Source: a virus. Taken from it: a stretch of DNA of 64,000 nt. Below the pieces are notes generated by a model. It was not told the origin of the DNA. It worked only from the letters and a program-made list of their open reading frames with translations, and did not search any database. The stretch spans positions 1-64,000 of IMG/VR virus record IMGVR_UViG_3300020274_000001. One strand, 5' to 3'. This document shows, piece after piece, positions 1 through 64,000 of the stretch (its first letter is position 1; each line of letters starts with the position of its first letter). A program made the position numbers and the translations under genes.

Positions 1-2
1 CC

Positions 3-779
3 ACACGGCGGCGCAAGTCACCAAAGCGGCGGACCACACGGCGGCGGAAGACAACCCGGCGGCGGAAGTCACCAAAGCGGCGGACCACACGGCGGCGGAA
101 GACAACTCGCCGGCGGAAGTCACCAAAGCGGCGGCGGTCCACCAAGCGGCGAACCACTCGGCGGCGGCGGTCCCCAGCACGGCGGCGGCGTGTCTCACGG
201 CGGCGCACTGTTTCACGGCGGCGGTCAAGCGGTGGCTCCCGGAAATTCAACTTCAAGAACGTTAGCAAATTCGTAACCGACAACATGACCGGTCTCGAAG
301 CAATCGGTGCTGTGAGCATCGGTCTTGTAAGCGGTCTAATGCTACCCGGCTACGTCCAGACAGGACTTGCTAAGTTGGGAGTAGGTTCCAAATACACAGG
401 CTGGATGACCACTGGATACACCAAGTATCTGGCTGGTGCGGCTACAACATCTGTTGCGGCATTCGCTCTATACAGCATGAAGGCTATCAACTTGCAGACT
501 GCATCCGCAATCGCTATTGCTGGAAGCGCAATCAACGCAATGAACCTACTTGCTAACCACGGCCCACTATCCAAATACGTCCCAACTCTATCCGTCAGCA
601 GTTCGTTGAGCGGATTCGGCGGATACGGATACCTTGGCAACCACAACGCTATGCATGGCGGACATGACATGGTAGGAATGGGCGCAATGGACGACGACGG
701 AATGTTCGGCGTCCACCAAGGATACGGTAACTCGAACAGTAACATGTTCGGTGCTGGCCGAGAGATGAACTTCTACTGA
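3..779 (+). CDS. Protamine-like basic domain fused to membrane protein (5' end outside window)
   Basis: The reading frame is open from the first bases of the window to the stop at 777-779, so the gene starts upstream. The first 80 visible codons encode an Arg/Lys/Ser/Thr/Pro-rich stretch with three SPKRR motifs, the type of S/T-P-K/R-K/R motif known from histone tails and protamines that bind DNA minor groove. After a short linker come about three hydrophobic Gly/Ala-rich segments (nucleotides roughly 290-350, 430-480, 500-550) likely to be membrane helices, then a Gly/Met/His-rich tail. A shorter start at 285 would lose the basic part, but the continuous frame and regular codon repeats argue for the fusion. 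I infer a virion protein that ties packaged DNA to a membrane or shell. Arg codons in the basic part are almost all CGG, unlike the rest of the window. No family is recognised. Confidence 0.75.
   Translation, partial: TRRRKSPKRRTTRRRKTTRRRKSPKRRTTRRRKTTRRRKSPKRRRSTKRRTTRRRRSPARRRRVSRRRTVSRRRSSGGSRKFNFKNVSKFVTDNMTGLEAIGAVSIGLVSGLMLPGYVQTGLAKLGVGSKYTGWMTTGYTKYLAGAATTSVAAFALYSMKAINLQTASAIAIAGSAINAMNLLANHGPLSKYVPTLSVSSSLSGFGGYGYLGNHNAMHGGHDMVGMGAMDDDGMFGVHQGYGNSNSNMFGAGREMNFY
15..155 (+). repeat. 51-nt in-frame tandem repeat of the basic domain
   Basis: A 51-nt (17-codon) unit runs 15-65, repeats at 66-116 with only a few changes, and starts again at 117 before diverging. It encodes the KSPKRR-TTRRRK-TTRRR pattern, so the basic domain has grown by unit duplication. 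Confidence 0.85.
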
Positions 780-804
780 AGTCAACCTGCACTCCACCGG
801 TAAT

Positions 805-834
805 CCGGGGGTAGGTTTACCTACCTGCCCCCGG
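805..834 (+). terminator. GC-rich hairpin after the protamine-like gene
   Basis: CCGGGGGTAGG pairs with CCTAC-TG-CCCCCGG around a short TTTA loop. It lies between the stop at 779 and the next gene and has no T-run, so it may protect the 3' end or attenuate rather than terminate. Confidence 0.5.
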
Positions 835-1046
835 TGTCCTATGGTGGATACGGGGTGGTATACGTGAAGACAGGCGCAAGCATCGGATGGCACGCAGGTG
901 TCGGATTGGTCTCTGCCGGTTTGTTTATGCTCGTAACTAAGCGAGGATATTCAGATGTCAAAGGCAAAGATACATGGAGCACCCTGCTACTACCAGCCGC
1001 CGCAGGCGGCATTGTTGGATATGCACGAACACGGAATGACGCTTAA
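834..1046 (+). CDS. Small two-helix membrane protein
   Basis: A 70-residue frame with a GTG start at 834, or a second in-frame GTG at 864. Two hydrophobic segments are visible (about residues 15-34 and 50-63) with short polar ends. The proposed start lies inside the 3' arm of the hairpin at 805-834, so the later GTG may be the true one. It follows the protamine-like membrane protein in the same direction and may be a virion membrane component. It overlaps the convergent zinc-ribbon gene by 4 nt. No family recognised. Confidence 0.5.
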   Translation: MSYGGYGVVYVKTGASIGWHAGVGLVSAGLFMLVTKRGYSDVKGKDTWSTLLLPAAAGGIVGYARTRNDA

Positions 1047-1180
1047 CCTTCGATAGTCTCGAGGATTGGGATGCCACACGTCCGGCACCAGCCGGTAGAA
1101 TGGCATACGTCGCCCACTAATGGGCCGCATACGGTGCACAACAACTTGGGTTGCGATACTCGATGTAGTGCTTTCTGCAC
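1043..1180 (-). CDS. 45-residue zinc-ribbon protein
   Basis: A GTG-started frame with two cysteine pairs (CTVC and CRTC) plus an extra Cys and His between them, the pattern of a small zinc ribbon. A TATA-like CATTTATAC on the - strand lies about 45 nt upstream of the chosen start, so the mRNA may have little or no leader. An in-frame GTG at 1213 would extend it by 11 residues. It is downstream of the RHH regulator gene on the same strand. Function unknown; small zinc ribbons of archaeal viruses are often regulators. Confidence 0.55.
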   Translation of the reverse strand: MQKALHRVSQPKLLCTVCGPLVGDVCHSTGWCRTCGIPILETIEG

Positions 1181-1232
1181 GTTATAGCGTAAGCGATAGT
1201 TGGATTTATACACTTCTACTAATTGTGTATAA

Positions 1233-1263
1233 ATGAGAATTGCCTCGCACTTTCAATTCTCAT
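1233..1263. promoter_or_regulatory. Perfect inverted repeat, candidate regulator operator
   Basis: ATGAGAATTG, 11 nt, then CAATTCTCAT: ten-base arms with no mismatch and centres two helical turns apart. It overlaps the upstream region of the zinc-ribbon gene and lies just past the 3' end of the RHH gene. A dimer of that RHH protein is an obvious candidate ligand; this is inference. Confidence 0.55.
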
Positions 1264-1293
1264 TTGATAAAACACATGTTTCCACGTATGGAT

Positions 1294-1482
1294 TCAAAAC
1301 TCGTTTAGTCGCTTCTTAGAAGGTTCAACCAATTGTCCTGTGACTCTCATCTTAGCAGATACACGCACGTAATTTGCTACTGTCTCACCACGACGTTCTG
1401 CTTCTGCTTGTAGCAAAAGAAATAACTCGTGGTCTACACGCACACCTATGGTATGGGTCTTCCGTGAGTTGCCCTCTGCCAT
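1294..1482 (-). CDS. Ribbon-helix-helix DNA-binding regulator
   Basis: 62 residues. The central part (THTIGVRVDHELFLLLQAEA) has the alternating hydrophobic beta strand followed by two helices typical of Arc/MetJ/CopG-type ribbon-helix-helix proteins, which bind DNA as dimers through the paired strand. It is transcribed leftward, divergently from the virion-type gene at 1647, and may control both directions from the 1483-1646 intergenic region. A perfect inverted repeat lies 31 nt past its stop. Fold call is by pattern only. Confidence 0.7.
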   Translation of the reverse strand: MAEGNSRKTHTIGVRVDHELFLLLQAEAERRGETVANYVRVSAKMRVTGQLVEPSKKRLNEF

Positions 1483-1552
1483 GTCCTGTGATTCTTCGTA
1501 TTGGTTATGAGGCTACCGCTATGATTAACTTTGTTTAACAAATGTTCTCAAA

Positions 1553-1584
1553 CGTATTCGTTTTCGAGCACTCCTTCATATACT
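1553..1584 (+). promoter_or_regulatory. Promoter region of the 1647 gene
   Basis: A TATA-like CATATACT at 1577-1584 lies about 60 nt before the start of the 1647 gene. Just upstream is CGTATTCG (1553-1560), the half-site of the palindrome at 3119-3142, which also occurs at 24468-24475 before another + strand gene. Confidence 0.4.
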
Positions 1585-1646
1585 ACAATACCTACCCGGA
1601 ACCAGCCCACACAATTGGGCCACTAAAAAACAGGAGATGAAAAAAA

Positions 1647-2261
1647 ATGGAACTTAGACCATACTACGACAGACCAACTGCGGTAATCAGTGATTACCTT
1701 GCACGAATAGACCAAAAAGTGCGGGCAAACTACCCACACTGGGGTTACGAAAACAAAGGTGTTTGGCCAAAAGGCGAATACGGAAAAGGTATTCTACGGG
1801 CTGACCAATTTTCCCTATTGGGAACATTTGGACAGTGGCTTATCCCTTCCTCTGGAGCAAACGGCAACTCAACAACAATTGCTGTTGATTCCTTCGGATG
1901 GGCACAAAGAACACTTGACTTCAAAACTCTGGAAGAATTCTACTACCTATTGATGGGAATTCAATACCCAGTTACCCCTCTTTTGATTACAGAGCACCAA
2001 TGGCGGATTTCCGGTATTGAGACCCCTGTTATCGACCAACAAATCTTCGAGGTCCTTGAAGAACCATTTGTATGGTATGAAGAGCCTATTGTCATCGAAC
2101 CAGAGAAGACTGTCGTCTGTGCTCACCGGGTCGTTGGTGGACTTTCCAACTTCGGAAACGGAACCATCGCTGGTGGAGAAAAGTGGCGTATCATCGGTTC
2201 AGTGGTAGGACAGCATCACGAGTTGATTCAGCAACGGCAATCCATCGGAGAATTGTCCTGA
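1647..2261 (+). CDS. Unrecognised virion-type protein (parent of scrambled fragments at 60.6-61.8 kb)
   Basis: 204 residues with a Shine-Dalgarno-like CAGGAG ten bases before the ATG. The sequence is rich in Tyr, Trp, Phe and Glu, without cysteine clusters or membrane helices except a moderately hydrophobic middle (about residues 85-110), and looks like a compact beta-rich structural protein. It is first in a run of probable virion genes. Three separate pieces of a diverged second copy lie in the non-coding zone at 60612-60670, 61440-61503 and 61702-61776, matching its C-terminal, middle and N-terminal parts. I cannot name its family. Confidence 0.75.
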   Translation: MELRPYYDRPTAVISDYLARIDQKVRANYPHWGYENKGVWPKGEYGKGILRADQFSLLGTFGQWLIPSSGANGNSTTIAVDSFGWAQRTLDFKTLEEFYYLLMGIQYPVTPLLITEHQWRISGIETPVIDQQIFEVLEEPFVWYEEPIVIEPEKTVVCAHRVVGGLSNFGNGTIAGGEKWRIIGSVVGQHHELIQQRQSIGELS

Positions 2262-2295
2262 GCACCCTTGGTGACTCTTTTAGGAGGTATCAAAT

Positions 2296-3027
2296 ATGGG
2301 AGTATTAGGAGGACTGGATGTTGGCTTCGGTGCTAACATGCAAATTGTCCGGACAAACTACCTTGTTGTAAACACTTCAGCACAGGCAACTACTGCTGAA
2401 ATGGCCAGATTCTTGGCTCTTTACAACACACAAGCCACACAAAACGTTAACGGAAACAGTGGCCTTACTTGCGACTACGTCATGTCAGAGAGCCACCCGC
2501 CATCTGACGCCGCAACAAAGACCGACCCAAGCGTTATCGAAACAATCACTGGAGCGGCTGTTCCTGTTGCAAACGCACACGCTAACGCCAACCAACCCGG
2601 ATACAACGTAATCGCTGTTCTATCGGTTGGTGCGGCTACGCTTACCGCTAACGGACAGACGGGAACTGCTGTTGCTTCTGCACTAAACGCAAACGCTGAC
2701 TTCGCTAACAGTGACCTTTTGGCAAGCCTTGCCGGCGACGAAGATGGAGCAGACAACGTCCTATCCACCTTCGCAGACAACGTGAACAAAGGTGAAATCG
2801 CTACTGTGAACATCTCGGAATTGATAGGCGACATTACCACCCTAATGGATGCTGGTGGTGCAAAAGTTGCTGTTCTTGCAGGTGCTACACAACTAAGTGA
2901 TAGTGGATTCGTTGAGAAAGGAAACGCCTCTGGAGCGGCTCCTGTCAATTTCAGCCAACTATCAGTGGCTAACACATCTATCGCAGTTGTAAGCGTTGTT
3001 ACCCTAATGGGAACAGGCTTCGCTTGA
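2296..3027 (+). CDS. Unrecognised Ala/Thr/Asn-rich protein, possible capsid or virion protein
   Basis: 243 residues, with a strong Shine-Dalgarno (AGGAGG) before the ATG. Low in charge, rich in Ala, Val, Thr and Asn with many short hydrophobic runs, a composition common in abundant self-assembling virion proteins. It has one cysteine and no catalytic motif. It is the second gene of the 1647 transcription unit and is followed by a large RNA hairpin and a palindromic operator-like site, so expression may be separated from downstream genes. Capsid role is inference from composition and position. Confidence 0.7.
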   Translation: MGVLGGLDVGFGANMQIVRTNYLVVNTSAQATTAEMARFLALYNTQATQNVNGNSGLTCDYVMSESHPPSDAATKTDPSVIETITGAAVPVANAHANANQPGYNVIAVLSVGAATLTANGQTGTAVASALNANADFANSDLLASLAGDEDGADNVLSTFADNVNKGEIATVNISELIGDITTLMDAGGAKVAVLAGATQLSDSGFVEKGNASGAAPVNFSQLSVANTSIAVVSVVTLMGTGFA

Positions 3028-3050
3028 GCATAGTTGGCTTTAGTCAATGA

Positions 3051-3110
3051 CTCTCCCCTACGGGGGTGTGGCATACAATATAGCGTAAGCCACGCCCCTG
3101 TTTTGGAGAG
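3051..3110 (+). terminator. Nested hairpin downstream of the 2296 gene
   Basis: Outer arms CTCTCC and GGAGAG enclose an inner stem GGGGGTGTGGC against GCCACGCCCC. It sits in the 176-nt gap between two virion-type genes and could end or stabilise the upstream mRNA. No T-run follows immediately. Confidence 0.5.
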
Positions 3111-3118
3111 CACCGTAA

Positions 3119-3142
3119 CGAATACGGTTATAATCGTATTCG
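3119..3142 (+). promoter_or_regulatory. Palindromic operator around a TATA-like core
   Basis: CGAATACG, spacer GTTATAAT, CGTATTCG: an 8-bp perfect inverted repeat whose spacer looks like a TATA box. It is about 60 nt upstream of the gene at 3204. Binding of a dimeric regulator here would block TBP directly. Single half-sites recur at 1553-1560 and 24468-24475. Confidence 0.5.
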
Positions 3143-3203
3143 CTATCGCATTGACAAGGGCCGACAGCCCAACACCAATAAGAAACAGAACAGGTGATAA
3201 ATT

Positions 3204-4190
3204 ATGGCAAACGCAAACCAATCAGCAAACAGAGCAGGAAATGTCTTCGGTCGAGAGGCCGGAGCCGGCTTCGCCGGGAACGACTGGGAGAACATTGTTC
3301 TCAAACCGGGGTATATTATCAAGGTTAGAGACAGGTTCCACCTTGTAGAAGCAGTCGAGGGACTTACCGTCGACCTCTTCTTTAACGACAGTTTTACTTT
3401 TACTGTCGCAGGTGGAAAGATTGACGCCGCAGACGACGGAAACATGTTACTCCAATACGGAGACGAGTCGATGCAGACGGCGTTAGTCCCTCAAACGACT
3501 ACACCAGTGGGGAACAAAGCATATCCCGATACGAGGGCTAACATTCTAAAGCCTTCATACGACAGTGGTTTCATTGAATTCAAAGACCTTGAACCATACC
3601 GTGGACACTTGTATCACTTGTGTCCTTCGGTCCCGACACAACCGAAATTCATCGACATCGAATCAGGAAATTGGCTTGTCCCAGCAGGTTCGGCCACAGG
3701 TCTTAACCCAGATAACGGAGGAACACCAATGGGATTCAAGGCGTCTGGGACGGCTGAACACAACATGAACGTAGGAACAATATCTCCTAAAGTCTACCTT
3801 CGTCACCCTGCGGGTGTGCCGAAGTGGGTTTTGGATGAGGCACCAGAAGGTTCCAGTGGTTCAGTAAGGGTTTCTTCAACCCTTGAAGGTCTATCCGGAT
3901 TCATTGACGGACAAATCAGTCCTGTCGAAGACCCAGATTGGACATACTCGATATGGATTGAGTCTGGAGAGAACAACCTACCATCGTTCAAAATGGTTAA
4001 CGACACACAAGAAGTCATCATTGATGGCCGCCTGCATTTGCAGGGATGGAAGTATCGTATCGTCGAGTTAGGCATGGACCAATTGAAACAAATCCGTGAC
4101 CGAAGTGGCGGTCGGTTGACTTTCAAGATTGTCACGCCCGGAGGCATTCCAACACCCGGAACCTTGCTCGCTGATTACTTCCCACGTTGA
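3204..4190 (+). CDS. Unrecognised virion-type protein
   Basis: 328 residues, ATG preceded by GGTGATAAATT, a Shine-Dalgarno form seen before several genes here. Mostly beta-type sequence with Gly/Asp turns, no membrane segment and no cysteine cluster. A strand-rich C-terminal half ends in DYFPR. Position between other probable structural genes suggests a shell, spike or adaptor protein. I do not recognise the family, and alternatives such as a carbohydrate-binding protein cannot be excluded. Confidence 0.7.
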   Translation: MANANQSANRAGNVFGREAGAGFAGNDWENIVLKPGYIIKVRDRFHLVEAVEGLTVDLFFNDSFTFTVAGGKIDAADDGNMLLQYGDESMQTALVPQTTTPVGNKAYPDTRANILKPSYDSGFIEFKDLEPYRGHLYHLCPSVPTQPKFIDIESGNWLVPAGSATGLNPDNGGTPMGFKASGTAEHNMNVGTISPKVYLRHPAGVPKWVLDEAPEGSSGSVRVSSTLEGLSGFIDGQISPVEDPDWTYSIWIESGENNLPSFKMVNDTQEVIIDGRLHLQGWKYRIVELGMDQLKQIRDRSGGRLTFKIVTPGGIPTPGTLLADYFPR

Positions 4191-4226
4191 GGAAGAAAGA
4201 AGTAGAGAAAGGGTATGGGATGATTC

Positions 4227-5717
4227 ATGCAGGCAAATCGAGGGTCCGGTAACTTCACCACAGATGGCACACCTATTGCTGTCCCCGGAACAGGCACATT
4301 GGGCATTCCAACAGTCTTTTCTGGTGCTGTTAGAGAGCAACGCAGTAGAGATGCATTGTTCCGTCCAGACGAGCGATTGATTATAACCGAATTCAGCAAC
4401 TTAACTATTGACACAGGAACGAATTTTGAAGTTATCGATATATCTGAAGCAGGAGAATTGCACAGTATTGTGATTGTATCTGACAATCCATACTTGCAAG
4501 TATTCTTACAGATTGATGACTTTAGAAACGCGGAACCTCATGGATTGAGTGTTGCCGAGTTACTCTTCAATGGAGATGTGACACAAACGTCTCAACGAAG
4601 ATTCAAAGCCATCGATGGTCAATCTCCAACAGTCGGATATGCTATGGTGTTTGAACCAATGAAGCCTGTCCAATACACAGACAGGTTGAGGATTATCGTT
4701 TACAACAACGTTCCTAAAAATAATAATGTGTATGGTAAAGATTTGAATTTCCGTAATTCTGCTACACTACCAACACCGGCGGCACCAGCCCACATGGCTG
4801 GTGGGACATTTGAACAGTCATCTCTGGCATCTGTGCCTCTTAGACAGATAGCCCAAGCAATGGCGACCCCTGTTGGTTCACCAGCGTATTATTCCGGAAA
4901 GGTATACAATACGGCGGCTCTAAGTGGCCAACTTCTTTCTGGAATGAAATTAGGAACCGACCATCCTTATGTCGGTATTGCTGGTAGACCGAATTTCCAA
5001 TCTGACCCGTCATGCACAACCATACCAAAGGAGAAGGTAGGAGCCTCACACAGAGACGCCCCCTACCGGCTCACAGTAAGAGATGACGCAGAGAGATTTC
5101 CGGGAACCCCCGAATCATCATCTTCAATGGTTTTGGATATCGTTTGCCAAGTTGGAGAGTCTGGTGTATTGAATGGAAGCAATGGTGCTACCGGTGCAGG
5201 CGGACCGAAACTTGATGATGCGGCATATACTTCTCACTTGGGTTTTGGAGTTGCTTTCAACGGGGCCGGTAACAACATTACTTTCGATGTTACATCACCA
5301 AATTACCCTATCGGTAAGAGGATGTATTATCGGGTCGGTGGTCAAGTAGCAATGCTCGGAGTATGCACCGCAGTTAGCCTAACGTTTGACAACGAAGGAA
5401 CCAACGAATTGGTTGGAACCGGTTTTGAAGATTCCGTGATTGGAAAGACTACACAGACTGCGGCTTTAGCGGCAACATCTGGTTCCGATTACAAGGCTCC
5501 CGAATTCCACTTGAAGATTGAACCGGGACTTGCTGGTGCAAGCAACGATTTCGCCACAGAGGTTTCTACGGCGGCTGGGTCACTTACAACTGGACTAACC
5601 AACACAACAGAATTCGCTCGCTGGGGTATTGTTACATCCCAAGCAGACACAAACCCGAAAATTTTCGTGAAGAAAATTGACGTGCGCAGACGCAAAGTAT
5701 ATTCTAAGGAGGGTTGA
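4227..5717 (+). CDS. Large unrecognised virion-type protein
   Basis: 496 residues of beta-rich sequence with Gly/Ser/Thr loops, three cysteines and no membrane helix. The C-terminus is basic (VRRRKVYSKEG). The reading frame follows the 3204 gene with a purine-rich leader and is followed directly by the 5720 membrane protein, whose Shine-Dalgarno AAGGAGG lies within its last codons. This coupling and the composition suggest a major structural protein. No domain is recognised. Confidence 0.7.
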   Translation: MQANRGSGNFTTDGTPIAVPGTGTLGIPTVFSGAVREQRSRDALFRPDERLIITEFSNLTIDTGTNFEVIDISEAGELHSIVIVSDNPYLQVFLQIDDFRNAEPHGLSVAELLFNGDVTQTSQRRFKAIDGQSPTVGYAMVFEPMKPVQYTDRLRIIVYNNVPKNNNVYGKDLNFRNSATLPTPAAPAHMAGGTFEQSSLASVPLRQIAQAMATPVGSPAYYSGKVYNTAALSGQLLSGMKLGTDHPYVGIAGRPNFQSDPSCTTIPKEKVGASHRDAPYRLTVRDDAERFPGTPESSSSMVLDIVCQVGESGVLNGSNGATGAGGPKLDDAAYTSHLGFGVAFNGAGNNITFDVTSPNYPIGKRMYYRVGGQVAMLGVCTAVSLTFDNEGTNELVGTGFEDSVIGKTTQTAALAATSGSDYKAPEFHLKIEPGLAGASNDFATEVSTAAGSLTTGLTNTTEFARWGIVTSQADTNPKIFVKKIDVRRRKVYSKEG

Positions 5718-5719
5718 AT

Positions 5720-6280
5720 TTGGGAATATTGAAGAGAGACAAAGAGAAAAATTTTGGAAACGGACTACTTAATTTCGCTTACAATTATCCTCTTGTCGGT
5801 GTTCTTGTTCTACCCATCTTGTTCGATTGGCCAGCAAAGGCCCTACAAGCGGCTGTAAGGACAGCAAAACATGGCGACCCACGTCTGGGTGCCGCGCCCG
5901 TTGCTTTCGACCTTGAGGACAGTAATGACGGTATGATGGGATTGTCTCTTTTCGGCTCTATCGCTAAACAAGGTGGTCACTTTGACGAGGGGGCACAATT
6001 CCCACCAAGAGGGGACATGTATCGTGACACCACTCATCTTACAAGCCACAAGACGGGGCCAATGTATGGAGAGGCGGGGTTCTACAACGATACTCGCCAC
6101 CTTGCGCCTTCTAAGCCAACACCGGGAGCCTTTTCAGAAGGTTTCCTTGACGCTAAAGGAAAAGGACCAAAGCCAGACAAGCGACCCTCATACGGCAAAG
6201 CAAACCAACAGATGGTAGACATCGTAGGCGGCGGTTCAGTATTCCGTGGTATCTCGGGACTCGGGAGGATTCGAAGATGA
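5720..6280 (+). CDS. Membrane-anchored protein with basic Gly/Pro-rich tail
   Basis: About 186 residues from a TTG start at 5720, chosen because AAGGAGG ends 6-7 nt upstream; the TTG at 5714 is too close to that site. One hydrophobic segment near the N-terminus (NYPLVGVLVLPILFDW region) is followed by a long soluble tail with His, Gly, Pro and Lys. It overlaps the next membrane gene by the ATGA arrangement. Likely a virion membrane or scaffold protein by context; no family recognised. Confidence 0.65.
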   Translation: MGILKRDKEKNFGNGLLNFAYNYPLVGVLVLPILFDWPAKALQAAVRTAKHGDPRLGAAPVAFDLEDSNDGMMGLSLFGSIAKQGGHFDEGAQFPPRGDMYRDTTHLTSHKTGPMYGEAGFYNDTRHLAPSKPTPGAFSEGFLDAKGKGPKPDKRPSYGKANQQMVDIVGGGSVFRGISGLGRIRR

Positions 6281-6555
6281 ACCGTAGAGTCCTTCAAAAC
6301 CCCGCATACGGGGCAACACATTCTAACTTCGGATTCGTAACTGTCAATCCTGCTACTGCATCTGGAATGGTATTCGGTGGTGCCGCTCTCGGTGCTCTCG
6401 CTGGAGCCGTCTTCATCGGTAACGACCCTGCTAAGAATGCTATGCTGAAGAGCATGGTATCCCCGGGTGGCGGAGTAATGACGAGTGCGGCTATCGGTGC
6501 CGCTATCGGTGCATTGACTTCATTAGGACTATATTCCTACCAGCAGGGGGCATAA
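6277..6555 (+). CDS. Small Gly/Ala-rich two-helix membrane protein
   Basis: 92 residues with two small-residue-rich hydrophobic segments (about 27-47 and 63-85) joined by a short basic loop. GxxxG-like spacing would allow tight helix packing. Starts on ATGA overlap with the previous gene and leads a series of membrane peptides, which suggests a virion membrane. Confidence 0.7.
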   Translation: MNRRVLQNPAYGATHSNFGFVTVNPATASGMVFGGAALGALAGAVFIGNDPAKNAMLKSMVSPGGGVMTSAAIGAAIGALTSLGLYSYQQGA

Positions 6556-6557
6556 TC

Positions 6558-6722
6558 TTGAATCTGTCTAACCTCTCTCTGTCTCAAAAATTGACATTAG
6601 GGGTTACAGTAGTATATGTTGCCACATCACTGATTCACGCAAAAGAGGGCCGTAAAGGACTCTCTATGTTATTTGCTGGCTATTCTATCGCCAACATAGG
6701 CGCAATTGCTTTGGAGGGCTAA
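6558..6722 (+). CDS. 54-residue membrane peptide
   Basis: TTG start just after the previous stop, with AGCAGGGGG as a weak ribosome site upstream. Two hydrophobic stretches (about residues 13-26 and 36-52) flank a KEGRKG loop. It is a member of the membrane-peptide series. Confidence 0.55.
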   Translation: MNLSNLSLSQKLTLGVTVVYVATSLIHAKEGRKGLSMLFAGYSIANIGAIALEG

Positions 6723-6724
6723 AC

Positions 6725-6892
6725 ATGGCTATGAGTGGAGCAGACGGTAAGAGATTCTCTCTACAACAGAATCTTGGTAGTGCTCCCCTCGGAGGTATGT
6801 TGAGACTAAACAAGATACTCCCACCTTTGATTGTGGTAGGAGTAGTAGGCACGGTTGCCTATTTTACAATCAAAAGACTAAGGGGTGAGTAA
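6725..6892 (+). CDS. 55-residue single-helix membrane peptide
   Basis: ATG start two bases after the previous stop, with GGAGGGC upstream. A polar Ser/Gln/Gly-rich N-terminal half is followed by one hydrophobic helix (ILPPLIVVGVVGTVAYFTI region) and a basic end, as in small single-pass virion proteins. Confidence 0.6.
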   Translation: MAMSGADGKRFSLQQNLGSAPLGGMLRLNKILPPLIVVGVVGTVAYFTIKRLRGE

Positions 6893-7565
6893 CGTGCCGA
6901 AAGAAACACTACGAGAGAAATTGAGCAACTTTGGAAATGAGGCACCTTTACTATCAATGTTCTATATTGCGGTATTAGGGTTTACTGTCGTAGATGTAAT
7001 GTCCTCATTTAGCCTTCCACGGGGAAGTGGTCCACTCTCACCAAAGGCAAACCTTGGAGCCACCACCTCCACTTCCACTACAACATCCTCTTCTCACCCC
7101 CCTATTGTAAGGGAAAGAATGCAAAGTTACGGCACATCTCTGTCTGGAATGAGCAAGAAGCAAATTGCAGATAAGCATCCTAAAGGAACAAAGAAGAGCC
7201 ACATAGACCGAATGCATCACCACATGAAGAGAGGGGTAGAGTTTGGACCTGCGCACGATTTAGCAACCAAGGAAGGATTCCCTGCCATGGGCAGTATTGG
7301 CTCCCATCATGGACTGGCGCATCATTGCACAGAAGGAGTAGGATTCCATCACGGTGTTGGTGGTAAAGACTCTCGACAACTACCTCCGGGACTAAGGAGA
7401 AGGATGATGACTCGCACCTACGAATCAGAAGTAGCAGGTGCCCATCTTGGAAAGCAAGACCTTTCCACGTCTGACCGTGCACATGACAACGCCATGAAGA
7501 GCATGAGTGGAATGTTCGACCTGCAAGGAATCATGCCAGAATCAGACAGTGGGTGGACCGAGTGA
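6885..7565 (+). CDS. Membrane-anchored His/Met-rich protein
   Basis: 226 residues from GTG 6885, or 223 from GTG 6894; both overlap the previous stop region. One hydrophobic segment near residues 22-40 is followed by a Ser/Thr-rich linker and a long His, Gly and Met-rich soluble part. The His-rich stretches could bind metal. It belongs to the membrane-protein run at 5.7-7.8 kb. No family recognised. Confidence 0.65.
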   Translation: MSNVPKETLREKLSNFGNEAPLLSMFYIAVLGFTVVDVMSSFSLPRGSGPLSPKANLGATTSTSTTTSSSHPPIVRERMQSYGTSLSGMSKKQIADKHPKGTKKSHIDRMHHHMKRGVEFGPAHDLATKEGFPAMGSIGSHHGLAHHCTEGVGFHHGVGGKDSRQLPPGLRRRMMTRTYESEVAGAHLGKQDLSTSDRAHDNAMKSMSGMFDLQGIMPESDSGWTE

Positions 7566-7798
7566 GTAGGAAATTAGAATTGAAGAAACCCCGAGACCAT
7601 CCTATCAACAGGAATCCTCTAAAGGTCCTTGGCTTTCACGAATTCAACGAAATGGCCATTACTGATGACCGTGTAGAGAAATCTGCCGCACCACTATCAA
7701 AAAGACGTGGCGTGGGCACAATCGTTACCAGAAAGCACGTCGATTATCTGACGATTGCTGTCGCTGGGTTTGCGGCGTGGAAATTTTTACAAGAGTAA
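7562..7798 (+). CDS. Small basic protein with C-terminal membrane helix
   Basis: 78 residues from the GTG at 7562, which overlaps the previous stop as GTGA. The N-terminal part is basic (RKLELKKPRDH region) and the last 16 or so residues form a short hydrophobic helix, so it is probably tail-anchored. End of the rightward membrane-protein run; convergent with the leftward operon at 7801. Confidence 0.6.
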   Translation: MSRKLELKKPRDHPINRNPLKVLGFHEFNEMAITDDRVEKSAAPLSKRRGVGTIVTRKHVDYLTIAVAGFAAWKFLQE

Positions 7799-7800
7799 AA

Positions 7801-7974
7801 TCATTCCATTCCAACTGATAGTTTGCCGCCCTTAGACAACAACTTCACTTGGTTTGCGAGGTCTTTTACACCCTCTTCGATTTCGTAATCATAAATGACA
7901 CTTGTAATTACCATCTTGATTCCGTCGTATTCAAACTCTGCGCTCACGTTCTTTGTCTTTGCTTCTTTTGCCAT
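7801..7974 (-). CDS. 57-residue unknown protein, last gene of leftward operon
   Basis: I place the start at 7974 because AAAAAGGAG lies nine bases upstream on the - strand. The product is mixed-charge alpha/beta with no motif. It ends two bases from the stop of the convergent gene at 7798. Confidence 0.55.
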   Translation of the reverse strand: MAKEAKTKNVSAEFEYDGIKMVITSVIYDYEIEEGVKDLANQVKLLSKGGKLSVGME

Positions 7975-7975
7975 C

Positions 7976-8566
7976 TTATTCATCTCCTTTTTTATTTTTG
8001 TAGAGGTGTCGCTTTCGGGCTCGCTTCTCGTTTTCGCTTGGCACATAATGCAAGGATTTCGGGTCGTTTTTGCCCTCCGCTTCACCTATACGCAAATTGC
8101 GCTTTGATTTATAGGTTTTGGTTTTGAGTTTTGCATTCTTGTCGTATTTTTCGTCGTGGTCTCTCAACCCAACAGCCTGTTCGTTCGACCAACGGATAGC
8201 GTGTTTCTGCCCTTCTGTCTGGTCAAGAGGGCGGGTCAGTCCAATGGTTTCATCCCAAGGATTGCCAAGACAAGGGTTGGTCATTGCTACGTGCGACCAC
8301 TCACAAGACTCGCACTTTACGATAACTTGGTGGGTCCAAGGTTGAGCATCGCCACGGTCAGAAGTTCGACCAAGTTCTACCGCCGTAACGGTGTGATGAA
8401 CACGAATGTCCGTATGCCCACAGTCTGGGCAGAATAGGGGGTTGCCATCATCAGCGAACATTTGTTCACCTTCAAGGTTCAACTTCTTGTTCTTAATGTC
8501 TTCACATATGGGACATACTTTCTTGGAATTCCATTCAGTTGCGTTTATTCTCTCATCAGTCGCCAC
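7976..8566 (-). CDS. Zinc-ribbon protein with basic C-terminus
   Basis: 196 residues. Three cysteine pairs are visible: CPIC near residue 18, CPDC near 46 and CESC near 85, the last followed by WSHV. The C-terminal 60 residues are strongly basic, suggesting nucleic acid binding. It overlaps the upstream gene by 11 nt in a four-gene leftward operon. No specific family named. Confidence 0.7.
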   Translation of the reverse strand: MATDERINATEWNSKKVCPICEDIKNKKLNLEGEQMFADDGNPLFCPDCGHTDIRVHHTVTAVELGRTSDRGDAQPWTHQVIVKCESCEWSHVAMTNPCLGNPWDETIGLTRPLDQTEGQKHAIRWSNEQAVGLRDHDEKYDKNAKLKTKTYKSKRNLRIGEAEGKNDPKSLHYVPSENEKRARKRHLYKNKKGDE

Positions 8567-8780
8567 TTACGGTCACCTCCGGTGGTCTCTGGACCGATTC
8601 AAATAATATTTCTAACAATGCCGTGTTAGCGAGGTATGCAAGAGTTTTGGGGTTTCCACTATACGAGTAACCTGCGCCTGTTCCTTCAGTAAAGGAGGCG
8701 ATTAGAACCTCATGTATGCCTATTTCTGCAAGTTTTTGCTTGCACTCATCCATGATAGCCAAAGCCGCCTCACTCACCAC
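8556..8780 (-). CDS. Small unknown protein
   Basis: 74 residues, mixed alpha/beta with no clear motif. Start and stop overlap its neighbours by 11 nt on each side, which supports it as a real translated member of the leftward operon. Confidence 0.6.
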   Translation of the reverse strand: MVSEAALAIMDECKQKLAEIGIHEVLIASFTEGTGAGYSYSGNPKTLAYLANTALLEILFESVQRPPEVTVSGD

Positions 8781-9204
8781 GAGCAGACCTCCTTATCGAT
8801 TCTTTTAGCCCTTCTATGGCCTCATTCATTTCTTTGTTAGGCTCGTCTTCTCCAAACCCATATTCAATCCACCGATTTAGGAACGACTTAATTCGTTGAG
8901 AATTAGGAAGTGGCTCTTTGGTCCATTCTGGGACATCCTTTCTTATCTGCTCGAATGTTTTTTCTCTTATCTCCATCCAGCAAGTGTGACAGCAGACTTT
9001 CGCCTCTACGACCATTTCCCATTTTTTAATTGCTTCAACCCCTTCCTCGTCCTCGTATTTCCGTGGACGGGTCTCTTGCAGATATGCTTCGTATTCTGGC
9101 ATTTCGAGTATATGTGAGCGTGTTCCGGTGCCACATATAATGCACTTCGCATACTTCACGTTCCAGTCTGGTTGGTCTCCCATATTGCCCGTTATGTTTC
9201 GCAT
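8770..9204 (-). CDS. Cysteine-rich (zinc-binding) protein, first gene of leftward operon
   Basis: 144 residues. CIIC near residue 21 and CCHTC near residue 71 could form one zinc site with a long alpha-helical insert. The C-terminal half is helical and charged. It is divergently transcribed from the 9246 gene, so the 41-bp gap must hold both promoters. Function unknown; a regulator or DNA-binding protein is plausible. Confidence 0.65.
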   Translation of the reverse strand: MRNITGNMGDQPDWNVKYAKCIICGTGTRSHILEMPEYEAYLQETRPRKYEDEEGVEAIKKWEMVVEAKVCCHTCWMEIREKTFEQIRKDVPEWTKEPLPNSQRIKSFLNRWIEYGFGEDEPNKEMNEAIEGLKESIRRSARGE

Positions 9205-9245
9205 CAGACATAAGGGTAGTCAGCGACACTCTCAAGTGCTTTAAC

Positions 9246-9899
9246 ATGTTGGGCCTATACATGTCGAAGGACAGTGGCGTAAAACCGACGTTTCCACACG
9301 TGGCAACAAAAAGCAACTCATCAGCATCAGTGCCCCTCCGAGGGGTAGCGAACTTGAACTCTCCTACTGCAAGACTTGAAGTGTCTGACACCGGTAGAGA
9401 AATATGGGCATATGACCTTCCATATATCCCGTTGAACATCCCACAATTCGCCGATTTCAACAGAACATTATCACTATTCGAACTCATCAAACGACATCAT
9501 ATCGATACATTTGATTCTGACACACAATACCAAGGTTCGACTTTACAGGTCGAGACATTCGACGCTACCGATGTATTGGCCCACCGTGGTTTCCTATTCA
9601 AAGCGGGGATGTCGAACCCCGGCGAAATTTACGTGTCAAATCTGGCGAAACCATACGTCATAGGGGCTTCTTCTGTTTATGCTACCAATTCAATTACTGG
9701 GACCGTGACAGGTTCCCGTATTCTGAAAGACGTTTCGGACCCGACTAACACTGCCTCATACTTGTCTATGGGAGCAAATTCTTACACAGGAATTCCACTA
9801 TTGCCCGGAGAATCTATGTTCTTCGAAATAAACCGGGCATCAGAAGTGTATCTGAACCCAACAGCCGCAGGATGTAAATTACACTGGATGCCAATATGA
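9246..9899 (+). CDS. Unrecognised virion-type protein
   Basis: 217 residues without cysteine cluster or membrane helix. Strand-rich, with many Thr/Ser/Asn/Pro loops and a C-terminal half built like a trimer- or pentamer-forming spike. It starts a three-gene run (9246, 9909, 11749) with the putative fibre at the end, suggesting a receptor-binding structure. No family recognised. Confidence 0.65.
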   Translation: MLGLYMSKDSGVKPTFPHVATKSNSSASVPLRGVANLNSPTARLEVSDTGREIWAYDLPYIPLNIPQFADFNRTLSLFELIKRHHIDTFDSDTQYQGSTLQVETFDATDVLAHRGFLFKAGMSNPGEIYVSNLAKPYVIGASSVYATNSITGTVTGSRILKDVSDPTNTASYLSMGANSYTGIPLLPGESMFFEINRASEVYLNPTAAGCKLHWMPI

Positions 9900-9908
9900 G
9901 GTGGTCTC

Positions 9909-11744
9909 GTGGCTTACATCAAGGATTCACCAACCACAGACATTGCTACCACTTTGTCTGAACCAAGTTTTGTTGGCGGTCAATCAAGTATTCAAGATTA
10001 TCCATTTCAACAAAGAGGCTTTGGATTGGTTATGGCACAATTGGCCTCATCGTCTCCATTTTACTCGGGCGATTACTCCGAGACCAACTTGTTTGAATCC
10101 TTGATACCGATAGAGTTACTCCTTGGTGCTGGTGGTGGTGGTGGCTTTGGTGGTGGTGGAAGTTCTTACTCGAGATTCGCTCGTCCAATTCTACTTAGGA
10201 AGGATGACCACTATATCCCTACGCCCGCAGCAGTGGGGCTCGAAAACCCACCAGCCGATTTTCAAGACGACCAATTAGTAGAATTCAACTCCGACAATTA
10301 CTTTCAACTTAACCCAACAGAAGTTGTCGAACTCAATTCAGACGTTACGATAACTTCGGGTGGCACAGGGTATCCTTTCGGGGTATTTACTAACGTCGCC
10401 ACCACTGGGGGGACCGGGGTTGGATTAACCGTTGACATCCAAGTTGCCGGCGCAGGAGGAGTCACCGTAATATCTGCCACCGTTAACAATGAAGGATTTG
10501 GCTACACACATGGAGATACTATCAAAATCATTCATCCTACCGACCCCAGCCATGACAAAGCCAACAGAGCATCTCTAACGCTCAACAGAGACACGTTCAC
10601 TGTAATAATGAGAAACCTCACTAACACCAAACTGACTCTCAAGTATGGGAATGTAGACCAATTCGTATTTGTTGAGGGAACTAACCTTGGTGATGAACCT
10701 TCATCAGCAACAGCACAGACTGTGAGCAACATTCGCTGGCTTAAAAACAGAGCCGACATCGACTTTAACATTGATACTCTTACGATTTCAAATGCCGGTT
10801 CGGGTTTTACTCCCAACCAAGGAATCAGCAATGTGGTTCCTACTGGCGGGACCGGAACGGGCCTGATAGTCAACTTAGTTACGCACAGCACTCAAGATAA
10901 GATTATCTCCACTGTAATTGTTTCAGAGGGTCAAGGATATTCAAACGGAGATATCTTGAATGTCCCCGGGGGAAACAACGACGCTACTCTTACCGTGGTA
11001 ACCGATAGGTTTGGACATATTGCCGATATAACTGTTCAAAATGGAGAGGTTACCGGGCTCTCGGTCGTGACAACCGCAGATACCGCCAGTGGTTCAGACC
11101 CACTTGGAACAGGAGATTTACTGGAAGCAACACTTAGCAACGGCGGAAAGGTGAAATTCCGATATCTCAAAGGCATAACAGAATATCATAATTTTATAGC
11201 CGCAATTATGGTTCAAATTAACACCGCCGCCGGACATGGCTTTGAAGTAGGAGATTATATGGTGGTTGCCCATGACAACCCCGCTTTCCAAGTTTTAGGA
11301 ACTCCCGGTTTTTCCAGTTCGAAGAAAGACAAAGGAGAATACACTTGGGTAGACGAAGATGCCGTGTATTTCTTCCACCGTAACGTATCCCACCAAGATT
11401 GGGCTTCAGGTTTCGTAACTACTCCTGTGAACGACAGGTCGAAATTAGTGTCAGGAGTATCAGACGGCCCGGCGGCTCTTTCCGCCACTGATAAAATAAA
11501 TGAAAATCAAATGGGTATAACAGGCTCGTTTAATACGATAGCGCAAAGATTGAACCCTAAGTTCAAAGCGGTCAAAATGACGTGTGCTTCTGCTTGGAAT
11601 CTTCAAGAAAATGGCAAAACTACCGCTATCGGGGCAAACGTAGAACATATATTCCGATATTTTGGAGAAAATGATGGTTTATTCAAAGCAAACACACAAG
11701 GCGGAGGGTCAGCCACCCTTAATTGGCAATACTTCGTAGGTTGA
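9909..11744 (+). CDS. Large beta-rich virion protein with internal repeats
   Basis: 611 residues from a GTG with GAGGTGG upstream. Near residues 70-80 there is a run of Gly. Two related modules (around 145-185 and 295-330) share a 'GSG(Y/F)...GGTGTGLxV' pattern followed by 'GxGYxxGD', repeats that occur in phage and viral tail or spike proteins as beta-structure. It lies directly before the fibre-like gene. I infer a baseplate, spike or fibre-base role; enzymatic motifs are absent. Confidence 0.7.
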   Translation: MAYIKDSPTTDIATTLSEPSFVGGQSSIQDYPFQQRGFGLVMAQLASSSPFYSGDYSETNLFESLIPIELLLGAGGGGGFGGGGSSYSRFARPILLRKDDHYIPTPAAVGLENPPADFQDDQLVEFNSDNYFQLNPTEVVELNSDVTITSGGTGYPFGVFTNVATTGGTGVGLTVDIQVAGAGGVTVISATVNNEGFGYTHGDTIKIIHPTDPSHDKANRASLTLNRDTFTVIMRNLTNTKLTLKYGNVDQFVFVEGTNLGDEPSSATAQTVSNIRWLKNRADIDFNIDTLTISNAGSGFTPNQGISNVVPTGGTGTGLIVNLVTHSTQDKIISTVIVSEGQGYSNGDILNVPGGNNDATLTVVTDRFGHIADITVQNGEVTGLSVVTTADTASGSDPLGTGDLLEATLSNGGKVKFRYLKGITEYHNFIAAIMVQINTAAGHGFEVGDYMVVAHDNPAFQVLGTPGFSSSKKDKGEYTWVDEDAVYFFHRNVSHQDWASGFVTTPVNDRSKLVSGVSDGPAALSATDKINENQMGITGSFNTIAQRLNPKFKAVKMTCASAWNLQENGKTTAIGANVEHIFRYFGENDGLFKANTQGGGSATLNWQYFVG

Positions 11745-11748
11745 TAAC

Positions 11749-14700
11749 ATGGGAGACATAGGTGGACATTTATCGGCAAAGGGTGCATTCATTGACACCA
11801 ACAATGACGGCATCGTTGACGGATTTGCTCACACTATCAAGAACGCTGGTAACTTCAACACCTTTTCGCTAACCAATGGTGTCCTAACTGTTCAAGGTCC
11901 AACAGGCGGTGCCGCCATAGGTGGCTTAGATACTCATGTTCAATTCAATGACGGAGGAGTGTTCGGTGGAGAATCAACCTTTACTTACAATAAAACGAGC
12001 AATACATTGAACATTGCTAACGTTGTCATCAGCGGCGACCTAACAGTTAGCGGGACCACTACTACAATAAACACTGCCACATTAGATGTGGCCGACAATA
12101 TCATTACACTAAATAGTGACCTTGGGGGAGCAGTTGCTCCTTCTCAAAACGCAGGTATTCTGATTAACCGTGGTTCATCAGACGACGCTCAATTCATATG
12201 GGATGAAGGAAACGACCAGTGGAACTTTAGCGATGTGGGTGGAACCGAGCATGACCTCGCAGGGGTAGCAAAGGTATTCGCAAAAGGGGCTGGCGCAGTA
12301 TACACTTTCACCACCGACACAGATACAGGAATAGAGCACACTGGGACAGACCAACTTGGATTGGTCACAGGAAACACTCGTGTGCTTATGGTAAGCACAA
12401 ATGGTGTTCACATTGCACCCGGTGGTGCAACAGGTGCGGGTTCTAACCAAGCACTACTTGTAGACGACATCGTAATGGATACGCAAACCATTAGCACATT
12501 GAACTCCAACAAGAACCTCATACTTGCTCCGCACGGTAGCGGTTCAGTAGAGTTGGGAGCAGTATCATCTAACGCTACTTCTGTCATTACTACCCCATCT
12601 GCGCACAATGTAATTGGAACCTCTGTATCTATTCAAGCAGGTAGCACAACTGCCGGCACAACAAACAACATCGCAGGTGGAAGCCTAACTCTGTCTGCGG
12701 GACAAGGAAAGGGAACGGGAGCAGGTGGTTCAATTCTTTTCAAGACGGCAGACGGTGGTTCATCGGGAAGCACACTTAACCCATTGACTACCAAGATGAC
12801 CATCTTGGATAGTGGTTTCGTTGGTATCGCACAAAACACCCCTACGGCCTCATTGCATGTAGGTGGCGATGCAATTATTTCTGGTAACTTAACAGTTAGC
12901 GGAACCTCGACGGCTGTTTCAACAACGAACACATTCGTCACAGACGACATATTAACACTCAACAGTGGAGAGACAGCCAACGGTGTCGCAAGTGGGGCGG
13001 CTGGTATTGAAATCGACAGGGGTGTTAATGGTGGTGGAGTTGACAATACTATTGCTCGGTTCATTTTTGACGAAAGCGATGACAAATTCAAAACACAGAT
13101 GGAGACAAGTTCGGGCTCTGGCTCATACAATGCCGCAGGTATAGTTGCTTCATCTGTTGAAGGAACAACAGGAACGTTCTCCGGAGACTTGACTGTCGAC
13201 ACGAACGTTCTGAAAGTGGACACATCAAACAATCGTGTTGGTGTCAACAAGGCTCCAACAGTCGCACTCGACGTTAGTGGAGCGGTGGCCGGTGATAGTA
13301 GTGCTACCTTTGGTGCCATTGTTCAAGGCGAAGGGATATTGGCCTCCAACAAGTCTGGGTTTCTCGTCTACTTCATCAACAACAATGCCTCGTCTACGGC
13401 CTTGGGTATGCCTCTACGCATAGACGGTAGTCATGCTACAAGTGTCGTCCAAGCGAACCAAGCGCAAAGCAACACACTTGCGAACTGTGCAGTTGGTTTG
13501 GCCACAGGCAACACGGGCAACGGCGATACAGGAAGAATGGCTGTATCGGGTTCATTGCTGGATATTCCAGCATCATCATTTACAGGAAGCGACCCTTCAG
13601 ATGGAGATGCAGTATATGTCTCGGGCACCGCAGGGAAACTAACTGTTGACGTTCCTTCTACCGGCTATGTCCAACAGATTGGTAGGATTCAAGATACGAA
13701 TGTAAGTGTCTCCGGTAACAGTGGAACGGCAACCATCATTATCAGTATTGGAACGCCAATCCCCGCAGAAGTGTATGATGGAGACGCTCAAGGGGTAACA
13801 GTTGTAACAGGCACACTGCCAATTGTATCCACAGGAGGAGCAACACCAGCAATCAGCATCAACGCCGCTACTACGGGTGCCGCAGGTTCTATGTCTGCCG
13901 CAGACAAAACGAAATTAGACGGTATTGAAGCACTCGCAGACGTGACAGACGCAACCAATGTTAACGCCGCAGGTGCAATCATGCATAGCGACTTAGGAAC
14001 AAAGGGGGACTTGGTTGTAGGTGATGGTGTAGGAGATGCGACTATTTTGTCAGTGGGAACTGACGGATTTGCTTTAACAGCCGACAGTAATGAAGCGTCT
14101 GGAGTCAAATGGGCAGAAAATTATAGAAAAGTCAAAGTGGCACTCGTCGGAGCAGCAGACGCAACTCTTGCCGCCGATGAAACATTAACACTAATTGGCG
14201 GCACTAACGTCACACTTAGCGAAAATGCTGGAGCAGTGACCATCAATGCTACGGGTGGCGGTGGTGGTGGAACTACACAAAATCTCTTTGAAACGATTGC
14301 TGTCTCGGGTCAAAGTAATGTAGTTGCTGATAGTGCAACTGATACATTGACATTGGTTGCCGGTAGCAATATGACTATCACCACAAATGCAGTTGGAGAT
14401 AGTATAACCTTTGCGTCTTCTGGTGGAGGGGGTGGTGGCAGTGGCGGCTATCCATTGTTTAGGCACGACAAGACCCCATCCTTACATAATTTTTCACCAT
14501 TTAGAATACTACAAGATGGCGACACAATAGAATTAGGGGTGTCAGGTTATGGCGGAGACGATGCAGATGTTTCGGTATTCACCCCCGAACCGAAAATCGA
14601 CGATGGGTTAAAGACGGATATTATTACTATATCTGACATAGGGCCTGTGTCAACAAATACAGGTCGAGAATACATTTTTTACGGACAATTTGGTCCTCCA

Positions 14701-15105
14701 AAGTTAACGAATATAACAGCGTATACCACAGATACACAAAATGGAGTTTATGGAAAGAAAACCTTTTTCATTAGCAATATGTCTGTCGTCAAGTTAGGTG
14801 CGGCTACGCCTGTTTCGAGTGCTATCTATATTGTCGGAATGGGCCCAGTGAATAACGTCAGAGTAATAGATGCTGGAGAACATGACATAATACCACAAGA
14901 CTCGAATCCGCTCGACCTCGGCGAAGGAGAAGGAGAAGGAGGAGGAGGAGGCTCAGTAGAAAATTGCCGGCTATTACTGATTTGTGACAACCAAGTGCGT
15001 TTGGTAATGGATGACAATTCTGGAGAACCGGTTTTATTCCCTAACTTTGCTTTTAACCCTACTCAATTAGGAATAGTAGGTGGCGGCAAAGGCGGCGGTA
15101 AGTAA
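11749..15105 (+). CDS. Tail-fibre-like / receptor-binding protein
   Basis: 1118 residues. Near the N-terminus DTNNDGIVDG looks like a calcium-binding loop. The middle carries repeated 'GDLTVSGTTTTINT' and 'NIITLNSD' type segments (about residues 95-130 and again 375-405) and a 'DKTKLDGIEALADVTDATNV' segment near residue 720, all typical of phage tail fibres and other viral receptor-binding fibres with beta-helical shafts. Two Gly-rich linkers precede a C-terminal domain of about 220 residues that may bind the host. The C-terminus is Gly-rich. Best guess is a host-recognition fibre; the homology is to repeat type rather than one named family. Confidence 0.75.
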   Translation: MGDIGGHLSAKGAFIDTNNDGIVDGFAHTIKNAGNFNTFSLTNGVLTVQGPTGGAAIGGLDTHVQFNDGGVFGGESTFTYNKTSNTLNIANVVISGDLTVSGTTTTINTATLDVADNIITLNSDLGGAVAPSQNAGILINRGSSDDAQFIWDEGNDQWNFSDVGGTEHDLAGVAKVFAKGAGAVYTFTTDTDTGIEHTGTDQLGLVTGNTRVLMVSTNGVHIAPGGATGAGSNQALLVDDIVMDTQTISTLNSNKNLILAPHGSGSVELGAVSSNATSVITTPSAHNVIGTSVSIQAGSTTAGTTNNIAGGSLTLSAGQGKGTGAGGSILFKTADGGSSGSTLNPLTTKMTILDSGFVGIAQNTPTASLHVGGDAIISGNLTVSGTSTAVSTTNTFVTDDILTLNSGETANGVASGAAGIEIDRGVNGGGVDNTIARFIFDESDDKFKTQMETSSGSGSYNAAGIVASSVEGTTGTFSGDLTVDTNVLKVDTSNNRVGVNKAPTVALDVSGAVAGDSSATFGAIVQGEGILASNKSGFLVYFINNNASSTALGMPLRIDGSHATSVVQANQAQSNTLANCAVGLATGNTGNGDTGRMAVSGSLLDIPASSFTGSDPSDGDAVYVSGTAGKLTVDVPSTGYVQQIGRIQDTNVSVSGNSGTATIIISIGTPIPAEVYDGDAQGVTVVTGTLPIVSTGGATPAISINAATTGAAGSMSAADKTKLDGIEALADVTDATNVNAAGAIMHSDLGTKGDLVVGDGVGDATILSVGTDGFALTADSNEASGVKWAENYRKVKVALVGAADATLAADETLTLIGGTNVTLSENAGAVTINATGGGGGGTTQNLFETIAVSGQSNVVADSATDTLTLVAGSNMTITTNAVGDSITFASSGGGGGGSGGYPLFRHDKTPSLHNFSPFRILQDGDTIELGVSGYGGDDADVSVFTPEPKIDDGLKTDIITISDIGPVSTNTGREYIFYGQFGPPKLTNITAYTTDTQNGVYGKKTFFISNMSVVKLGAATPVSSAIYIVGMGPVNNVRVIDAGEHDIIPQDSNPLDLGEGEGEGGGGGSVENCRLLLICDNQVRLVMDDNSGEPVLFPNFAFNPTQLGIVGGGKGGGK

Positions 15106-15154
15106 TACCATAAGTTCCGATTCATTCATGTCCTATGCGAACATGGAGTAGCAC

Positions 15155-15613
15155 ATGGACCCATTCTCGCCACCATACAAGACGGGATTCGTTGGCACGG
15201 TAGAAGTGCCAAAGAAGAAAGGCAACAACGTTGTCGAGTATGCCTTTGAATGGCATGATGGCAACCCCGAAGACGAAGACCGCTCTGGCTACGGGGTTTC
15301 CGTCTTAGAGGGCAAGATAGTCATAGGAGGTAGCCCAATCATTGGTATCTCGACTCGTGTAGATGATTACGACCCATCTATACAATGGGTGGCAATCGAA
15401 GGATTCGCTGAAATTAGGACTTCACTATTACTTGGCAACGCTGGTCATATTGACAAGAATGGATTTTTCAAAGCCAAGAAGAAGTTGCCCAAGATATCTG
15501 GCTCCCGGGTTGCAATACTAATTGAGACCGTTAAGGAACCAGAAATGGGTAAGAACATGTTCCAAATGAAGAAATGCCTTTCACCGGGTGTTTCTAAAGT
15601 TCTGCTGTGGTGA
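15155..15613 (+). CDS. Unknown protein downstream of the fibre gene
   Basis: 152 residues, strand-rich with a single cysteine near the end. It is the first of three tightly packed genes (15155, 15619, 15912) that precede the chaperonin. A role in fibre assembly or a virion role is possible only by context. Confidence 0.6.
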   Translation: MDPFSPPYKTGFVGTVEVPKKKGNNVVEYAFEWHDGNPEDEDRSGYGVSVLEGKIVIGGSPIIGISTRVDDYDPSIQWVAIEGFAEIRTSLLLGNAGHIDKNGFFKAKKKLPKISGSRVAILIETVKEPEMGKNMFQMKKCLSPGVSKVLLW

Positions 15614-15618
15614 AAGAA

Positions 15619-15912
15619 ATGGCATTAGTAAAACAAATAGAATCTCCATCGGGAGTAACACTTGAACAAGGATATCATAAGATTGCTGAAGGACACTTGA
15701 AGTGGATAGAAAATAAACGCAGGTGGTATCTCAAGTATACCGTCGAGCACTATTATGACCGGACCGCCCGTAAGCAAAAGAAAGAGCCCGTATTCATGTC
15801 AGAATACTTGATGAAAATCAACCTAACAGATGAAGCAGATGGAAACCCAATCGCTCAAGCCTACAAACATTTGAAGACCATGGAAGGATTCGAAGAGGCA
15901 GGTGACATCTGA
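15619..15912 (+). CDS. Small unknown basic protein
   Basis: 97 residues from the ATG at 15619; GTG codons at 15607 and 15610 are alternatives overlapping the previous stop. Charged and aromatic (HLKWIENKRRWYLKY region), no motif. Stop overlaps the next ATG (TGATGG). Confidence 0.6.
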   Translation: MALVKQIESPSGVTLEQGYHKIAEGHLKWIENKRRWYLKYTVEHYYDRTARKQKKEPVFMSEYLMKINLTDEADGNPIAQAYKHLKTMEGFEEAGDI

Positions 15913-16319
15913 TGGGTTCTTTAGAAATGTCGAAGATAGTCGGTGAAGGCACCACTTCAGTTTCACAAGCAAAGAAGGCTTTGAAACTCGCCATTAAAGA
16001 ATACAAGCACTCGATTACTCGAGAATACCTTGACGACAAGAAGAAGGGCATTGTAGGGCGGAAGATGTATCGTGACAAGTGGGGCTATGACGAATTGTCT
16101 GCTGAAGTTCAATGGGTTGGTCTAAACAGCCAGTTGATTGTCGTTTGCGAATATTTTCTACGGCATCTTGAAACACATACCCTTGCCCAAACAAAGAAAC
16201 ATTTCTTGAAATTGTGGGATGCAAAAGTAAAGGACAAACACATGAGAGAGGTAAAAGAACATCAAAATAAACTCCTTTACCGTCTCAATGAGGGCATCGA
16301 AGGTGCTCTAATGCCCTAA
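15912..16319 (+). CDS. Unknown alpha-helical protein
   Basis: 135 residues, highly charged and predicted mostly helical, with Lys-rich C-terminal half. Starts on the previous stop. Possibly a scaffold or nucleic-acid-associated protein; no motif recognised. Confidence 0.6.
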   Translation: MGSLEMSKIVGEGTTSVSQAKKALKLAIKEYKHSITREYLDDKKKGIVGRKMYRDKWGYDELSAEVQWVGLNSQLIVVCEYFLRHLETHTLAQTKKHFLKLWDAKVKDKHMREVKEHQNKLLYRLNEGIEGALMP

Positions 16320-16366
16320 GCGTATGCGTCATCTCGTTTAAGGCTGATACGAAACCTACGCACTTC

Positions 16367-17899
16367 ATGGCAGACGTCACCGATGCGACCCAAGAGGGTC
16401 AGAAAGTCACAGCGCAAGAAGTAAACATCATCGCCGCAAAAGAGATTGCGAACCTTGTTCGGTCCACCCTTGGACCTATGGGCATGGACAAGATGTTGGT
16501 ATCAAATGATGGCAGTATCACCGTTACAAATGACGGTGCTACGATTCTCCGGACGGTTAACATTACACACCCTACGGCTCGAATGATTATTCAAGTCGCA
16601 AAAGCACAGGAAGCAGAGTGCTATGACGGAACAACATCATCCGTTATCTTCGCCGGCGAGTTAATGAAGCAAACAGAACAACTACTTGCGAAAGGAATCC
16701 ACGCTACTATGATTGTTCGTGGTTTCAAGCAAGCGGCAAAGAAAGCACTCGCACACCTCGATACCATCACAGAGAACACAGGAAAGGCACTTAATGACGT
16801 AGCATTGACCGCAATGACAGGGAAGTCGGCAGAAGACGACGGAGACCATCTTGCGGCTCTGTGTGTAGAAGCGGCTACACGCTCCTCTCCAACTGATGTA
16901 AATATCGTAGTCCGACCGGGAGCACCTGTTTCCGATTCATTCTTCACAGATGGTTGTATCGTAGACAAATCAAAGATGATTCATTCCATGCCCGATGCAG
17001 TAGTTGGTGCCAAGGTTGCACTGTTCGACTGCGAATTGACCGTTCCTTCATTGGGACAAGGCGTGAATATGCAATTCAACGACCCCACATTGGCCTCCCA
17101 ATATCTCGAGGAAAAGAAATCAGAGTTAGCCACTATTGCGCAACAAATCATCGATTCTGGAGCAAACGTGGTTTTATCCATGAAGGACATTGACCCAGCC
17201 GTAGCAGACGTATTTGCCCGAAACAAAGTGTATGCGGCTCGCAGAGTAGCGGCGTCAGACCTCGAAGCAGTAGCAGTTGCAACCAATGCTACCATTGTAA
17301 GCAATGTTCATGACATTGAACCAGCAGACCTCGGAGAGTGCGATTCGGTAGAAGAGAAGAAATTCGACTTATCTCCACGCCCACTATTGTTCTTTAATGG
17401 TGTCCCAAACAGTGAAGTATCGAGTATCATGGTATTCGCACCAACGGAACACCTTGCATACGAGATTGGGAGGGCCTTGGATGACGCTGTTGGTGTAGTC
17501 CATATCGCTCACAAAGATAACGCAATTGTTTCTGGAGGAGGAAGCGCATACATGTCAATGTCACTACAAGTGAAGGATTTTGCGGCCTCCGTAGGGGGTA
17601 GGGCACAGTTAGCAGTAGAAGCATATGCAGAGGCATTGGAGATTATTCCAGCCACTCTTGCAGAAAACTGTGGGCTATCTCCTATTGATAGTCTACTCAA
17701 ACTCCGTGTAGCCCACGCTAATGGAGACCATGGAGCATATATTGATGCTTTTGAAGGCGACCTGTCTGTTGACAGAACAGTCGTCGAACCGAAGCGTGTG
17801 GTTCACACAGCCGTTCAAGGCGCAACCGATACCGCATGCATGATACTTCGTATAGACAACATCGTTACTGCGAAGGAACCAGAAGAATTTGGAATGTGA
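16367..17899 (+). CDS. Group II chaperonin (thermosome-like subunit)
   Basis: 510 residues, close to archaeal thermosome subunits (about 540). The N-terminal equatorial motif LGPxGMDKML is at residues 35-44, the nucleotide-binding DGTT at 87-90 and the C-terminal ATP-site GGGSAYM near 389, followed by 'EALEIIPATLAENCGL'. The apical stretch 'SGANVVLSMKDIDPAVADVFA' matches the thermosome pattern. The usual Lys of LGPKGMDK is Met here and the Gly/Met-rich C-terminal tail is missing. Group II chaperonins fold proteins in an ATP-driven double ring in the cytoplasm; a viral copy probably folds virion proteins or changes host ring composition. It lies in the virion gene block, after the fibre genes. 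Confidence 0.95.
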   Translation: MADVTDATQEGQKVTAQEVNIIAAKEIANLVRSTLGPMGMDKMLVSNDGSITVTNDGATILRTVNITHPTARMIIQVAKAQEAECYDGTTSSVIFAGELMKQTEQLLAKGIHATMIVRGFKQAAKKALAHLDTITENTGKALNDVALTAMTGKSAEDDGDHLAALCVEAATRSSPTDVNIVVRPGAPVSDSFFTDGCIVDKSKMIHSMPDAVVGAKVALFDCELTVPSLGQGVNMQFNDPTLASQYLEEKKSELATIAQQIIDSGANVVLSMKDIDPAVADVFARNKVYAARRVAASDLEAVAVATNATIVSNVHDIEPADLGECDSVEEKKFDLSPRPLLFFNGVPNSEVSSIMVFAPTEHLAYEIGRALDDAVGVVHIAHKDNAIVSGGGSAYMSMSLQVKDFAASVGGRAQLAVEAYAEALEIIPATLAENCGLSPIDSLLKLRVAHANGDHGAYIDAFEGDLSVDRTVVEPKRVVHTAVQGATDTACMILRIDNIVTAKEPEEFGM

Positions 17900-17903
17900 T
17901 AAT

Positions 17904-18143
17904 ATGACAGAAGGAAAGAAAGAAGAAACCAAAGAAGTAACACAGGCCCCAGCGCAACCACAGGAAACTACCCGAGACCACGTGCTGGCACGCCTTAACC
18001 ATTTGACTACGCTCCCCATTAGGTGTGTAAACATCGTTTACATACCGGAGACCGGAGAGTTGATGTTAAATCACACACAGGGCATGCCAAGGCATGAGAT
18101 TGTTGGGCTAATGGAGGCCGTTCGAGATGAGACAAAAAAGTGA
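17904..18143 (+). CDS. Small unknown protein with charged N-terminus
   Basis: 79 residues from ATG 17904, two bases past the chaperonin stop. A Lys/Glu/Gln-rich flexible N-terminus is followed by an alpha/beta C-terminal part. It overlaps the next membrane gene by 17 nt. No motif. Confidence 0.6.
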   Translation: MTEGKKEETKEVTQAPAQPQETTRDHVLARLNHLTTLPIRCVNIVYIPETGELMLNHTQGMPRHEIVGLMEAVRDETKK

Positions 18144-18921
18144 TGCTATTGGAATGATGACTAACCCGCTTGTTGGGAGCCTATTGGCTAACGATAGCAA
18201 TGAATTAAACGAAGAGTTAATGCTCGCCAGAGAGGAGCAGAGAGAACATGAATTACGCCTACTCGGGACATTTCTGTTCCAAGCAGTTTTCCTTTCTCTA
18301 TGTATCCTGTTATATGAGCGATGGGAGTGGTCTCAATTCAATAACCTATACGAAGCACTCGTATTCTGGTTTACTGCGTCGTTCGCACTACAAGCAGGCT
18401 TCTACTTTATTTATCGAGCAGGATTTGAAGATTCCAATAGTCACCGTAAGAACCTACGCCGAATGAGACAATCGAACAAGCGAAGACTGTCGATGATTAA
18501 ATACCAACAAGAAAAGAAACAATTAGAGACCGTATTGGCTCAACAATTGTCCATGTTCCAGCAAACCTATTCAGAATATAATGCCGATGGCGTTATTGAT
18601 GCACAGGAGAATGCTGATTTGGGAAACAAGTTGGCCGAGATAATGTCGACATTGGCACAAGTCTCTGGAGGCGAACCCCAGCAACAACAGAGGTCTCTAA
18701 CTCCACAAGACGTAGGTCTGGGTCGAATGGACATTATGGGACTACCAATCGGCCCAAAACTGACGATTTCATCAATACCCGATGGAGGCTTGCAAGGTGG
18801 TCCAGCGTCCTTCCAAGGAGGTCCCCCGAATCAAATGTTGAATTTGCAACCAGCAGGGACCCGAGAAGAGCAAGAAATCATTCGAGCCAACCAACTGGAA
18901 GAAATAAACTCAAACGTATAA
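18127..18921 (+). CDS. Two-helix membrane protein with coiled coil and EF-hand-like loop
   Basis: 264 residues. Two membrane helices lie near residues 40-62 and 73-97. They are followed by a basic amphipathic region (about 105-125), a Gln-rich coiled coil (125-150) containing NADGVIDAQE, close to an EF-hand calcium loop though the first Asp is missing, and a Pro/Gly/Gln-rich C-terminal tail. A second in-frame ATG at 18151 is possible. It sits two genes upstream of the Arf-like GTPase, so a shared membrane-linked function is plausible. Confidence 0.65.
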   Translation: MRQKSDAIGMMTNPLVGSLLANDSNELNEELMLAREEQREHELRLLGTFLFQAVFLSLCILLYERWEWSQFNNLYEALVFWFTASFALQAGFYFIYRAGFEDSNSHRKNLRRMRQSNKRRLSMIKYQQEKKQLETVLAQQLSMFQQTYSEYNADGVIDAQENADLGNKLAEIMSTLAQVSGGEPQQQQRSLTPQDVGLGRMDIMGLPIGPKLTISSIPDGGLQGGPASFQGGPPNQMLNLQPAGTREEQEIIRANQLEEINSNV

Positions 18922-18978
18922 CCTGCGGGGCATTGACAAAGGCAGGAACGCCGTGTAAGATAAGAACGAAAGGAGGGC

Positions 18979-19197
18979 ATTGTCATCACCACGACTAATC
19001 AAAAGGCCGTTGATGCGGCAACATTCGTCGACATATTGTCGAAAACCTGCTCGATGTTGTTAGAATATCACGAAGAGTGGGGCGTTCATCATATCGAAGA
19101 GGTTACGAAATTACTATGGGTATTGTCAGATGCCACATTTGATAAAGAAAACAGTAAAGTAAAAATGGATTTCTCACCATTTCTGGGGGAAGCCTAA
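18979..19197 (+). CDS. Small acidic protein apparently using a non-standard start codon
   Basis: An open frame of about 70 codons ends at TAA 19195-19197, overlapping the next ATG. A strong Shine-Dalgarno (AAAGGAGGG, 18969-18977) precedes it, but no ATG, GTG or TTG follows in frame near the site. ATT at 18979 or ATC at 18985 would be the start. The product (AATFVDILSKTC, LLEYHEEWGVHH) looks like a normal helical protein. Without an odd start it would have to begin at a TTG well inside. Function unknown. Confidence 0.5.
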   Translation: MVITTTNQKAVDAATFVDILSKTCSMLLEYHEEWGVHHIEEVTKLLWVLSDATFDKENSKVKMDFSPFLGEA

Positions 19198-19445
19198 TGC
19201 CACTTGGGTATAGTATTTTTAGAAACAACGAAGACGAGCAAAGAGAAGCAATGGCCTCTCAACAAACTTACGCCAACGAAGGAATAACTTGGCACCTTCG
19301 CATTATGCGCTGGAAATACATCGGCTACACCGTAGTATGGTCAACGGCAACAGGATGCGCAGTAGCGATTACCGATTATTCTATCAACCTGTTTACCGAT
19401 TATAACGGTATACTTGGATGGGTTTTTACTGGCTTGTTCGGGTGA
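19197..19445 (+). CDS. Small membrane protein next to the GTPase
   Basis: 82 residues with two hydrophobic segments (about 38-60 and 68-82) and a charged N-terminus. Stop lies 4 nt before the GTPase ATG, so the two are translationally coupled. It is a candidate membrane partner of the GTPase. Confidence 0.65.
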   Translation: MPLGYSIFRNNEDEQREAMASQQTYANEGITWHLRIMRWKYIGYTVVWSTATGCAVAITDYSINLFTDYNGILGWVFTGLFG

Positions 19446-19449
19446 TTGA

Positions 19450-20163
19450 ATGGCTTCCGGAGAAATCCTCGTTGCTCACGGTATGTGGGAGGTTATCCGG
19501 AGTTCTCGTCAGTATGTTCAACATTCGGTAGGAGTCTATGGTGCGTCAATGACTGGTAAAACAACACTCGACAGGCAATTAACCACTCAAGGTGAAGTAA
19601 GACCACTCGGAGAGGATGAACGCACCCATCACCGGAAGAAGCGAGGAGGATACGTTATGCCAGAACCGACAGCCAAAAGAATCCGCAGTCAAGGGTTGAG
19701 AAGGACCGTAGTGTCAAGAGACTTAGGTGGGCACGTTGAATATCAGTCTTCTTGGCTCAAAGACATGTGGCAAAGGAAAGTTAAGACGATAGTTGTCGTT
19801 CTTGACCATCGACATTTAGAAGATGTTTCAAACACCGAAAATCAAGTTGCTTTGTCGTATCTTGTGAGTTCGCTTCGTAGTCAAACAAGACCAAAGGGCC
19901 TCGGATTAAAGCGAATACTTCAACGAAAATACATGCCTCGAAGGGTAATAATACTCATGAACAAAGCAGATATTTGGATGGATGAGGAAGCCTATGAATT
20001 ATGGGAAAAGGGGTTCATTGTTAGGCATGCAATATTCGACGCTTTCCGTCAGACCTTGTATGAATTCCAAGAAGCAAATATACCTGTTAGAGTAGACGCC
20101 TGTGCCGCTTCAATAGGTTGGAATGTCGACGATGCTATCTTCAAGGGGTTGATGGACCTTTGA
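19450..20163 (+). CDS. Arf/Sar-like small GTPase
   Basis: 237 residues. G1 P-loop GASMTGKT is at residues 31-38, G3 DLGGH at 91-95 and G4 NKAD at 171-174, each at the usual spacing for a Ras-superfamily GTPase. DLGGH is the form found in Sar1 and related to WDxGGQ of Arf, rather than DxAGQ of Ras and Rab. Between G1 and G3 is an unusual basic insert (THHRKKRGG region) where the effector loop would be. No C-terminal lipid-anchor cysteine is seen; Arf and Sar proteins attach through the N-terminus. It lies among membrane-protein genes in the virion block. I infer a role in virion membrane formation or host membrane control. The P-loop and NKxD are clear; the subfamily assignment is less certain. 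Confidence 0.8.
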   Translation: MASGEILVAHGMWEVIRSSRQYVQHSVGVYGASMTGKTTLDRQLTTQGEVRPLGEDERTHHRKKRGGYVMPEPTAKRIRSQGLRRTVVSRDLGGHVEYQSSWLKDMWQRKVKTIVVVLDHRHLEDVSNTENQVALSYLVSSLRSQTRPKGLGLKRILQRKYMPRRVIILMNKADIWMDEEAYELWEKGFIVRHAIFDAFRQTLYEFQEANIPVRVDACAASIGWNVDDAIFKGLMDL

Positions 20164-20211
20164 CCGATTCATTGATTTGCTTGTGCATGCTGGCATAGTT
20201 GAGGCGATATC

Positions 20212-20976
20212 ATGTCATTTCAAGAAGAGCGCATGTTGAAAATGATAGAACAACTTCCTCAAAACGACAGCGAGGTCGGATATAATGCTGTTATTCCTGT
20301 CGTAGAATGGGAGTTTTCTGACACAGGGGACCCAGTAAAAGACCGCAGAAGGAACATCAAAAATGCACTAAAGGCACTAAAACCAGAAAAGCGTTGGTTT
20401 GCTATTCCCGGATTTGGATTATTGCCGTTTGTAGGCGGAGCGAGATTCCGATACAGTGGTAACGCTAACAGGTGCGTTGTAACAGGTAGTGATTGCTCTG
20501 CCCTTTCTTACGGGGAATTGTGGAATATGTATCGACCAGACTTATTCACCCCATACTCAAAGGTGCTCCCCGGAGCAGGGGTTCCACTTAATGGGACATA
20601 TAGTCCCCAACACATGCAACTATACCACTTGTTGCTACAATGGGTCGAGCAGGAGGCCGCCGAAAACGACAAAGGATTCTTCAAACGAATGAAGAAGAAA
20701 GGAGTTTCCTTCATACCGATTCGCAGAGAAGAAGTAGTCCAAACAGACCCCCTTCTCAACAAATGGTCAGAGGCATTTATGGAGGCAGAGAAGGACGGTA
20801 TTCCTATTATGCACTTCAAGAATCCCGGTTGTCCTAATTGTGGGTATGGCAAAGGCCAGAACGACGTAACCTTCATGATGTTCGATAATAGGACTCTCAA
20901 TGCTACTTTTGAAAGAGCAGATACTATGGACGGTAAGGCGTATGAAACAACTTCTAAAGGAGCGCAAGTGAATTAA
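20212..20976 (+). CDS. Unknown protein with C-terminal cysteine pair
   Basis: 254 residues, soluble, with a helical charged N-terminus and a middle rich in Gly/Pro/Tyr. CPNC near residue 206 could be half of a zinc knuckle. It follows the GTPase after a 48-nt gap. No family recognised. Confidence 0.65.
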   Translation: MSFQEERMLKMIEQLPQNDSEVGYNAVIPVVEWEFSDTGDPVKDRRRNIKNALKALKPEKRWFAIPGFGLLPFVGGARFRYSGNANRCVVTGSDCSALSYGELWNMYRPDLFTPYSKVLPGAGVPLNGTYSPQHMQLYHLLLQWVEQEAAENDKGFFKRMKKKGVSFIPIRREEVVQTDPLLNKWSEAFMEAEKDGIPIMHFKNPGCPNCGYGKGQNDVTFMMFDNRTLNATFERADTMDGKAYETTSKGAQVN

Positions 20977-21001
20977 GTGTATTCTTCATCGGGTGAATTA
21001 T

Positions 21002-21706
21002 ATGGGACTATGGGGCAACAGCAATCAGACAAATAATGGATTAACACCAAGCGGTGTTAATGGCGGGCTTGCACCCGAACAGAAGCAACTTTTCCAACAA
21101 GCGGCCCAAGATTCTGGGCTTGCAGGAATAGGCATGAGTATGCTCGATAAAGCCACAGGCGGTATGAGCAACGAAAACCAAGTGCAAATGTTCTACAATC
21201 TTATGGCAACTCACCCGAATGAAGTATCTCTTTTCTTCCTACATTACCCACAATTCATCAAAGAAATATTTGAAGTATTCAGATTAATTGTCCGGCAAGA
21301 GTTGTATAGTATGTTCTCATCTGACATGATTCCACAATTCAAAGTCGACGCTACTAAGGCTGTCGAATTAGGATACTCTACCATTACACAAGAAAACATC
21401 GATGCGGCCATTGCAAAGGCCGTCCCGTTGCAACAAATGCAAGCAGAAGTCTCTCAAGCAGACATGCAAGCAATGCAACAAATCAACGCGGCAGGTATGG
21501 GAATGATGCAACAAGGCATCAACCAACAAATGAATCAGCAAATGATGCAACAGCAAATGATGCAACAGCAAATGATGCAACCGCAGAGACCCGGATTAGG
21601 AGGAGCCATAGGCGGCTTCGGTGCCTCCCTTATCCGAGGCACTCTTGGTCTGCCTCCCGCTCAACCCCAGATGGGATACCAGCAACAACAACCGCCGCAA
21701 TATTGA
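21002..21706 (+). CDS. Gln/Met-rich low-complexity protein
   Basis: 234 residues from ATG 21002 (GGGTGA five bases upstream); GTG 20993 is the alternative start. The N-terminal half is helical. The region around residues 155-200 is built of repeated QQ-M-NQQMMQQQ units and the C-terminus is Gly/Pro/Gln-rich. Such prion-like low-complexity stretches are usual in multivalent assembly or virion scaffold proteins. It precedes the 909-residue protein by 10 nt. Confidence 0.7.
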   Translation: MGLWGNSNQTNNGLTPSGVNGGLAPEQKQLFQQAAQDSGLAGIGMSMLDKATGGMSNENQVQMFYNLMATHPNEVSLFFLHYPQFIKEIFEVFRLIVRQELYSMFSSDMIPQFKVDATKAVELGYSTITQENIDAAIAKAVPLQQMQAEVSQADMQAMQQINAAGMGMMQQGINQQMNQQMMQQQMMQQQMMQPQRPGLGGAIGGFGASLIRGTLGLPPAQPQMGYQQQQPPQY

Positions 21707-21716
21707 GGCGGTATAG

Positions 21717-24446
21717 ATGGTGAAGTTTCCAGAGGTCAACGCTCGGGTTCTACCCGAATTCCCAGAGACTTCATTGCAACAACGCTGGAGGGCAAAACAA
21801 ACCGAGTCGCTTGTAGCAAGAAGGACTTGGAAGAGCGCACAGATGTCTGTTACCTCAATTTGTATACCGTTCAAAACATATCTTGTCCGAGAATTCGGAG
21901 AAGATTACATCTCGACAATGATGGGACAATTCGAAAACATCCAACTTGGCAACCCGACACAAATGAACACGGCTACTGCCATAGTGTTAGGGCCAAGTAT
22001 GCCAGATAAACCAGATAAACCAGATGCATTACCAGAAAACCCTTCTCCAGAGGAGCAGACAGAATGGTCAGAATCAATGTCAGCCTATAAGGAATCATAT
22101 GACGGCTATGTAGCCGATGTAGAGATAGCAAAGTCCTACGTTGGTATGCCACGCCCAGACGCAGAGACCGCCAACAGAATAGTTACACTCGTGCTCAAAA
22201 TGATGGAATATGGACAAGCAGTGTTCAATGCGGAGGCTGAAGCAAAGAAACTCGCTCTCGAATCTCTTATCAAAGGCGAAACTCCATCTGCCGCATTACT
22301 ACGAGCAGTTACACAGACCAACCAACGATACGATTGGGAAGCAAACAAATTCGTAAACAAACCACTCAACTTCGCAAACTACGGGATAAACAGCGATGAC
22401 CCAAGACAGTGGAACGGGACCCAACTGATGTTAGATTTACTACAACCCTTGTTCTGGCAAAGCCAGTTTGCCGCAAGCGAAGGCTTTCTTAGCACTTGGA
22501 ATAGTAGTAACTATAATAGAGCAAAATGGGAGTCAAACTTCATAATGAATTGGGCAATAGGAAAGTTCGGCATTATCAATATAGGGTTGATTGGTAGCAT
22601 TATGGCCGATGCTGGAGACAGCGTATTGGCTCGGAAATTTTACGAAGCGTTCCCGAACATAAATCTGCTAATTACATCAGCAGGCACCAGAACTGTCAAC
22701 TCTGGGGGAACAAGGTATCAACAATTGCTGGTAAAGGGCCACCAACAAGGTTGGTTTACTCCAGAGGGAAGTGGGTTTAGGAACATCGGTAAAACCATTT
22801 TATTCTACGCAAAGGCATACGGCAAGACGGCAGACCCGCTAACATTTTGGTCAACCCACGCAAAGTATCGTGTGGCATCGAGGTCAATGGGAACATACGG
22901 AACCTATGGTGAAATTACCGCAGTAGACGCATCCATTGGTGCGCCCTCTGGGTTGGCTTCTGCAATATTGATTTATCCATCTGGCACTTCCACCAACGCA
23001 CCGATGATTGCGCTCAAGCAGTATTTCCCTTATCTGATGGATGTTGAGACAGGAAACAACCCTAAGATTGACAAATACATCGAAGACAAAATCGCTGACC
23101 GCAAAATCGCAAAGGCTGGAGCCGACTTCCAGAAGTTACCGCCGTCAACACAGACGAGTTATCGCTATGTGGCAGTAACCGAAACATTACTCGCATATCC
23201 CGGCGACTTAATGTTTCCAGCAGACAACACGTTCTCTCAAGAAAACAAATTCGCTTATGCGTTTACCGGAAGAGGGGCCGAATCCGATGCCCAATTCATG
23301 CACATTAGAAATCTAATTTCGAACACCTTCATCCACAAGGGATGGGCTGGTCGTATGAGAGATGGTAGTGTTGCCAATCAATTCTATATGTTGAAGAGTC
23401 CGTTCTCCGCTCTTGAAGAGCCATCTGGTCGACCATGGCCAGACGGTAGACCGGGGTTCCAAAGGGCAGAGTATAAGGAGCCTATAACCGACCGCCCTTT
23501 TTCTTGGGCTTCCGCTACACAAGCAATGAACAAAGAGCACCGTCAAATCATTTACGGGCTACCGAGCCCACACCCGAATGCCCGAATTATTTCTACGCTC
23601 AAGATTGTTCTCGTTCCATCACATATTGATACTGCGATTCGAGAATTGTATGCTCAATTAAAGCAAATCAAGGGTAAGATGGTCCAAGCATGGGGTAACG
23701 GTAACAAACATGCCCCAGACCCAGAATGGCTCGCTTACAGTAACGCTATGATTGCTTTAACATCTGGACATTGGGTAAATGAAGGAAAGTGGTTACGAGA
23801 AGGTAACCATGCGCTTAGAGCAGACCATGACATCAATACCATGTTTTCTACCATGGGGATACCCGTCGCTGGAACTTACACTTACATTGACAAATATCAG
23901 TATAGTAGCAAAACTCCCCGGCAAAAAAGCGACCAAGAGTGGGAACTTGAGCAAGTTATGGCCGTCTTGCAGAAACACGGACTAACTGATTTGAGTGGAT
24001 TGAAGACAGTATATGAAGACGCAATCAATGACACAGACGATATTGCCGCAGTAGTCAAGAATTTCCGTAGGGCCTTCCCCGGTATCCAAGAATTGGTCAT
24101 GCCTGATGTCGCACAATTAGATGAATTGACTCCGAACCAAAGGCCATTCAACGCAAATGTGACAGGGTTTAGCCGTGGTTTAGTTGCCGCAATCCCCGGC
24201 GTGCCCGGTAATCAACAAGCATCTCATATGGTTAGAAGGGTCGCCATGAACGTCAAAGGGACCTCTGGTAAAACATATTCCTTCGGAACAGGTAGGTCAG
24301 CCTTAGATGAGTTGACCCTTACTACGAATACTCAAGAGATGGAGATAGATACAAGTGGTTCTGTTGCACCTATTCTTGCTGGAACCGCACTCGGGGCGGC
24401 GGCTTTAGGAGCGTATGCTCTAATTAGGGGGATTACTTCGAGGTAG
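21717..24446 (+). CDS. Very large unrecognised virion-type protein with C-terminal membrane anchor
   Basis: 909 residues. No catalytic motif is recognised. The body is alpha/beta with many Trp/Tyr-rich loops and a 'KPDKPDALPENPSPEEQ' linker near residues 100-120. The last 30 residues form a Gly/Ala-rich hydrophobic helix followed by a basic end, a tail anchor. It is the largest of the block after the fibre and is flanked by membrane proteins. It may be a major membrane-associated virion protein, an internal ejection protein or a packaging component; sequence alone does not decide. Confidence 0.7.
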   Translation: MVKFPEVNARVLPEFPETSLQQRWRAKQTESLVARRTWKSAQMSVTSICIPFKTYLVREFGEDYISTMMGQFENIQLGNPTQMNTATAIVLGPSMPDKPDKPDALPENPSPEEQTEWSESMSAYKESYDGYVADVEIAKSYVGMPRPDAETANRIVTLVLKMMEYGQAVFNAEAEAKKLALESLIKGETPSAALLRAVTQTNQRYDWEANKFVNKPLNFANYGINSDDPRQWNGTQLMLDLLQPLFWQSQFAASEGFLSTWNSSNYNRAKWESNFIMNWAIGKFGIINIGLIGSIMADAGDSVLARKFYEAFPNINLLITSAGTRTVNSGGTRYQQLLVKGHQQGWFTPEGSGFRNIGKTILFYAKAYGKTADPLTFWSTHAKYRVASRSMGTYGTYGEITAVDASIGAPSGLASAILIYPSGTSTNAPMIALKQYFPYLMDVETGNNPKIDKYIEDKIADRKIAKAGADFQKLPPSTQTSYRYVAVTETLLAYPGDLMFPADNTFSQENKFAYAFTGRGAESDAQFMHIRNLISNTFIHKGWAGRMRDGSVANQFYMLKSPFSALEEPSGRPWPDGRPGFQRAEYKEPITDRPFSWASATQAMNKEHRQIIYGLPSPHPNARIISTLKIVLVPSHIDTAIRELYAQLKQIKGKMVQAWGNGNKHAPDPEWLAYSNAMIALTSGHWVNEGKWLREGNHALRADHDINTMFSTMGIPVAGTYTYIDKYQYSSKTPRQKSDQEWELEQVMAVLQKHGLTDLSGLKTVYEDAINDTDDIAAVVKNFRRAFPGIQELVMPDVAQLDELTPNQRPFNANVTGFSRGLVAAIPGVPGNQQASHMVRRVAMNVKGTSGKTYSFGTGRSALDELTLTTNTQEMEIDTSGSVAPILAGTALGAAALGAYALIRGITSR

Positions 24447-24484
24447 CGACAGCCTCAAGACCTCAAACGTATTCGGGTGAAACA

Positions 24485-24937
24485 ATGGACCTCGCATCGC
24501 AGACTCAAAGACACCTCACAATGCGAGGATTTGGTTCCACGCACAATGGGTCACAGCCTCCGTATCACCCATCTAACGGCAAAGAATTCTCTTCCACTAA
24601 AGATAAATTCCCAAGTTTCGGCATGGTTGTCGCCGGAGACGCACAAAGAGTAGCCGCAGAGACCGGCGAAAAGGACACTCCACAAGACAGTGGTCTTGAC
24701 TACACAGGGCTTTCTGGTCCCTCACAACACGTTCTACGAGAGTATAAAATGTCGAACACAACTACCGGACTTGGTATTGGTTTAACGACAGGTCTTCTAC
24801 TTGTATACGCCGGACTCGACTTCCCTTATGGGAGGGAATCCATCAAGGCATTGAGGAATGTTAGACTCGACAGAGCGTTCCGCACAGCGGCACTACTTGG
24901 TGGCGGTGTGTTAGTAGCACAGAATTTGGGGGCATGA
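24485..24937 (+). CDS. Two-helix membrane protein
   Basis: 150 residues with GGGTGA five bases before the ATG. A polar His/Ser/Thr-rich N-terminal 90 residues is followed by two hydrophobic segments (about 97-113 and 130-148). The CGTATTCG half-site lies at 24468-24475, just before the start. Overlaps the next gene by the ATGATT arrangement. Probable virion membrane protein. Confidence 0.65.
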   Translation: MDLASQTQRHLTMRGFGSTHNGSQPPYHPSNGKEFSSTKDKFPSFGMVVAGDAQRVAAETGEKDTPQDSGLDYTGLSGPSQHVLREYKMSNTTTGLGIGLTTGLLLVYAGLDFPYGRESIKALRNVRLDRAFRTAALLGGGVLVAQNLGA

Positions 24938-25350
24938 TTATGGCGTATAGGACTCCACATCAATTTGGCAAGGCGAACTTACCTCCCGGTCTCGGAGAAA
25001 TCCGCATGGGAGAGACCGCAGAAGAACCAATCGAAATGGATGATTACGATTTCGAGCCCGTAGAGGACTCCATTCCTCGCACTGCTGGTATGGCAAGTGT
25101 TCCTAATCCAAAGCCAATAGGGGCCGCCAAAGTAGCCCAATTCAAGCAATTGGGCACAGCAGGTGGTCAAAAGATGTCAAACTTCTTCCAGCACCCGTTT
25201 ACCCACCTTGGCGTAGGCATCCTTGCTGGTATGTTGCTTGCTGATGTAGCCTCTGACAGATTTGTTATGCCTATCGTTAAGCATCCAGCATCAACTCTTG
25301 CTCTAACGAGCGCAGGGACTATTGGGGTCCTTTCAGTAATTAACAGGTGA
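24934..25350 (+). CDS. Two-helix membrane protein
   Basis: 138 residues, similar in plan to its upstream neighbour: an acidic Pro-rich N-terminal part, then two hydrophobic segments (about 94-108 and 118-134). The pair may be ancient paralogues. In the same operon as the 25355 gene. Confidence 0.65.
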   Translation: MIMAYRTPHQFGKANLPPGLGEIRMGETAEEPIEMDDYDFEPVEDSIPRTAGMASVPNPKPIGAAKVAQFKQLGTAGGQKMSNFFQHPFTHLGVGILAGMLLADVASDRFVMPIVKHPASTLALTSAGTIGVLSVINR

Positions 25351-25354
25351 TACA

Positions 25355-26236
25355 ATGGTAAAGGTAGGAATGTTCAATCATCAAATCTCTCGAACCTTGG
25401 GTTCCAGAGCAAGAATGACACATGTCCGCAACAACATTGCCGCACTACGGGGTTCGCCTTACGCCCCATACGAGCAAGACAGGCTCAACATGGAAGTCAA
25501 ACAGTTGGCTGGTCTGGCAGATGAATTAGACCGTAACGAAGATGGTAGGGTCAGCCTATGGGAAAGAGGAACATCTGTCGTAACTTTACCAATTCGCGCT
25601 CTACTTTACACATCAGACGAAGTTGACCCAACATACGAAGAATACCTTAGCCTGCAAGAAGGTGCCATGGGAGACATGAATGAATCACAGTCTGGTCGCA
25701 TCGAAATGCTCAACAAAGCCGTTCAAGACCGACAAAGGCTCATTGGTAACTACGAATTAGTGCTTCAACAATACAATGCTCAAGTAAAAGTTATCAAAGA
25801 CACAGAAAACGAGCAACACACAGAATTAAAGAATTTCATCGAATACATGAAGACGAAGTTACAAGACCCAACAGATGATGTTACCTTTGATGGTCAAACC
25901 TACCAAGAGGCTCTCGCTAAATATCAACGAGAGGCCGCAGTAATTACAGAGGCTAAATCCAACGTAGACACTCTTGGAGAGCAACTAAGGACGCTACAAG
26001 GACAGATTGAAGCACAAGATAAGGCCGTCAAAGACGCCGCAGTAGTTGCTGGAGTCGATGTAGAGAGTGGAGCACTCGAAGCCACAGGAGATGCAATAGG
26101 TGGATTCATTGGACCATTCATTATTGGTGGCATTGGTGCAACACTACTCCTCGGTGCCATAGCAGGTATGCGTGGCCGAACCCCACCTCGACGTGGTCGA
26201 AGAGGAAGTGCCATGGATGTATTCATGAGTCGCTAA
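25355..26236 (+). CDS. Coiled-coil membrane protein with EF-hand loop
   Basis: 293 residues, ATG preceded by AGGTGATACA. DRNEDGRVSLWE near residues 59-70 has every ligand position of an EF-hand calcium loop. A long coiled coil (about 105-235) follows, then a Gly/Ile-rich membrane segment (about 240-268) and a basic Arg/Pro tail. This resembles a spike stalk or membrane-bridging virion protein. Last gene of the virion block. Confidence 0.7.
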   Translation: MVKVGMFNHQISRTLGSRARMTHVRNNIAALRGSPYAPYEQDRLNMEVKQLAGLADELDRNEDGRVSLWERGTSVVTLPIRALLYTSDEVDPTYEEYLSLQEGAMGDMNESQSGRIEMLNKAVQDRQRLIGNYELVLQQYNAQVKVIKDTENEQHTELKNFIEYMKTKLQDPTDDVTFDGQTYQEALAKYQREAAVITEAKSNVDTLGEQLRTLQGQIEAQDKAVKDAAVVAGVDVESGALEATGDAIGGFIGPFIIGGIGATLLLGAIAGMRGRTPPRRGRRGSAMDVFMSR

Positions 26237-26249
26237 TAGGTTATCAACC

Positions 26250-26260
26250 GAATAATCTAT
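26250..26260 (+). promoter_or_regulatory. TATA-like box before the small-gene operon
   Basis: AATCTATAAAC in the 49-nt gap after the virion block, about 26-36 nt before the ATG at 26286, a spacing that would give a nearly leaderless mRNA. Confidence 0.5.
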
Positions 26261-26285
26261 AAACAACTCTCTTTTGTGCCGGGTT

Positions 26286-26762
26286 ATGGAAGATAATTCG
26301 CCAATAAAACAAGCCTTAGACAGATGGCTAAACGCTTTGAATACATTTACTCATTCTTTAGGTTTAGACGAAGACCAATCTCATACTCTTTTCAAAACAT
26401 TTGACTTGTTTGAAGATTACATGACTCTCAAGTATGGCCTGTTGCAAAACACCGGAAACATGAGTTTCGCAGTTGCATCGGAAATACCGGTTACCGGGGA
26501 TTCGAACCCCCTAAATGGTCAAGAAGACTCTACTAAGGAAGAAGAAACGACTAAGAACATGTTCCAAAAGGAGTCCGGCTTACAAACCGGAGCATTAGAT
26601 ACCACCTGTTCCATTGGAAAGTGGAAAGGACAAACCTTCCGAGAGATGTTAGAATCTCCCGAAGGAGAGAGCGCAGTAAGAGTCATTGCTATGTCTCAAT
26701 TGCCATCAGCAAAGACGGCTAAGATAGTCGTCAATTATCACGACGGAGTTGCCCAAGAATGA
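26286..26762 (+). CDS. Unknown acidic protein, first gene of the middle operon
   Basis: 158 residues from ATG 26286, following a TATA-like box. Helical N-terminal half; the C-terminal part contains 'GKWKGQTFREMLESPEG', a segment resembling the small exonuclease-associated or zinc-lacking 'GKYKG' motif seen in some phage DNA-processing proteins, but this is weak. Ends by ATGA overlap with the next gene. Confidence 0.6.
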   Translation: MEDNSPIKQALDRWLNALNTFTHSLGLDEDQSHTLFKTFDLFEDYMTLKYGLLQNTGNMSFAVASEIPVTGDSNPLNGQEDSTKEEETTKNMFQKESGLQTGALDTTCSIGKWKGQTFREMLESPEGESAVRVIAMSQLPSAKTAKIVVNYHDGVAQE

Positions 26763-26968
26763 GAGAATCAAAAGGAAAGACTCATGTGAAAGCACACTGC
26801 AAGGTATGCGGACACATATCCCCCGCAACAGTATACACCGAGAATGGTGTCTTAACATTAATTCACATACAATGCTATGAGCACGCTGATTATCTTTTGA
26901 ATAAGATAAAATTCGGGCCTATGAGGAAAGGACAACAAGAATTGAAGGTGGAACATCATGGATACTAA
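26759..26968 (+). CDS. Small zinc-finger-like protein
   Basis: 69 residues. Residues His, CKVC and a later Cys-x-x-His give a possible zinc site. Translationally coupled on both sides (overlap 4 nt upstream, 11 nt downstream). Confidence 0.6.
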   Translation: MRESKGKTHVKAHCKVCGHISPATVYTENGVLTLIHIQCYEHADYLLNKIKFGPMRKGQQELKVEHHGY

Positions 26969-27107
26969 TTGTCTTGTTGGCATAGTTGGAGTGATTATAT
27001 TATATCTTCTGGGTCGAATAATATACCCAGACGAGAGTAATCACAAGACATCATTAATCAATTACGGAGAAGCGGTGGGACAGGTATACGGGAGCGAAGA
27101 AGAATGA
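26958..27107 (+). CDS. 49-residue single-pass membrane peptide
   Basis: An N-terminal hydrophobic helix (LVGIVGVIILYLLGRII region) and an acidic tail. GGTGGAAC upstream acts as ribosome site. Overlaps both neighbours. Confidence 0.65.
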   Translation: MDTNCLVGIVGVIILYLLGRIIYPDESNHKTSLINYGEAVGQVYGSEEE

Positions 27108-27214
27108 CCGACGAAGAAGTATTAGAATTCATTAGATGGGCTGAAAAGACACACCCAGCATATCTCAACAACCTCAAAGACGGCTACCGTCGATTCAAGG
27201 AGGCTTCACAATGA
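27104..27214 (+). CDS. 36-residue helical microprotein
   Basis: ATGA overlaps at both ends support translation by coupling. Charged and helical; no motif. Confidence 0.5.
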   Translation: MTDEEVLEFIRWAEKTHPAYLNNLKDGYRRFKEASQ

Positions 27215-27357
27215 CATTCGTCATTGAGTGTCATTCAGAAGCAACAGGTTGGCTACCATATGCAAGAGCCGATAATATCGAAGAAGCCCGTATGAAGGCC
27301 GCCAATGCCTTCATTAAGACACGGCACACCGTCGTGCGTATCAAGGAGACGAGATGA
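27211..27357 (+). CDS. 48-residue alpha/beta microprotein
   Basis: CAAGGAGG sits 6-12 nt before the ATG. A strand-helix-strand pattern with 'DNIEEARMKAANAF' in the helix resembles small phage proteins of the double-stranded beta-alpha-beta type. Overlaps both neighbours. Confidence 0.55.
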   Translation: MTFVIECHSEATGWLPYARADNIEEARMKAANAFIKTRHTVVRIKETR

Positions 27358-27533
27358 TGAAATTGGTGCTGATAGTATTCTATTTGATGTTGCTTCTTTT
27401 TGCATCTATGTATTTATTTGACCGATATTACATCACCCATGTAACTGAAGAAGAGCGTCATTCTTGGTATGATGAAGCGGCAAAAAGATATGGGGCAGAA
27501 TTCATTGCTTCAATATTAGAGGGAGAAGAATGA
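27354..27533 (+). CDS. 59-residue single-pass membrane protein
   Basis: Hydrophobic N-terminal helix of about 20 residues followed by an acidic soluble part. Start overlaps the previous stop (ATGATGA), with CAAGGAGACG upstream. Confidence 0.6.
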   Translation: MMKLVLIVFYLMLLLFASMYLFDRYYITHVTEEERHSWYDEAAKRYGAEFIASILEGEE

Positions 27534-27667
27534 GTCTTGTTTGCCCAGAATGTGGAGAGAAAGCCTTCACGATTGTCAAGTATTCCTCTAAGGGCGGCAC
27601 TTGGACAAGGCACCGAGAGAGAGCAATATATCGCTGTTCTACTTGTGGATACGAAGAAACCGTATGA
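27530..27667 (+). CDS. 45-residue zinc ribbon
   Basis: CPEC and CSTC spaced by about 30 residues with a Gly-Tyr after the second pair form a classic minimal zinc ribbon. Starts by ATGA overlap. May be a transcription-associated or nucleic-acid-binding microprotein. Confidence 0.7.
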   Translation: MSLVCPECGEKAFTIVKYSSKGGTWTRHRERAIYRCSTCGYEETV

Positions 27668-27725
27668 CCTTTCCAGCAATGGTTATAGGTGATGACTCTT
27701 TGGCTTATAACGAAAGGAGATTACT

Positions 27726-27887
27726 ATGTGGTATATACTAATTAACACCAAAGAACCCGAAACACCGCCAGAAGTCATTGCTATGAGCAGGACCAAGGAA
27801 GAGATGAAAAGAATAACAGACGCACTCGCAAAAGCGAAGGCACAATACTCTGGCGGACTGTTCGTGGTGACTTACGATGGGGAGTAG
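27726..27887 (+). CDS. 53-residue unknown protein
   Basis: AAAGGAG seven bases before the ATG gives good ribosome binding. Strand, Pro-loop, helix, strand pattern. Overlaps the nuclease start by 11 nt. The 25-codon frame from 27664 upstream is probably not a gene. Confidence 0.6.
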   Translation: MWYILINTKEPETPPEVIAMSRTKEEMKRITDALAKAKAQYSGGLFVVTYDGE

Positions 27888-28782
27888 TGGCTGGACACTT
27901 GCCAACGCATCCTACTCGATGTTGAGCACATGGATGACTTGCAGACAGAAATTCGCCTACAAATACAGGGACCGTATGAAGGAGCCAGACGGCATCTATT
28001 TTCCTCAAGGAAACACGATTCACGCCGCTCTTTATGACTTCCACCAGACCCCTACAATCGAAAACGAGTTACTGTTGTCTATGGCAGAACAGTATTGGGC
28101 GAATGAAATAGAAGGAAAGGAATTCTTCGATTTCAAAGGAAACCGTCAGACAGCAGAACAGATTGAAGCGGCTTACGAAGATACCATTCGTTGGCTAAAC
28201 GGATACGTCAATGCAGTAAAGAACGGAGACTTCCCGTTCATTGAATTCGCTACCCCTCCAGAGCAAGATGTTCAAAGAGAGGTAGACGGCACTCTATTTA
28301 CCGCACGTGGTTATGTCGATTTCTTCCCGAAAGAAGTCAAGGTTCTCCCAACAGGAGAGATACTCATGGCTTGTAAAGACGGAGAAGTCCACATAGGGGA
28401 TTTCAAGACAGGTTCTAAGAAATTCAACGCATGGAATCAAGTGAAAGCAGACATCGACCTGCAACCAACGGTATACGGATACATCATGGGTAAGAAACCC
28501 ATGACCTTCCACTATGTCGTAATCGAAAAGACGGCATCCCATGAGAAACCGTCTCTCAAGCACATTGTGACAAAGCGTGATGCGAAGGACTACGAGATGT
28601 TCGAGAACATCATGAAAGAATTCGACCGCTCCGCAGACCGTCTTAACCAATATCAAGACGGCATCTTCTTCCCAGAACCTACCATGGGGTTCGGGCGTTT
28701 CTGCTCTAAATTATGCTCATTCAAAGACCAATGCTGGAACGACCACTTTGTAAAGGAGGAAGCCGGAAATGCTGTCGCATGA
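27877..28782 (+). CDS. Cas4/RecB-type PD-(D/E)XK nuclease with Fe-S-type cysteine cluster
   Basis: 301 residues. Asp148 (GYVDFF) and the Asp175-x-Lys177 of HIGDFKTG form the PD-(D/E)XK site, with Gln196-x3-Tyr200 as the RecB-family motif. Cys22 plus Cys276, Cys280 and Cys286 match the four cysteines that hold a 4Fe-4S cluster in Cas4, AddB and Dna2 nucleases. Such enzymes trim single-stranded DNA ends during replication, recombination or spacer processing. No Cas gene or CRISPR array is seen here, so a role in viral replication or recombination is likelier. Strong assignment of the fold; substrate is inference. Confidence 0.9.
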   Translation: MGSSGWTLANASYSMLSTWMTCRQKFAYKYRDRMKEPDGIYFPQGNTIHAALYDFHQTPTIENELLLSMAEQYWANEIEGKEFFDFKGNRQTAEQIEAAYEDTIRWLNGYVNAVKNGDFPFIEFATPPEQDVQREVDGTLFTARGYVDFFPKEVKVLPTGEILMACKDGEVHIGDFKTGSKKFNAWNQVKADIDLQPTVYGYIMGKKPMTFHYVVIEKTASHEKPSLKHIVTKRDAKDYEMFENIMKEFDRSADRLNQYQDGIFFPEPTMGFGRFCSKLCSFKDQCWNDHFVKEEAGNAVA

Positions 28783-28990
28783 ATGGTTTATGGTTATCAT
28801 ACTTGTAGTGTTATTCTTAGTGACACTAAGAACAATGCTTATGGTTAACGCCCTTGGTCAATTGACCTTTGCTGTTGCGGAGAGAGCCGTAGATATCATG
28901 GATGAATTAGAAGAATCCGTAGAGAAGGCTAACAAGAAGCAGGCAGAAGGAGACCCTACTAAATGGAGAGATTGGGATGGAATCGCATAG
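28769..28990 (+). CDS. Small N-terminally anchored membrane protein
   Basis: 73 residues: hydrophobic N-terminal helix (about 5-22), then an amphipathic helical part and an acidic/basic tail. Overlaps the nuclease gene by 14 nt and the next gene by 14 nt. Confidence 0.65.
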   Translation: MLSHEWFMVIILVVLFLVTLRTMLMVNALGQLTFAVAERAVDIMDELEESVEKANKKQAEGDPTKWRDWDGIA

Positions 28991-29138
28991 TGGCTTTGGT
29001 TGGCATGAATCATATCAGTGTCCAGAGTGTCATGTCATCGATGACGCCTGCTTTCAAGAAGAAGGCGATTTGGAGATTACCATCTTGACCTGTTGCGGTA
29101 TCATCATAGTCGATGTTGTTGAAGAGGTAGTGGCATGA
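28977..29138 (+). CDS. 53-residue cysteine-rich protein
   Basis: CPEC followed by CC about 30 residues later and several His suggest a zinc site. GGGATGG region overlaps the previous stop. It also ends with a hydrophobic strand. No family. Confidence 0.6.
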   Translation: MESHSGFGWHESYQCPECHVIDDACFQEEGDLEITILTCCGIIIVDVVEEVVA

Positions 29139-29371
29139 TTTGGGACCCCGTATTCGGATGGGATTGGGATAGAATCCGCTTTGGATTCTTGTTCATAGGT
29201 TTCGTATTCGTATTTTCGGGGTTCATTTCAGCCACAGAAGGCGGGTCTTTTCTTGACCCTACTATGAGTCTTCTCGGGTTCTTAAAGAAGAACGACATTG
29301 CGGTATTGATAGGCACTCTCCTACTCCTAATGTTAGGATACTCTTGGTGGAGAAGGGAGGTGGGCTGGTAA
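29135..29371 (+). CDS. Two-helix membrane protein
   Basis: 78 residues with hydrophobic segments at about 14-33 and 51-70 and a basic C-terminus (SWWRREVGW). Overlaps both neighbours by ATGA or TAATG. Confidence 0.65.
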   Translation: MIWDPVFGWDWDRIRFGFLFIGFVFVFSGFISATEGGSFLDPTMSLLGFLKKNDIAVLIGTLLLLMLGYSWWRREVGW

Positions 29372-30006
29372 TGGTCGCTGTAATGTATGTATTCAAAGAA
29401 AAACCCGCTATGACGCTCGATATATACGAGCCTCTGTTGAACCTTGTAGCCGTTAGGCACTCTCTCAAGGTTGAGGGTGTGTATGCTGACGGATTTGAAG
29501 TCCCACGAGGAGGGTGGAGTAATCTTGTTGAAGACATCAAGAAAGAGGGGATTACTTCAATTATCATACCGAATTTCTCCAAATGGGATGGTAAACCCGA
29601 GGAGTTCATGCGGGATATTCAGCCTCTTGTTAACGCAGGGGTGGCAGTAGCAGTAGCACATGCGCCTTTCATCAATAATGGTCTAATTAACGACAATGCT
29701 GGGCTTGCTCAAGCCATCATTGTCATTGAATCTGCGCAATACTACCGGGATGTCAAGGGCCTGCGCATACGTGCAGGGCAGAAAGCCACAGATAAGAATA
29801 TCGGAAACACCCCTTACGGCATGAAGAATATCAATGGGACGCTGGTTATCGATTCTGGAGAAATGGAGAATGTTAGACATATCATGCGAGCGCATCTAAT
29901 GGGAGTGTCTGCGGGTGACATTTCTCGGGCTTTAGGCCCCGGTTTCAACTACGATAAGGTATACCATGTCATAGAATATTGGACAGATAAGGCGGGATGG
30001 CGTTGA
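29371..30006 (+). CDS. Degenerate serine recombinase-like protein (catalytic serine lost)
   Basis: 211 residues. The layout follows the resolvase N-terminal domain ('GGWSNLVEDIKKEGITSIII') and then the recombinase-domain signature ('GNTPYGMKNINGTLVIDSGEMENVR', helix, 'AGDISRALG'). Where active enzymes have Y-x-R-x-S the protein has MYVFKEK, and the usual DRLSRD is SKWDGK, so the catalytic Ser and Arg are absent. It is likely a DNA-binding or partner subunit of the active recombinase at 31651, or a regulator. The assignment rests on pattern and order of motifs. Confidence 0.6.
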   Translation: MVAVMYVFKEKPAMTLDIYEPLLNLVAVRHSLKVEGVYADGFEVPRGGWSNLVEDIKKEGITSIIIPNFSKWDGKPEEFMRDIQPLVNAGVAVAVAHAPFINNGLINDNAGLAQAIIVIESAQYYRDVKGLRIRAGQKATDKNIGNTPYGMKNINGTLVIDSGEMENVRHIMRAHLMGVSAGDISRALGPGFNYDKVYHVIEYWTDKAGWR

Positions 30007-30233
30007 GCGACAGGAAGGTGCATTCAGTGATACCCAAACCCACTACAAGTCTGGTCGAAAAGATAGGTCTTGATGAGGTTAACCTCAACATTACCTTGTC
30101 CGATGACACGAAAGAAATGGTCGAGAACATGAAGGATACCATGCAAAGTGAGACCAGAAAAACAAGGAATGTTTTGATTGTTTTAGGTGTGCTAAATGCA
30201 CTATCTTTCTTCCTTGGCAAATATGTCGTATAA
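29997..30233 (+). CDS. Tail-anchored coiled-coil protein
   Basis: 78 residues: helical charged middle (SDDTKEMVENMKDTM) and a C-terminal membrane helix (VLIVLGVLNALSFFLG). Overlaps the recombinase-like gene by 10 nt. Last gene before the tRNA. Confidence 0.6.
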   Translation: MALSDRKVHSVIPKPTTSLVEKIGLDEVNLNITLSDDTKEMVENMKDTMQSETRKTRNVLIVLGVLNALSFFLGKYVV

Positions 30234-30259
30234 GTCATAAATTCATTAAAAATCTTCAG

Positions 30260-30267
30260 TTTATATA
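30260..30267 (+). promoter_or_regulatory. TATA box upstream of the tRNA
   Basis: TTTATATA is a textbook archaeal TATA box, with A-rich sequence upstream as possible BRE. It is 98 nt before the tRNA, so the primary transcript has a 5' leader to be trimmed. Confidence 0.65.
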
Positions 30268-30365
30268 CTGTCGACGTTGTTTAGTGTGTAAAAGTGACTT
30301 AGAACATGTTTCATTTAGAAATGGTGTAAGAATCCCTTATCACCAATGCGAAGCATCGTCTGTTT

Positions 30366-30440
30366 GGCCCCGTGGTGTAATGGATAGCATATGAGGTTCC
30401 GAACCTCATGACCCGGGTTCGACTCCCGGCGGGGCCGCCA
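30366..30440 (+). tRNA. tRNA-Arg(CCG), CCA encoded
   Basis: Acceptor stem GGCCCCG pairs with CGGGGCC; D arm with AATGGATAG loop; anticodon stem TGAGG/CCTCA with loop TTCCGAA giving anticodon CCG, which reads codon CGG (Arg); T arm CCGGG-TTCGACT-CCCGG. Discriminator G is followed by an encoded CCA (30438-30440). No intron. It is 10 nt upstream of the 30451 gene and probably cotranscribed. The codon it reads dominates the protamine-like domain at the window start. Confidence 0.95.
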
Positions 30441-30450
30441 AGGTGTTTTC

Positions 30451-30906
30451 ATGGACAGGAAAGAAATCCGGAAAATGGTCATGAAAATCAAGCCTAATTA
30501 CAAGAAGATTCGATTGATATTCTACTACTCATTAGGCTTCTATAAAGACGGAGTAATTCAATTCTACAAAGGCGGGTTAACAGATAACATCCCCAAGAGA
30601 CTGTATGACCTACGGTCATATGTGCAGAAGAGAGGATATACTGTCGATTTCGAGAGCGACCCACACATATTCTTTGGCTGGAAGAGTGCTAAGAAGTTCG
30701 AGAATAAACTGTTAGCCATCGAGGATATCAGAACAGAATCGCCCTTTGGATACTTCAACGGGCATACTGAATTGTTCACGGTTGCTCCCCTTGAGTATGC
30801 CTATTCTAATGGAATGGCTAAATCGAATTGGGATGATTATTGGGACAATTTCGACAAAGGAGTGCATCACCCTGCTTGGCATCTGGCGGGTTGGCTACAT
30901 GAATGA
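30451..30906 (+). CDS. Unknown basic protein after the tRNA
   Basis: 151 residues, Lys/Tyr-rich alpha/beta protein. Weak GGTG upstream. Overlaps the next gene by 8 nt. No motif. Confidence 0.65.
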   Translation: MDRKEIRKMVMKIKPNYKKIRLIFYYSLGFYKDGVIQFYKGGLTDNIPKRLYDLRSYVQKRGYTVDFESDPHIFFGWKSAKKFENKLLAIEDIRTESPFGYFNGHTELFTVAPLEYAYSNGMAKSNWDDYWDNFDKGVHHPAWHLAGWLHE

Positions 30907-31171
30907 AAATACACACACAGGTAAGTATTCGGCACTTGATACCACCGTCGAATATATAGATAGGAAGTATATGGCCCGACTTATGTATCCAACTATTAAT
31001 TGGTCCCTCCAGAAAAAGAAAGACAAAAAGGATTGGAAAGTGAAGTTACGACAACCCGTAATAGATTTGATTTCTGAATTAAAACGAAACCCGTCATTCG
31101 AAGATGTTGCTGGCACTGTCCACGTAGACACACAATATGCTACGGTCAAATTCAAAGTTAACCCAGAGTAA
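30899..31171 (+). CDS. Unknown small basic protein
   Basis: 90 residues from ATG 30899 with GGCGGGTTGG upstream. Longer start codons in the frame lie deep inside the previous gene. Lys-rich middle (LQKKKDKKDWKVK), suggesting nucleic-acid contact. No family. Confidence 0.6.
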   Translation: MNENTHTGKYSALDTTVEYIDRKYMARLMYPTINWSLQKKKDKKDWKVKLRQPVIDLISELKRNPSFEDVAGTVHVDTQYATVKFKVNPE

Positions 31172-31203
31172 TCTTTATCCCTTTGCTCTGGATATCTGCA
31201 AGT

Positions 31204-31299
31204 ATGCCGGAAGAATGCCAATGCGAAGCACCTTGCCCAAGACACAGTGGGTGTCACCCTACCTCTTGTTCTCGTTGTGAGAAGATAATTGAGTATTAG
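31204..31299 (+). CDS. 31-residue cysteine-rich microprotein
   Basis: Six Cys and two His in 31 residues (C-x-C-x3-C, H, C-x4-C-x2-C), with ATCTTTATCC as a possible TATA box about 30 nt upstream. Too short for a normal search but too regular to ignore; it could bind one or two zinc ions. Confidence 0.4.
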   Translation: MPEECQCEAPCPRHSGCHPTSCSRCEKIIEY

Positions 31300-31317
31300 G
31301 CCAGAAAATTCCAGTTA

Positions 31318-31337
31318 TCGACGTTTTACCCCCTACT
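31318..31337 (+). repeat. Direct repeat copy 1 near recombinase gene
   Basis: TCGACGTTTTACCCCCTACT; matches 31537-31556 at 18 of 20 bases. Candidate recombinase-binding or crossover site. The short core TCGACGTT also appears at 30271-30278. Confidence 0.55.
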
Positions 31338-31354
31338 AATAGGTGGTATTACTC

Positions 31355-31393
31355 CGAGGGTAACATAGTATACCTCAAACGTAGTTACCCTCG
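31355..31393. promoter_or_regulatory. 10-bp perfect inverted repeat
   Basis: CGAGGGTAAC and GTTACCCTCG with a 19-nt spacer, between the two direct repeats. Could be a regulator or recombinase site. Confidence 0.55.
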
Positions 31394-31536
31394 TTGGAGG
31401 AGAATTCATAACCTATATGTTTGTGGCTTGATTTGGGTCGGGGAGCACCTATCAACCTCTTTCATACTTTAGGCATTTTCACCTTTTGGTATTTTCCTCA
31501 TCTCTCCGACCCATCTCCTGTCAATTCTGGTAGGTT

Positions 31537-31556
31537 TCGACGTTATACCCCCTATT
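31537..31556 (+). repeat. Direct repeat copy 2 near recombinase gene
   Basis: TCGACGTTATACCCCCTATT, about 95 nt before the recombinase start; partner of 31318-31337. Confidence 0.55.
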
Positions 31557-31650
31557 GGAAGGGGTGTTTTTGGACATATGGCGTGAATTAGAGGCCCCCT
31601 AAACACTTATGCCCTTTATTCACGTGCGGAGATACATGAGACGAGCCTCG

Positions 31651-32499
31651 ATGAGCGGCAAGAAATGTGTGATTTATTGTCGGACTTCTACCGACAAGCA
31701 AGAAACCGGACTCGACACCCAATATTTCGACTGTCGAACCCAAGTCAGTAGGATTGGGCTTGAATTATTGATTCCTACTATGGAGGAAACTACGGTTGAG
31801 GGAGACTACGATTTCCTCGGATACACCAGCATGCCGGGTGGATTTTTTGATGAGGGTCAGTCGGGAGGACTCGACCCTATGGAGAGACCCGGGTTTTCTA
31901 CCATGATGAATTATGTTAGAGACCAAGAAATTGAATTAATTGTCATGTATCACAACGACCGTCTCGCTCGTGATGTCGAGTTGACTTTGAGGGTGGTCAG
32001 AGAGTGTAAGCAAGAAGGAATTGAATTCCTATTTGGCAACCTTCCAGACATCAATATCGATACACCAGAAGGTAAAATGCTCCTTACGCAGATGTCTTCT
32101 GTGGGTGAATATTTCCGTAATGACGGTAAGAGAAAGACCCGAGCAGGTATGGCCAGATTGAAGGCTGAAGGTCGTTGGCTCGGAGCAACTCCATACGGAT
32201 TTTATGCCATTACTAAGCATGAAGACGAAGACAATTATGGGCTACTTCTTTACGACTTTGCAGAGTTAGATGCGCTGGTAAAATTGTTCCGTCACTTTAC
32301 TACTTCTCGGCCACCATCATATTCCGCAACAGCCAAGTATTTGAATGAACAAGGGATACCTACACGCAGGGGGGGCCAATGGTCCAGAAAGCATGTTCAA
32401 AAGTTACTAACGCACGCTGTGATGCGGCGTTACAGAGATGAATTGGGCCGCAAATACGGCGAATATTTTCCAGATGGAATTGTGGAAGAGGAGGAATGA
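31651..32499 (+). CDS. Serine site-specific recombinase (resolvase family)
   Basis: 282 residues from ATG 31651; the frame is open to an ATG at 31609, adding 14 residues. The catalytic segment YCRTSTDKQ with the nucleophilic Ser is near the N-terminus, followed by 'GLDTQ', and later 'MYHNDRLARD' with the conserved Arg residues. The recombinase domain ('GATPYGF') and C-terminal 'LNEQGIPTRRGGQWSRKHVQKLL' (DNA-binding) follow. A roughly 20-residue insert lies between the catalytic start and 'FFDEGQSGG'. It would cut and rejoin DNA at short sites for integration, resolution or inversion. Direct repeats lie just upstream and a degenerate relative is at 29371. Confidence 0.93.
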   Translation: MSGKKCVIYCRTSTDKQETGLDTQYFDCRTQVSRIGLELLIPTMEETTVEGDYDFLGYTSMPGGFFDEGQSGGLDPMERPGFSTMMNYVRDQEIELIVMYHNDRLARDVELTLRVVRECKQEGIEFLFGNLPDINIDTPEGKMLLTQMSSVGEYFRNDGKRKTRAGMARLKAEGRWLGATPYGFYAITKHEDEDNYGLLLYDFAELDALVKLFRHFTTSRPPSYSATAKYLNEQGIPTRRGGQWSRKHVQKLLTHAVMRRYRDELGRKYGEYFPDGIVEEEE

Positions 32500-32702
32500 A
32501 AATGCCAGTAAAATTGAATGAAGGAGAGATGAGAGAAGCAGAATGGTGGTGTAGACACCACAAGGATAACGTGGCATACTTGTGCGTAGTCTTGCGCAGA
32601 ATAATGAGGGCGCATGAAGAAAATGATGCAGAAGATATGGCAGTAAACATCAGAATGATGCAAGCGCAATTGCCTGCTTTTGAAGAAATATCGAGGTCGT
32701 GA
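32496..32702 (+). CDS. Small unknown helical protein
   Basis: 68 residues with GGAGGA upstream of the ATG, overlapping the recombinase stop. Met/Glu/Ala-rich helices; no motif. Confidence 0.6.
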   Translation: MKMPVKLNEGEMREAEWWCRHHKDNVAYLCVVLRRIMRAHEENDAEDMAVNIRMMQAQLPAFEEISRS

Positions 32703-32703
32703 A

Positions 32704-33162
32704 ATGGGCGGAATCAAAGACGCTGTAAAGCGAGATTTAGTCCTGTGGAATGACATTGCGCAGAAGATATGGTTTAGCGTTACCCGTAATCAACCATCAG
32801 ATATCAAAGAGGCGTTGATGTTCGACATCACTACTCAAAAGATGGCAGAAGTAGCAACTCTCAAAGATGAAAAATTGATTCGTGCTTCGTTTGAAGCAAT
32901 GGTGGAGGTTGTAACTCGGCGGAAGAATCTTATCGAAATAATCACTTCGACCATCGGAGGTAAAGAAGAATTCTCTCGGATTGACCTCGATTGGGCACTA
33001 CGATACGGTGCGGAATTCTTTCCAGAAAGTGTAACAGATTGCTTTGAAAAAGAACGAAAAGAAGTATTCGAAAGGATGATGGATACCGGAATGAGGACCA
33101 GAGTCAAGTCAATAATTGACAATGTTGGCGAGGTTAACCTTGATAACCCATACGAAACATAG
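32704..33162 (+). CDS. Unknown helical protein
   Basis: 152 residues from ATG 32704, two bases after the previous stop, with TCGAGG upstream. Largely alpha-helical and charged. No motif; part of the pre-polymerase operon. Confidence 0.65.
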   Translation: MGGIKDAVKRDLVLWNDIAQKIWFSVTRNQPSDIKEALMFDITTQKMAEVATLKDEKLIRASFEAMVEVVTRRKNLIEIITSTIGGKEEFSRIDLDWALRYGAEFFPESVTDCFEKERKEVFERMMDTGMRTRVKSIIDNVGEVNLDNPYET

Positions 33163-33169
33163 TGGTAAC

Positions 33170-33598
33170 ATGGGCAAGACATACTATACCTATGAAGGAA
33201 AGAAAAAGACACTCGGAAAACTATCTGCAATGTTCAACGACCTCGTTCTCGTCGAAGATGAATGGGTTGCCGCAATCCAGAAACAATTCAACAAATCTGG
33301 ATATATGCACCTACTTGCATTCGTAAAGAAAGTGGTTCGCCACGAATTATCTGTTGACTTGACAGATGCACAAGCATGGTTGGTTCTTCACGACTTGACC
33401 AATGATGGCGTCCCAATGGCTCTCCGAGATGTTGAGTCAGACGAAGATGCGAACGCCGCTAAAATCCTAAAGAGTGCGGTTGCTGGTGTTGCTAACACTG
33501 TAATGGTGCCTTTTGAGGCCACTGCGCAGGCTTTCAAGAAAAAGAAAAGCACCGAAATCGATGAGGAACTCCCAACAGAAGAAACTGTTGAAGAGTGA
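33170..33598 (+). CDS. Unknown protein with basic ends
   Basis: 142 residues from ATG 33170, the first start that leaves the previous gene intact. N-terminus is Lys-rich, middle alpha/beta, C-terminus acidic. No motif. Confidence 0.6.
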   Translation: MGKTYYTYEGKKKTLGKLSAMFNDLVLVEDEWVAAIQKQFNKSGYMHLLAFVKKVVRHELSVDLTDAQAWLVLHDLTNDGVPMALRDVESDEDANAAKILKSAVAGVANTVMVPFEATAQAFKKKKSTEIDEELPTEETVEE

Positions 33599-33654
33599 TT
33601 TGTTATAGGTTATTATCCGTAATCTCTATAACCATCTTATCTTTGGTTCTCGAC

Positions 33655-34242
33655 ATGCGAGCACGTGTTCCTATTGTCAAATATTTGTCAATGGTTTCTA
33701 AAGTGGAGCCTCACAAGAAGACTACACGGTTCTACTTGCAGATGTCAAACCACCCGATAGAAGCGGGGCATGTGCTGTTTGACGATAACCCTCGTGGCTC
33801 AAACAACATGCATGTTCTCACTACTTTACTCGACTACTTGAACGCTGGAAAGTCATGTCCTAAGTGTGGGTCAAAAGACTCGGCATTAAGCCAACATCGG
33901 GGCATCGATTACCACATTTGTTCAGAATGTAATAACCGGTGGATACCGTCTTCAAACTTACCGGATGACTTCATGGGAACCACCCCTGTCTATCGACCGA
34001 AGAAAGAGAAAGACGAGTTCAAAGGTGTAAGTGCTATTGAAGTCGGAGAAGCCGGGCTCTTAGAGGGATGGCACAAAAAGGACTCTGAATGCTACGCATG
34101 TCGTTGTCCTGTTCACAACGGACAAAGTGTCAACAGTATGGTAGTGTTCAATGACGGACACTTCTACTGCCACATGAATTGTGATGGTAAAGAGATATAC
34201 CGAGTGCTGAAAGAATTGAAGAAAGAAGGAGGAGTTGAGTAA
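33655..34242 (+). CDS. Double zinc-binding protein, possibly replication-linked
   Basis: 195 residues from ATG 33655, with a CTATAAC box 27 nt upstream giving a near-leaderless start. CPKC...CSEC (about residues 67-93) is a zinc ribbon and 'CYACRCPVHNG...CHMNC' (about 145-185) is a second cysteine/histidine cluster resembling primase-type zinc-binding domains such as CHC2 ('C..HN'). Located four genes before DNA polymerase. A primase-associated or single-strand-binding function is possible; no catalytic primase domain is visible. Confidence 0.65.
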   Translation: MRARVPIVKYLSMVSKVEPHKKTTRFYLQMSNHPIEAGHVLFDDNPRGSNNMHVLTTLLDYLNAGKSCPKCGSKDSALSQHRGIDYHICSECNNRWIPSSNLPDDFMGTTPVYRPKKEKDEFKGVSAIEVGEAGLLEGWHKKDSECYACRCPVHNGQSVNSMVVFNDGHFYCHMNCDGKEIYRVLKELKKEGGVE

Positions 34243-34730
34243 TGGAAACAATATACATGACTGAATTAGAACACAAAGGAAACTTACGAATCGTGGTCGA
34301 GGTTCATACTTCTACCGATGGTTTTTCTAATTTAGAAAGCAGGAAACCGAGAATGATTCTAAGACCTGTCCGTAAAGAAAATGAAAACCCGAGAAATCTA
34401 CCAGAAAGAGAATTGCCTCGTAACTACAATGTAAGGGCAAGGTATCTTCGTGACGAAGAGAGTTATGATGTCAACTTCGACATTGACTCCACTAAGGCGT
34501 TTGAATGGTTTCGAATGGTCGAGAAGGATGAACACCCATACAGGGCCGCATATTACTTTACGAACATGTTCCTTGCCGCAGGACTGCCTGTCGGATTGCA
34601 ACTTACCAAGGCCAGCATCGACCAAATCAATTATTCGCTATCTTCGATAATCCAACACCAGAAGTGGATATCCGAAGGACATGTCGGAACAGAATACATG
34701 CACTACATGTTACCGGAGGACTTACTATGA
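34242..34730 (+). CDS. Unknown alpha/beta protein
   Basis: 162 residues, ATG overlapping the previous stop with AAGGAGGAG upstream. No cysteine cluster or known motif. In the operon leading to DNA polymerase; ends with ATGA overlap. Confidence 0.65.
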   Translation: METIYMTELEHKGNLRIVVEVHTSTDGFSNLESRKPRMILRPVRKENENPRNLPERELPRNYNVRARYLRDEESYDVNFDIDSTKAFEWFRMVEKDEHPYRAAYYFTNMFLAAGLPVGLQLTKASIDQINYSLSSIIQHQKWISEGHVGTEYMHYMLPEDLL

Positions 34731-35050
34731 AACTTTACGGCAATCATCTATTGCAACAAATGCGTCAAATGATGATGAGAGGCAAAGTGAATCCTAACGA
34801 GATGGCAAGATACAATGAAATTGTGCGAGTTGGAGACGCAGTTATCAACAGAAACACCAATACTATTGCCAGAGTCATCAGAAAAGACGAGGTAATTGCT
34901 GGAGCATACTTTAACATGGTTACCGTCTACGTCCTACAATATCCAGACAATACCACCCATCGATGGGGCTTCAATGATATGGCAGAATGCTGGAATCTAT
35001 GTCAACCACCAGCCATGGAGGAGTCAATGCTACCGGAGGAATTGAGATGA
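34727..35050 (+). CDS. Unknown protein with SH3-like beta region
   Basis: 107 residues from ATG 34727 preceded by CCGGAGGAC. 'VRVGDAVINRNTNTIARVIRK' looks like a small beta-barrel (SH3/KOW-type) segment. Ends by ATGA overlap after a second GGAGG. Confidence 0.6.
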   Translation: MKLYGNHLLQQMRQMMMRGKVNPNEMARYNEIVRVGDAVINRNTNTIARVIRKDEVIAGAYFNMVTVYVLQYPDNTTHRWGFNDMAECWNLCQPPAMEESMLPEELR

Positions 35051-35154
35051 AAGAAACAGACGTCAAACTACTTGCAATGTTACTAATGAACACCATTTAC
35101 AATGACATTCGTATGATTGTCAGAGAGGAATTAGAGAGAGCAAAGGAGGAATAG
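35047..35154 (+). CDS. 35-residue helical microprotein
   Basis: CGGAGGA before the ATG and ATGA overlap with the previous gene. A single amphipathic helix, its last codons hold the AAAGGAGG of the polymerase gene, so it may mainly couple translation. Confidence 0.5.
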   Translation: MKETDVKLLAMLLMNTIYNDIRMIVREELERAKEE

Positions 35155-35156
35155 AA

Positions 35157-38100
35157 ATGGTCACAATTATCAACAGTGTATTGAAGAACGGAGAAGATGT
35201 AGGTCTGATTTCTGTAAGATGGAGAGATGAAGACGGTAATCGACAAGAAGATGTGTTCCGTCACAATCCGTATGTCTACCTTGACCCTGCAAATGTCAAC
35301 CAATTGCAATCAACGAAAGAAGTGGTAGCAGGGACACCTCGTGCTTCATTCCCGCTTTCAGAGAAAGCATTTGCTCGCCGTCTGAAAGAGTGGCGTCGTA
35401 AGAAATCATACGACAATAGAGCCATCTGGGAACAGGGCGTAAAGATGGATGGAGTTGTCCATGTCGAAGAAGACCCCGACACTGTCACAAGAGATGGTGT
35501 CACTTTGACTCGTGTTGAATTCAGAGATGCACGCTCCCGTTCTGCTTTCCGTCGTGCCTATTCCGGTCTATCTGCTTCCAGAACCAAGCATGAGGAACAG
35601 TTCTGTATACGCCCTCCTATGGAGAAGGATTCTTTCGAATCGTTGTTTAACGACTCTCCTACACATACGCTATACTTTGACCTTGAATTACTCCAATATC
35701 ACGGTAATGGAGACTTCCCCAAATACACAGATATGCGTAATCCTCGGCACGATGTCCGCATAGGATTGAACAGTGCTGGGCTACAAGAGATGTCTCTGAT
35801 TGCAGTATACGCTGATTGGCTCGACCAATACCTTGTATGGGCACATCACCCTAACTTTGCCGAGTATGATACCGGTGCTTTACCGAGAGAGTATGCAGAT
35901 ATGGGAGAAGTCCGATACTTCAACGATGAGCGAGAGATGCTTGAGAATTTCGTGCAATGGATAGATATTATGGACCCAGACATGCTTGTAGCATGGAATG
36001 GTGACGGATACGATTTACCTATGCTACGCTACCGTCTTGAGGTAACAGGAGTCGGTGCTGACCGCATGTCTCCACGAGTGTCCTCTTCTAACGGTCAATT
36101 TACTACTACACCAGATTACCTGCCACCGTCTGACAATTGGACAGAGGAAGGAGAGCGTGTAATGAAGGGCAAATATGCCGCTTCCCGACAACCAATTCGT
36201 GGTAGGGCGAGTATTGACTTGCAACCTGCTTTCGTAGGTTGGTGGCGTTCTACCAAAGGACAAACACTTGGGTCGTATATATCGCTCGACAGGGCTACAA
36301 ATGACCTTCTCAAAGACTACATTAGTGTGGGTAAAGCAACAGACTTCAAGCCAGACTTTGACGACAAGACCTATGATACCTTCATTGAGGATTATATCTA
36401 CTATAACATAGTTGACGTAGCCGCTATGGTTGAAATCGAACGATATGCAAATGTCATCGAATTGCACCTTGCTATGCAGAATTTCTTGAAGGTTCCATTT
36501 GGCTCTACTTTCAACTCTACTCGCTTCTGTGGTGTCATGTTCAGTAAGGAGGCAGGGTTCCTTCCTGTCGACCCTGTATGGGATAATCAGCCCTATCAGA
36601 CCTATTGGGCATACGACCCCGAAACAGGAGAGCGTAGCGATACTGGAAACTTGCTTGACCCGAAGAACAAAGACGACGGTTTGGCGTATGAAGGTGCAGA
36701 AGTCGTGGACGTTCTATCCGAAGGTAACAAAGGATTACACTTCAATGTAGCCGCTTTCGACGCAAAGTCAATGTATCCATACAACATTGTGGGTAAGAAC
36801 ATCTGCTGGTTGACGGCATACAAGCCTCAAGAGGGCGACCCTAACGCCGTGTGGTTCGATATTCACTTGAGGAAAGGAAAGAAAGTGGTCGGTCGAGAAT
36901 CGATTGCTTTCCACCCAGCCGACAAGATGGAAGGCTCTTTGCCACGCATCGTATCTGTTGTCCTTGAGCGTCGTGCTCATTACAAGAAGGTGGCCAAGGA
37001 GTGCCGTCTTGCTGGTGACGACCTTGGTGCAAAGCAAGCCGATAACATGCAGAAGGCTGTGAAGGTTGTAGCCAATTCCTTCTATGGTGTTCTTGGTAAT
37101 GCTTGGGAATGGGGTCGAGATTCTCTTGACTTTGCTACATTCGGCCTTGCAGGTGCTACTACCAAATTCGGTAAGAAACAGGTTCAAAGTTGCCGTAAAT
37201 ATTGTGAGGACCTTGGTTACAAATCTATCTTCGGGCACACTGATTCTGTGTTCGTGAAGATGGGAGACGACAGGACTGTCGAGGACTGTATCGAGCAATG
37301 CCTAACCTTGGCCGATGACATCAGTGCCCACATCCAAAAAGACCTTGGTCACACAGGCGCAGAGTGGGAATTCGAGCAATTCATGGACCGATATTTCATT
37401 GCGAAAAAGAATCGGTATGCTGGTCGTATTGCATGGGTCGATGGTGAAATGGTTACCGATAAGCCGCTATCTCAACGACTGAAAGCGTCTGGATTTGAAT
37501 TGAAAGCCGCTAACACTTCCAAGGTTGTCCGAGATGTCCAATTGGAGACTCTGTCGTTGATGTTTGACGGTGCTGGTTTCAACGAGGTTGTTGATTTCTG
37601 CCGAGATAAATACGATACTGTGGCCTCTGGTAAAGTCCCTGTGGCTGAATTGGCTCCCCGTATGACAATCCAACAACATCTACCCCACCGATATCAGAAA
37701 ACTGGTTGGAATCGCTACTCTCCTTGTAGTTGTGGTGGATGCCCCATTATGGTCACTAAGGGGATGACAAAGGCCCAGAAGGGCGGACTTCGTAAGAATC
37801 GCAAGGATGACCTATGTTATACCATACAGGGTCCTCGTGGGTCAGACCACAGACGATACACCGTAGGTGAGCCTCTATGGAGACTAATGGATGAGCGTGC
37901 ATCTGCGGCGGCTTGGTTCAATGATTTCATTGCTAATGAGAATGAGCCTCCTATTGTCAAGGGTGAGTCGTTTTACTCCATACCTGTCCGAGATGGTCCC
38001 CATCCTGTCCCATACAGGAATAACAAGGTTCTGGGCCGTCAGTATGGCTTCATTGGTGTCCGTAGCATAGAACAAGCCGGGGCGTTCACTCCAGACTTTG

Positions 38101-38219
38101 AGGCTCTTGCCAATTCTACTGTTGTTGAGCCTCTCAAGAACGTGTTTGAAGGTATGCAGTGGGATATTGAAATCATCCGTGGTTTCAGACCTCCTACTCT
38201 CCAAGAATTTCTCTACTAA
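35157..38219 (+). CDS. polB: Family B DNA polymerase with proofreading exonuclease
   Basis: 1020 residues with AAAGGAGG upstream. Exonuclease motifs: Exo I Asp175-x-Glu177 (YFDLEL), Exo II WNGDGYDLPML near 281-291, Exo III YNIVD near 415. Polymerase motifs: A DAKSMYP near 535, B KVVANSFYG near 636, C FGHTDS near 695, and KKNRY near 755. Motif C has His where nearly all family B enzymes have the first Asp of DTDS; the metal-binding Asp is kept. A C-terminal cysteine group (SPCSCGGCP) may bind zinc. It replicates the element's DNA. No clamp, clamp loader or helicase is seen in this window. Confidence 0.97.
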   Translation: MVTIINSVLKNGEDVGLISVRWRDEDGNRQEDVFRHNPYVYLDPANVNQLQSTKEVVAGTPRASFPLSEKAFARRLKEWRRKKSYDNRAIWEQGVKMDGVVHVEEDPDTVTRDGVTLTRVEFRDARSRSAFRRAYSGLSASRTKHEEQFCIRPPMEKDSFESLFNDSPTHTLYFDLELLQYHGNGDFPKYTDMRNPRHDVRIGLNSAGLQEMSLIAVYADWLDQYLVWAHHPNFAEYDTGALPREYADMGEVRYFNDEREMLENFVQWIDIMDPDMLVAWNGDGYDLPMLRYRLEVTGVGADRMSPRVSSSNGQFTTTPDYLPPSDNWTEEGERVMKGKYAASRQPIRGRASIDLQPAFVGWWRSTKGQTLGSYISLDRATNDLLKDYISVGKATDFKPDFDDKTYDTFIEDYIYYNIVDVAAMVEIERYANVIELHLAMQNFLKVPFGSTFNSTRFCGVMFSKEAGFLPVDPVWDNQPYQTYWAYDPETGERSDTGNLLDPKNKDDGLAYEGAEVVDVLSEGNKGLHFNVAAFDAKSMYPYNIVGKNICWLTAYKPQEGDPNAVWFDIHLRKGKKVVGRESIAFHPADKMEGSLPRIVSVVLERRAHYKKVAKECRLAGDDLGAKQADNMQKAVKVVANSFYGVLGNAWEWGRDSLDFATFGLAGATTKFGKKQVQSCRKYCEDLGYKSIFGHTDSVFVKMGDDRTVEDCIEQCLTLADDISAHIQKDLGHTGAEWEFEQFMDRYFIAKKNRYAGRIAWVDGEMVTDKPLSQRLKASGFELKAANTSKVVRDVQLETLSLMFDGAGFNEVVDFCRDKYDTVASGKVPVAELAPRMTIQQHLPHRYQKTGWNRYSPCSCGGCPIMVTKGMTKAQKGGLRKNRKDDLCYTIQGPRGSDHRRYTVGEPLWRLMDERASAAAWFNDFIANENEPPIVKGESFYSIPVRDGPHPVPYRNNKVLGRQYGFIGVRSIEQAGAFTPDFEALANSTVVEPLKNVFEGMQWDIEIIRGFRPPTLQEFLY

Positions 38220-38528
38220 AGCGCATACGTTAGGGGTTAAAAAAAATTAAAGTAGTTTTTTTCGGGGCACTGCGCCTATGAAAAAACGTTAATTGGAATT
38301 TAAGCCACCTAAGCAGGCTCTCTGTGATGCGAATTTTAGAGTTAGTGTGAAACATTAACGCATTCTATAATTTTTCAGACGTCGGAACCATGCTTATTGA
38401 TTGCAATAACGACTTGGAATATGTTCTAAGACACTTTTACTTTTTATCACCCGTCCCCCCGGAAATACGTGCCGCATACGTTAGGGTAATCTTGCTTTCG
38501 CTAAACCATGCGAGTAGCATGTCACTAC
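38220..38528. other. Convergent intergenic region between polB and rpoA
   Basis: No gene seen. T-rich and A-rich runs near 38240-38272 can end transcription from both sides. A 14-bp direct repeat CGCATACGTTAGGG occurs at 38222-38235 and 38473-38486. AATATGTTCTAAG at 38418-38430 is like the ATATTCTAAG motif repeated at 60.7-62.1 kb. Confidence 0.5.
38222..38486 (+). repeat. 14-bp direct repeats flanking the convergent intergenic region
   Basis: CGCATACGTTAGGG at 38222-38235 and 38473-38486 bracket about 237 bp. Could be the scar of an insertion or deletion by recombination. Confidence 0.5.
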
Positions 38529-41500
38529 TCACTCGGTATACTTGAGTAACTCTTGACCGACCAACGGTGCTCTTCCTGCTATTGTTGAGCCTGTGACAGA
38601 GCGCATATCGGATACATTTCCAATCACTACTCCTCCTCGCAATTGCTTCTTCACGTCTTCCATAGCCATCGAATCGAAAGTATTGACGGAATTCGTCCCT
38701 ATGTTGCCAGAACCCGGACCTAAACCAATCAGTTTACCTTTAGCAGATATTGCTTCTGCGATAGTAGTGACATACCGGTAATCATAGTCACCTATTCCGC
38801 TTGAAGCATTCATCTGATAATTCAGTTGGTCCGCTACACAGGCTTGAGCGGCTTCTATTCCGAGGAACTTCTCTACTGTCTTAGGGTTGTCACACCATAT
38901 TGAGTCAACGTCAACATAATCTCCAAGTAATCGGACAAGGCCATCCCACACCTGTTCATGAGCAGAATCAATTTGCAAACCATACTTTCCATCTTTACGG
39001 GTGATGTATGTGGAACCTCCTTGTGGTAATCCGGATACTTGAACCAGAGAAATGTAGTCTCGCATGTTTAGCATTGCTCTGGCAGAAGTAGAATTCACCT
39101 TGATAACGAAGTTATCTCCTTCACCAATCTCTGCTCTCAACTCTCCGTCTGGTGAACTTTGCAGGTCACGGAAGACCCTTCTCACTTGTCTCATGGCAAA
39201 CTCAAGGTCGATGCTCTTATCTCGGGCCTTCTTTCTATCAACATAGAAGATACATAGCCCGTTCTCTACATCGTAGTCTACAACATCAAGTATGTCGCCA
39301 ATAAATTGAACTGAACACCAATCTGCAATACGGTCAGCGTCTTCCTCATTCCAATACTCTGGCTTCAGAGTGACGTAGGTAAACACCTGCTTACCCGGGT
39401 CGCTTTGGTCGGAACACTGGACAATTTGGTCAAGACGGTCCACAGATGTTCCCTGTCCTTTACCACCAGCGTGGAATGTTCTAAGTGAACCCTGTGTTGC
39501 CGGTTCTGCGAGACAACCTGCGGCGGTAGAACCGATTGCTTCTCCGGGCTTAACCTTGTTCTCTTCAATCCACCAGAGTAATTTGTCTACCATTGTTTTT
39601 ACCATGGGCTTCATGACCTCTCTTTTAGATAGAACATGTTTTACAGCCGAAATTAGTTTGTTAAGGTCGTGTTTCTTGGAAATTTCGTCTTCGAAGAACT
39701 CTATATGGGCACTTCCTTTAACACACTCGTCGCAATCCATCCCAAGTGGAACCTTGTGTTTACATGTAAAGTCGAAGAAATACGGTTGTAATTCTATGGT
39801 AAAGTCTTCGTCGGGCCCGCTAACAGTAAAGTCTTCTTTTACCTGTCCGTCTGGGAATCGGTGAACCATCTTAGCAGAGTATGGTCGGAACCCGTCTCCA
39901 CCGGCTCTGAAGGATATAACCGAGTTATCTTTCAAGTCTATGGTCTTTCCATCCTTATCTACCACAAGTGATTCTAATGCTCTCCTTACCCTGTTAGCGA
40001 GATAACCAGAGTCTTGTAGAGCACCAGATGAAGATTCCATGTCTGACCTTCTTCCGGCAACAGAAGCCATGAAGTATTCGTGTGGCTCCATTCCGGTGTA
40101 ATATGAGTTACGAGTATATCCATTGTGTATTGGGTGCTCTATATCGTATCCACTAAGAGGATAGTGAGAAAAGTTTCGTGGTAGAATCGTGGTATGTTGT
40201 ATTATTTCTTGAGGGGCCATTTCTCCATCTTCATTCTCTTGATAATTCTTGTATGAAGTCCACCCTTTACTTTGGAAGCCTCGCACTGGCAGAACTCCAG
40301 AAATCCTAACTTGTCCGTATGCCGCCCCCATCTGTTGGATGTTGAGTTCCTTACCTCTGCCCCCAGACCTAACTGCAATCTCCATAGCGTTGTCTGCACC
40401 AGCGATTTGAGATACTGCCATAGCGACACCATCTTCCCAAGGTGCCTGTGCTTCGTAAATGAGCATTTGACGGAACTGATATGGATTCTTATCGAGAATC
40501 TGTTGCTTCTCTGATTTAGAATAATCTGGAGAAAGCCATTTGTCACTATCCACATACCTCTGTAAGTTATAATTAGCGAAGTCGATATTTATCTGCTTGC
40601 ATACTTCGGAGGTTGTATCATAACCCGCTCGTATGTCTTCATAGTATTCCATAGGTAAACCACAATCTGCAACACCCATCGAATAACCTACTGCGTGATG
40701 TGCGGCAAATCCAAGACGGCACAACATATCGATGAATTTCTGCATCTGCTTACCGCCTTCTTCGTAACCAAAGCGATAATAGAACGCGGGAGCAATTGTT
40801 CCCTTTTCTTTACCTGCGAATGTCTTGTCAAGCGTTCCCGTAATCATCTCACCGTCAATGATTACCGTCGTGTCTTTTTCGGGCTTTCCTTTATCGTTGA
40901 GAACCATAGAGCCGTCTTCTTTGTAAAGTATACCAGACTTGAATTTAGCATTGATTCCATCTGGTAGTAGGAGACTTATGCACCGATATCCAGAATAGTA
41001 TTTGCCTTTGACATCGGGTTTACCAATGTCTTCGATATATTGGATACGAGCGTCTCCATCTGGTAGTAGGCTTCCGTCTTTGTGGTATACTTTACTGAAT
41101 AATTCAAGCATACTCTTCTTACTGAAATAAACTACGCCATCTGAATCGAAACCGACACCGATGGACTCGTTGAAAGTATTAGCCTTACTCTTATGCTTCA
41201 TTGTCAAGAGATAAACACCAGAAGTCTGGTCGTGGTCTGTTCCAATTACCAACTTACCCATACGGTGATGAAGCATATTGTCCCTCAACTGTAACTTATC
41301 TCTTATTTCGTTCATGGCCTCTTCAGACCCCGGAACATAGATGTTCATTTGGTCACCGTCATAATCTGCGTTAAATGGAACACAAATCGCAGGATTAAAC
41401 GATATCGAATGCTGGTCTAACGGAACTACTCTCAATCCATTCAATGATTGACGATGTAGGGAAGGCTGTCGGCCAAACAAAACATAATCTCCGGGCAATA

Positions 41501-43523
41501 AGTTACGAGCGACAACATCTCCGACTCTTAATTTAACAGACCCTTCTGGTCCAAACATTTCTCTACGCCTCTCCATGTTCTTTTCCCACTCAAACATCCA
41601 TTCTTCTCGCTTCATTTTTTTAGCGAAATCTACGGTGCTATTTTCGTCTGGCTTAGGTATAGTCTTCTTGTGCTCTACCCATTCTTCGCCGATGGCCCCC
41701 CATCTTCCGTTGTTCCAGAGAGGGGTATCATCAAGTTTCCACCTTCTGACTTCCTTGAGTCCGAATGGTTCAATCCACATCGCTCCCGGATATCTTTGCT
41801 TTACAATATCTCCGAGAGACCAATTGTGTGTAATTGACCGCTTTTCAGAAGGCACCCCTCTAATGACGAGTTCTGTTAATTGGTCTATGTTTTCTTCCGT
41901 TACCTTCACTCTCACATACGTGTTCATACACGCCGCAGTAGGCACTCCAACTTCGTTAATCGAAAGGTCTCCGTTAGCCGTAATTACCGACCGTATGACA
42001 TTGTTAACCACTTTGGAGTTCATCCTTCTCCGAAAGATGGTTTTCTTGCTTCCATATCCCGACACCGTATCGAGGATACCGGCCCTAATTGTCCGCTTTT
42101 CTCGCCCTGCTTTCGTGCGGACCATCTTGGCTCTGAACATACCAATGCTGGCGTTCTGATTGTAGAAGCAATGGGCGACGGAACGGAACAAGTCGCCCAC
42201 CATACGGGTTTGAATTTGACCGGGGTCGTAAGCACGTTGTTTCGCTTGCTTAATCTGATTATTGACACGGACAACTTGCGAATACATCATAGTGAGGTCG
42301 TTCTCCATCGGTCTACCTGTCTTGAAGTCTTCTTGCATTGGTCGCATAGTATTGGGCGCAACCGGCAGAACCTTCATCATCATGTATTCGGGACGCATAG
42401 TAGGGGCGTCAAAGCCCATCATACGAGCATTTTCGTCTGTAATCGACTGTAATAGAATATACACGTTAGAGTAAGGATAGAATCGGGGCCCAACCTTCTT
42501 CTTTAGTGCTGGTTGTAAAAGGAACATTCTTTGTCTTATGTTCCATGTTACTAACGGTGAATCTTTCTCACAATGAGGGCAAATAAGAACGCCTCTATTG
42601 GAATCCCTATTCTTTTCTTTCCTAATCGCTGTATTGATTAAGTTACGAATCCTACCCACGCCGCTTGGGTTCTTGGATATTCGGTGAATCCTCTCTATTT
42701 TCGGTGATAACTCATCATACCTTTCATCAGATATTGGAATCTTGAAACAATGGTGGCAGAACATGTTCAAGACGGAATCAAATGAATTCGGATTGGAGGC
42801 TATTGCGAACAAAACATGGGGAACAGGTTCAGCGAGTTCGATGTGTCCAAAGTGACCGGGGCAGTAGGGTGGGTTGTCGAGTAAGCCCTCACATGTTTGA
42901 CATTGTCCACTTCTTTCACTTGCCCCAAGTCTGCCGTCTACTGGACCATTCATTACGGGAGTAGGTTGTCGAGTCTGTGTTATTGTAGTGTGATTGTTTA
43001 CCTGTAATACAGACATCGCTCGTATATCTTCTGGAGACATCATATTCATTCCTACACGACGAATTACCTTCTCGTCGGTGGTCACTACCGTATCTTTCAC
43101 ATTTACTTTCGCTGTGAATCGAATAGGGGTTGAAACATATACTCCTCGCATACCCATGTCATCGAATTCATCTGGATATTGCTCGGATAAGTCATACACA
43201 TCTTCTGTTTCATAGAAGGTAGCCGGGATTGTAGGAACAACCCCTTCTTCGTCGGGGGTATCATCAAATGTTCCTACATTAACTTGACCTACGAGATAAT
43301 TAATTTTACTCGACCGTAATCCTTCTGCGTCAGGATGCATGTAAAAATATGCAATGGCGGCTGTTTCTCTGTCTGGTAGAAACCTTCGGTCTCCCCCAGA
43401 AATATCAATATCTGCTACTGTAATTTCCTTTCCGTTTTCCAACAACTCTGACCTAAGTTGGTCTTTACGGAAGAACCAATAGAATGAGGTAACTTTGAAT
43501 GGCCCTTCTTGTTCTTCATCCAT
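38529..43523 (-). CDS. rpoA: RNA polymerase largest subunit, A' and A'' fused
   Basis: 1664 residues. N-terminal zinc-binding clamp (CQTC...CPGHFGHIEL near 205-235, then CHHC), 'LFGRQPSLHRQS' near 680, the catalytic metal motif NADYDGDQMN near 720 with all three Asp, 'GGRGKELNIQQMG' and the bridge-helix/trigger-loop region 'NSYYTGMEPHEYF...ALQDSGYLANR'. The A'' half follows without a break ('PGEAIGS...GSLRTFHAGG'). Most archaea split this into two genes of about 900 and 400 residues; unsplit forms occur in Thaumarchaeota and in eukaryotes. NADFDGD is NADYDGD here. It catalyses RNA synthesis with subunit B, which is not in this window. Last gene of the leftward RNA polymerase operon. Confidence 0.97.
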   Translation of the reverse strand: MDEEQEGPFKVTSFYWFFRKDQLRSELLENGKEITVADIDISGGDRRFLPDRETAAIAYFYMHPDAEGLRSSKINYLVGQVNVGTFDDTPDEEGVVPTIPATFYETEDVYDLSEQYPDEFDDMGMRGVYVSTPIRFTAKVNVKDTVVTTDEKVIRRVGMNMMSPEDIRAMSVLQVNNHTTITQTRQPTPVMNGPVDGRLGASERSGQCQTCEGLLDNPPYCPGHFGHIELAEPVPHVLFAIASNPNSFDSVLNMFCHHCFKIPISDERYDELSPKIERIHRISKNPSGVGRIRNLINTAIRKEKNRDSNRGVLICPHCEKDSPLVTWNIRQRMFLLQPALKKKVGPRFYPYSNVYILLQSITDENARMMGFDAPTMRPEYMMMKVLPVAPNTMRPMQEDFKTGRPMENDLTMMYSQVVRVNNQIKQAKQRAYDPGQIQTRMVGDLFRSVAHCFYNQNASIGMFRAKMVRTKAGREKRTIRAGILDTVSGYGSKKTIFRRRMNSKVVNNVIRSVITANGDLSINEVGVPTAACMNTYVRVKVTEENIDQLTELVIRGVPSEKRSITHNWSLGDIVKQRYPGAMWIEPFGLKEVRRWKLDDTPLWNNGRWGAIGEEWVEHKKTIPKPDENSTVDFAKKMKREEWMFEWEKNMERRREMFGPEGSVKLRVGDVVARNLLPGDYVLFGRQPSLHRQSLNGLRVVPLDQHSISFNPAICVPFNADYDGDQMNIYVPGSEEAMNEIRDKLQLRDNMLHHRMGKLVIGTDHDQTSGVYLLTMKHKSKANTFNESIGVGFDSDGVVYFSKKSMLELFSKVYHKDGSLLPDGDARIQYIEDIGKPDVKGKYYSGYRCISLLLPDGINAKFKSGILYKEDGSMVLNDKGKPEKDTTVIIDGEMITGTLDKTFAGKEKGTIAPAFYYRFGYEEGGKQMQKFIDMLCRLGFAAHHAVGYSMGVADCGLPMEYYEDIRAGYDTTSEVCKQINIDFANYNLQRYVDSDKWLSPDYSKSEKQQILDKNPYQFRQMLIYEAQAPWEDGVAMAVSQIAGADNAMEIAVRSGGRGKELNIQQMGAAYGQVRISGVLPVRGFQSKGWTSYKNYQENEDGEMAPQEIIQHTTILPRNFSHYPLSGYDIEHPIHNGYTRNSYYTGMEPHEYFMASVAGRRSDMESSSGALQDSGYLANRVRRALESLVVDKDGKTIDLKDNSVISFRAGGDGFRPYSAKMVHRFPDGQVKEDFTVSGPDEDFTIELQPYFFDFTCKHKVPLGMDCDECVKGSAHIEFFEDEISKKHDLNKLISAVKHVLSKREVMKPMVKTMVDKLLWWIEENKVKPGEAIGSTAAGCLAEPATQGSLRTFHAGGKGQGTSVDRLDQIVQCSDQSDPGKQVFTYVTLKPEYWNEEDADRIADWCSVQFIGDILDVVDYDVENGLCIFYVDRKKARDKSIDLEFAMRQVRRVFRDLQSSPDGELRAEIGEGDNFVIKVNSTSARAMLNMRDYISLVQVSGLPQGGSTYITRKDGKYGLQIDSAHEQVWDGLVRLLGDYVDVDSIWCDNPKTVEKFLGIEAAQACVADQLNYQMNASSGIGDYDYRYVTTIAEAISAKGKLIGLGPGSGNIGTNSVNTFDSMAMEDVKKQLRGGVVIGNVSDMRSVTGSTIAGRAPLVGQELLKYTE

Positions 43524-44361
43524 GTCTACACCGCACCTTGAATTTCAATTGGCGGGTGATACGATGGTTTTGCGTTCCCTCTTTTGCGAATGCTGGCCTG
43601 TCAACATCAGCAAAAAGAAGTCCCGTGAGGTCTACGACCTGTCCCGCCGGAACATAGTCGTAACCCTTTCTGTTGACGTTTCGGCGAACACGCTCTTTTC
43701 CGCTACCTACTTTGTCATAAAGGGCCTCATCTGTCGCAAACCATTCTACTACCAGAGGTCTGGCCGAATAGATTTGCGGGACCATAGTGAATCTCATTTG
43801 ATAATTGGCCTGCTTTAGCATGCCGTCAAAGTATCCTTCTTCTATATCTGAAGTTACTTCGATTGTCCATACTCTGTTTTTTTCTCCATCAGATTTAATA
43901 TCGAATATATCCGAAATAGGTATATGTGTTCCTTGACGGAGGTTAGTTTTGATACTGTTACCAAAGTTAACTATGGCGAAAGGCTTTCCGCCTTGTTGTA
44001 ATTTTACATTGTTTCCATACTCTCCGAGTTTAGACCACGGAGCATCTCCGGGCACAACATTCCGAGAATCGGATAGCATTGCTTTCTGCATTGCGTTGCC
44101 AAAGTTAGCGACACGTATATTCGGCTTATATCCTTGACAAAACCAATTAGTATGAACCTTGACTAACCGTCTCGTTTTCTTTTCCCATAAAACACAACCC
44201 CCATACTGTCCTTTACCGACAGGTTTGTAGAATTTACAGGTCCCACACTTCTTTTTATCGTTGGGTGCTATGGTTTCTATTTTAGTCCCGCGAATAGACT
44301 TCAAGGCGGCGGCAATGGTGGGAGTTGGAACCATCCCTAACCCACGCTTGTAGAAGTCCAT
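43516..44361 (-). CDS. Protein with N-terminal four-cysteine cluster
   Basis: 281 residues. 'CGTCKFYKP...GGCVLW...NWFCQGYKP' (about residues 39-80) has the spacing of a small iron-sulphur or zinc module similar to HiPIP-like domains. The rest is strand-rich, with 'VANFGNAMQ' and 'IVNFGNSIK' as an internal echo. It overlaps the start of rpoA by 8 nt. A similar cysteine module occurs in phage proteins of unknown role; possible transcription accessory factor by position. Confidence 0.65.
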   Translation of the reverse strand: MDFYKRGLGMVPTPTIAAALKSIRGTKIETIAPNDKKKCGTCKFYKPVGKGQYGGCVLWEKKTRRLVKVHTNWFCQGYKPNIRVANFGNAMQKAMLSDSRNVVPGDAPWSKLGEYGNNVKLQQGGKPFAIVNFGNSIKTNLRQGTHIPISDIFDIKSDGEKNRVWTIEVTSDIEEGYFDGMLKQANYQMRFTMVPQIYSARPLVVEWFATDEALYDKVGSGKERVRRNVNRKGYDYVPAGQVVDLTGLLFADVDRPAFAKEGTQNHRITRQLKFKVRCRHG

Positions 44362-44378
44362 CGATACACCCCAAGCGT

Positions 44379-44837
44379 TCAGTCATCATAAGGATAACCC
44401 GTAGAGCATACATATGCCAACTTATCTACGAACTCGTTTAGCGGTTCTCCGCTATGTCCTCTCACCCATTCGTATTCGGGTTCAGCAGGAAGGTCTCCCG
44501 AGATATTGTCTATCTTTTCCATGATTGGCTTCAAATTGGGAGACTGTATGTCATATTCTCCTCGTAGTCCTTTAACAGATACTTCACTATCCGAATATAC
44601 TACGAGAGACATGACCTCTCCCTCAATCTTTTCGGTAACTTCCTCTAAGCACCGCATGATAGCGTAAAGTTCGGCATAATTGCTGGTCTGGGTGCCTATG
44701 AACTCTGCTCCGCAGAACAATATGTCGTTACCATCTGTGACGGCGTAAGCAATTCCGCAGTCTCCTCGGCCACTGTTCTTTCTCTTGATTGTTGAACCGT
44801 CTGTCCAACATTCAAGTATCACATCAGTCATTGACAA
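44379..44837 (-). CDS. rnhA: Ribonuclease HI
   Basis: 152 residues, the usual length. The active-site set is complete: Asp13 (WTDGS), Glu56 (NYAEL), Asp83 (YSDSE), His128 (RGHSG) and Asp138 (EFVDKLA). It degrades RNA in RNA-DNA hybrids, useful for primer removal or resolving transcription-replication conflicts. It lies between rpoH and the cysteine-cluster protein in the RNA polymerase operon and overlaps rpoH by 14 nt. Confidence 0.95.
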   Translation of the reverse strand: MSMTDVILECWTDGSTIKRKNSGRGDCGIAYAVTDGNDILFCGAEFIGTQTSNYAELYAIMRCLEEVTEKIEGEVMSLVVYSDSEVSVKGLRGEYDIQSPNLKPIMEKIDNISGDLPAEPEYEWVRGHSGEPLNEFVDKLAYVCSTGYPYDD

Positions 44838-45075
44838 TCAGCCTCCATGTGAGTAATTTGCCACTCACAAGGTCATCTCTTTCAATCTGAACGATGTCTC
44901 CAACTTCCATGTCTTGTCCTTCTGCTCTCATGCGAACCAGCACGGCATCACTGAACAGAATGCGAGGCATTCTTTCGATGTCGTCTACTTTTTGTTGTTT
45001 GAGTATGAGGTTGCCTTGTGCTTTAGTTAAAACTTTGTGAATGGGGACTCTGCGGTGCTTTAGTGGGTCTGCCAT
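44824..45075 (-). CDS. rpoH: RNA polymerase subunit H (Rpb5 C-terminal type)
   Basis: 83 residues, the archaeal short form without the N-terminal jaw domain of eukaryotic Rpb5. The conserved pattern is visible: 'VPIHKVLT' at the start, 'ERMPRILFSDAVLVRM' in the middle and 'GDIVQIERDDLVSGKLLTWRLIV' at the end, matching archaeal 'LPRIxxxDPV...GDVxxIxRxSxTAGxxxxYRxV'. This subunit joins the assembly of the largest subunit near the DNA entry jaw. In cellular archaea rpoH precedes rpoB and rpoA in one operon; here the order rpoH...rpoA is kept with other genes in place of rpoB. Confidence 0.9.
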   Translation of the reverse strand: MADPLKHRRVPIHKVLTKAQGNLILKQQKVDDIERMPRILFSDAVLVRMRAEGQDMEVGDIVQIERDDLVSGKLLTWRLIVND

Positions 45076-45305
45076 GGTTCGGGGACGTTGTTGTCAGACA
45101 TATCCCTTTCCCGAGATAGGCGTATCCACCCCGCTACACCCATGAACACAGATAACAAGAATAATCCGACAAAAAATAGACTAATACCGTCTATCCACAC
45201 ACCCAGAAAGACGGTAAGCAAACCAAGAAAGCAACAAATGACGTCAACTACGCCCAACCCGAAGTTGCTTTCTTCTCTTGAGAGTAAATCATTCCCAATC
45301 GTCAT
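45060..45305 (-). CDS. Small two-helix membrane protein in the RNA polymerase operon
   Basis: About 81 residues from the ATG at 45305; in-frame ATG codons at 45314 and 45326 lie further inside the upstream acidic gene. Two hydrophobic segments (VVDVICCFLGLLTVFLG region and a following 20-residue stretch) end in a basic/polar tail. It overlaps the acidic-protein gene and rpoH by about 16 nt each. Membrane link to transcription is unexplained. Confidence 0.55.
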   Translation of the reverse strand: MTIGNDLLSREESNFGLGVVDVICCFLGLLTVFLGVWIDGISLFFVGLFLLSVFMGVAGWIRLSRERDMSDNNVPEPWQTH

Positions 45306-45798
45306 CCCAATCATCGTCGTCGTCATCGTCGTCGTCTGAAGTGTCGTTCCCTTTGCTCATTAGAGAGTTTAATCCCCATTCGTCATCAGAATTTTCAGAT
45401 TCTTCTTTCTCTTCGGGTTCTTCCTCTGGTTCTTCCTCTGGTTCTTCCTCTGGTTCTTCTTCGTCATCATCTAAAGAATCCCAATCGACATCATCATCTT
45501 CGTCCCAATCTTCGTCTTCGTCTTCGTCTAAGGAGTCCCAATCTGCGTCATCCCACTCTGGGTCCCACTCTTCTTCCTCTGGTTCTTCTTTCGCCTTTTT
45601 CTTAGAAAGAGTCTTCTTTTTGGTAGCAGGCTTCTTGGTAGAAGGTGCATTATCGGACAAATCGACGCTTTTGAGCGTGATTGAGTCGTTCTTCTTGAGT
45701 GCGAGGCTTGGTTCTAACCAACCCGATAATTTATTCTTCACTGACTCAAGGTTCTTGCCTTTAATTGATACCGTTATGTCGAAATCGAATTCCTTCAT
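45289..45798 (-). CDS. Acidic-tailed protein with Lys-rich linker
   Basis: 169 residues. A folded N-terminal domain of about 50 residues is followed by a Lys-rich linker (KKPATKKKTLSKKK region) and then about 95 residues dominated by Asp, Glu and regularly spaced Trp (repeats of DWDSLDDDE and EEPEEEPEEE). Long Asp/Glu tails are known in histone chaperones, HMG proteins and DNA-mimic proteins. It is first in the RNA polymerase operon, so it may act on chromatin proteins or on the polymerase. No family recognised. Confidence 0.75.
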   Translation of the reverse strand: MKEFDFDITVSIKGKNLESVKNKLSGWLEPSLALKKNDSITLKSVDLSDNAPSTKKPATKKKTLSKKKAKEEPEEEEWDPEWDDADWDSLDEDEDEDWDEDDDVDWDSLDDDEEEPEEEPEEEPEEEPEEKEESENSDDEWGLNSLMSKGNDTSDDDDDDDDDWDDDWE

Positions 45799-45859
45799 GG
45801 ACGTGGCAGGTTAATATTGGACATAAAGAATGCGGTCAATCTCTATTTCTCATAAAAAG

Positions 45860-45872
45860 TAACAGTTATAGG
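45860..45872 (+). promoter_or_regulatory. TATA-like box for the rightward module
   Basis: AACAGTTATAGGT lies 23-35 nt before the ATG at 45895, consistent with a near-leaderless mRNA. The gap 45799-45894 also separates the leftward RNA polymerase operon. Confidence 0.4.
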
Positions 45873-45894
45873 TGAAACCGTCTTGGACTTATCA

Positions 45895-46053
45895 ATGGCG
45901 AACAATGATTCATCGGTCGAAGACGCCTTTACCACTATCCGAATTCGCCGTTTTGACCATGACCGATTGAGTAACTTGCGCCGGCCAAGAGAATCTTGGT
46001 GGGAAGTTGTGCGACGTTTACTTGACGCACACGACTTGGATAAAGGTGAATAG
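45895..46053 (+). CDS. Small VapB-like / DUF7557-type ribbon-helix-helix protein
   Basis: 52 residues with 'FTTIRIRRFDHDRLSNLRRPRESWWEVVRRLL', the pattern of small archaeal antitoxin-like proteins (short strand, then helices with ESWxxVVRRLL). No toxin gene follows, so it may act as a stand-alone regulator. It opens the rightward right-hand module. Confidence 0.65.
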   Translation: MANNDSSVEDAFTTIRIRRFDHDRLSNLRRPRESWWEVVRRLLDAHDLDKGE

Positions 46054-46054
46054 T

Positions 46055-46444
46055 GTGCCCAAAGGTGACAGGAAAGTAAATCAAATCAAATCAGCGTTTC
46101 TTGATATTCAAATCAAAAACGACGTAAACGAAGTATCCATTAGGGCTGTGGAAACGTGGCTCAATTGCAACACCAAGGATGGAATGTCCTTGATGAAGTT
46201 AGCAAATCTTCTTTCAAAGCGACCATCATTCAAGATGGTTCGCAGAGAACGCAAGCGTGGGACTACTGAAACCGAGTCTTTCTGGACTATGCCAGAGAAC
46301 ATGAGTGGCCCATATGGTAAGACGGCGACCAGAGACGGGTGGGTAGTAGACCGAGGACACTGTGCAAAGTGTGACCAATTCCTACAATTGAACCAAGAAG
46401 CCCTCTGTGACAACTGCTACATCTACTCTACAAGGCTTGCATGA
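46055..46444 (+). CDS. Helical protein with C-terminal zinc ribbon
   Basis: 129 residues from a GTG at 46055, which just follows the previous stop; the ATG at 46007 would overlap it fully. The middle 'VSIRAVETWLN...SLMKLANLLSKRPSFKMVRRER' looks like a winged-helix or similar DNA-binding fold. The C-terminus has CAKC...CDNC, a zinc ribbon. A DNA-binding regulator is likely. Confidence 0.65.
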   Translation: MPKGDRKVNQIKSAFLDIQIKNDVNEVSIRAVETWLNCNTKDGMSLMKLANLLSKRPSFKMVRRERKRGTTETESFWTMPENMSGPYGKTATRDGWVVDRGHCAKCDQFLQLNQEALCDNCYIYSTRLA

Positions 46445-46450
46445 TACACC

Positions 46451-46493
46451 ACATATGTAGGCCACGCACACTCATATAATGAAGGAGGAGAGA
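46451..46493 (+). promoter_or_regulatory. Repeated promoter-like block, copy 1
   Basis: ACATATGT (46451-46458), then CACGCACACTC from 46463, ATATAATG, and GAAGGAGGAGAG. The same elements with the same 12-nt spacing recur at 47788 and 55541. No protein gene of normal size follows, so it probably starts an RNA gene. Confidence 0.65.
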
Positions 46494-46561
46494 CTACAAT
46501 CTCTCAACTAATTGATTGTAAATCTTGGAAGAACCAAGTGCGCGTCTCTCTCCTTCACAGA
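46481..46561 (+). ncRNA. Structured RNA starting with GAAGGAGGAGAG, copy 1
   Basis: GAAGGAGGAGAGA (46481-46493) pairs with TCTCTCTCCTTC (46545-46556), leaving one bulged G. Inside are two small hairpins, CAATC/GATTG and CTTGG-AAGAA-CCAAG, giving a three-way junction. CACAGA follows the closing stem, as after the gene leaders of this region. The two other copies keep the closing stem but have unrelated interiors. Confidence 0.6.
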
Positions 46562-47003
46562 CCAAGGCAGGTTCTTTTGAGCCTGCTGTCCTCTTGTGGC
46601 CTAACCTTCGGGTTTATCAGTGCCACTTGAGGAATCGCAAAAGTCCTACCCCTCCAAGGGTAGGCGAAAAAAAAATCTCCTAAAAGTAATGGAGATTACT
46701 GTAACGAGGTGGTAGAATGGTCGAGAGGCCGGGGGCCGGCCAGTGGAAACACTGCACGGAACGCCACAATTAGCAATACATTCCTGAGAAACAGGACTGC
46801 GACTACGAACCACATTTAATTGTGGCATCCCGTAAGGGATGAAGAAGAATGTGCTTGTGCTCACGCAAAGGTGTCGTCCCGGGTCATGCCGGCGATACTG
46901 ACACAAGAGGAAACTCGCGGAAGTTATAGTAATTATTGATATTACTCGTGGTTTAGCAACCACATAGAAACTTGGGGTGGCTCCCCTTAGCAAAAAGCCA
47001 TAG
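46562..47003 (+). ncRNA. Large structured non-coding region with GNRA hairpins
   Basis: No protein gene is seen. At least seven stable hairpins occur in a row: GCAGGTTC/GAGCCTGC near 46570, CCTACCC/GGGTAGG near 46650, CAGTG-GAAA-CACTG (46741-46754), CCTG/CAGG near 46785, CCACA/TGTGG near 46815, CATCCC-GTAA-GGGATG (46826-46841), GAG-GAAA-CTC (46907-46916) and GTGGTT/AACCAC near 46950. Three loops are GNRA tetraloops, which dock tertiary structure in large RNAs. The core is about 46700-46990. It resembles no RNA family I know; RNase P, SRP and group I intron signatures were not found. Confidence 0.55.
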
Positions 47004-47129
47004 ATGAACGTTCAAGACCTACTTGACAACCCGATGGTTGAGAAGCATATATTTCTCGACTTTGACGGTAACATCGTATGCCGCTTTGAGCATCCGGAAT
47101 TCATTTTCGAGATGACTCAAGAAGCATAA
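47004..47129 (+). CDS. 41-residue acidic microprotein
   Basis: ATG overlaps ATAGATG at the end of the preceding RNA (AGCCATAG-ATG). The product has 'HIFLDFDGNIVCRF', like the start of a strand pair. No family. First gene of the hairpin-leader series. Confidence 0.5.
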   Translation: MNVQDLLDNPMVEKHIFLDFDGNIVCRFEHPEFIFEMTQEA

Positions 47130-47149
47130 CTTGGCCCAATGGGTCACAG

Positions 47150-47431
47150 ATGTCGTTTAATTACGCATTTATCAAAGCAGACACCAAGGCGGAAGTCCTT
47201 GAGGCAGTTTCAAACTTGCCTCATGAACCGAAGCAAGCGGTTTCTGGAACACAGGCCCATGGCCTGTCATTCAGCGGTCCTGCCGCTGATGAGAGAACAA
47301 CCATATGGTATGACTTGGCTAACCCCCAATACTCCATAATGTTCATCCGAACATTTGTCGACGAAAACGACTATGATGGTAGAGAAATCGACCCATCAGA
47401 GTGGGCGTCGACTATGGAAAGACTCTCATGA
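47150..47431 (+). CDS. Unknown acidic protein behind a hairpin leader
   Basis: 93 residues, alpha/beta, no cysteine. ATG overlaps the ACAGA tail of the leader hairpin at 47133-47145. No Shine-Dalgarno is present. No family recognised. Confidence 0.7.
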   Translation: MSFNYAFIKADTKAEVLEAVSNLPHEPKQAVSGTQAHGLSFSGPAADERTTIWYDLANPQYSIMFIRTFVDENDYDGREIDPSEWASTMERLS

Positions 47432-47438
47432 TGACCCA

Positions 47439-47546
47439 ATGGGTCACAGATTAGAGCACAAACAGACTGTTGTGGAGGTAGAGAACTGTCTCTGCCCAAA
47501 CGACAGGTGCGTTGACAATCCCTTAGACACGGTTCGGTGGTGCTAA
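47439..47546 (+). CDS. 35-residue cysteine microprotein with start inside its leader loop
   Basis: The only ATG in the frame is in the loop of the hairpin at 47433-47445; the codon after the ACAG tail is TTA. The product has C-x-C-x4-C and a final Cys. Either the loop ATG is used or a later GTG at 47472 is. Confidence 0.4.
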   Translation: MGHRLEHKQTVVEVENCLCPNDRCVDNPLDTVRWC

Positions 47547-47786
47547 GGAGTATATGAACCGAATAGGAATACAGTGATACAGAAGACCTATGTCACATCT
47601 GCCGGCGAGGCAGAGTAATCCGAAATTCGTCTTCGGTGATGTGTAGAACATATTTTAAGTCCAAAAGACCGAGAATATGTAATACACAAGGTAGGGATGG
47701 GAGTTCGAATATTAGATTTGAACATATATTTGCAAATATATGTGCCAAAAATAGTATTCGAACGTAGTAAATAGAGATGTGTGCAT
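47547..47786. other. Non-coding stretch with 22-bp palindrome
   Basis: No gene supported; an 18-codon frame at 47590 is likely chance. ACATATATTT-GC-AAATATATGT at 47722-47743 is a perfect 22-bp palindrome about 45 nt before promoter block copy 2, a likely regulator site. Confidence 0.5.
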
Positions 47787-47830
47787 CACATATGTGACTC
47801 ACGCACACTCATATAATGAAGGAGGAGAGG
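47787..47830 (+). promoter_or_regulatory. Repeated promoter-like block, copy 2
   Basis: CACATATGTG at 47787-47796, CACGCACACTC from 47800, ATATAATG, GAAGGAGGAGAG to 47829. Same layout as 46451 and 55541. Confidence 0.65.
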
Positions 47831-48162
47831 GGAGTATCCTAAAAGGACCCCTCAGAGACAACCAACTCCTTCACAGACGCCTAACCGGTCTTGTTTTGTC
47901 GTAAAAAACAATAAGAAGAACGGTAAACAGAAAGAGAGGGATAGAGGGTCCCTCACAGATTGGGCAGGGAAAGACATCTTGTTGATACTGTCTGTGTTTG
48001 CAAAGATTCTGCATTTATGTAGAATCTGCGTAAACTGCATTTAATTGCAAGCAGGCAGAGGAGAGATGGACGGAACTGTCCGAACACATACAACACAGAA
48101 AAGTTGTAACAGTAAAGCCGATGGTCACTTTGAGAAATCAACGTGACTGTCGGCTATTTTTT
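47818..48162 (+). ncRNA. Non-coding RNA from promoter block copy 2 to a terminator
   Basis: GAAGGAG (47818-47824) pairs with CTCCTTC (47866-47872), enclosing an AGGGG/CCCCT hairpin, and ACAGA follows as in copy 1. Downstream are AGATTCT/AGAATCT (near 48004-48027) and other hairpins, then a strong terminator. About 345 nt with no gene. Function unknown. Confidence 0.55.
48116..48162 (+). terminator. Hairpin plus T-run terminator
   Basis: AGCCGA-TG-GTCAC pairs with GTGAC-TG-TCGGCT around a 14-nt loop and is followed by ATTTTTT. It has the shape of a bacterial intrinsic terminator and ends the 47818 RNA. Confidence 0.7.
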
Positions 48163-48435
48163 ATGGCCCCATTGGGGTCTTAGGTTGGGATGAGCCATGT
48201 AAGCGGAACTCAAGATATGTCCATGAGAGACCTCTGTTGAGAATTAAAAAACTCACTTGCTAAATCATCCTCAGATTTGTGGGGGAACCCACATATCACA
48301 AGGAGGTGAAACCTTGAATTTATAATACACAACTTTGCGCAATTAGGAACCGATGATGGAGGGTGGATGCCCGTTGATGTCATTGTGCGGTGTAGCAAAG
48401 TGGGCCCCGTTAGAACATGCCGCCGCGGGCCACAG
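48163..48435. other. Leader region of the 48436 gene
   Basis: No gene seen. GGCCCC-ATT-GGGGTC near 48165 resembles the leader hairpins but lacks the ACAGA tail. CACAAGGAGG near 48298-48307 is a Shine-Dalgarno without a following gene of size. Confidence 0.4.
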
Positions 48436-48711
48436 ATGAATATCTGCATCCTTTATGCTGATAATCGTCATGTCGATAACATCGACATGTTGTTTCTCTC
48501 AATGAGAGAAAGCCCTGCACGAATCATCGTGCACGAAAATGGCGTTGAGAACGTTGGACTAATTCAGTCCATTCAACGCGAGGACGGCTCTGGGCGGTCG
48601 TTCAATGTCACCGTTTTGGTTGGCGACGAATACCACACGTATTACGTCGGAGAGTATGAAAATAATCCTACTCGACCACGACGAGGAATCAGAGTATTTG
48701 ATTCCGAGTGA
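48436..48711 (+). CDS. Unknown beta-rich protein behind a leader
   Basis: 91 residues starting at the ATG that overlaps CCACAGATG; an upstream ATG at 48367 is less likely because the leader lies between. Strand-rich with 'LFLSMRESPARIIVHENG' and 'VTVLVGDEYHTYYVG'. No family. Confidence 0.65.
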   Translation: MNICILYADNRHVDNIDMLFLSMRESPARIIVHENGVENVGLIQSIQREDGSGRSFNVTVLVGDEYHTYYVGEYENNPTRPRRGIRVFDSE

Positions 48712-48737
48712 CGGAGCCTATGGTTCCACAGATAAAC

Positions 48738-48872
48738 ATGCCAACTATTTCTAAAGTAGTCGGTCACGTCAACGGCACTCCTATATGGGCCGATGTAGAG
48801 ATTAACACCCTTTACACCTGCTCTGACTGCCAGCGTGGTCGATGCAAGATATCGCATGAAGACCAAGTTTGA
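48738..48872 (+). CDS. 44-residue zinc-binding microprotein
   Basis: CSDCQRGRC plus His gives a compact zinc site at the C-terminus. Leader hairpin GGAGCC-TAT-GGTTCC-ACAGA at 48713-48732, six bases before ATG. Confidence 0.6.
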   Translation: MPTISKVVGHVNGTPIWADVEINTLYTCSDCQRGRCKISHEDQV

Positions 48873-48942
48873 ATCTCATTTCAGACTAATCTTCGACGAA
48901 GTTAATGACTTCACAGAAACAATAGTTTCAGGATTGATAAAT

Positions 48943-49236
48943 ATGAACAAAAATAAGAAATCAAACAAAGCAAGCAAAATATACACAAAAATGTTCTGGG
49001 GACCTTTGCGTCGACTCGAACTTGGGCAATATGCCATGGCTACCAGCCGTGCTATTCCTAAGCCACCCGTAGTCAACTCGAAGGCCAAGAAGGACCCAAC
49101 TGGAAGAGTATCATTCGAAATGATGGGAATCCGGTATGACCTAACTTGGGCCCAACTGCGTGACCATTACCCGTTTTATGCGAGTATGGTGGCGAGTAGT
49201 GTGCAATCGTTCGAGGAGAGGGCTCAAGCCCAATGA
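48943..49236 (+). CDS. Small basic protein
   Basis: 97 residues from ATG 48943. The leader hairpin GAAGTT-AAT-GACTTC-ACAGA at 48898-48917 ends 25 nt before it. N-terminus is Lys/Asn/Ser-rich, then 'FWGPLRRLELGQY', suggesting nucleic-acid binding. The longer frame from 48835 would overlap the 48738 gene. Confidence 0.6.
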   Translation: MNKNKKSNKASKIYTKMFWGPLRRLELGQYAMATSRAIPKPPVVNSKAKKDPTGRVSFEMMGIRYDLTWAQLRDHYPFYASMVASSVQSFEERAQAQ

Positions 49237-49606
49237 CTCTCGGCACACACTGTTGCGTATAGAAAAACCAAGACCTCCAAAGGGGGCGAGTAGAACGACG
49301 ATTCCGTCTACTGGAGGTAAAAGTCAGTCAACAATACCTCTCGCATAACAGACCTTGCGTAAAGTTGACTTAGATTGGTCGTAATTGGTGATGTTAATCA
49401 TCAATTACGACAGTATGATGTTGGTCGTAATTGGTTAAAGTTAATGTAAGTCCCCTCTGAACTCAAGGGCATTCGACGCTCCCAATAGGCTGAGAACATC
49501 AAAAGGAGTGCGAATAATGGCAAGGTCTGAGACAAACTCAAAAATCCTTCGCTATTGAAAAGGTCGCACAGATTATGAGTTGGAGGGCACTCGTATATCA
49601 CACATT
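49237..49606 (+). ncRNA. Non-coding stretch with 14-bp hairpin
   Basis: No gene seen. TCGTAATTGGTGAT pairs with ATCATCAATTACGA (49379-49410, one G-T), and part of the arm repeats at 49426-49440. The region ends at a terminator, so it may be a transcript 3' end or an RNA gene. Confidence 0.4.
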
Positions 49607-49642
49607 AACCGTGTTGTATTATTACAACACGGTTGATTTTTT
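49607..49642 (+). terminator. 12-bp hairpin plus T-run
   Basis: AACCGTGTTGTA-TTAT-TACAACACGGTT followed by GATTTTTT; perfect stem. One base later the leader hairpin of the next gene begins. Confidence 0.8.
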
Positions 49643-49668
49643 GGGTTATTGTAACCCATAGAAAACCC

Positions 49669-49830
49669 ATGAAGTGTAAAACTTGTGGGCGACGTATGTC
49701 GAAGAGAACCAACTACCCGTTTGGTCGCTCAAACAAACCTATGCGTAACAAGCGCAGAGAGTCTGTTAAGCGAAACAGCGGTGGGGTTACCTCGATAACT
49801 TGCCAATACTGTGCTTACCGTAAAGAGTAA
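49669..49830 (+). CDS. 53-residue basic zinc ribbon
   Basis: CKTC and CQYC spaced by about 40 residues, with Arg/Lys-rich sequence between. Leader GGGTTA-TTG-TAACCC-ATAGA at 49643-49662. Likely nucleic-acid binding. Confidence 0.7.
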   Translation: MKCKTCGRRMSKRTNYPFGRSNKPMRNKRRESVKRNSGGVTSITCQYCAYRKE

Positions 49831-50050
49831 GCCAATTTGGTAAGTGGCCGCTGAAAGGCGGGTCGCGGGCGGTGACCGAACACCAAGGTGACTTTACCTA
49901 ATGTGCCTCGAACATTAAACTAAGTGAAGCAAGAATCTATTGAAAAACCAACTATGGCCCAACGTCTATGACCGAGGAGAACCACTGGTGGCGAGTAATT
50001 AGGTAGTAATGCATATATTAAACAAAAAAAAGGCCCCAAAGGGCCCCAGA

Positions 50051-50221
50051 ATGGCTAATGACTTTGTTATTGACCACGAGACCAATACCGCTTGGATGTG
50101 GGCCACCACAACCCAAGAAATGGTCGAAATGACAATGCTCCTTATGGGGAACATTGTTGCTGGAGGGTTCCGTCTGGAACAACATATCCAGCCAAACAGA
50201 CCGGATAATATGCCGGTTTGA
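50051..50221 (+). CDS. 56-residue unknown protein
   Basis: ATG directly after leader GGCCC...GGGCC-CCAGA (50032-50050). Met/Thr-rich helix in the middle. No motif. Confidence 0.6.
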   Translation: MANDFVIDHETNTAWMWATTTQEMVEMTMLLMGNIVAGGFRLEQHIQPNRPDNMPV

Positions 50222-50249
50222 TAAGGCCCCATGGGCCACAGATGTCAGA

Positions 50250-50351
50250 ATGACTATCGTTCTACGAATGCAAATCTTACCCGAGTGCGTTCAACATATA
50301 CACGTGTTATGTTCTCGAAGGCCCATGTGGTCGGTAGAGGTAGAATATTGA
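50250..50351 (+). CDS. 33-residue possible microprotein
   Basis: The ATG that overlaps the leader tail (50242) gives only three codons; this frame starts eight bases later and overlaps that stop (AATGAC). Doubtful, but the leader GGCCC-CAT-GGGCC-ACAG is typical. Confidence 0.3.
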   Translation: MTIVLRMQILPECVQHIHVLCSRRPMWSVEVEY

Positions 50352-50387
50352 GGGTGAATAAATGAAGTCAATGACTTCGCAGAAACC

Positions 50388-50624
50388 ATGCAACTTAATT
50401 TTGCAAATGGATGGGGAGTATCCATCGTCGACTTCGGTTACGGAGCCGAGGAAGGACTTTCCGAATTGGCCGTCTTGAAAGACGGTAGACTGCACTACGA
50501 AAACCCCGTTGCTCGGGGCGACGTTCGCGGTTGGCTTACCGATGACGATGTGGGTAAACTCACATCCGAGGTTGAGTCTTGGTCTTCGGACCAAACTTTT
50601 CCCGAATGGGAAGAGGAAGAATGA
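50388..50624 (+). CDS. Unknown small protein, tandem paralogue 1
   Basis: 78 residues. Leader GAAGTC-AAT-GACTTC-GCAGA ends 4 nt before the ATG. Shares 'LNFANGWGV', 'LxVLKxG' and 'WxxxQTFPxxEEE' with the next gene, so the two arose by duplication together with their leader position. Acidic end. No named family. Confidence 0.7.
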   Translation: MQLNFANGWGVSIVDFGYGAEEGLSELAVLKDGRLHYENPVARGDVRGWLTDDDVGKLTSEVESWSSDQTFPEWEEEE

Positions 50625-50639
50625 CCTAATGGGTCTCAG

Positions 50640-50909
50640 ATGCAAGAAATAATTGATTTTACTTCATCTCTTTATTTTGGAGATGAAGAAAAACTGAATT
50701 TTGCAAATGGTTGGGGAGTCTGCGTCGGCCTGATGATGGCTGGTTGTGGACAGCGGCTCTTCCGCTTGACCGTCCTGAAGAATGGTGACCCATACTTCAA
50801 CGACGACAGAGAATGGAGATGGCTTAAGGAGGCAGATGTCGCAAGACTGTCTGCCATCGTCAAGTCATGGACACCTAACCAAACTTTCCCCGGAGGGGAA
50901 GAAGAATGA
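50640..50909 (+). CDS. Unknown small protein, tandem paralogue 2
   Basis: 89 residues. Leader GACCT-AAT-GGGTC-TCAGATG. Same 'LNFANGWGV' core as the previous gene, plus a 15-residue N-terminal extension and a Cys-containing loop. Ends in GGEEE. Confidence 0.7.
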   Translation: MQEIIDFTSSLYFGDEEKLNFANGWGVCVGLMMAGCGQRLFRLTVLKNGDPYFNDDREWRWLKEADVARLSAIVKSWTPNQTFPGGEEE

Positions 50910-50924
50910 CCTAATGGGTCGCAG

Positions 50925-51101
50925 ATGGAAGAAATTCCACTATTTTTTTTGGACAGAAAGCACCTCTGGGTGGATAAGGACCTCAAGCCTACTGACGAGT
51001 GGGAACGAGCCGAATTCATCATGGAAGGGTCACTTCCAGTTCGAATTGCGAAACCCGGCTCTTTTGGAGCATGGGTTCACGAACTCCGCAAGACGGAGTA
51101 A
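50925..51101 (+). CDS. 58-residue unknown protein
   Basis: Leader GACCT-AAT-GGGTC-GCAGATG. Strand-rich, aromatic. No motif. Confidence 0.6.
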   Translation: MEEIPLFFLDRKHLWVDKDLKPTDEWERAEFIMEGSLPVRIAKPGSFGAWVHELRKTE

Positions 51102-51118
51102 CCGGCCAATGGCCACAG

Positions 51119-51355
51119 ATGTATTCCAATACATATGGATTCAGCAGGAATCCCCCCATTTATAGGGGCATTCCCGGAGCAGGAAAAAGCGTTGCCGCTT
51201 TTGACTTGAGAAAACTTAACGAAATCGAAGTTACTGATTTTATTACAGAGTTCGAAAAAGCACTTTCGGGAATACAAGAAGAAAGAAAACTGATTGCCGC
51301 AGATAAAATCCGAAAGGCATTCCGTGCCTATATGGCGAGAACACGCGGAAAATGA
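51119..51355 (+). CDS. Small protein with an orphan P-loop segment
   Basis: 78 residues behind leader GGCC-AAT-GGCC-ACAGATG. 'IYRGIPGAGKS' near residue 14 equals the P-loop context 'IYRGLPGSGKS' of the kinase at 54216, but the rest of a kinase is missing and the remainder is a charged helix pair. Looks like a fusion of a captured P-loop fragment to another sequence. Confidence 0.6.
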   Translation: MYSNTYGFSRNPPIYRGIPGAGKSVAAFDLRKLNEIEVTDFITEFEKALSGIQEERKLIAADKIRKAFRAYMARTRGK

Positions 51356-51377
51356 CCCAATGGGTCGCAGAGTAAAC

Positions 51378-52013
51378 ATGTCAAACATAACTGATAATGG
51401 AAACCGCATGGTCGTTGATGACGACCTACATACCTACGCAATGGTTGCGTGGGTGGCGTCGCTGGCGCATAAAGACCAGCAACGTAAAACTGGAGGCGCG
51501 TATATTATGCACCCGTTGGGTGTATCGTGCCTAATCGACCCTGCATGGTCGAAACTTGATAACATGTGCGTGGCCGTTTGCCACGACGTCCTTGAAGACG
51601 TTCCACACATGTTGGATTACGCTAAGGAAGAACTCACTAAATATGGGTTTGGAATTAGTGCTGAAACAGAGCCTTGGGACTTCCTTTCCCCGAAAGGAAA
51701 ACTCACCCATTTGCTGGCTATATGCAGCAATGGGAACACGAGATGGGCTCGCTCTATTACTTCTAAAGTGATGGAACTTACGGTAGTTTGGCCTCGGCCA
51801 GACCATCCGGAAGATGACCCTAAAGACAAAGTTGCGAAGAAGGCGTGGGAAGTCGAGAGGATTCAGAACCTTTCGATGGATGCCGCATCCGTGACGAAGG
51901 CCGATAAGACCTTCAATTCGCTGAACCCAATCCCGGGTCGAGACCCGGTGAAGGAGGCGGCAAAGTATCAGCGATACTTTGACGCTGTTGACGCTCGAAT
52001 GTCGGAGGAGTAA
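51378..52013 (+). CDS. HD-domain hydrolase (RelA/SpoT-hydrolase-like)
   Basis: 211 residues. 'AHKDQQRKTGGAYIMHPLGV' followed by 'CHDVLEDVP' is the signature of the HD superfamily branch that includes (p)ppGpp hydrolases (MESH1, SpoT) and related nucleotide pyrophosphohydrolases. The metal His/Asp set (His, HD, ED) is present; a synthetase domain is not. It may remove alarmone or modified nucleotides during infection. Leader GACCC-AAT-GGGTC-GCAGA, six bases before the ATG. Confidence 0.8.
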   Translation: MSNITDNGNRMVVDDDLHTYAMVAWVASLAHKDQQRKTGGAYIMHPLGVSCLIDPAWSKLDNMCVAVCHDVLEDVPHMLDYAKEELTKYGFGISAETEPWDFLSPKGKLTHLLAICSNGNTRWARSITSKVMELTVVWPRPDHPEDDPKDKVAKKAWEVERIQNLSMDAASVTKADKTFNSLNPIPGRDPVKEAAKYQRYFDAVDARMSEE

Positions 52014-52045
52014 GACCGACTCGGTTCCCTAATGGGGGACCCCAG

Positions 52046-53083
52046 ATGTCAGACGACATTGAATTGTATGATGAGGTAGACCTCATCAAAAAGATGACGA
52101 GAGATTTGAAAAAATCGTCATCTTCATTGAAGAAACCGGAAGTTCGGTTTCTGGTTGATGCATACTACCGTATGCAGGAAAAGCGTATCCAATACGCCAG
52201 CCAGATTCGAACTATGAAGGAATTCGGTGAGCCGCACGAACTACTAACATGGTTCTACACGCAGGCTCATACCCTTGAAAAGCAAATTGCTGGAGCACTC
52301 GATGCTTACAGCACGAGCAATAAAGTGGGACAATGGATGCGAAGCATTCCGGGCATTGGTCCGGTAATTGCGGCTGGATTCATGGCTCACCTTGATATTG
52401 CTCCGTGGCGTTGTCATAACGTCGGACTCAAGGGCAAGAAAAACCTTCCTTGCACCGCTGAAAAGGGTGCCTGCACAGACAATTGTGGCCACGAGCCTAT
52501 CAATTACGCTGGACAATGGCACACGTTTGCAGGAATGAATCCTCGCATCCAGTGGGAAAAGAAAACACGCCGACCATGGAACACAGCACTCAAAACGCTG
52601 TGTTACAAGTTGGGTGAATCGTTCGTAAAGGTTCAAAACCATAAGGACGATTTCTACGGTCAAATCTTCGTTGCGCGTAAATCCCAAGAATGGGAGCGCA
52701 ACTTCAATGGTGAGAATGCCAAAGCGGCAGAACTTGCTTTGAAGAAAAACATCGGAAAGAACACGAATGCCTACAAGTGGTATTCTGGAGCAGTGGCCAG
52801 TGATTGGGCACGTTCAGAGTGGGAATCCGATAAGAAAGGACAGAAGTTTGGAGGAGCAACGCTCCCCAAGAAAGCAATTGTTGAAGACGGAACACCTATG
52901 CTTCCGCCGGCACACATTCACGCACGAGCGCGACGCTATGTCGCCAAGTTGTTCTTGTTCCACCTGCATCAAGTTATGTGGGAAGTTGAACAAGGTGAAT
53001 CACCGCCACCACAGGCTTTCTTCCAAGACAGTGAAAACATCATTGAGGTGCCAACTGTCTTCCCGAACTCTCCGTTCGTTTGA
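52046..53083 (+). CDS. Protein with IS110-type C-terminal (Transposase_20-like) domain
   Basis: 345 residues. A helical N-terminal part (1-90) leads to 'SIPGIGPVIAAGFMAHLDIAPW' (about 108-130), the helix-hairpin-helix start of the IS116/IS110/IS902 C-terminal domain, then a Cys-rich insert (CTAEKGACTDNCGHE), 'YAGQWHTFAGMNP' and 'FYGQIFVARK', and near the end 'ARARRYVAKLFLFHL'. The IS110 N-terminal DEDD (RuvC-like) domain is missing and no flanking repeats are seen. It is therefore probably a domesticated DNA- or RNA-guided-recombinase-derived protein or just a helix-hairpin-helix DNA binder. Leader GGTTCCCT-AAT-GGGGGACC-CCAGATG, the longest stem but one. Confidence 0.65.
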   Translation: MSDDIELYDEVDLIKKMTRDLKKSSSSLKKPEVRFLVDAYYRMQEKRIQYASQIRTMKEFGEPHELLTWFYTQAHTLEKQIAGALDAYSTSNKVGQWMRSIPGIGPVIAAGFMAHLDIAPWRCHNVGLKGKKNLPCTAEKGACTDNCGHEPINYAGQWHTFAGMNPRIQWEKKTRRPWNTALKTLCYKLGESFVKVQNHKDDFYGQIFVARKSQEWERNFNGENAKAAELALKKNIGKNTNAYKWYSGAVASDWARSEWESDKKGQKFGGATLPKKAIVEDGTPMLPPAHIHARARRYVAKLFLFHLHQVMWEVEQGESPPPQAFFQDSENIIEVPTVFPNSPFV

Positions 53084-53112
53084 AGAAAAACAACGGCCCC
53101 AGTGGCCATAGA

Positions 53113-53265
53113 ATGATGTCTTTTGAGACTGAACATGGATTGGTAACAATCCACTTTGATGATAAGAGTTTGATGATTACTTCCAGTAAGCAGGTAATGA
53201 ATATTGAACTCTTTCAAGCCTTCATTGGCTACATGGAACGTATTAATGCTGTTCCGGCTCAATGA
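53113..53265 (+). CDS. 50-residue unknown protein
   Basis: Leader GGCC...GGCC-ATAGA then ATGATG. Strand-rich; no motif. Confidence 0.6.
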   Translation: MMSFETEHGLVTIHFDDKSLMITSSKQVMNIELFQAFIGYMERINAVPAQ

Positions 53266-53272
53266 GCCATAG

Positions 53273-53455
53273 ATGCTGTGTTATGCACGTATTGAAAAGG
53301 GTAGCGCATGGAAAATATGTGGTCACAAAATGAGTGACTACGTTCCATTTGCTGGACGCATGCAATGCCCTACTTGTGGAGTGAAAGGAAGTTTCCGCTC
53401 TCCAGAATATGTTGAGAATGAACCAAGATATATTTTGGTTAATCCAGCAGAATAA
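53273..53455 (+). CDS. 60-residue zinc ribbon
   Basis: C-x-H then CPTC form a likely zinc site. Leader GGCTC-AAT-GAGCC-ATAGATG is a clear compensatory variant of the family. Confidence 0.65.
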   Translation: MLCYARIEKGSAWKICGHKMSDYVPFAGRMQCPTCGVKGSFRSPEYVENEPRYILVNPAE

Positions 53456-53498
53456 AGGCCAATGGCCATAGAACCAACCATCATACAAGAATTGCACT

Positions 53499-53600
53499 AT
53501 GCACGAATGGTTCACAGAGCACGCTATTAATGAGGAACTGCAAAAGCGGCGAATGCTCATAGAACCAAATCAGAGCCAATGTAATATATTTGAAAAGTAA
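53499..53600 (+). CDS. 33-residue helical microprotein
   Basis: Leader GGCC-AAT-GGCC-ATAGA ends 26 nt before ATG. Charged helix. Weak. Confidence 0.4.
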   Translation: MHEWFTEHAINEELQKRRMLIEPNQSQCNIFEK

Positions 53601-53609
53601 GGTTCACAG

Positions 53610-53771
53610 ATGACACAAAAAAGTTGTCCGAATTGTGGAAAGGTCTACGAGACCGATTTCCCTACTCGTGAAGAAGCAGTTGCCAATGGTGGCACCGCTA
53701 TTCAAAGAGAGCAACACCAAACAGGAATCTGTTCCGACAAATGTTGGGATGAATTCCTTGGTCTTGCTTGA
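53610..53771 (+). CDS. 53-residue zinc-binding protein
   Basis: CPNC and CSDKC spaced by about 35 residues. ATG overlaps TTCACAGATG; the leader stem is weak here (TGAA/TTCA). Confidence 0.65.
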   Translation: MTQKSCPNCGKVYETDFPTREEAVANGGTAIQREQHQTGICSDKCWDEFLGLA

Positions 53772-53791
53772 AACGGTCTTATGGACCACAG

Positions 53792-54037
53792 ATGTCGAAG
53801 CAAAACGACAAAGCATACACAACCGAAGATATCGGTAAAGAAGTAACGTTGAATATTGATGGCGTTGCTCTCAACGATGTCGTGGTCGAAGTTGCACTAC
53901 CCGGAAGGGGAAGCATCATCGGCCCTACATTTGTGTGCGCTCACATATTTGCTCGTCTGACTATGATGGAGGCCATGATGGCCGCATCAGCACACGCCAA
54001 CCGAGAGCGTGATGATTGGTCAGACGAAATGGCTTGA
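53792..54037 (+). CDS. 81-residue unknown protein
   Basis: Leader GGTCT-TAT-GGACC-ACAGATG. Beta-rich N-terminal half and Ala/Met-rich helix in the C-terminal half. No motif. Confidence 0.65.
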   Translation: MSKQNDKAYTTEDIGKEVTLNIDGVALNDVVVEVALPGRGSIIGPTFVCAHIFARLTMMEAMMAASAHANRERDDWSDEMA

Positions 54038-54062
54038 TGCCAGACGGTCCTATGGACCACAG

Positions 54063-54200
54063 ATGAAATGTCCACACTGTGACAAATCTATCGCTGTCCG
54101 GCTTGAACAACCGGGCAAGAAGGCGGCTCGCCGTCGAACTCTTCGTGCCCGTAAGGCAGAGAAGTTGAGAGAAATCCAACCATCTAACGAAGAAGAATGA
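54063..54200 (+). CDS. 45-residue basic protein with CPHC knuckle
   Basis: MKCPHCDK at the start, then 'KKAARRRTLRARKAEK' as a basic helix, likely nucleic-acid binding. Leader GGTCC-TAT-GGACC-ACAGATG. Confidence 0.65.
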   Translation: MKCPHCDKSIAVRLEQPGKKAARRRTLRARKAEKLREIQPSNEEE

Positions 54201-54215
54201 CCCAATGGGTCGCAG

Positions 54216-54803
54216 ATGTTCTCTAAAAAAGACATTTATGATGATATGATTGGCAATGCCAGTCCCGATGTTATTCGGTATATGAAGGAATATTACGGTT
54301 CACCCCGTAATTTCTTCAACGAAAATGAGGTAGAGGCTTACAACCCTAAACCTCAAAAGCCGAAAAAGAAAGGCACGGTAATCATCTATCGTGGTTTGCC
54401 CGGAAGTGGCAAATCAACTTCCATCTCTAAAAGGTTCCCGAACGCCGCCGTGTGTTCGGCGGACCACCATTTCTATGGTGAAGATGGAGAATACAATTTC
54501 AAACCATGGGAACTTCCCATGGCACATCAAGAGTGTTACTATAATTTCGTCAACCTTCTCTTCGCTGAAGAGGAATTGGTGATTGTAGACAACACGAATA
54601 TGTGTAGATGGGAGTATATGAATTATGCTCTCCTCGCCCAAAAGATGGGATACAAAGTGAGAATCATTTGCATGGCCCCCGGTCTGCATGATTCGACCTC
54701 TATCCCGACACTCGCCGAGCGAAACAAGCATGGAGTGGATGTTGATACCATCTGCAAAATGCAGTCTCGTTATGAACCCGAGTATGGGGAAGAAATTGAG
54801 TAA
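54216..54803 (+). CDS. P-loop nucleic-acid or small-molecule kinase (AAA_33 / N4BP2-like)
   Basis: 195 residues. Walker A GLPGSGKS at 60-67, 'CSADHHF' (about 80-86) and 'VIVDNTNM' (about 123) with 'GYKVRIICM' match the polynucleotide-kinase-like AAA_33 family in which NEDD4-binding protein 2-like proteins fall. It likely phosphorylates 5' ends of nucleic acid or a small molecule. An N-terminal 50-residue extension is unique. Leader GACCC-AAT-GGGTC-GCAGATG. A fragment like its P-loop is in the 51119 gene. Confidence 0.8.
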   Translation: MFSKKDIYDDMIGNASPDVIRYMKEYYGSPRNFFNENEVEAYNPKPQKPKKKGTVIIYRGLPGSGKSTSISKRFPNAAVCSADHHFYGEDGEYNFKPWELPMAHQECYYNFVNLLFAEEELVIVDNTNMCRWEYMNYALLAQKMGYKVRIICMAPGLHDSTSIPTLAERNKHGVDVDTICKMQSRYEPEYGEEIE

Positions 54804-54821
54804 CGGTCCAATGGACCATAG

Positions 54822-54985
54822 TCTGGTAGTTACGAGGTGGCAATAACCCGCCTTAATCGTCCGAGGGTCGCTCCCTTGGGGCCTCGTAGCAACCTCGCTT
54901 GGGTGGAGGCTTTCCACCGCTTGACTTCCTCGGACTTCGGTCCTTGCCGTTCCCAAGACGGGAGGATTAGGTGGGTGCCAGACAT
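54822..54985 (+). ncRNA. Structured RNA element between leader and membrane peptide
   Basis: The stretch after the 54805 leader is closed by TCTGG/CCAGA and holds GTTACGAGG against CCTCGTAGC plus two further GC-rich hairpins. It begins TTACGAGGTGG, like AACGAGGTGG at the start of the 46700 structure. It is 180 nt of leader for a 30-residue gene, so it may be a regulatory RNA. Confidence 0.5.
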
Positions 54986-55001
54986 CCAAGCGTAGATTAA
55001 A

Positions 55002-55094
55002 ATGAGTATGAAATCGAAGACGCAGACTTTCGTGGTCTGCATGACTTTGATGATGTTCGGTCTTTTCACGACCGTCATCATGCAACTCGGCTAA
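55002..55094 (+). CDS. 30-residue membrane peptide
   Basis: Lys/Ser/Thr N-terminus and one hydrophobic helix (FVVCMTLMMFGLFTTVIM region). No Shine-Dalgarno; long structured leader. Confidence 0.5.
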   Translation: MSMKSKTQTFVVCMTLMMFGLFTTVIMQLG

Positions 55095-55109
55095 TGGCCA
55101 CAGAGCAAC

Positions 55110-55313
55110 ATGGGTAACAGAGGAAATCCATCACGCAAGTCTCGTTGGAGCGGAAAAGCCCATATTAAGGCTGAAGAGAAGCGAAGACGAAGAGAAGAAG
55201 CAAAACAAGCGATAAGGGAAGCACAAATAGAAAGGGTGGAATGTGAAAACGAAGTAATACTCTACCGAAGAATCCCTATTCGATATGATGGCGTAATACG
55301 CAATCATAATTGA
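55110..55313 (+). CDS. 67-residue basic helical protein
   Basis: Arg/Lys/Glu-rich helix ('EEKRRRREEAKQAIREAQIE') with a strand end. Leader GGCT-AAT-GGCC-ACAGA, 5 nt before ATG. Confidence 0.65.
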   Translation: MGNRGNPSRKSRWSGKAHIKAEEKRRRREEAKQAIREAQIERVECENEVILYRRIPIRYDGVIRNHN

Positions 55314-55371
55314 TTCTTAACGGCCAATGGCCACAGAAAACTGTTAAAGACAATCCGAAGTATGGAGTGAC

Positions 55372-55500
55372 ATGCAAGACTACCAAGTCCGATGCACCGT
55401 TGCGGCCATGCTTTATGTCGGAGGGCAAGTTAAGTCCTACGAAGAAGCATTGAAAATTGCAGACAGCATGTTGAATGCTTCTAAGCAGTATCAAGGTTAA
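55372..55500 (+). CDS. 42-residue unknown protein
   Basis: Leader GGCC-AAT-GGCC-ACAGA at 55322-55337. Helical, contains 'SYEEALKIADSML'. No motif. Confidence 0.5.
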   Translation: MQDYQVRCTVAAMLYVGGQVKSYEEALKIADSMLNASKQYQG

Positions 55501-55503
55501 TCG

Positions 55504-55582
55504 CACATATGTGCCAAAAAAAACCATAGAACAGGGCACAACATATGTGCCTCACGCACACTCATATAATGAAGGAGGAGAG
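55504..55582 (+). promoter_or_regulatory. Repeated promoter-like block, copy 3
   Basis: CACATATGTG at 55504 and again ACATATGTG at 55541, CACGCACACTC from 55553, ATATAATG, GAAGGAGGAGAG to 55582. The doubled palindrome also fits copy 2, whose upstream palindrome is at 47722. Confidence 0.65.
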
Positions 55583-56192
55583 GACCACCAATCCAGAATC
55601 CTTCATAACCCGAGTGTCGCGGAATACTAATTCCGAATGTCACTCGGGTTAGTGTTATTTCATAGAAGGGAGTTTGCTCGAAGCCGAGCATCCCCACAGA
55701 ATACCTACGTGTAAACCCACAAGTGCCTCTTCGGAGGTTGGCCTAATCAGAGGTCCTCGGCGAAAGCCGACCTAATTGTGGTCTCGTAGGGGACACCACC
55801 CCTCCGGCTTGGCCGGTTGGAGTGTGGATTGTGTGTCTTACCGGGGAGTAGCATGAAGACTCCCAAGGTAGGGCTTGGGTATGGTCCGTTCAAAAGGACC
55901 ATAATGCGCAATTGAACACAAGAAGAAAAAAGACAGGAAAATAGTTTGCCGGTAATCAACCCGGGGCTATGGACGTGTTCGCCTTCGGGCGAAGAAGATG
56001 TGCCGGGAAGAGGAAACCCGGTTGTTCTTGGAAACATTACTGCCGTATTCTGGCTGGCACCAGAAGGAGTAGTGGAGAAAGGAGACCCCCTTGGGGGGAT
56101 ACGGAATCATGCTGGGCCTGCACTAACACTGCGGGGTTCCCGGTGATTCTAACGCGCCTGCGGGTTGATAACCGCAGGCCACCGACCATGAC
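55571..56192 (+). ncRNA. Large structured non-coding RNA
   Basis: Starts with GAAGGA...TCCTTC (55571-55576 with 55599-55604). Then AACCCGAGTG...CACTCGGGTT (near 55606-55650), AGGT-TCGGC-GAAA-GCCGA-CCT (about 55751-55773), GGTCC/GGACC (55883-55900), TTCGCC-TTCG-GGCGAA (55978-55993), CCGGG/CCCGG near 56012-56030, CCCCCTT-GGGGGG near 56090 and GCCTGCGG/CCGCAGGC (56156-56179). GNRA and UUCG-type tetraloops and lack of a good reading frame indicate a folded RNA of about 600 nt. I do not recognise the family. Confidence 0.6.
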
Positions 56193-56444
56193 GTGAAAAC
56201 CAAAAGGTCGGCATCTGACACAACCGAGAAATCGGACTTTAGTAGATTAACACTCGAACGAGATTTTCTGAATTGTGGACCTGCCGGTTTAAGACCGGAC
56301 GGGCCGAAAGGTATCAATTGGACTGAGGGACCGCTGAATAAGCGGGTCGGCGTTTTAGTCGTTTACCGAAACAAGGAATGGACACGTATCAACGATAATG
56401 ACTTATCACCAATGAACGTCTTACGGTTAGTTCCGTTCCTGTGA
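56193..56444 (+). CDS. Doubtful 83-residue frame inside the RNA region
   Basis: GTG-started frame; the first half overlaps hairpins (GACCGCT/AGCGGGTC), the second half ('GVLVVYRNKEWTRINDNDL') looks protein-like. Could be a real small gene or part of the RNA. Confidence 0.3.
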   Translation: MKTKRSASDTTEKSDFSRLTLERDFLNCGPAGLRPDGPKGINWTEGPLNKRVGVLVVYRNKEWTRINDNDLSPMNVLRLVPFL

Positions 56445-56536
56445 ATAACTCAAATGCTCTTGGAGAATGTAGCCGTAAGACGTTAAATTCTCTGTCAATA
56501 GAGCCTCCCCATGCCTCCCCGGATGGACACACGTAG
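56445..56536. other. Short non-coding gap
   Basis: Nothing recognised apart from AATTCTCTGTCAATAGAG, a weak hairpin. Confidence 0.3.
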
Positions 56537-56698
56537 ATGATGAACTTATTTCATCCGCCACGCTTTGTGAAAGCAACTACGACAGCAGACAAGGAAGGAA
56601 CATCTTCCTTAACTGCATCATTGAAAGCACTTCACGGCGACATGGTGCGAAGAGGATATCCTCCGAGCACTACAACAACTAAAACAAGAGTGGATTGA
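56537..56698 (+). CDS. 53-residue Thr-rich microprotein
   Basis: ATGATG start behind CACGTAG, a possible degenerate leader tail. Thr/Ser/Lys-rich with aromatic N-terminus. Its stop lies within the terminator that follows. Confidence 0.45.
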   Translation: MMNLFHPPRFVKATTTADKEGTSSLTASLKALHGDMVRRGYPPSTTTTKTRVD

Positions 56699-56715
56699 AG
56701 TTCACTCTTTTTTTT
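56687..56715 (+). terminator. Hairpin plus T-run terminator
   Basis: AGAGTG...CACTCT around a 10-nt loop, then TTTTTTT. Ends the transcript begun at promoter copy 3. Confidence 0.65.
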
Positions 56716-56779
56716 GGGATTCGAAACATAGAATATGAAATTTATTTAGAATGAACGAACTCGAATCTCTTAGGTTAAA

Positions 56780-58264
56780 ATGTCAAACAAAAAGACAAAC
56801 AACAACCGCAAATCCGGTAATGCCGGAAAGGGAGGCAATGCCTCCAAGCGAGGAAACCACAAGCAGGGGCGCGGGAAACCAGCCTCTCGTGATGACCTCA
56901 AAGGTGGGAGCAGTAATGGTTACAACCATCGCTCTCCTATCGGAAATCGTAAGTCAAAGAGACACAACACTCACCGAGTGAGTGCTGATAAAGCCTCTGG
57001 CAAGCAAAACACGAAACCGAAGATGATGCCGAAAGGTAGAATTCCTCGGAACAGCAAGGCACCAATGGTTCCTTGGGTAGAACTTCCAAAGTCTGCTCAA
57101 GTCCACCATTACTACTTTGTTATTCGTGAATGTCTTGAAGGTGCTTACGAATGGGATGCGAAAAACAAGGCTCGAAACCTTGGAATTCGCCAACTCGACC
57201 TGCACGGCTCAACAGCCGGCTCTGTCGAGTCTATGTTGACCCAAACCGCTCGACTACGTCGTGATTGGAGAGCCGTTGTTGGTATTCTAAGAATGCTACA
57301 CGCGGACGACCTAATCTCGGCTTCATTTGTCGAGAAGATACTGAACAACCATCCTCTAACGGGTGCTAAGTCAGTAAGGGTCACCCAAGACACTGAATTC
57401 GTTAGCGATTACATTCGTGACAAGAGTTCTCTGTCGAACAAATCATGGGTAAAAGATGCGAAAGCATCGTATACTCGTGCACTCAAACGCATTCGTGCTG
57501 ATTGGGAGAAGGAAACGGTTGACGCTGAAAAAGCGAAATACCCAGACCTCTCTGATGAACAATACGCACATGCGGCCAGCGTTGCATGGAAAGCAATGTC
57601 GAATGACCGAAAGGCACCGACAATTGAAGTGGATGGTGAATCTATTCTGTGTAAAACAGAGGATGCCTTCGTTTCTGCTCACATGCAACGTCGAGCACGC
57701 AAGGAAGCCGCAAGGCTCCCTGCCCTATACCGCCTCAAAGGTGGAGTATCTTACAAGATGTTGGATAAAGACGGCGAGATTGTTTCTCGTTCCGACTTCG
57801 TTAACATCGAATACGCTGTAAGAAACAACGGCAAAATTTTCATTGCCGTCGTCAATGGAGGAGGAAGAGGAAAGGTGGCTAATTCACCATTCCGCTCCGA
57901 AGCATACAACATGAAATCCCGTAAGGGAGATGAGTTGCACATTGATGATGTTGGAACGCCCACAGAGGTGGAAACCAACGTAATTCAGCGTGAGATACCC
58001 GAAACCGAGGGAGCAAAACTCCCATCAGACCCTAAGCGTCTGAAAGAGGTTCTTGGTGACGAAAAGAGGATGAATAAAATCCTTGAACCGGACATGCATC
58101 TTCCCGTCGAGGAAGTTATTGACCGGATGAACCAAGCACAATGGGGAGTTCCTTCGCAATCGAAAGATAAAGCGAAGAAACGCTCAAAGAAGGCGACGAG
58201 AAAGGTGGACATGTCCGCTAACCGTCGTGCTGGTCGACGCTCTGACAAGAGCGAAGATGAGTGA
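56780..58264 (+). CDS. Unknown 494-residue protein with basic termini
   Basis: Low-complexity N-terminus (about 1-100) rich in Asn, Lys, Gly and Arg, a helical middle ('QLDLHGSTAGSVESMLTQTARLRRDWRAVV...'), a strand-rich domain near 290-400 and a Lys/Arg-rich C-terminus (SKDKAKKRSKKATRK). Basic ends and neutral core suggest a DNA/RNA-binding protein. No active-site motif is seen. Upstream is the T-run terminator; no leader hairpin is obvious. Confidence 0.65.
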   Translation: MSNKKTNNNRKSGNAGKGGNASKRGNHKQGRGKPASRDDLKGGSSNGYNHRSPIGNRKSKRHNTHRVSADKASGKQNTKPKMMPKGRIPRNSKAPMVPWVELPKSAQVHHYYFVIRECLEGAYEWDAKNKARNLGIRQLDLHGSTAGSVESMLTQTARLRRDWRAVVGILRMLHADDLISASFVEKILNNHPLTGAKSVRVTQDTEFVSDYIRDKSSLSNKSWVKDAKASYTRALKRIRADWEKETVDAEKAKYPDLSDEQYAHAASVAWKAMSNDRKAPTIEVDGESILCKTEDAFVSAHMQRRARKEAARLPALYRLKGGVSYKMLDKDGEIVSRSDFVNIEYAVRNNGKIFIAVVNGGGRGKVANSPFRSEAYNMKSRKGDELHIDDVGTPTEVETNVIQREIPETEGAKLPSDPKRLKEVLGDEKRMNKILEPDMHLPVEEVIDRMNQAQWGVPSQSKDKAKKRSKKATRKVDMSANRRAGRRSDKSEDE

Positions 58265-58288
58265 TGTCGGGGGCCAATGGCCCCCCCA

Positions 58289-58738
58289 GTGCAAACCGAT
58301 ACTAACACTATTGATTACACGCAAGCCGTCAATGACGGTATAGTCGTTCTTCAGAACGGCGTCCGGGTGCTTAACAGTTCACCCCACTCCTTCGTCTTCG
58401 ACGATGGGACTACGGTGCCGTCTTGCGGCATCAGCCTCAACTGTGACTTTGTCGAAAACGAGGCTAACCCGAAAGACATTTTCAGCGACCTCACGTTTGT
58501 GACGATTGCGAAGATGCCGCGAGCAGAGGGCATTGCGTTCCTCGACGTCGTTCCAATCGACGTTCTCGTGCTCGGGTCTGCACATGCGGCAGAAGCCTAT
58601 GGCTTTCCTGTCGTTATGCCGGTTCCAACACCGGATTCTAAAAGAGGCTCCTTCGCTGATAGGAGAGTCTGCTCTGACCGTTTCACGGTTACCCAGACTC
58701 CACCCGTTCGTTCGGGGGTCTCTTTGGACAGTCTTTGA
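58289..58738 (+). CDS. Unknown protein, GTG start after hairpin
   Basis: 149 residues. The leader GGGGGCC-AAT-GGCCCCC-CCAG runs straight into GTG 58289, in the place where other copies have ATG. The in-frame ATG at 58277 is in the loop. Beta-rich with 'VFDDGTTVPSCGISLNCDF'. No family. Confidence 0.65.
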   Translation: MQTDTNTIDYTQAVNDGIVVLQNGVRVLNSSPHSFVFDDGTTVPSCGISLNCDFVENEANPKDIFSDLTFVTIAKMPRAEGIAFLDVVPIDVLVLGSAHAAEAYGFPVVMPVPTPDSKRGSFADRRVCSDRFTVTQTPPVRSGVSLDSL

Positions 58739-58768
58739 GACGGCCAATGGCCACAGTAAACATACAAG

Positions 58769-58806
58769 GCGATGCCTGCGGAAACGCAGTCATCGCTTAT
58801 TTTTTT
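58769..58806 (+). terminator. Hairpin plus T-run terminator
   Basis: GCGATG-C-CTGCG-GAAA-CGCAG-T-CATCGC then TTATTTTTT. GAAA tetraloop and a 1-base mismatch. It separates the hairpin-leader genes from the DUF1257 gene, which has TATA-like TTCATATACT at 58817-58826. Confidence 0.8.
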
Positions 58807-58846
58807 GGGCGAGATATTCATATACTCTCGCCGTAGAGGTAAAGAC

Positions 58847-59341
58847 ATGAGTCATTACACTGAAGTAAAGTCGGCATTCAGCAGTGAACACACTACTGAA
58901 ATGGTGTCGGCTTTGGAGGAATTGTGGCCAGAAGCCACAATTCTTGTTAGCGAAGAAGGAACCGCTAAATGCCGTGGATGGCCGGGGCAACAGCCCCGTA
59001 ACTGCCACGTTGTTGTTCGTTTCCGAAACCCAAATATCGAAAAGCAAGGAAACTATGATATTGGGTTCATCAAGAGAGCCGATGGCTCTTATGCGATGAT
59101 TTCTGATTGGTATGCTTGCACATACCCAGAAGCAACGAACGACCAAGGGCGAACCGGTTCTAACGCAGTAGAGGGAATGATTAAGCCACTCTACACTAAG
59201 AATCTGATGAAGAAGACTTTGAAGAAGAACAAGCGATTGCGAGGCTTCAAAGACATCAGTAAGAAGAACGACATTATCACAAAGAAGGATAAGAACGGAA
59301 AGAGTGTTCGATACGCTCGACTACGTTACCAAAGGACGTGA
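58847..59341 (+). CDS. DUF1257 protein (Ycf35-like)
   Basis: 164 residues from ATG 58847, placed by the terminator and TATA-like element upstream. 'MSHYTEVKSAF' and 'GNYDIGFIKRADGSYAMISDWYA' match the Ycf35/DUF1257 family of cyanobacteria, plastids and phages. The C-terminus is Lys-rich. In other genomes DUF1257 is found with DUF2997 and Ycf46-type ATPases; all three are present here. Biochemical role unknown. Confidence 0.8.
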   Translation: MSHYTEVKSAFSSEHTTEMVSALEELWPEATILVSEEGTAKCRGWPGQQPRNCHVVVRFRNPNIEKQGNYDIGFIKRADGSYAMISDWYACTYPEATNDQGRTGSNAVEGMIKPLYTKNLMKKTLKKNKRLRGFKDISKKNDIITKKDKNGKSVRYARLRYQRT

Positions 59342-59345
59342 TTTA

Positions 59346-59564
59346 ATGGGTAAAACGAAATCAGAAATAATCGAGGTTCTAATCCCTGTGGATGACCCCG
59401 ATGTGCCCATCAGTATTGATGCGCTGAATTTCGAAGGTGACGCTTGTTCACTTGCCACCGCAGAGTTTGAAAAGGCTCTCGGTAAGGTCGAGTCGAAGAA
59501 GTTGAAACCAGAGTTTCGAAAGAAAAAGGTCAAGGCAAAACGCAACATTCAGTTGGGTAATTGA
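59346..59564 (+). CDS. DUF2997 protein
   Basis: 72 residues, ATG five bases after the DUF1257 stop. 'ISIDALNFEGDACSLATAEFEKALGKVESKKLKPEF' matches the family's Gly-x-x-Cys...LG-x-V...KPE(Y/F) pattern. Basic end. Partner of DUF1257. Confidence 0.8.
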   Translation: MGKTKSEIIEVLIPVDDPDVPISIDALNFEGDACSLATAEFEKALGKVESKKLKPEFRKKKVKAKRNIQLGN

Positions 59565-59696
59565 CCGGAGGAATATCCTCCATAGATGGAAGTATAACAA
59601 CCCATACGCTTGCGTGTGAATTGAATTAGTTCAATTCATACGCACTTGAAACCCTTGCCCTAATGGGGCGAGCATAATCCTCGTGAGGAGGAGGTT

Positions 59697-59858
59697 ATGG
59701 AACGCAAAGACCCGAATCGTAATTACGTCTCCTTGGGAGATGTAATGCGACAGAGGCAACGGCAAAATTCAATTACAGCACCACAGACAAAACGTCCGTG
59801 CTCTCCTGTTTTTGACTCTGAGCACTATCCTCATAGAAAGCAGACGATATTAAAATAG
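59697..59858 (+). CDS. 53-residue basic protein
   Basis: Strong Shine-Dalgarno (GAGGAGGAGG) seven bases upstream, unusual in the right-hand module. Arg/Gln/Asn-rich ('RQRQRQNS'). GCCCT-AAT-GGGGC at 59657-59669 is a leader-like hairpin. The stop is directly followed by the structured RNA. Confidence 0.55.
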   Translation: MERKDPNRNYVSLGDVMRQRQRQNSITAPQTKRPCSPVFDSEHYPHRKQTILK

Positions 59859-60185
59859 ACACACCACATAGTAAGAAGACCGCAACGTCTGCGTATAAGT
59901 CTTGGTCGAAAGGCCAACAGTGGTGTGTCGTTCGGTGAACGGGTGATGCCGCATCGAGGGGTCCGACAATAGAGGGCGAGAGCCGCATGTTTGACGGGGT
60001 TTCACCGCCTCGGAGTGCCGGAATATGGTGTCGCAACCATTTCACAAACTCAATTATCACGGACTTTGCTAAAGCGGTTATAAGCCGCAGGCGAAATCTT
60101 CTGAACCGAATATGGGAATACCACCGTCTGGTAAACGGCCCCATGTTCTTAGGGTGAAAACTCGAGGCATTGCGAGAGTGCAATG
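59858..60185 (+). ncRNA. Structured RNA domain
   Basis: GACACACCAC (59858-59867) pairs perfectly with GTGGTGTGTC (59920-59929), enclosing TTGG-TC-GAAA-GG-CCAA (GAAA tetraloop) and another hairpin. GTTC-GGT-GAAC, GATG/CATC and further hairpins follow, and GCATTGC-GAGA-GTGCAATGC lies at about 60165-60184 (GNRA-type GAGA loop). No gene in this stretch. Family unknown. Confidence 0.6.
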
Positions 60186-60199
60186 CATTCGATGACCAT

Positions 60200-60348
60200 A
60201 CGAGTATTCGTATCTCGCGGGTCGCACAAAATTTCTCGCCAGACTACGTCTGGAACGAAATTTAGAAGCGACAAGAAGCGAATTCTAATGAATACTCCAC
60301 CTACGCACAATACACTCATGCACATCCCCGCGAGATACGAATACTCGT
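60200..60348. repeat. 22-bp perfect inverted repeat enclosing a nested cruciform
   Basis: Arms at 60200-60221 and 60327-60348 are exact reverse complements. Between them GTCGC/GCGAC, AAATTTC/GAAATTT and CCAGAC-TAC-GTCTGG nest in order (about 60222-60275). Candidate replication origin, recombination site or RNA end. Confidence 0.75.
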
Positions 60349-60611
60349 GCCGCGGCATGCATGAAAGACGTGTAAGTTGTCTATGACGAGCATATGGCGT
60401 TGGAATATCTTCTAACGACTATTATGCACGGCGTGCACAAAGGTCCTATCGTAACGTTAGGGCCCATGGATATCTATCGAATGATAAAAACAAATTATAG
60501 TGCAGGAATATAGTCTTGCAACTTATAATGACTTAATCAACGAACATCCAATGAATATTTACCGGTATCTTGACACCCGTTGTTAACCAACAGTTGTCCT
60601 AAGTATTGGGA
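60349..60611. other. Non-coding stretch
   Basis: No gene seen. Small hairpins such as TGCAC-GGC-GTGCA (60425-60437) occur. Confidence 0.4.
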
Positions 60612-60670
60612 AAACCATTCGTTTGGTATGAAGAACCATTTGTTATTGAGCCAGAGAAGACTACGTGTCT
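60612..60670 (+). pseudogene. Fragment matching C-terminal part of the 1647 gene
   Basis: Encodes PFVWYEEPFVIEPEKTT, compared with PFVWYEEPIVIEPEKTV in the intact gene (about 2060-2112). DNA differs by many synonymous changes. Flanking sequence does not match and no start is present. Confidence 0.75.
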
Positions 60671-60700
60671 TACGGTTAAACAATGGAGATGTAACAGAAA

Positions 60701-60735
60701 GATGTTCTAAGAGGAATTCTTAGAGCGTTTTTTGT
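60701..60735 (+). terminator. ATRTTCTAAG motif with hairpin and T-run
   Basis: GATGTTCTAAG then GAGGAATTCTTAGAGCG: CTAAGA pairs with TCTTAG, followed by TTTTTT. First member of the ATATTCTAAG series. Confidence 0.5.
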
Positions 60736-60854
60736 CGACAGTATATAAAGACAGGAATTTTAAGCCTGCATATAAACATTTGACACCGACAAGATGTATC
60801 TTACCCGAGACGGTAAGGATACAACTAAAGAAGACTGAGGTCTCTGACGAGCAC

Positions 60855-61187
60855 TCAATCTTCTCTACTTGTCTTCTGTTGCATCCATCCTTGTGGGACA
60901 TTGTCCCATTTTGCTTTCGCTACGGAAAGGAAGTTGCGTAACTGCGACTTACCCTCCGATGAGGGAGCGGCGTCCCCACCATTATTTGGCTGGGATGTTA
61001 AGGAAAGTTCGTCCAACCCGTCCTCCTCACTTGAGGTGGAAGGTAAAGACATCTCGTTGGTTCCAAGTGACTCTGCATGTAAGGTTGTAACCTCTTGCAA
61101 GGTGTCACCACCATCACTGGAAAGAGACGTAGAATCTTCTACATTTTCTCTTTCTTCGGCGATGGAATCGGTAGTGTTCTTGGACAT
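60855..61187 (-). CDS. Ser/acidic-rich protein on the reverse strand
   Basis: 110 residues from ATG 61187, with a TATA-like GTATATATTTC inside the inverted repeat at 61205-61224 about 18-37 nt upstream. Ser, Thr, Glu and Asp-rich, flexible first 80 residues, and a helical C-terminus ('LRNFLSVAKAKWDNVPQGW'). It is the only reverse-strand gene right of 45.8 kb. Possibly a regulator or phospho-type linker protein; no family. Confidence 0.5.
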   Translation of the reverse strand: MSKNTTDSIAEERENVEDSTSLSSDGGDTLQEVTTLHAESLGTNEMSLPSTSSEEDGLDELSLTSQPNNGGDAAPSSEGKSQLRNFLSVAKAKWDNVPQGWMQQKTSRED

Positions 61188-61204
61188 AACCAGAGGTATG
61201 GTTT

Positions 61205-61224
61205 CCGAAATATATACATTTCGG
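61205..61224 (-). promoter_or_regulatory. Inverted repeat over a TATA box
   Basis: CCGAAAT-ATATAC-ATTTCGG: a 7-bp palindrome with the TATA in its centre, before the reverse-strand gene. Likely self- or cross-regulated. Confidence 0.5.
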
Positions 61225-61439
61225 GACAATATCTGCTGTAAAACATATTCCAAGGACAAATTGTGGTATTGAACGATACTGCATTCCCATAAACAGGTAG
61301 CAAAGTTCCTCAAGAGTTTTGCTAATACAGTGGCATCATACTGACGTCACAAGTAATCCAGAGATACTCTGGGCATAACCTGCAATATAGGGTAAGAAGA
61401 TATTCTAAGCACAATTGGTGGGTATCCCCACCCCGTGGC

Positions 61440-61503
61440 CATCTCAACTGGGGCTCTTCGAACAGAGGAGTATCCACAAAAGGTGAATACGGAAAGGCAA
61501 TTT
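61440..61503 (+). pseudogene. Fragment matching the middle-N part of the 1647 gene
   Basis: Reads HLNWGSSNRGVSTKGEYGKAI against HWGYENKGVWPKGEYGKGI around 1737-1800 of the window. The frame ends soon after. Upstream GGTGGG-TAT-CCCCACC hairpin at 61417. Confidence 0.7.
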
Positions 61504-61701
61504 GCAATTGCAAAATTCTTGTTGATAAGTAATTCAACAGGGCAGTGATATCGATGATGATGGTAGTCACTCTATTGATAGAGTAGATAAAGCCAATATA
61601 GTCAACAAAGATATTCTAAGTGTATTAACTATTGTAAAGAATAAGTTTTGCCACGCTCGCGTCTCATGATGTTAGTTGGTCAAAACTGCAAACTAAAGAA
61701 A

Positions 61702-61776
61702 ATGGAATTACGACCGTATTACGACAAGCCGGCTCGGCTTGAGTTTGAGAAAGGTCGTGAGAAACATAGTCTTTGA
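61702..61776 (+). pseudogene. Fragment matching the N-terminus of the 1647 gene
   Basis: ATG and MELRPYYDKPARL, as MELRPYYDRPTAV in the intact gene, then unrelated residues to a stop after 24 codons. It lacks the Shine-Dalgarno of the parent. Confidence 0.75.
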
Positions 61777-62361
61777 AGAATAACATAAGGATAGGACATT
61801 CTTATTCAAGAGTGGAAGTATACCCGGTGACCTGACTTTATTGTCAGGGAGAACACAAAAATGTAGAGCAGTCTATCGAATAGACATTGAAATCTACGTA
61901 ATAACAAACCGGCTTCACGCATGCGCAAGAAGAACAACATGTTCTTCCAGCATATGCGGGTTGGACTAATGCTTGAAACATATTCTAAGACTATTATTGA
62001 CATGAAAGGTCGCTTCAAACGTTCCACCCCGGTGGGACCTCTGTGAGCACTACTTTGTTCGGAAGAAAGAAGAGGCGAGAAACGATTCTGCCTTGTTTCA
62101 GAACCATGTCAAGAACATATTCTAAAGCATATCTGCTACTAAATGATGGTAACGAAGAAGGCTGTGTCTTTCTTCTTTCCAATCTTCTTGCTTGTGCAAG
62201 AGCGTGGTAGTAAGATTGCTTGGACTTGCAATCAATTACGATGGCGTATGCGTATGCGTTTTGGAGGGCTGTTTAGCAGTGTGTCCCCGACCCCGGGAAG
62301 CGTTATCAGCGCATTACACACGAAGCCCACCGCCTCGAGGTTAAACACCCCTCGGTTATAC
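61777..62361. other. Non-coding stretch before the AAA ATPase
   Basis: No gene supported. Contains two ATATTCTAAG copies, CCACCCCGGTGG near 62024 and other small palindromes. Confidence 0.4.
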
Positions 62362-62379
62362 GTGACTAAGTCACACAGA

Positions 62380-64000
62380 ATGGAATCTAAAGATTTCGGA
62401 GATACCCTTAACGGGGCTATGACGGCACACGTTCCAATCGTGGCCGCACATACATCAGAGGTTGATGCTACAATCGCTGAAGTATTGAAATTTGGTCTGA
62501 CGACCGTTCCGGAGATGAGAGTAAAGGGCCCCGAAGGGGGACCTATTCGAGTCCCCATGAACAAGAAGGCCAAGACGTTTGTATGGCGACAAGCAGACGA
62601 AGGTTTCCGTGAATGGAACCTTTACTACCCGGGCGGACACCCTCAACAATTCCAAATTGTGAATAGGGTCGAAGGTCCGGAAGATGAAGACTTGGAAATT
62701 GCGGCTCCCAACCATGGGACCGAGATTATCCTATGTGATGGACAAGAGACAGGCGACCCCTTCCGAGAAACAATTGAATATATTGAAAATTGGGACTGGA
62801 AGGCTGACGGACCTGCGCAGTTCATCTTGCGAGATATGCACTATCATCTCAACCCGTTGCAAGGGACCCAAAAAGGTCTCGGTGCAGACGACATGGAAGA
62901 GAACGTTGATAGATTGGCTCGCGCTTGTGAACGTATTGCTGGAATGGCAAAATACGTCCAAATCATCATCTTGCACGAAACTCGCTGGCATGTTCCAGCA
63001 GAGTTGGACGGCTTTGTATACCGTGTCAGAATTCACCCTCCTAACAAGGAGTCTCGAATCGAAAAGATTCGATACATGAAGGAAGGTATTGAAGAAGACG
63101 CAAGCAGTATACAGTCGTATCCTAAAGTCGCAAACATGACAGACGTCGACATTGAAGACGTTGCTGATGCTGGAGCCGGTTTGACTTCTACACAATTTGA
63201 AAATCTATTGTGTATGAGTCTTGCCAATAATGCCGATATGAGTGGCCAATTTATCCTTCGAGAGAAGGCAAAGTTGGTCGAACAGGCTGGTTTCAAACTC
63301 ATCACGCCAAAAGAGTCCTTTGACAACATCGGTGGTCTTGAACCACTGAAGAAATGGGCTCGCCGCCGAAAGCGTCGATTTACTGACGCCGCTGGCTTGT
63401 ATGGATTCCGTCGCGCACCGCGAGGAATGCTACTTGCTGGTGTCCCCGGCTGTGGGAAGACTCTACTCGCTAAGGCTACGGCCAAAGAGTGGAACATGAA
63501 CATTATCGCTGTTCGAGCACCTGACTTGAAAGGGTCATTGGTGGGCGAATCAGAAGAGAAGACACAAAAGTTGCTTGATATGGCTGAAGCGAATGGACCC
63601 TGTGTGGTCTTTATCGACGAAGCCGAGAAGTTGCTTGGTTCTCAAGATTCTGTAAGAGATGGAGGAGCACACGACGCCGTTCTGGCGCAGTTCCTTTCAT
63701 TCATGCAGGACAACGAGGCTGGTGTATACTTCATCTTCACTGCGAATCAAATGAACAAATTCCCGCCAGAACTGGTTGACCGATTTGAAGGTCGCTGGTT
63801 CGTTGACTTGCCAAGCGCAGACGAGAGAGAAGGTATTCTGAATATCCACCTCACTTTGAACGCAAGCGACAACAACGGACTTTTGGAAATTGCTAATGAT
63901 GAATCCATTATGGAGAAACTCATTAAGAAGACCGAAGGTTTCAGTGGTCGTAACATTGAGCAAGCAGTCGAAGAGGCGATGGACCTCGGGTTCGAAGAGA
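62380..64000 (+). CDS. Ycf46-type AAA ATPase (3' end outside window)
   Basis: 540 codons visible. I start it at ATG 62380, which follows the leader GTGAC-TAA-GTCAC-ACAGA directly; in-frame ATGs at 62248 and 62254 would place the leader inside the gene. An N-terminal domain of about 310 residues precedes 'FDNIGGLEPLKKW'. Walker A GVPGCGKT is near 354-361, Walker B VVFIDEAE near 410-417, then TAN sensor 1 and 'PPELVDRFEGRW'. The plan matches Ycf46 and related classical AAA proteins ('GLxxLKxW...PRGxLLxGxPGxGKT'). It is 2.8 kb downstream of the DUF1257-DUF2997 pair, the usual partners. A remodelling or protein-unfolding role is likely; the substrate is unknown. Confidence 0.88.
   Translation, partial: MESKDFGDTLNGAMTAHVPIVAAHTSEVDATIAEVLKFGLTTVPEMRVKGPEGGPIRVPMNKKAKTFVWRQADEGFREWNLYYPGGHPQQFQIVNRVEGPEDEDLEIAAPNHGTEIILCDGQETGDPFRETIEYIENWDWKADGPAQFILRDMHYHLNPLQGTQKGLGADDMEENVDRLARACERIAGMAKYVQIIILHETRWHVPAELDGFVYRVRIHPPNKESRIEKIRYMKEGIEEDASSIQSYPKVANMTDVDIEDVADAGAGLTSTQFENLLCMSLANNADMSGQFILREKAKLVEQAGFKLITPKESFDNIGGLEPLKKWARRRKRRFTDAAGLYGFRRAPRGMLLAGVPGCGKTLLAKATAKEWNMNIIAVRAPDLKGSLVGESEEKTQKLLDMAEANGPCVVFIDEAEKLLGSQDSVRDGGAHDAVLAQFLSFMQDNEAGVYFIFTANQMNKFPPELVDRFEGRWFVDLPSADEREGILNIHLTLNASDNNGLLEIANDESIMEKLIKKTEGFSGRNIEQAVEEAMDLGFEE

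What the first reader, a model, noticed from the sequence alone, without database searches (positions are those of the whole stretch)
47133..62379. About 27 covarying hairpin leaders place or replace ribosome sites in the right-hand module
Nearly every small gene from 47 to 62.4 kb follows a stem of 4-8 bp, a 3-base loop and RCAGA or ATAGA, whose last A is often the A of ATG. Stems GGCC/GGCC, GGTCC/GGACC, GACCC/GGGTC, GGCTC/GAGCC, GAAGTC/GACTTC and GTGAC/GTCAC differ but pair, so structure is selected. Genes left of 46 kb use Shine-Dalgarno sites instead. A cut at CAG|ATG would turn one long RNA into many leaderless mRNAs, a processing system not known to me. Alternatives are a viral-polymerase pause or start signal, or a binding site for a viral protein.
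Basis: partly seen in the sequence, partly recalled or inferred. Interest (0 to 1): 0.93.

Follow-up and report, generated by a model that had tools for sequence, protein, structure and literature searches.

The report
Viral TIGR guide RNAs between genes
In one module of a large archaeal-type virus most genes are separated by a small RNA hairpin ending in A(C/T)AG, and many of these gaps also hold 44-letter units built like the two-part guide RNAs of the recently described TIGR-Tas system, whose protein the virus also encodes, which suggests that guide RNAs and gene messages are cut from the same transcript by one signal.

Summary
The hairpins are real. In 46.9-92 kb of this 140-kb virus, + strand only, I find about 69 short hairpins and 41 longer stem units, all followed by (A)YAG; controls elsewhere are at background. 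Stems differ but pair (24 distinct types). The longer units read stem-AAYCA-N8-GWAWTRYA-N8-GWA-stem: two free 8-nt stretches between conserved boxes, the architecture published for TIGR stem-loop guide RNAs. The virus encodes a Tas protein inside the same module (window 52046-53083; profile hit to the TasR structure 9MTY, E=5e-13, and to TasH, E=2e-4; no nuclease domain found). So part of the feature is a TIGR-TasA system in a new arrangement: guides scattered singly to in threes between viral genes, sharing the AYAG linker with the gene-to-gene hairpins. Hairpins contain or abut the upstream stop codon; AYAGA is kept even where no start codon follows; Shine-Dalgarno sites are rare here but common in the left arm. 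My best explanation is a linker-processing signal that frees guides and separates mRNAs, often leaving AUG at the 5' end. Cleavage itself is inferred. No relative with the same layout and no spacer target was found.

The parts
52046..53083 (+). tas gene: Tas (Nop/IS110-like) protein, 345 aa, no nuclease domain found (TasA type)
   Evidence: phmmer to 9MTY (TasR) E=9.8e-5 in three colinear segments; two-sequence profile to 9MTY E=4.8e-13 and to TasH E=2.3e-4; PHROG phrog_4285 E=2e-29
52023..52045 (+). short hairpin GGTTCCC-taatg-GGGGACC + CCAG, directly before the tas ATG
53457..53470 (+). short hairpin GGCC-aat-GGCC plus ATA linker, first element of the three-unit guide cluster
53471..53513 (+). 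TIGR-like guide unit 1: GAACC-AACCA-tcatacaa-GAATTGCA-ctatgcac-GAAT-GGTTC
53517..53558 (+). TIGR-like guide unit 2: GAGCA-CGCTA-ttaatgag-GAACTGCA-aaagcggc-GAA-TGCTC
53562..53605 (+). TIGR-like guide unit 3: GAACC-AAATCA-gagccaat-GTAATATA-tttgaaaa-GTAA-GGTTC, then ACAG and ATG at 53610
46979..47003 (+). stem GGCT/AGCC with long loop + ATAG before ATG 47004
47133..47149 (+). hairpin GGCCC/GGGTC + ACAG before ATG 47150
47433..47449 (+). hairpin GACCC/GGGTC + ACAG after a stop codon, no gene start follows
48402..48435 (+). stem GGCCC/GGGCC with long loop + ACAG + ATG
48713..48731 (+). hairpin GGAGCC/GGTTCC + ACAG
48898..48916 (+). hairpin GAAGTT/GACTTC + ACAG
49643..49661 (+). hairpin GGGTTA/TAACCC + ATAG
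50032..50049 (+). hairpin GGCCC/GGGCC + CCAG
50225..50241 (+). hairpin GGCCC/GGGCC + ACAG + ATG
50364..50382 (+). hairpin GAAGTC/GACTTC + GCAG
50623..50639 (+). hairpin GACCT/GGGTC + TCAG + ATG
50908..50924 (+). hairpin GACCT/GGGTC + GCAG + ATG
51104..51118 (+). hairpin GGCC/GGCC + ACAG + ATG
51354..51370 (+). hairpin GACCC/GGGTC + GCAG, ATG 7 nt later
53095..53111 (+). hairpin GGCC/GGCC (5-nt loop) + ATAG + A + ATG
53256..53272 (+). hairpin GGCTC/GAGCC + ATAG + ATG; upstream stop overlaps loop and stem
53775..53791 (+). hairpin GGTCT/GGACC + ACAG + ATG
54046..54062 (+). hairpin GGTCC/GGACC + ACAG + ATG
54199..54215 (+). hairpin GACCC/GGGTC + GCAG + ATG
54805..54821 (+). hairpin GGTCC/GGACC + ATAG after a stop codon, no gene start follows
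55089..55103 (+). hairpin GGCT/GGCC + ACAG, ATG 6 nt later
55322..55336 (+). hairpin GGCC/GGCC + ACAG, no gene start follows
58742..58756 (+). hairpin GGCC/GGCC + ACAG
59567..59585 (+). hairpin GGAGGA/TCCTCC + ATAG
62362..62378 (+). hairpin GTGAC/GTCAC + ACAG + A + ATG of the AAA+ ATPase gene

Best explanation
The 47-91.5 kb module is transcribed as polycistronic RNA and punctuated by a helix ending in a G-C pair followed by AYAG. Shown by sequence: the helices, the AYAG linkers, a Tas protein, and 41 units with TIGR stem-loop guide architecture lying between linkers. Inferred: an RNase, of the host or dependent on Tas, cuts at or beside the linker. That would release guide RNAs of about 44 nt to load TasA, leave the upstream mRNA with a 3' hairpin at its stop codon, and leave the downstream mRNA starting at or a few nt before AUG. 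TasA, lacking a nuclease, would use the two 8-nt spacers to bind DNA and silence it rather than cut it.
For: Dual-spacer core searched without arms: 25 hits, all on + strand in 46.9-92 kb, 25/25 with complementary arms of at least 4 bp (one through a G-U pair); 1 hit on the other strand, without arms; 0.75 expected. Column information about 0 in both 8-nt spacers and high in AAYCA, GWAWTRYA and GWA. Spacer A 8 nt in 41/41, B in 37/41. Tas homology and a helical, coiled-coil-like N-terminal part. Published TIGR stem-loop arrays: two 8-12-nt spacers flanked by box C/D-like motifs, variable palindromic stems, processing at linkers (PMC12045711). AYAGA kept in 39/39 boundaries that lead into a unit, where no start codon lies. 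Stop codon inside, overlapping or within 3 nt of 55 of 69 short hairpins. All 14 unit-to-unit junctions join units with different arms. SD rare in the module.
Against: No transcript data. The short hairpins hold no spacers, and a shared linker does not prove a shared enzyme. Guides are scattered in ones to threes, unlike the published arrays of mostly 5-15 units. No spacer target in the own genome above chance. No RNase specific for such hairpins was recognised. The one Tas relative in IMG/VR shows no clear copy of the layout.
Confidence: 0.5

Rival explanations
1. TIGR guides and gene hairpins are separate: the 44-nt units are TIGR-TasA guides, while the short hairpins plus AYAG-AUG are a translation-initiation element that replaces Shine-Dalgarno sites, with no cutting.
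For: 50 of 110 boundaries have ATG at 0-1 nt; SD missing at these genes.
Against: AYAGA is equally kept at 39 boundaries without any start codon, and YAG at 11 without a gene; ATG can lie 2-12 nt away. A stop codon in the loop means a terminating ribosome would melt the hairpin.
Confidence: 0.25
2. Promoter repeats, as in halovirus HF2: the box GWAWTRYA at -29 to -22 is a TATA-like element and transcription starts at AYAG|A.
For: Position fits archaeal TATA boxes; HF2 intergenic repeats are proven promoters with TATA at -26 (PMC8707807); cluster K phages have 46-47-bp inverted-repeat elements with putative promoters (PMC11373665).
Against: The box belongs to a pseudosymmetric 8/8 spacer layout; arms co-vary; short hairpins have no box; the virus's CATATGTG/ATATAAT-like elements look different.
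Confidence: 0.1
3. DNA-level cassette junctions: hairpins are recombination or insertion sites that shuffle genes and units.
For: Tas proteins are related to IS110 recombinases; gene-hairpin arrays resemble cassettes; mobile short palindromes exist (own knowledge).
Against: No two units share their spacers, so there are no recent copies; scored symmetrically, mid-stem mismatches are G-U (4) and not A-C (0), which suggests RNA but is a small count.
Confidence: 0.1

Closest known systems
TIGR-Tas stem-loop arrays (PMC12045711)
   Same: Tas protein with Nop/IS110-like domain; units with two short spacers (8-12 nt) flanked by twice-repeated box C/D-like motifs, variable palindromic stems, linkers between units; found in phages and archaeal viruses.
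   Different: Guides dispersed in ones to threes across 38 kb between protein genes; linkers shared with spacer-free hairpins at about 69 gene ends; box motifs read AAYCA/RYA and GWA rather than CCA and UG; spacers 8+8.
Halovirus HF2 class I/II intergenic repeats (PMC8707807)
   Same: Repeats between early/middle genes of an archaeal tailed virus; HF1-like viruses give the best PolB hits.
   Different: HF2 repeats are a few conserved-sequence promoters; no spacer layout and no co-varying stems are described.
Cluster K mycobacteriophage SAS/ESAS (PMC3203893, PMC11373665)
   Same: Two-tier start-associated elements restricted to non-structural genes; a subset has an upstream inverted-repeat element of about 46-50 bp.
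   Different: SAS is a fixed 13-mer with an SD core; ESAS arms do not support RNA pairing.
Processing that makes leaderless or monocistronic mRNA (MazF at ACA sites; phage T7 RNase III sites, from memory)
   Same: Cleavage near AUG, or at intercistronic hairpins, shapes phage or stress mRNAs.
   Different: No MazF or RNase III homologue was recognised here; the hairpins are far shorter than RNase III sites.

Membership tests
TIGR-Tas | Tas protein (Nop domain of the IS110/TasR/TasH kind) | tested here: met
   9MTY (named in PMC12045711 as the TasR structure) E=4.8e-13, TasH E=2.3e-4; the Pfam Nop model itself gives no hit
TIGR-Tas | Two spacers of 8-12 nt per unit, flanked by motifs repeated twice | tested here: met
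TIGR-Tas (stem-loop type) | Variable palindromic stems in place of edge repeats | tested here: met
TIGR-Tas | Box C = CCA and box D = UG (may diverge together) | tested here: inconclusive
   AAYCA/RYA and GWA at both positions; same pattern, different letters
TIGR-Tas | Array of several units near the tas gene | tested here: inconclusive
   Three units lie 0.4 kb downstream of tas; 38 more are spread over 66.2-91.5 kb in small clusters
TIGR-Tas | Units processed to small RNAs bound by Tas | not testable with these tools
   needs RNA sequencing and pull-down
TIGR-Tas | Spacers direct binding to DNA on both strands | tested here: inconclusive
   no own-genome target above re-paired controls; other genomes not searched
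HF2-type promoter repeat | TATA-like box at about -26 of the start site | tested here: inconclusive
   a box at that place in the 44-nt units, none before the short hairpins
Cluster K SAS | 13-bp GGGATAGGAGCCC with SD core | tested here: not met
   stems vary and pair, no SD core
Rfam families | match at gathering score | tested here: not met
   only the tRNA

The most novel reading that the evidence does not exclude
One helix-AYAG signal does two jobs at once: it cuts dozens of TIGR guide RNAs out of gene-to-gene gaps and cuts the same long transcript into single, nearly leaderless mRNAs, so that expressing these viral genes automatically makes the guides for a nuclease-free TasA DNA-binding system.
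Probability: 0.4. Interest if true: 0.93.

Novelty: new variant of a known kind. Interest (0 to 1): 0.85.

Why it matters
The role and the processing of TIGR systems in viruses are open questions. A virus with over 40 guides spread through its own gene-to-gene gaps, and with the same linker at most gene ends of the module, would link guide production to mRNA maturation and gives a defined 47-nt period in which to look for the processing cut. It also suggests that TIGR systems can be missed when only compact arrays are searched for.

Tried and rejected
Relatives: IMG/VR scans with the tas and AAA+ proteins and with DNA patterns found nothing; the genome-contig scans also failed (58, 115). Rpb1 relatives (L009-L087) carry the hairpins only at chance level and share no other gene except one weak hit; PolB relatives are haloviruses. 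A bulge-helix-bulge, K-turn or H/ACA reading was considered and dropped because the layout does not fit (no opposed 3-nt bulges, no paired GA, no internal pocket; by inspection). Promoter reading: box found only in units. Rfam: nothing. TBP, TFB, Rpb2, Nop Pfam models: no hit in the record. Self-targets of spacers: none above control in either geometry. AlphaFold models of Tas are poor overall (pLDDT 39 and 44), so no fold search was made.
Full report
WHAT THE RECORD IS. The window is bases 1-64000 of a 140,336-bp virus record. It encodes a group II chaperonin closest to archaeal thermosomes, a fused archaeal-type RNA polymerase large subunit, a B-family DNA polymerase whose best phage hits are HF1-type haloarchaeal tailed viruses, MCM and two small primase subunits. 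It is an archaeal-type virus, probably tailed, without close relatives in the collections. No relative with this hairpin or guide layout was found.

WHAT IT SITS BETWEEN. The upstream stop codon lies wholly in the loop of 24 of 69 short hairpins, overlaps the stem in 13 and ends 0-3 nt before it in 18. Of 110 helix-YAG boundaries, 50 are followed by ATG at 0-1 nt, 10 by a start at 2-12 nt, 39 by another unit and 11 by no gene. AYAGA is kept in all 39 boundaries that lead into a unit. So the linker is not there only to place a ribosome. SD sites are found at the first ATG of 22/32 ORFs in the left arm, 8/24 in the right arm and 4/42 in the module, so the module differs from the arms.

THE LONGER UNITS. 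To the right of 64 kb, and once in the window (53471-53605), the short hairpin is followed by one to three units of 41-49 nt bounded by AYA. Their arms differ and pair (GAACC/GGTTC, GAGCA/TGCTC, GAGCG/CGCTC, GAATC/GATTC, GGACT/AGTCC). In all 14 tandem junctions neighbouring units carry different arms, which avoids pairing with the wrong partner. Aligned on their central box, the units read arm-AAYCA-N8-GWAWTRYA-N8-GWA-arm, with almost no information in either N8. Spacer A is 8 nt in 41/41 and B in 37/41 (that parser breaks ties towards 8). A search for the core alone, without arms and with both spacers fixed at 8, gives 25 hits, all in the module and on the + strand, all with complementary arms of 4 bp or more; the other strand has 1 hit without arms, and 0.75 are expected.

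IDENTIFICATION. The TIGR-Tas paper (PMC12045711; [quoted passage not shown] The same module here encodes a Tas protein at 52046-53083. A single-sequence search hits 9MTY, which that paper names as its TasR structure, in three colinear segments at E=9.8e-5. A profile made with its only IMG/VR relative (L101, about 35% identity) hits 9MTY at 4.8e-13 and TasH at 2.3e-4. PHROG phrog_4285, annotated 'transposase', matches at 2e-29. No HNH or RuvC domain was recognised, so it is of the TasA kind. I regard the TIGR identification as about 90% certain.

MECHANISM. Shown: the structures, the linkers, the guide layout and the Tas protein. Inferred: one signal, a helix closed by G-C followed by AYAG, is cut; this frees guide units, gives upstream mRNAs a hairpin at the 3' end and gives downstream mRNAs AUG at or near the 5' end. 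Leaderless transcripts are common in haloarchaea (PMC8303175), and cutting near AUG has a precedent in MazF. The step most in doubt is whether the spacer-free hairpins use the same enzyme as the guide linkers. With symmetric scoring, non-Watson-Crick pairs inside stems are G-U (4) rather than A-C (0), which favours RNA over DNA, but the number is small.

RIVALS. A translation element explains the 50 boundaries next to ATG but not the 50 others that lead into a unit or no gene. A promoter reading fits the position of the central box and has a close precedent in HF2 (PMC8707807), but the box is half of a pseudosymmetric layout and the short hairpins lack it. Recombination junctions remain possible.

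WHAT IS MISSING. RNA data, a host, relatives with the same layout, and targets. Spacer pairs do not match the virus's own genome above re-paired controls.

Noticed in passing
window 38529-43523 (-): Fused archaeal-type Rpb1 (1664 aa) without any Rpb2, TBP or TFB hit in the record: the virus may replace one subunit of the host RNA polymerase.
   Followed up: partly
window 46440-46560, 47780-47880, 55530-55610: Three copies of a promoter-like block (CA)CATATGT(G)...CGCACACTCATATAATGAAGGAGGAG, each followed by an ORF-poor stretch; in two of them GAAGGAG pairs with CTCCTTC before ACAGA. Possible structured non-coding RNAs.
   Followed up: partly
window 61400-62125: ORF-poor region with four copies of ATATTCTAA.
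   Followed up: no
window 31255-31612 and 38220-38535: Other intergenic repeats: CGTTWTACCCCCTAYT and CATACGTTAGGG(T/G), two copies each.
   Followed up: no
window 56715-56765: Degenerate dual-spacer unit (AACA-N8-GAAATTTA-N8-GAAC), model E=0.034.
   Followed up: no
L005:637-680 (record 64637-64680): Unit with another arm pair, GGACC/GGTCC, and tail TTAG before ATG.
   Followed up: partly
L101:19907-20336: Around the only Tas relative: five copies of TGGGAACCCA (begins UG, ends CCA), some right after stop codons, possibly TIGR edge repeats.
   Followed up: partly
L005:16677-17903 and L006:7635-8957: Two different small-primase-like proteins in one virus.
   Followed up: no
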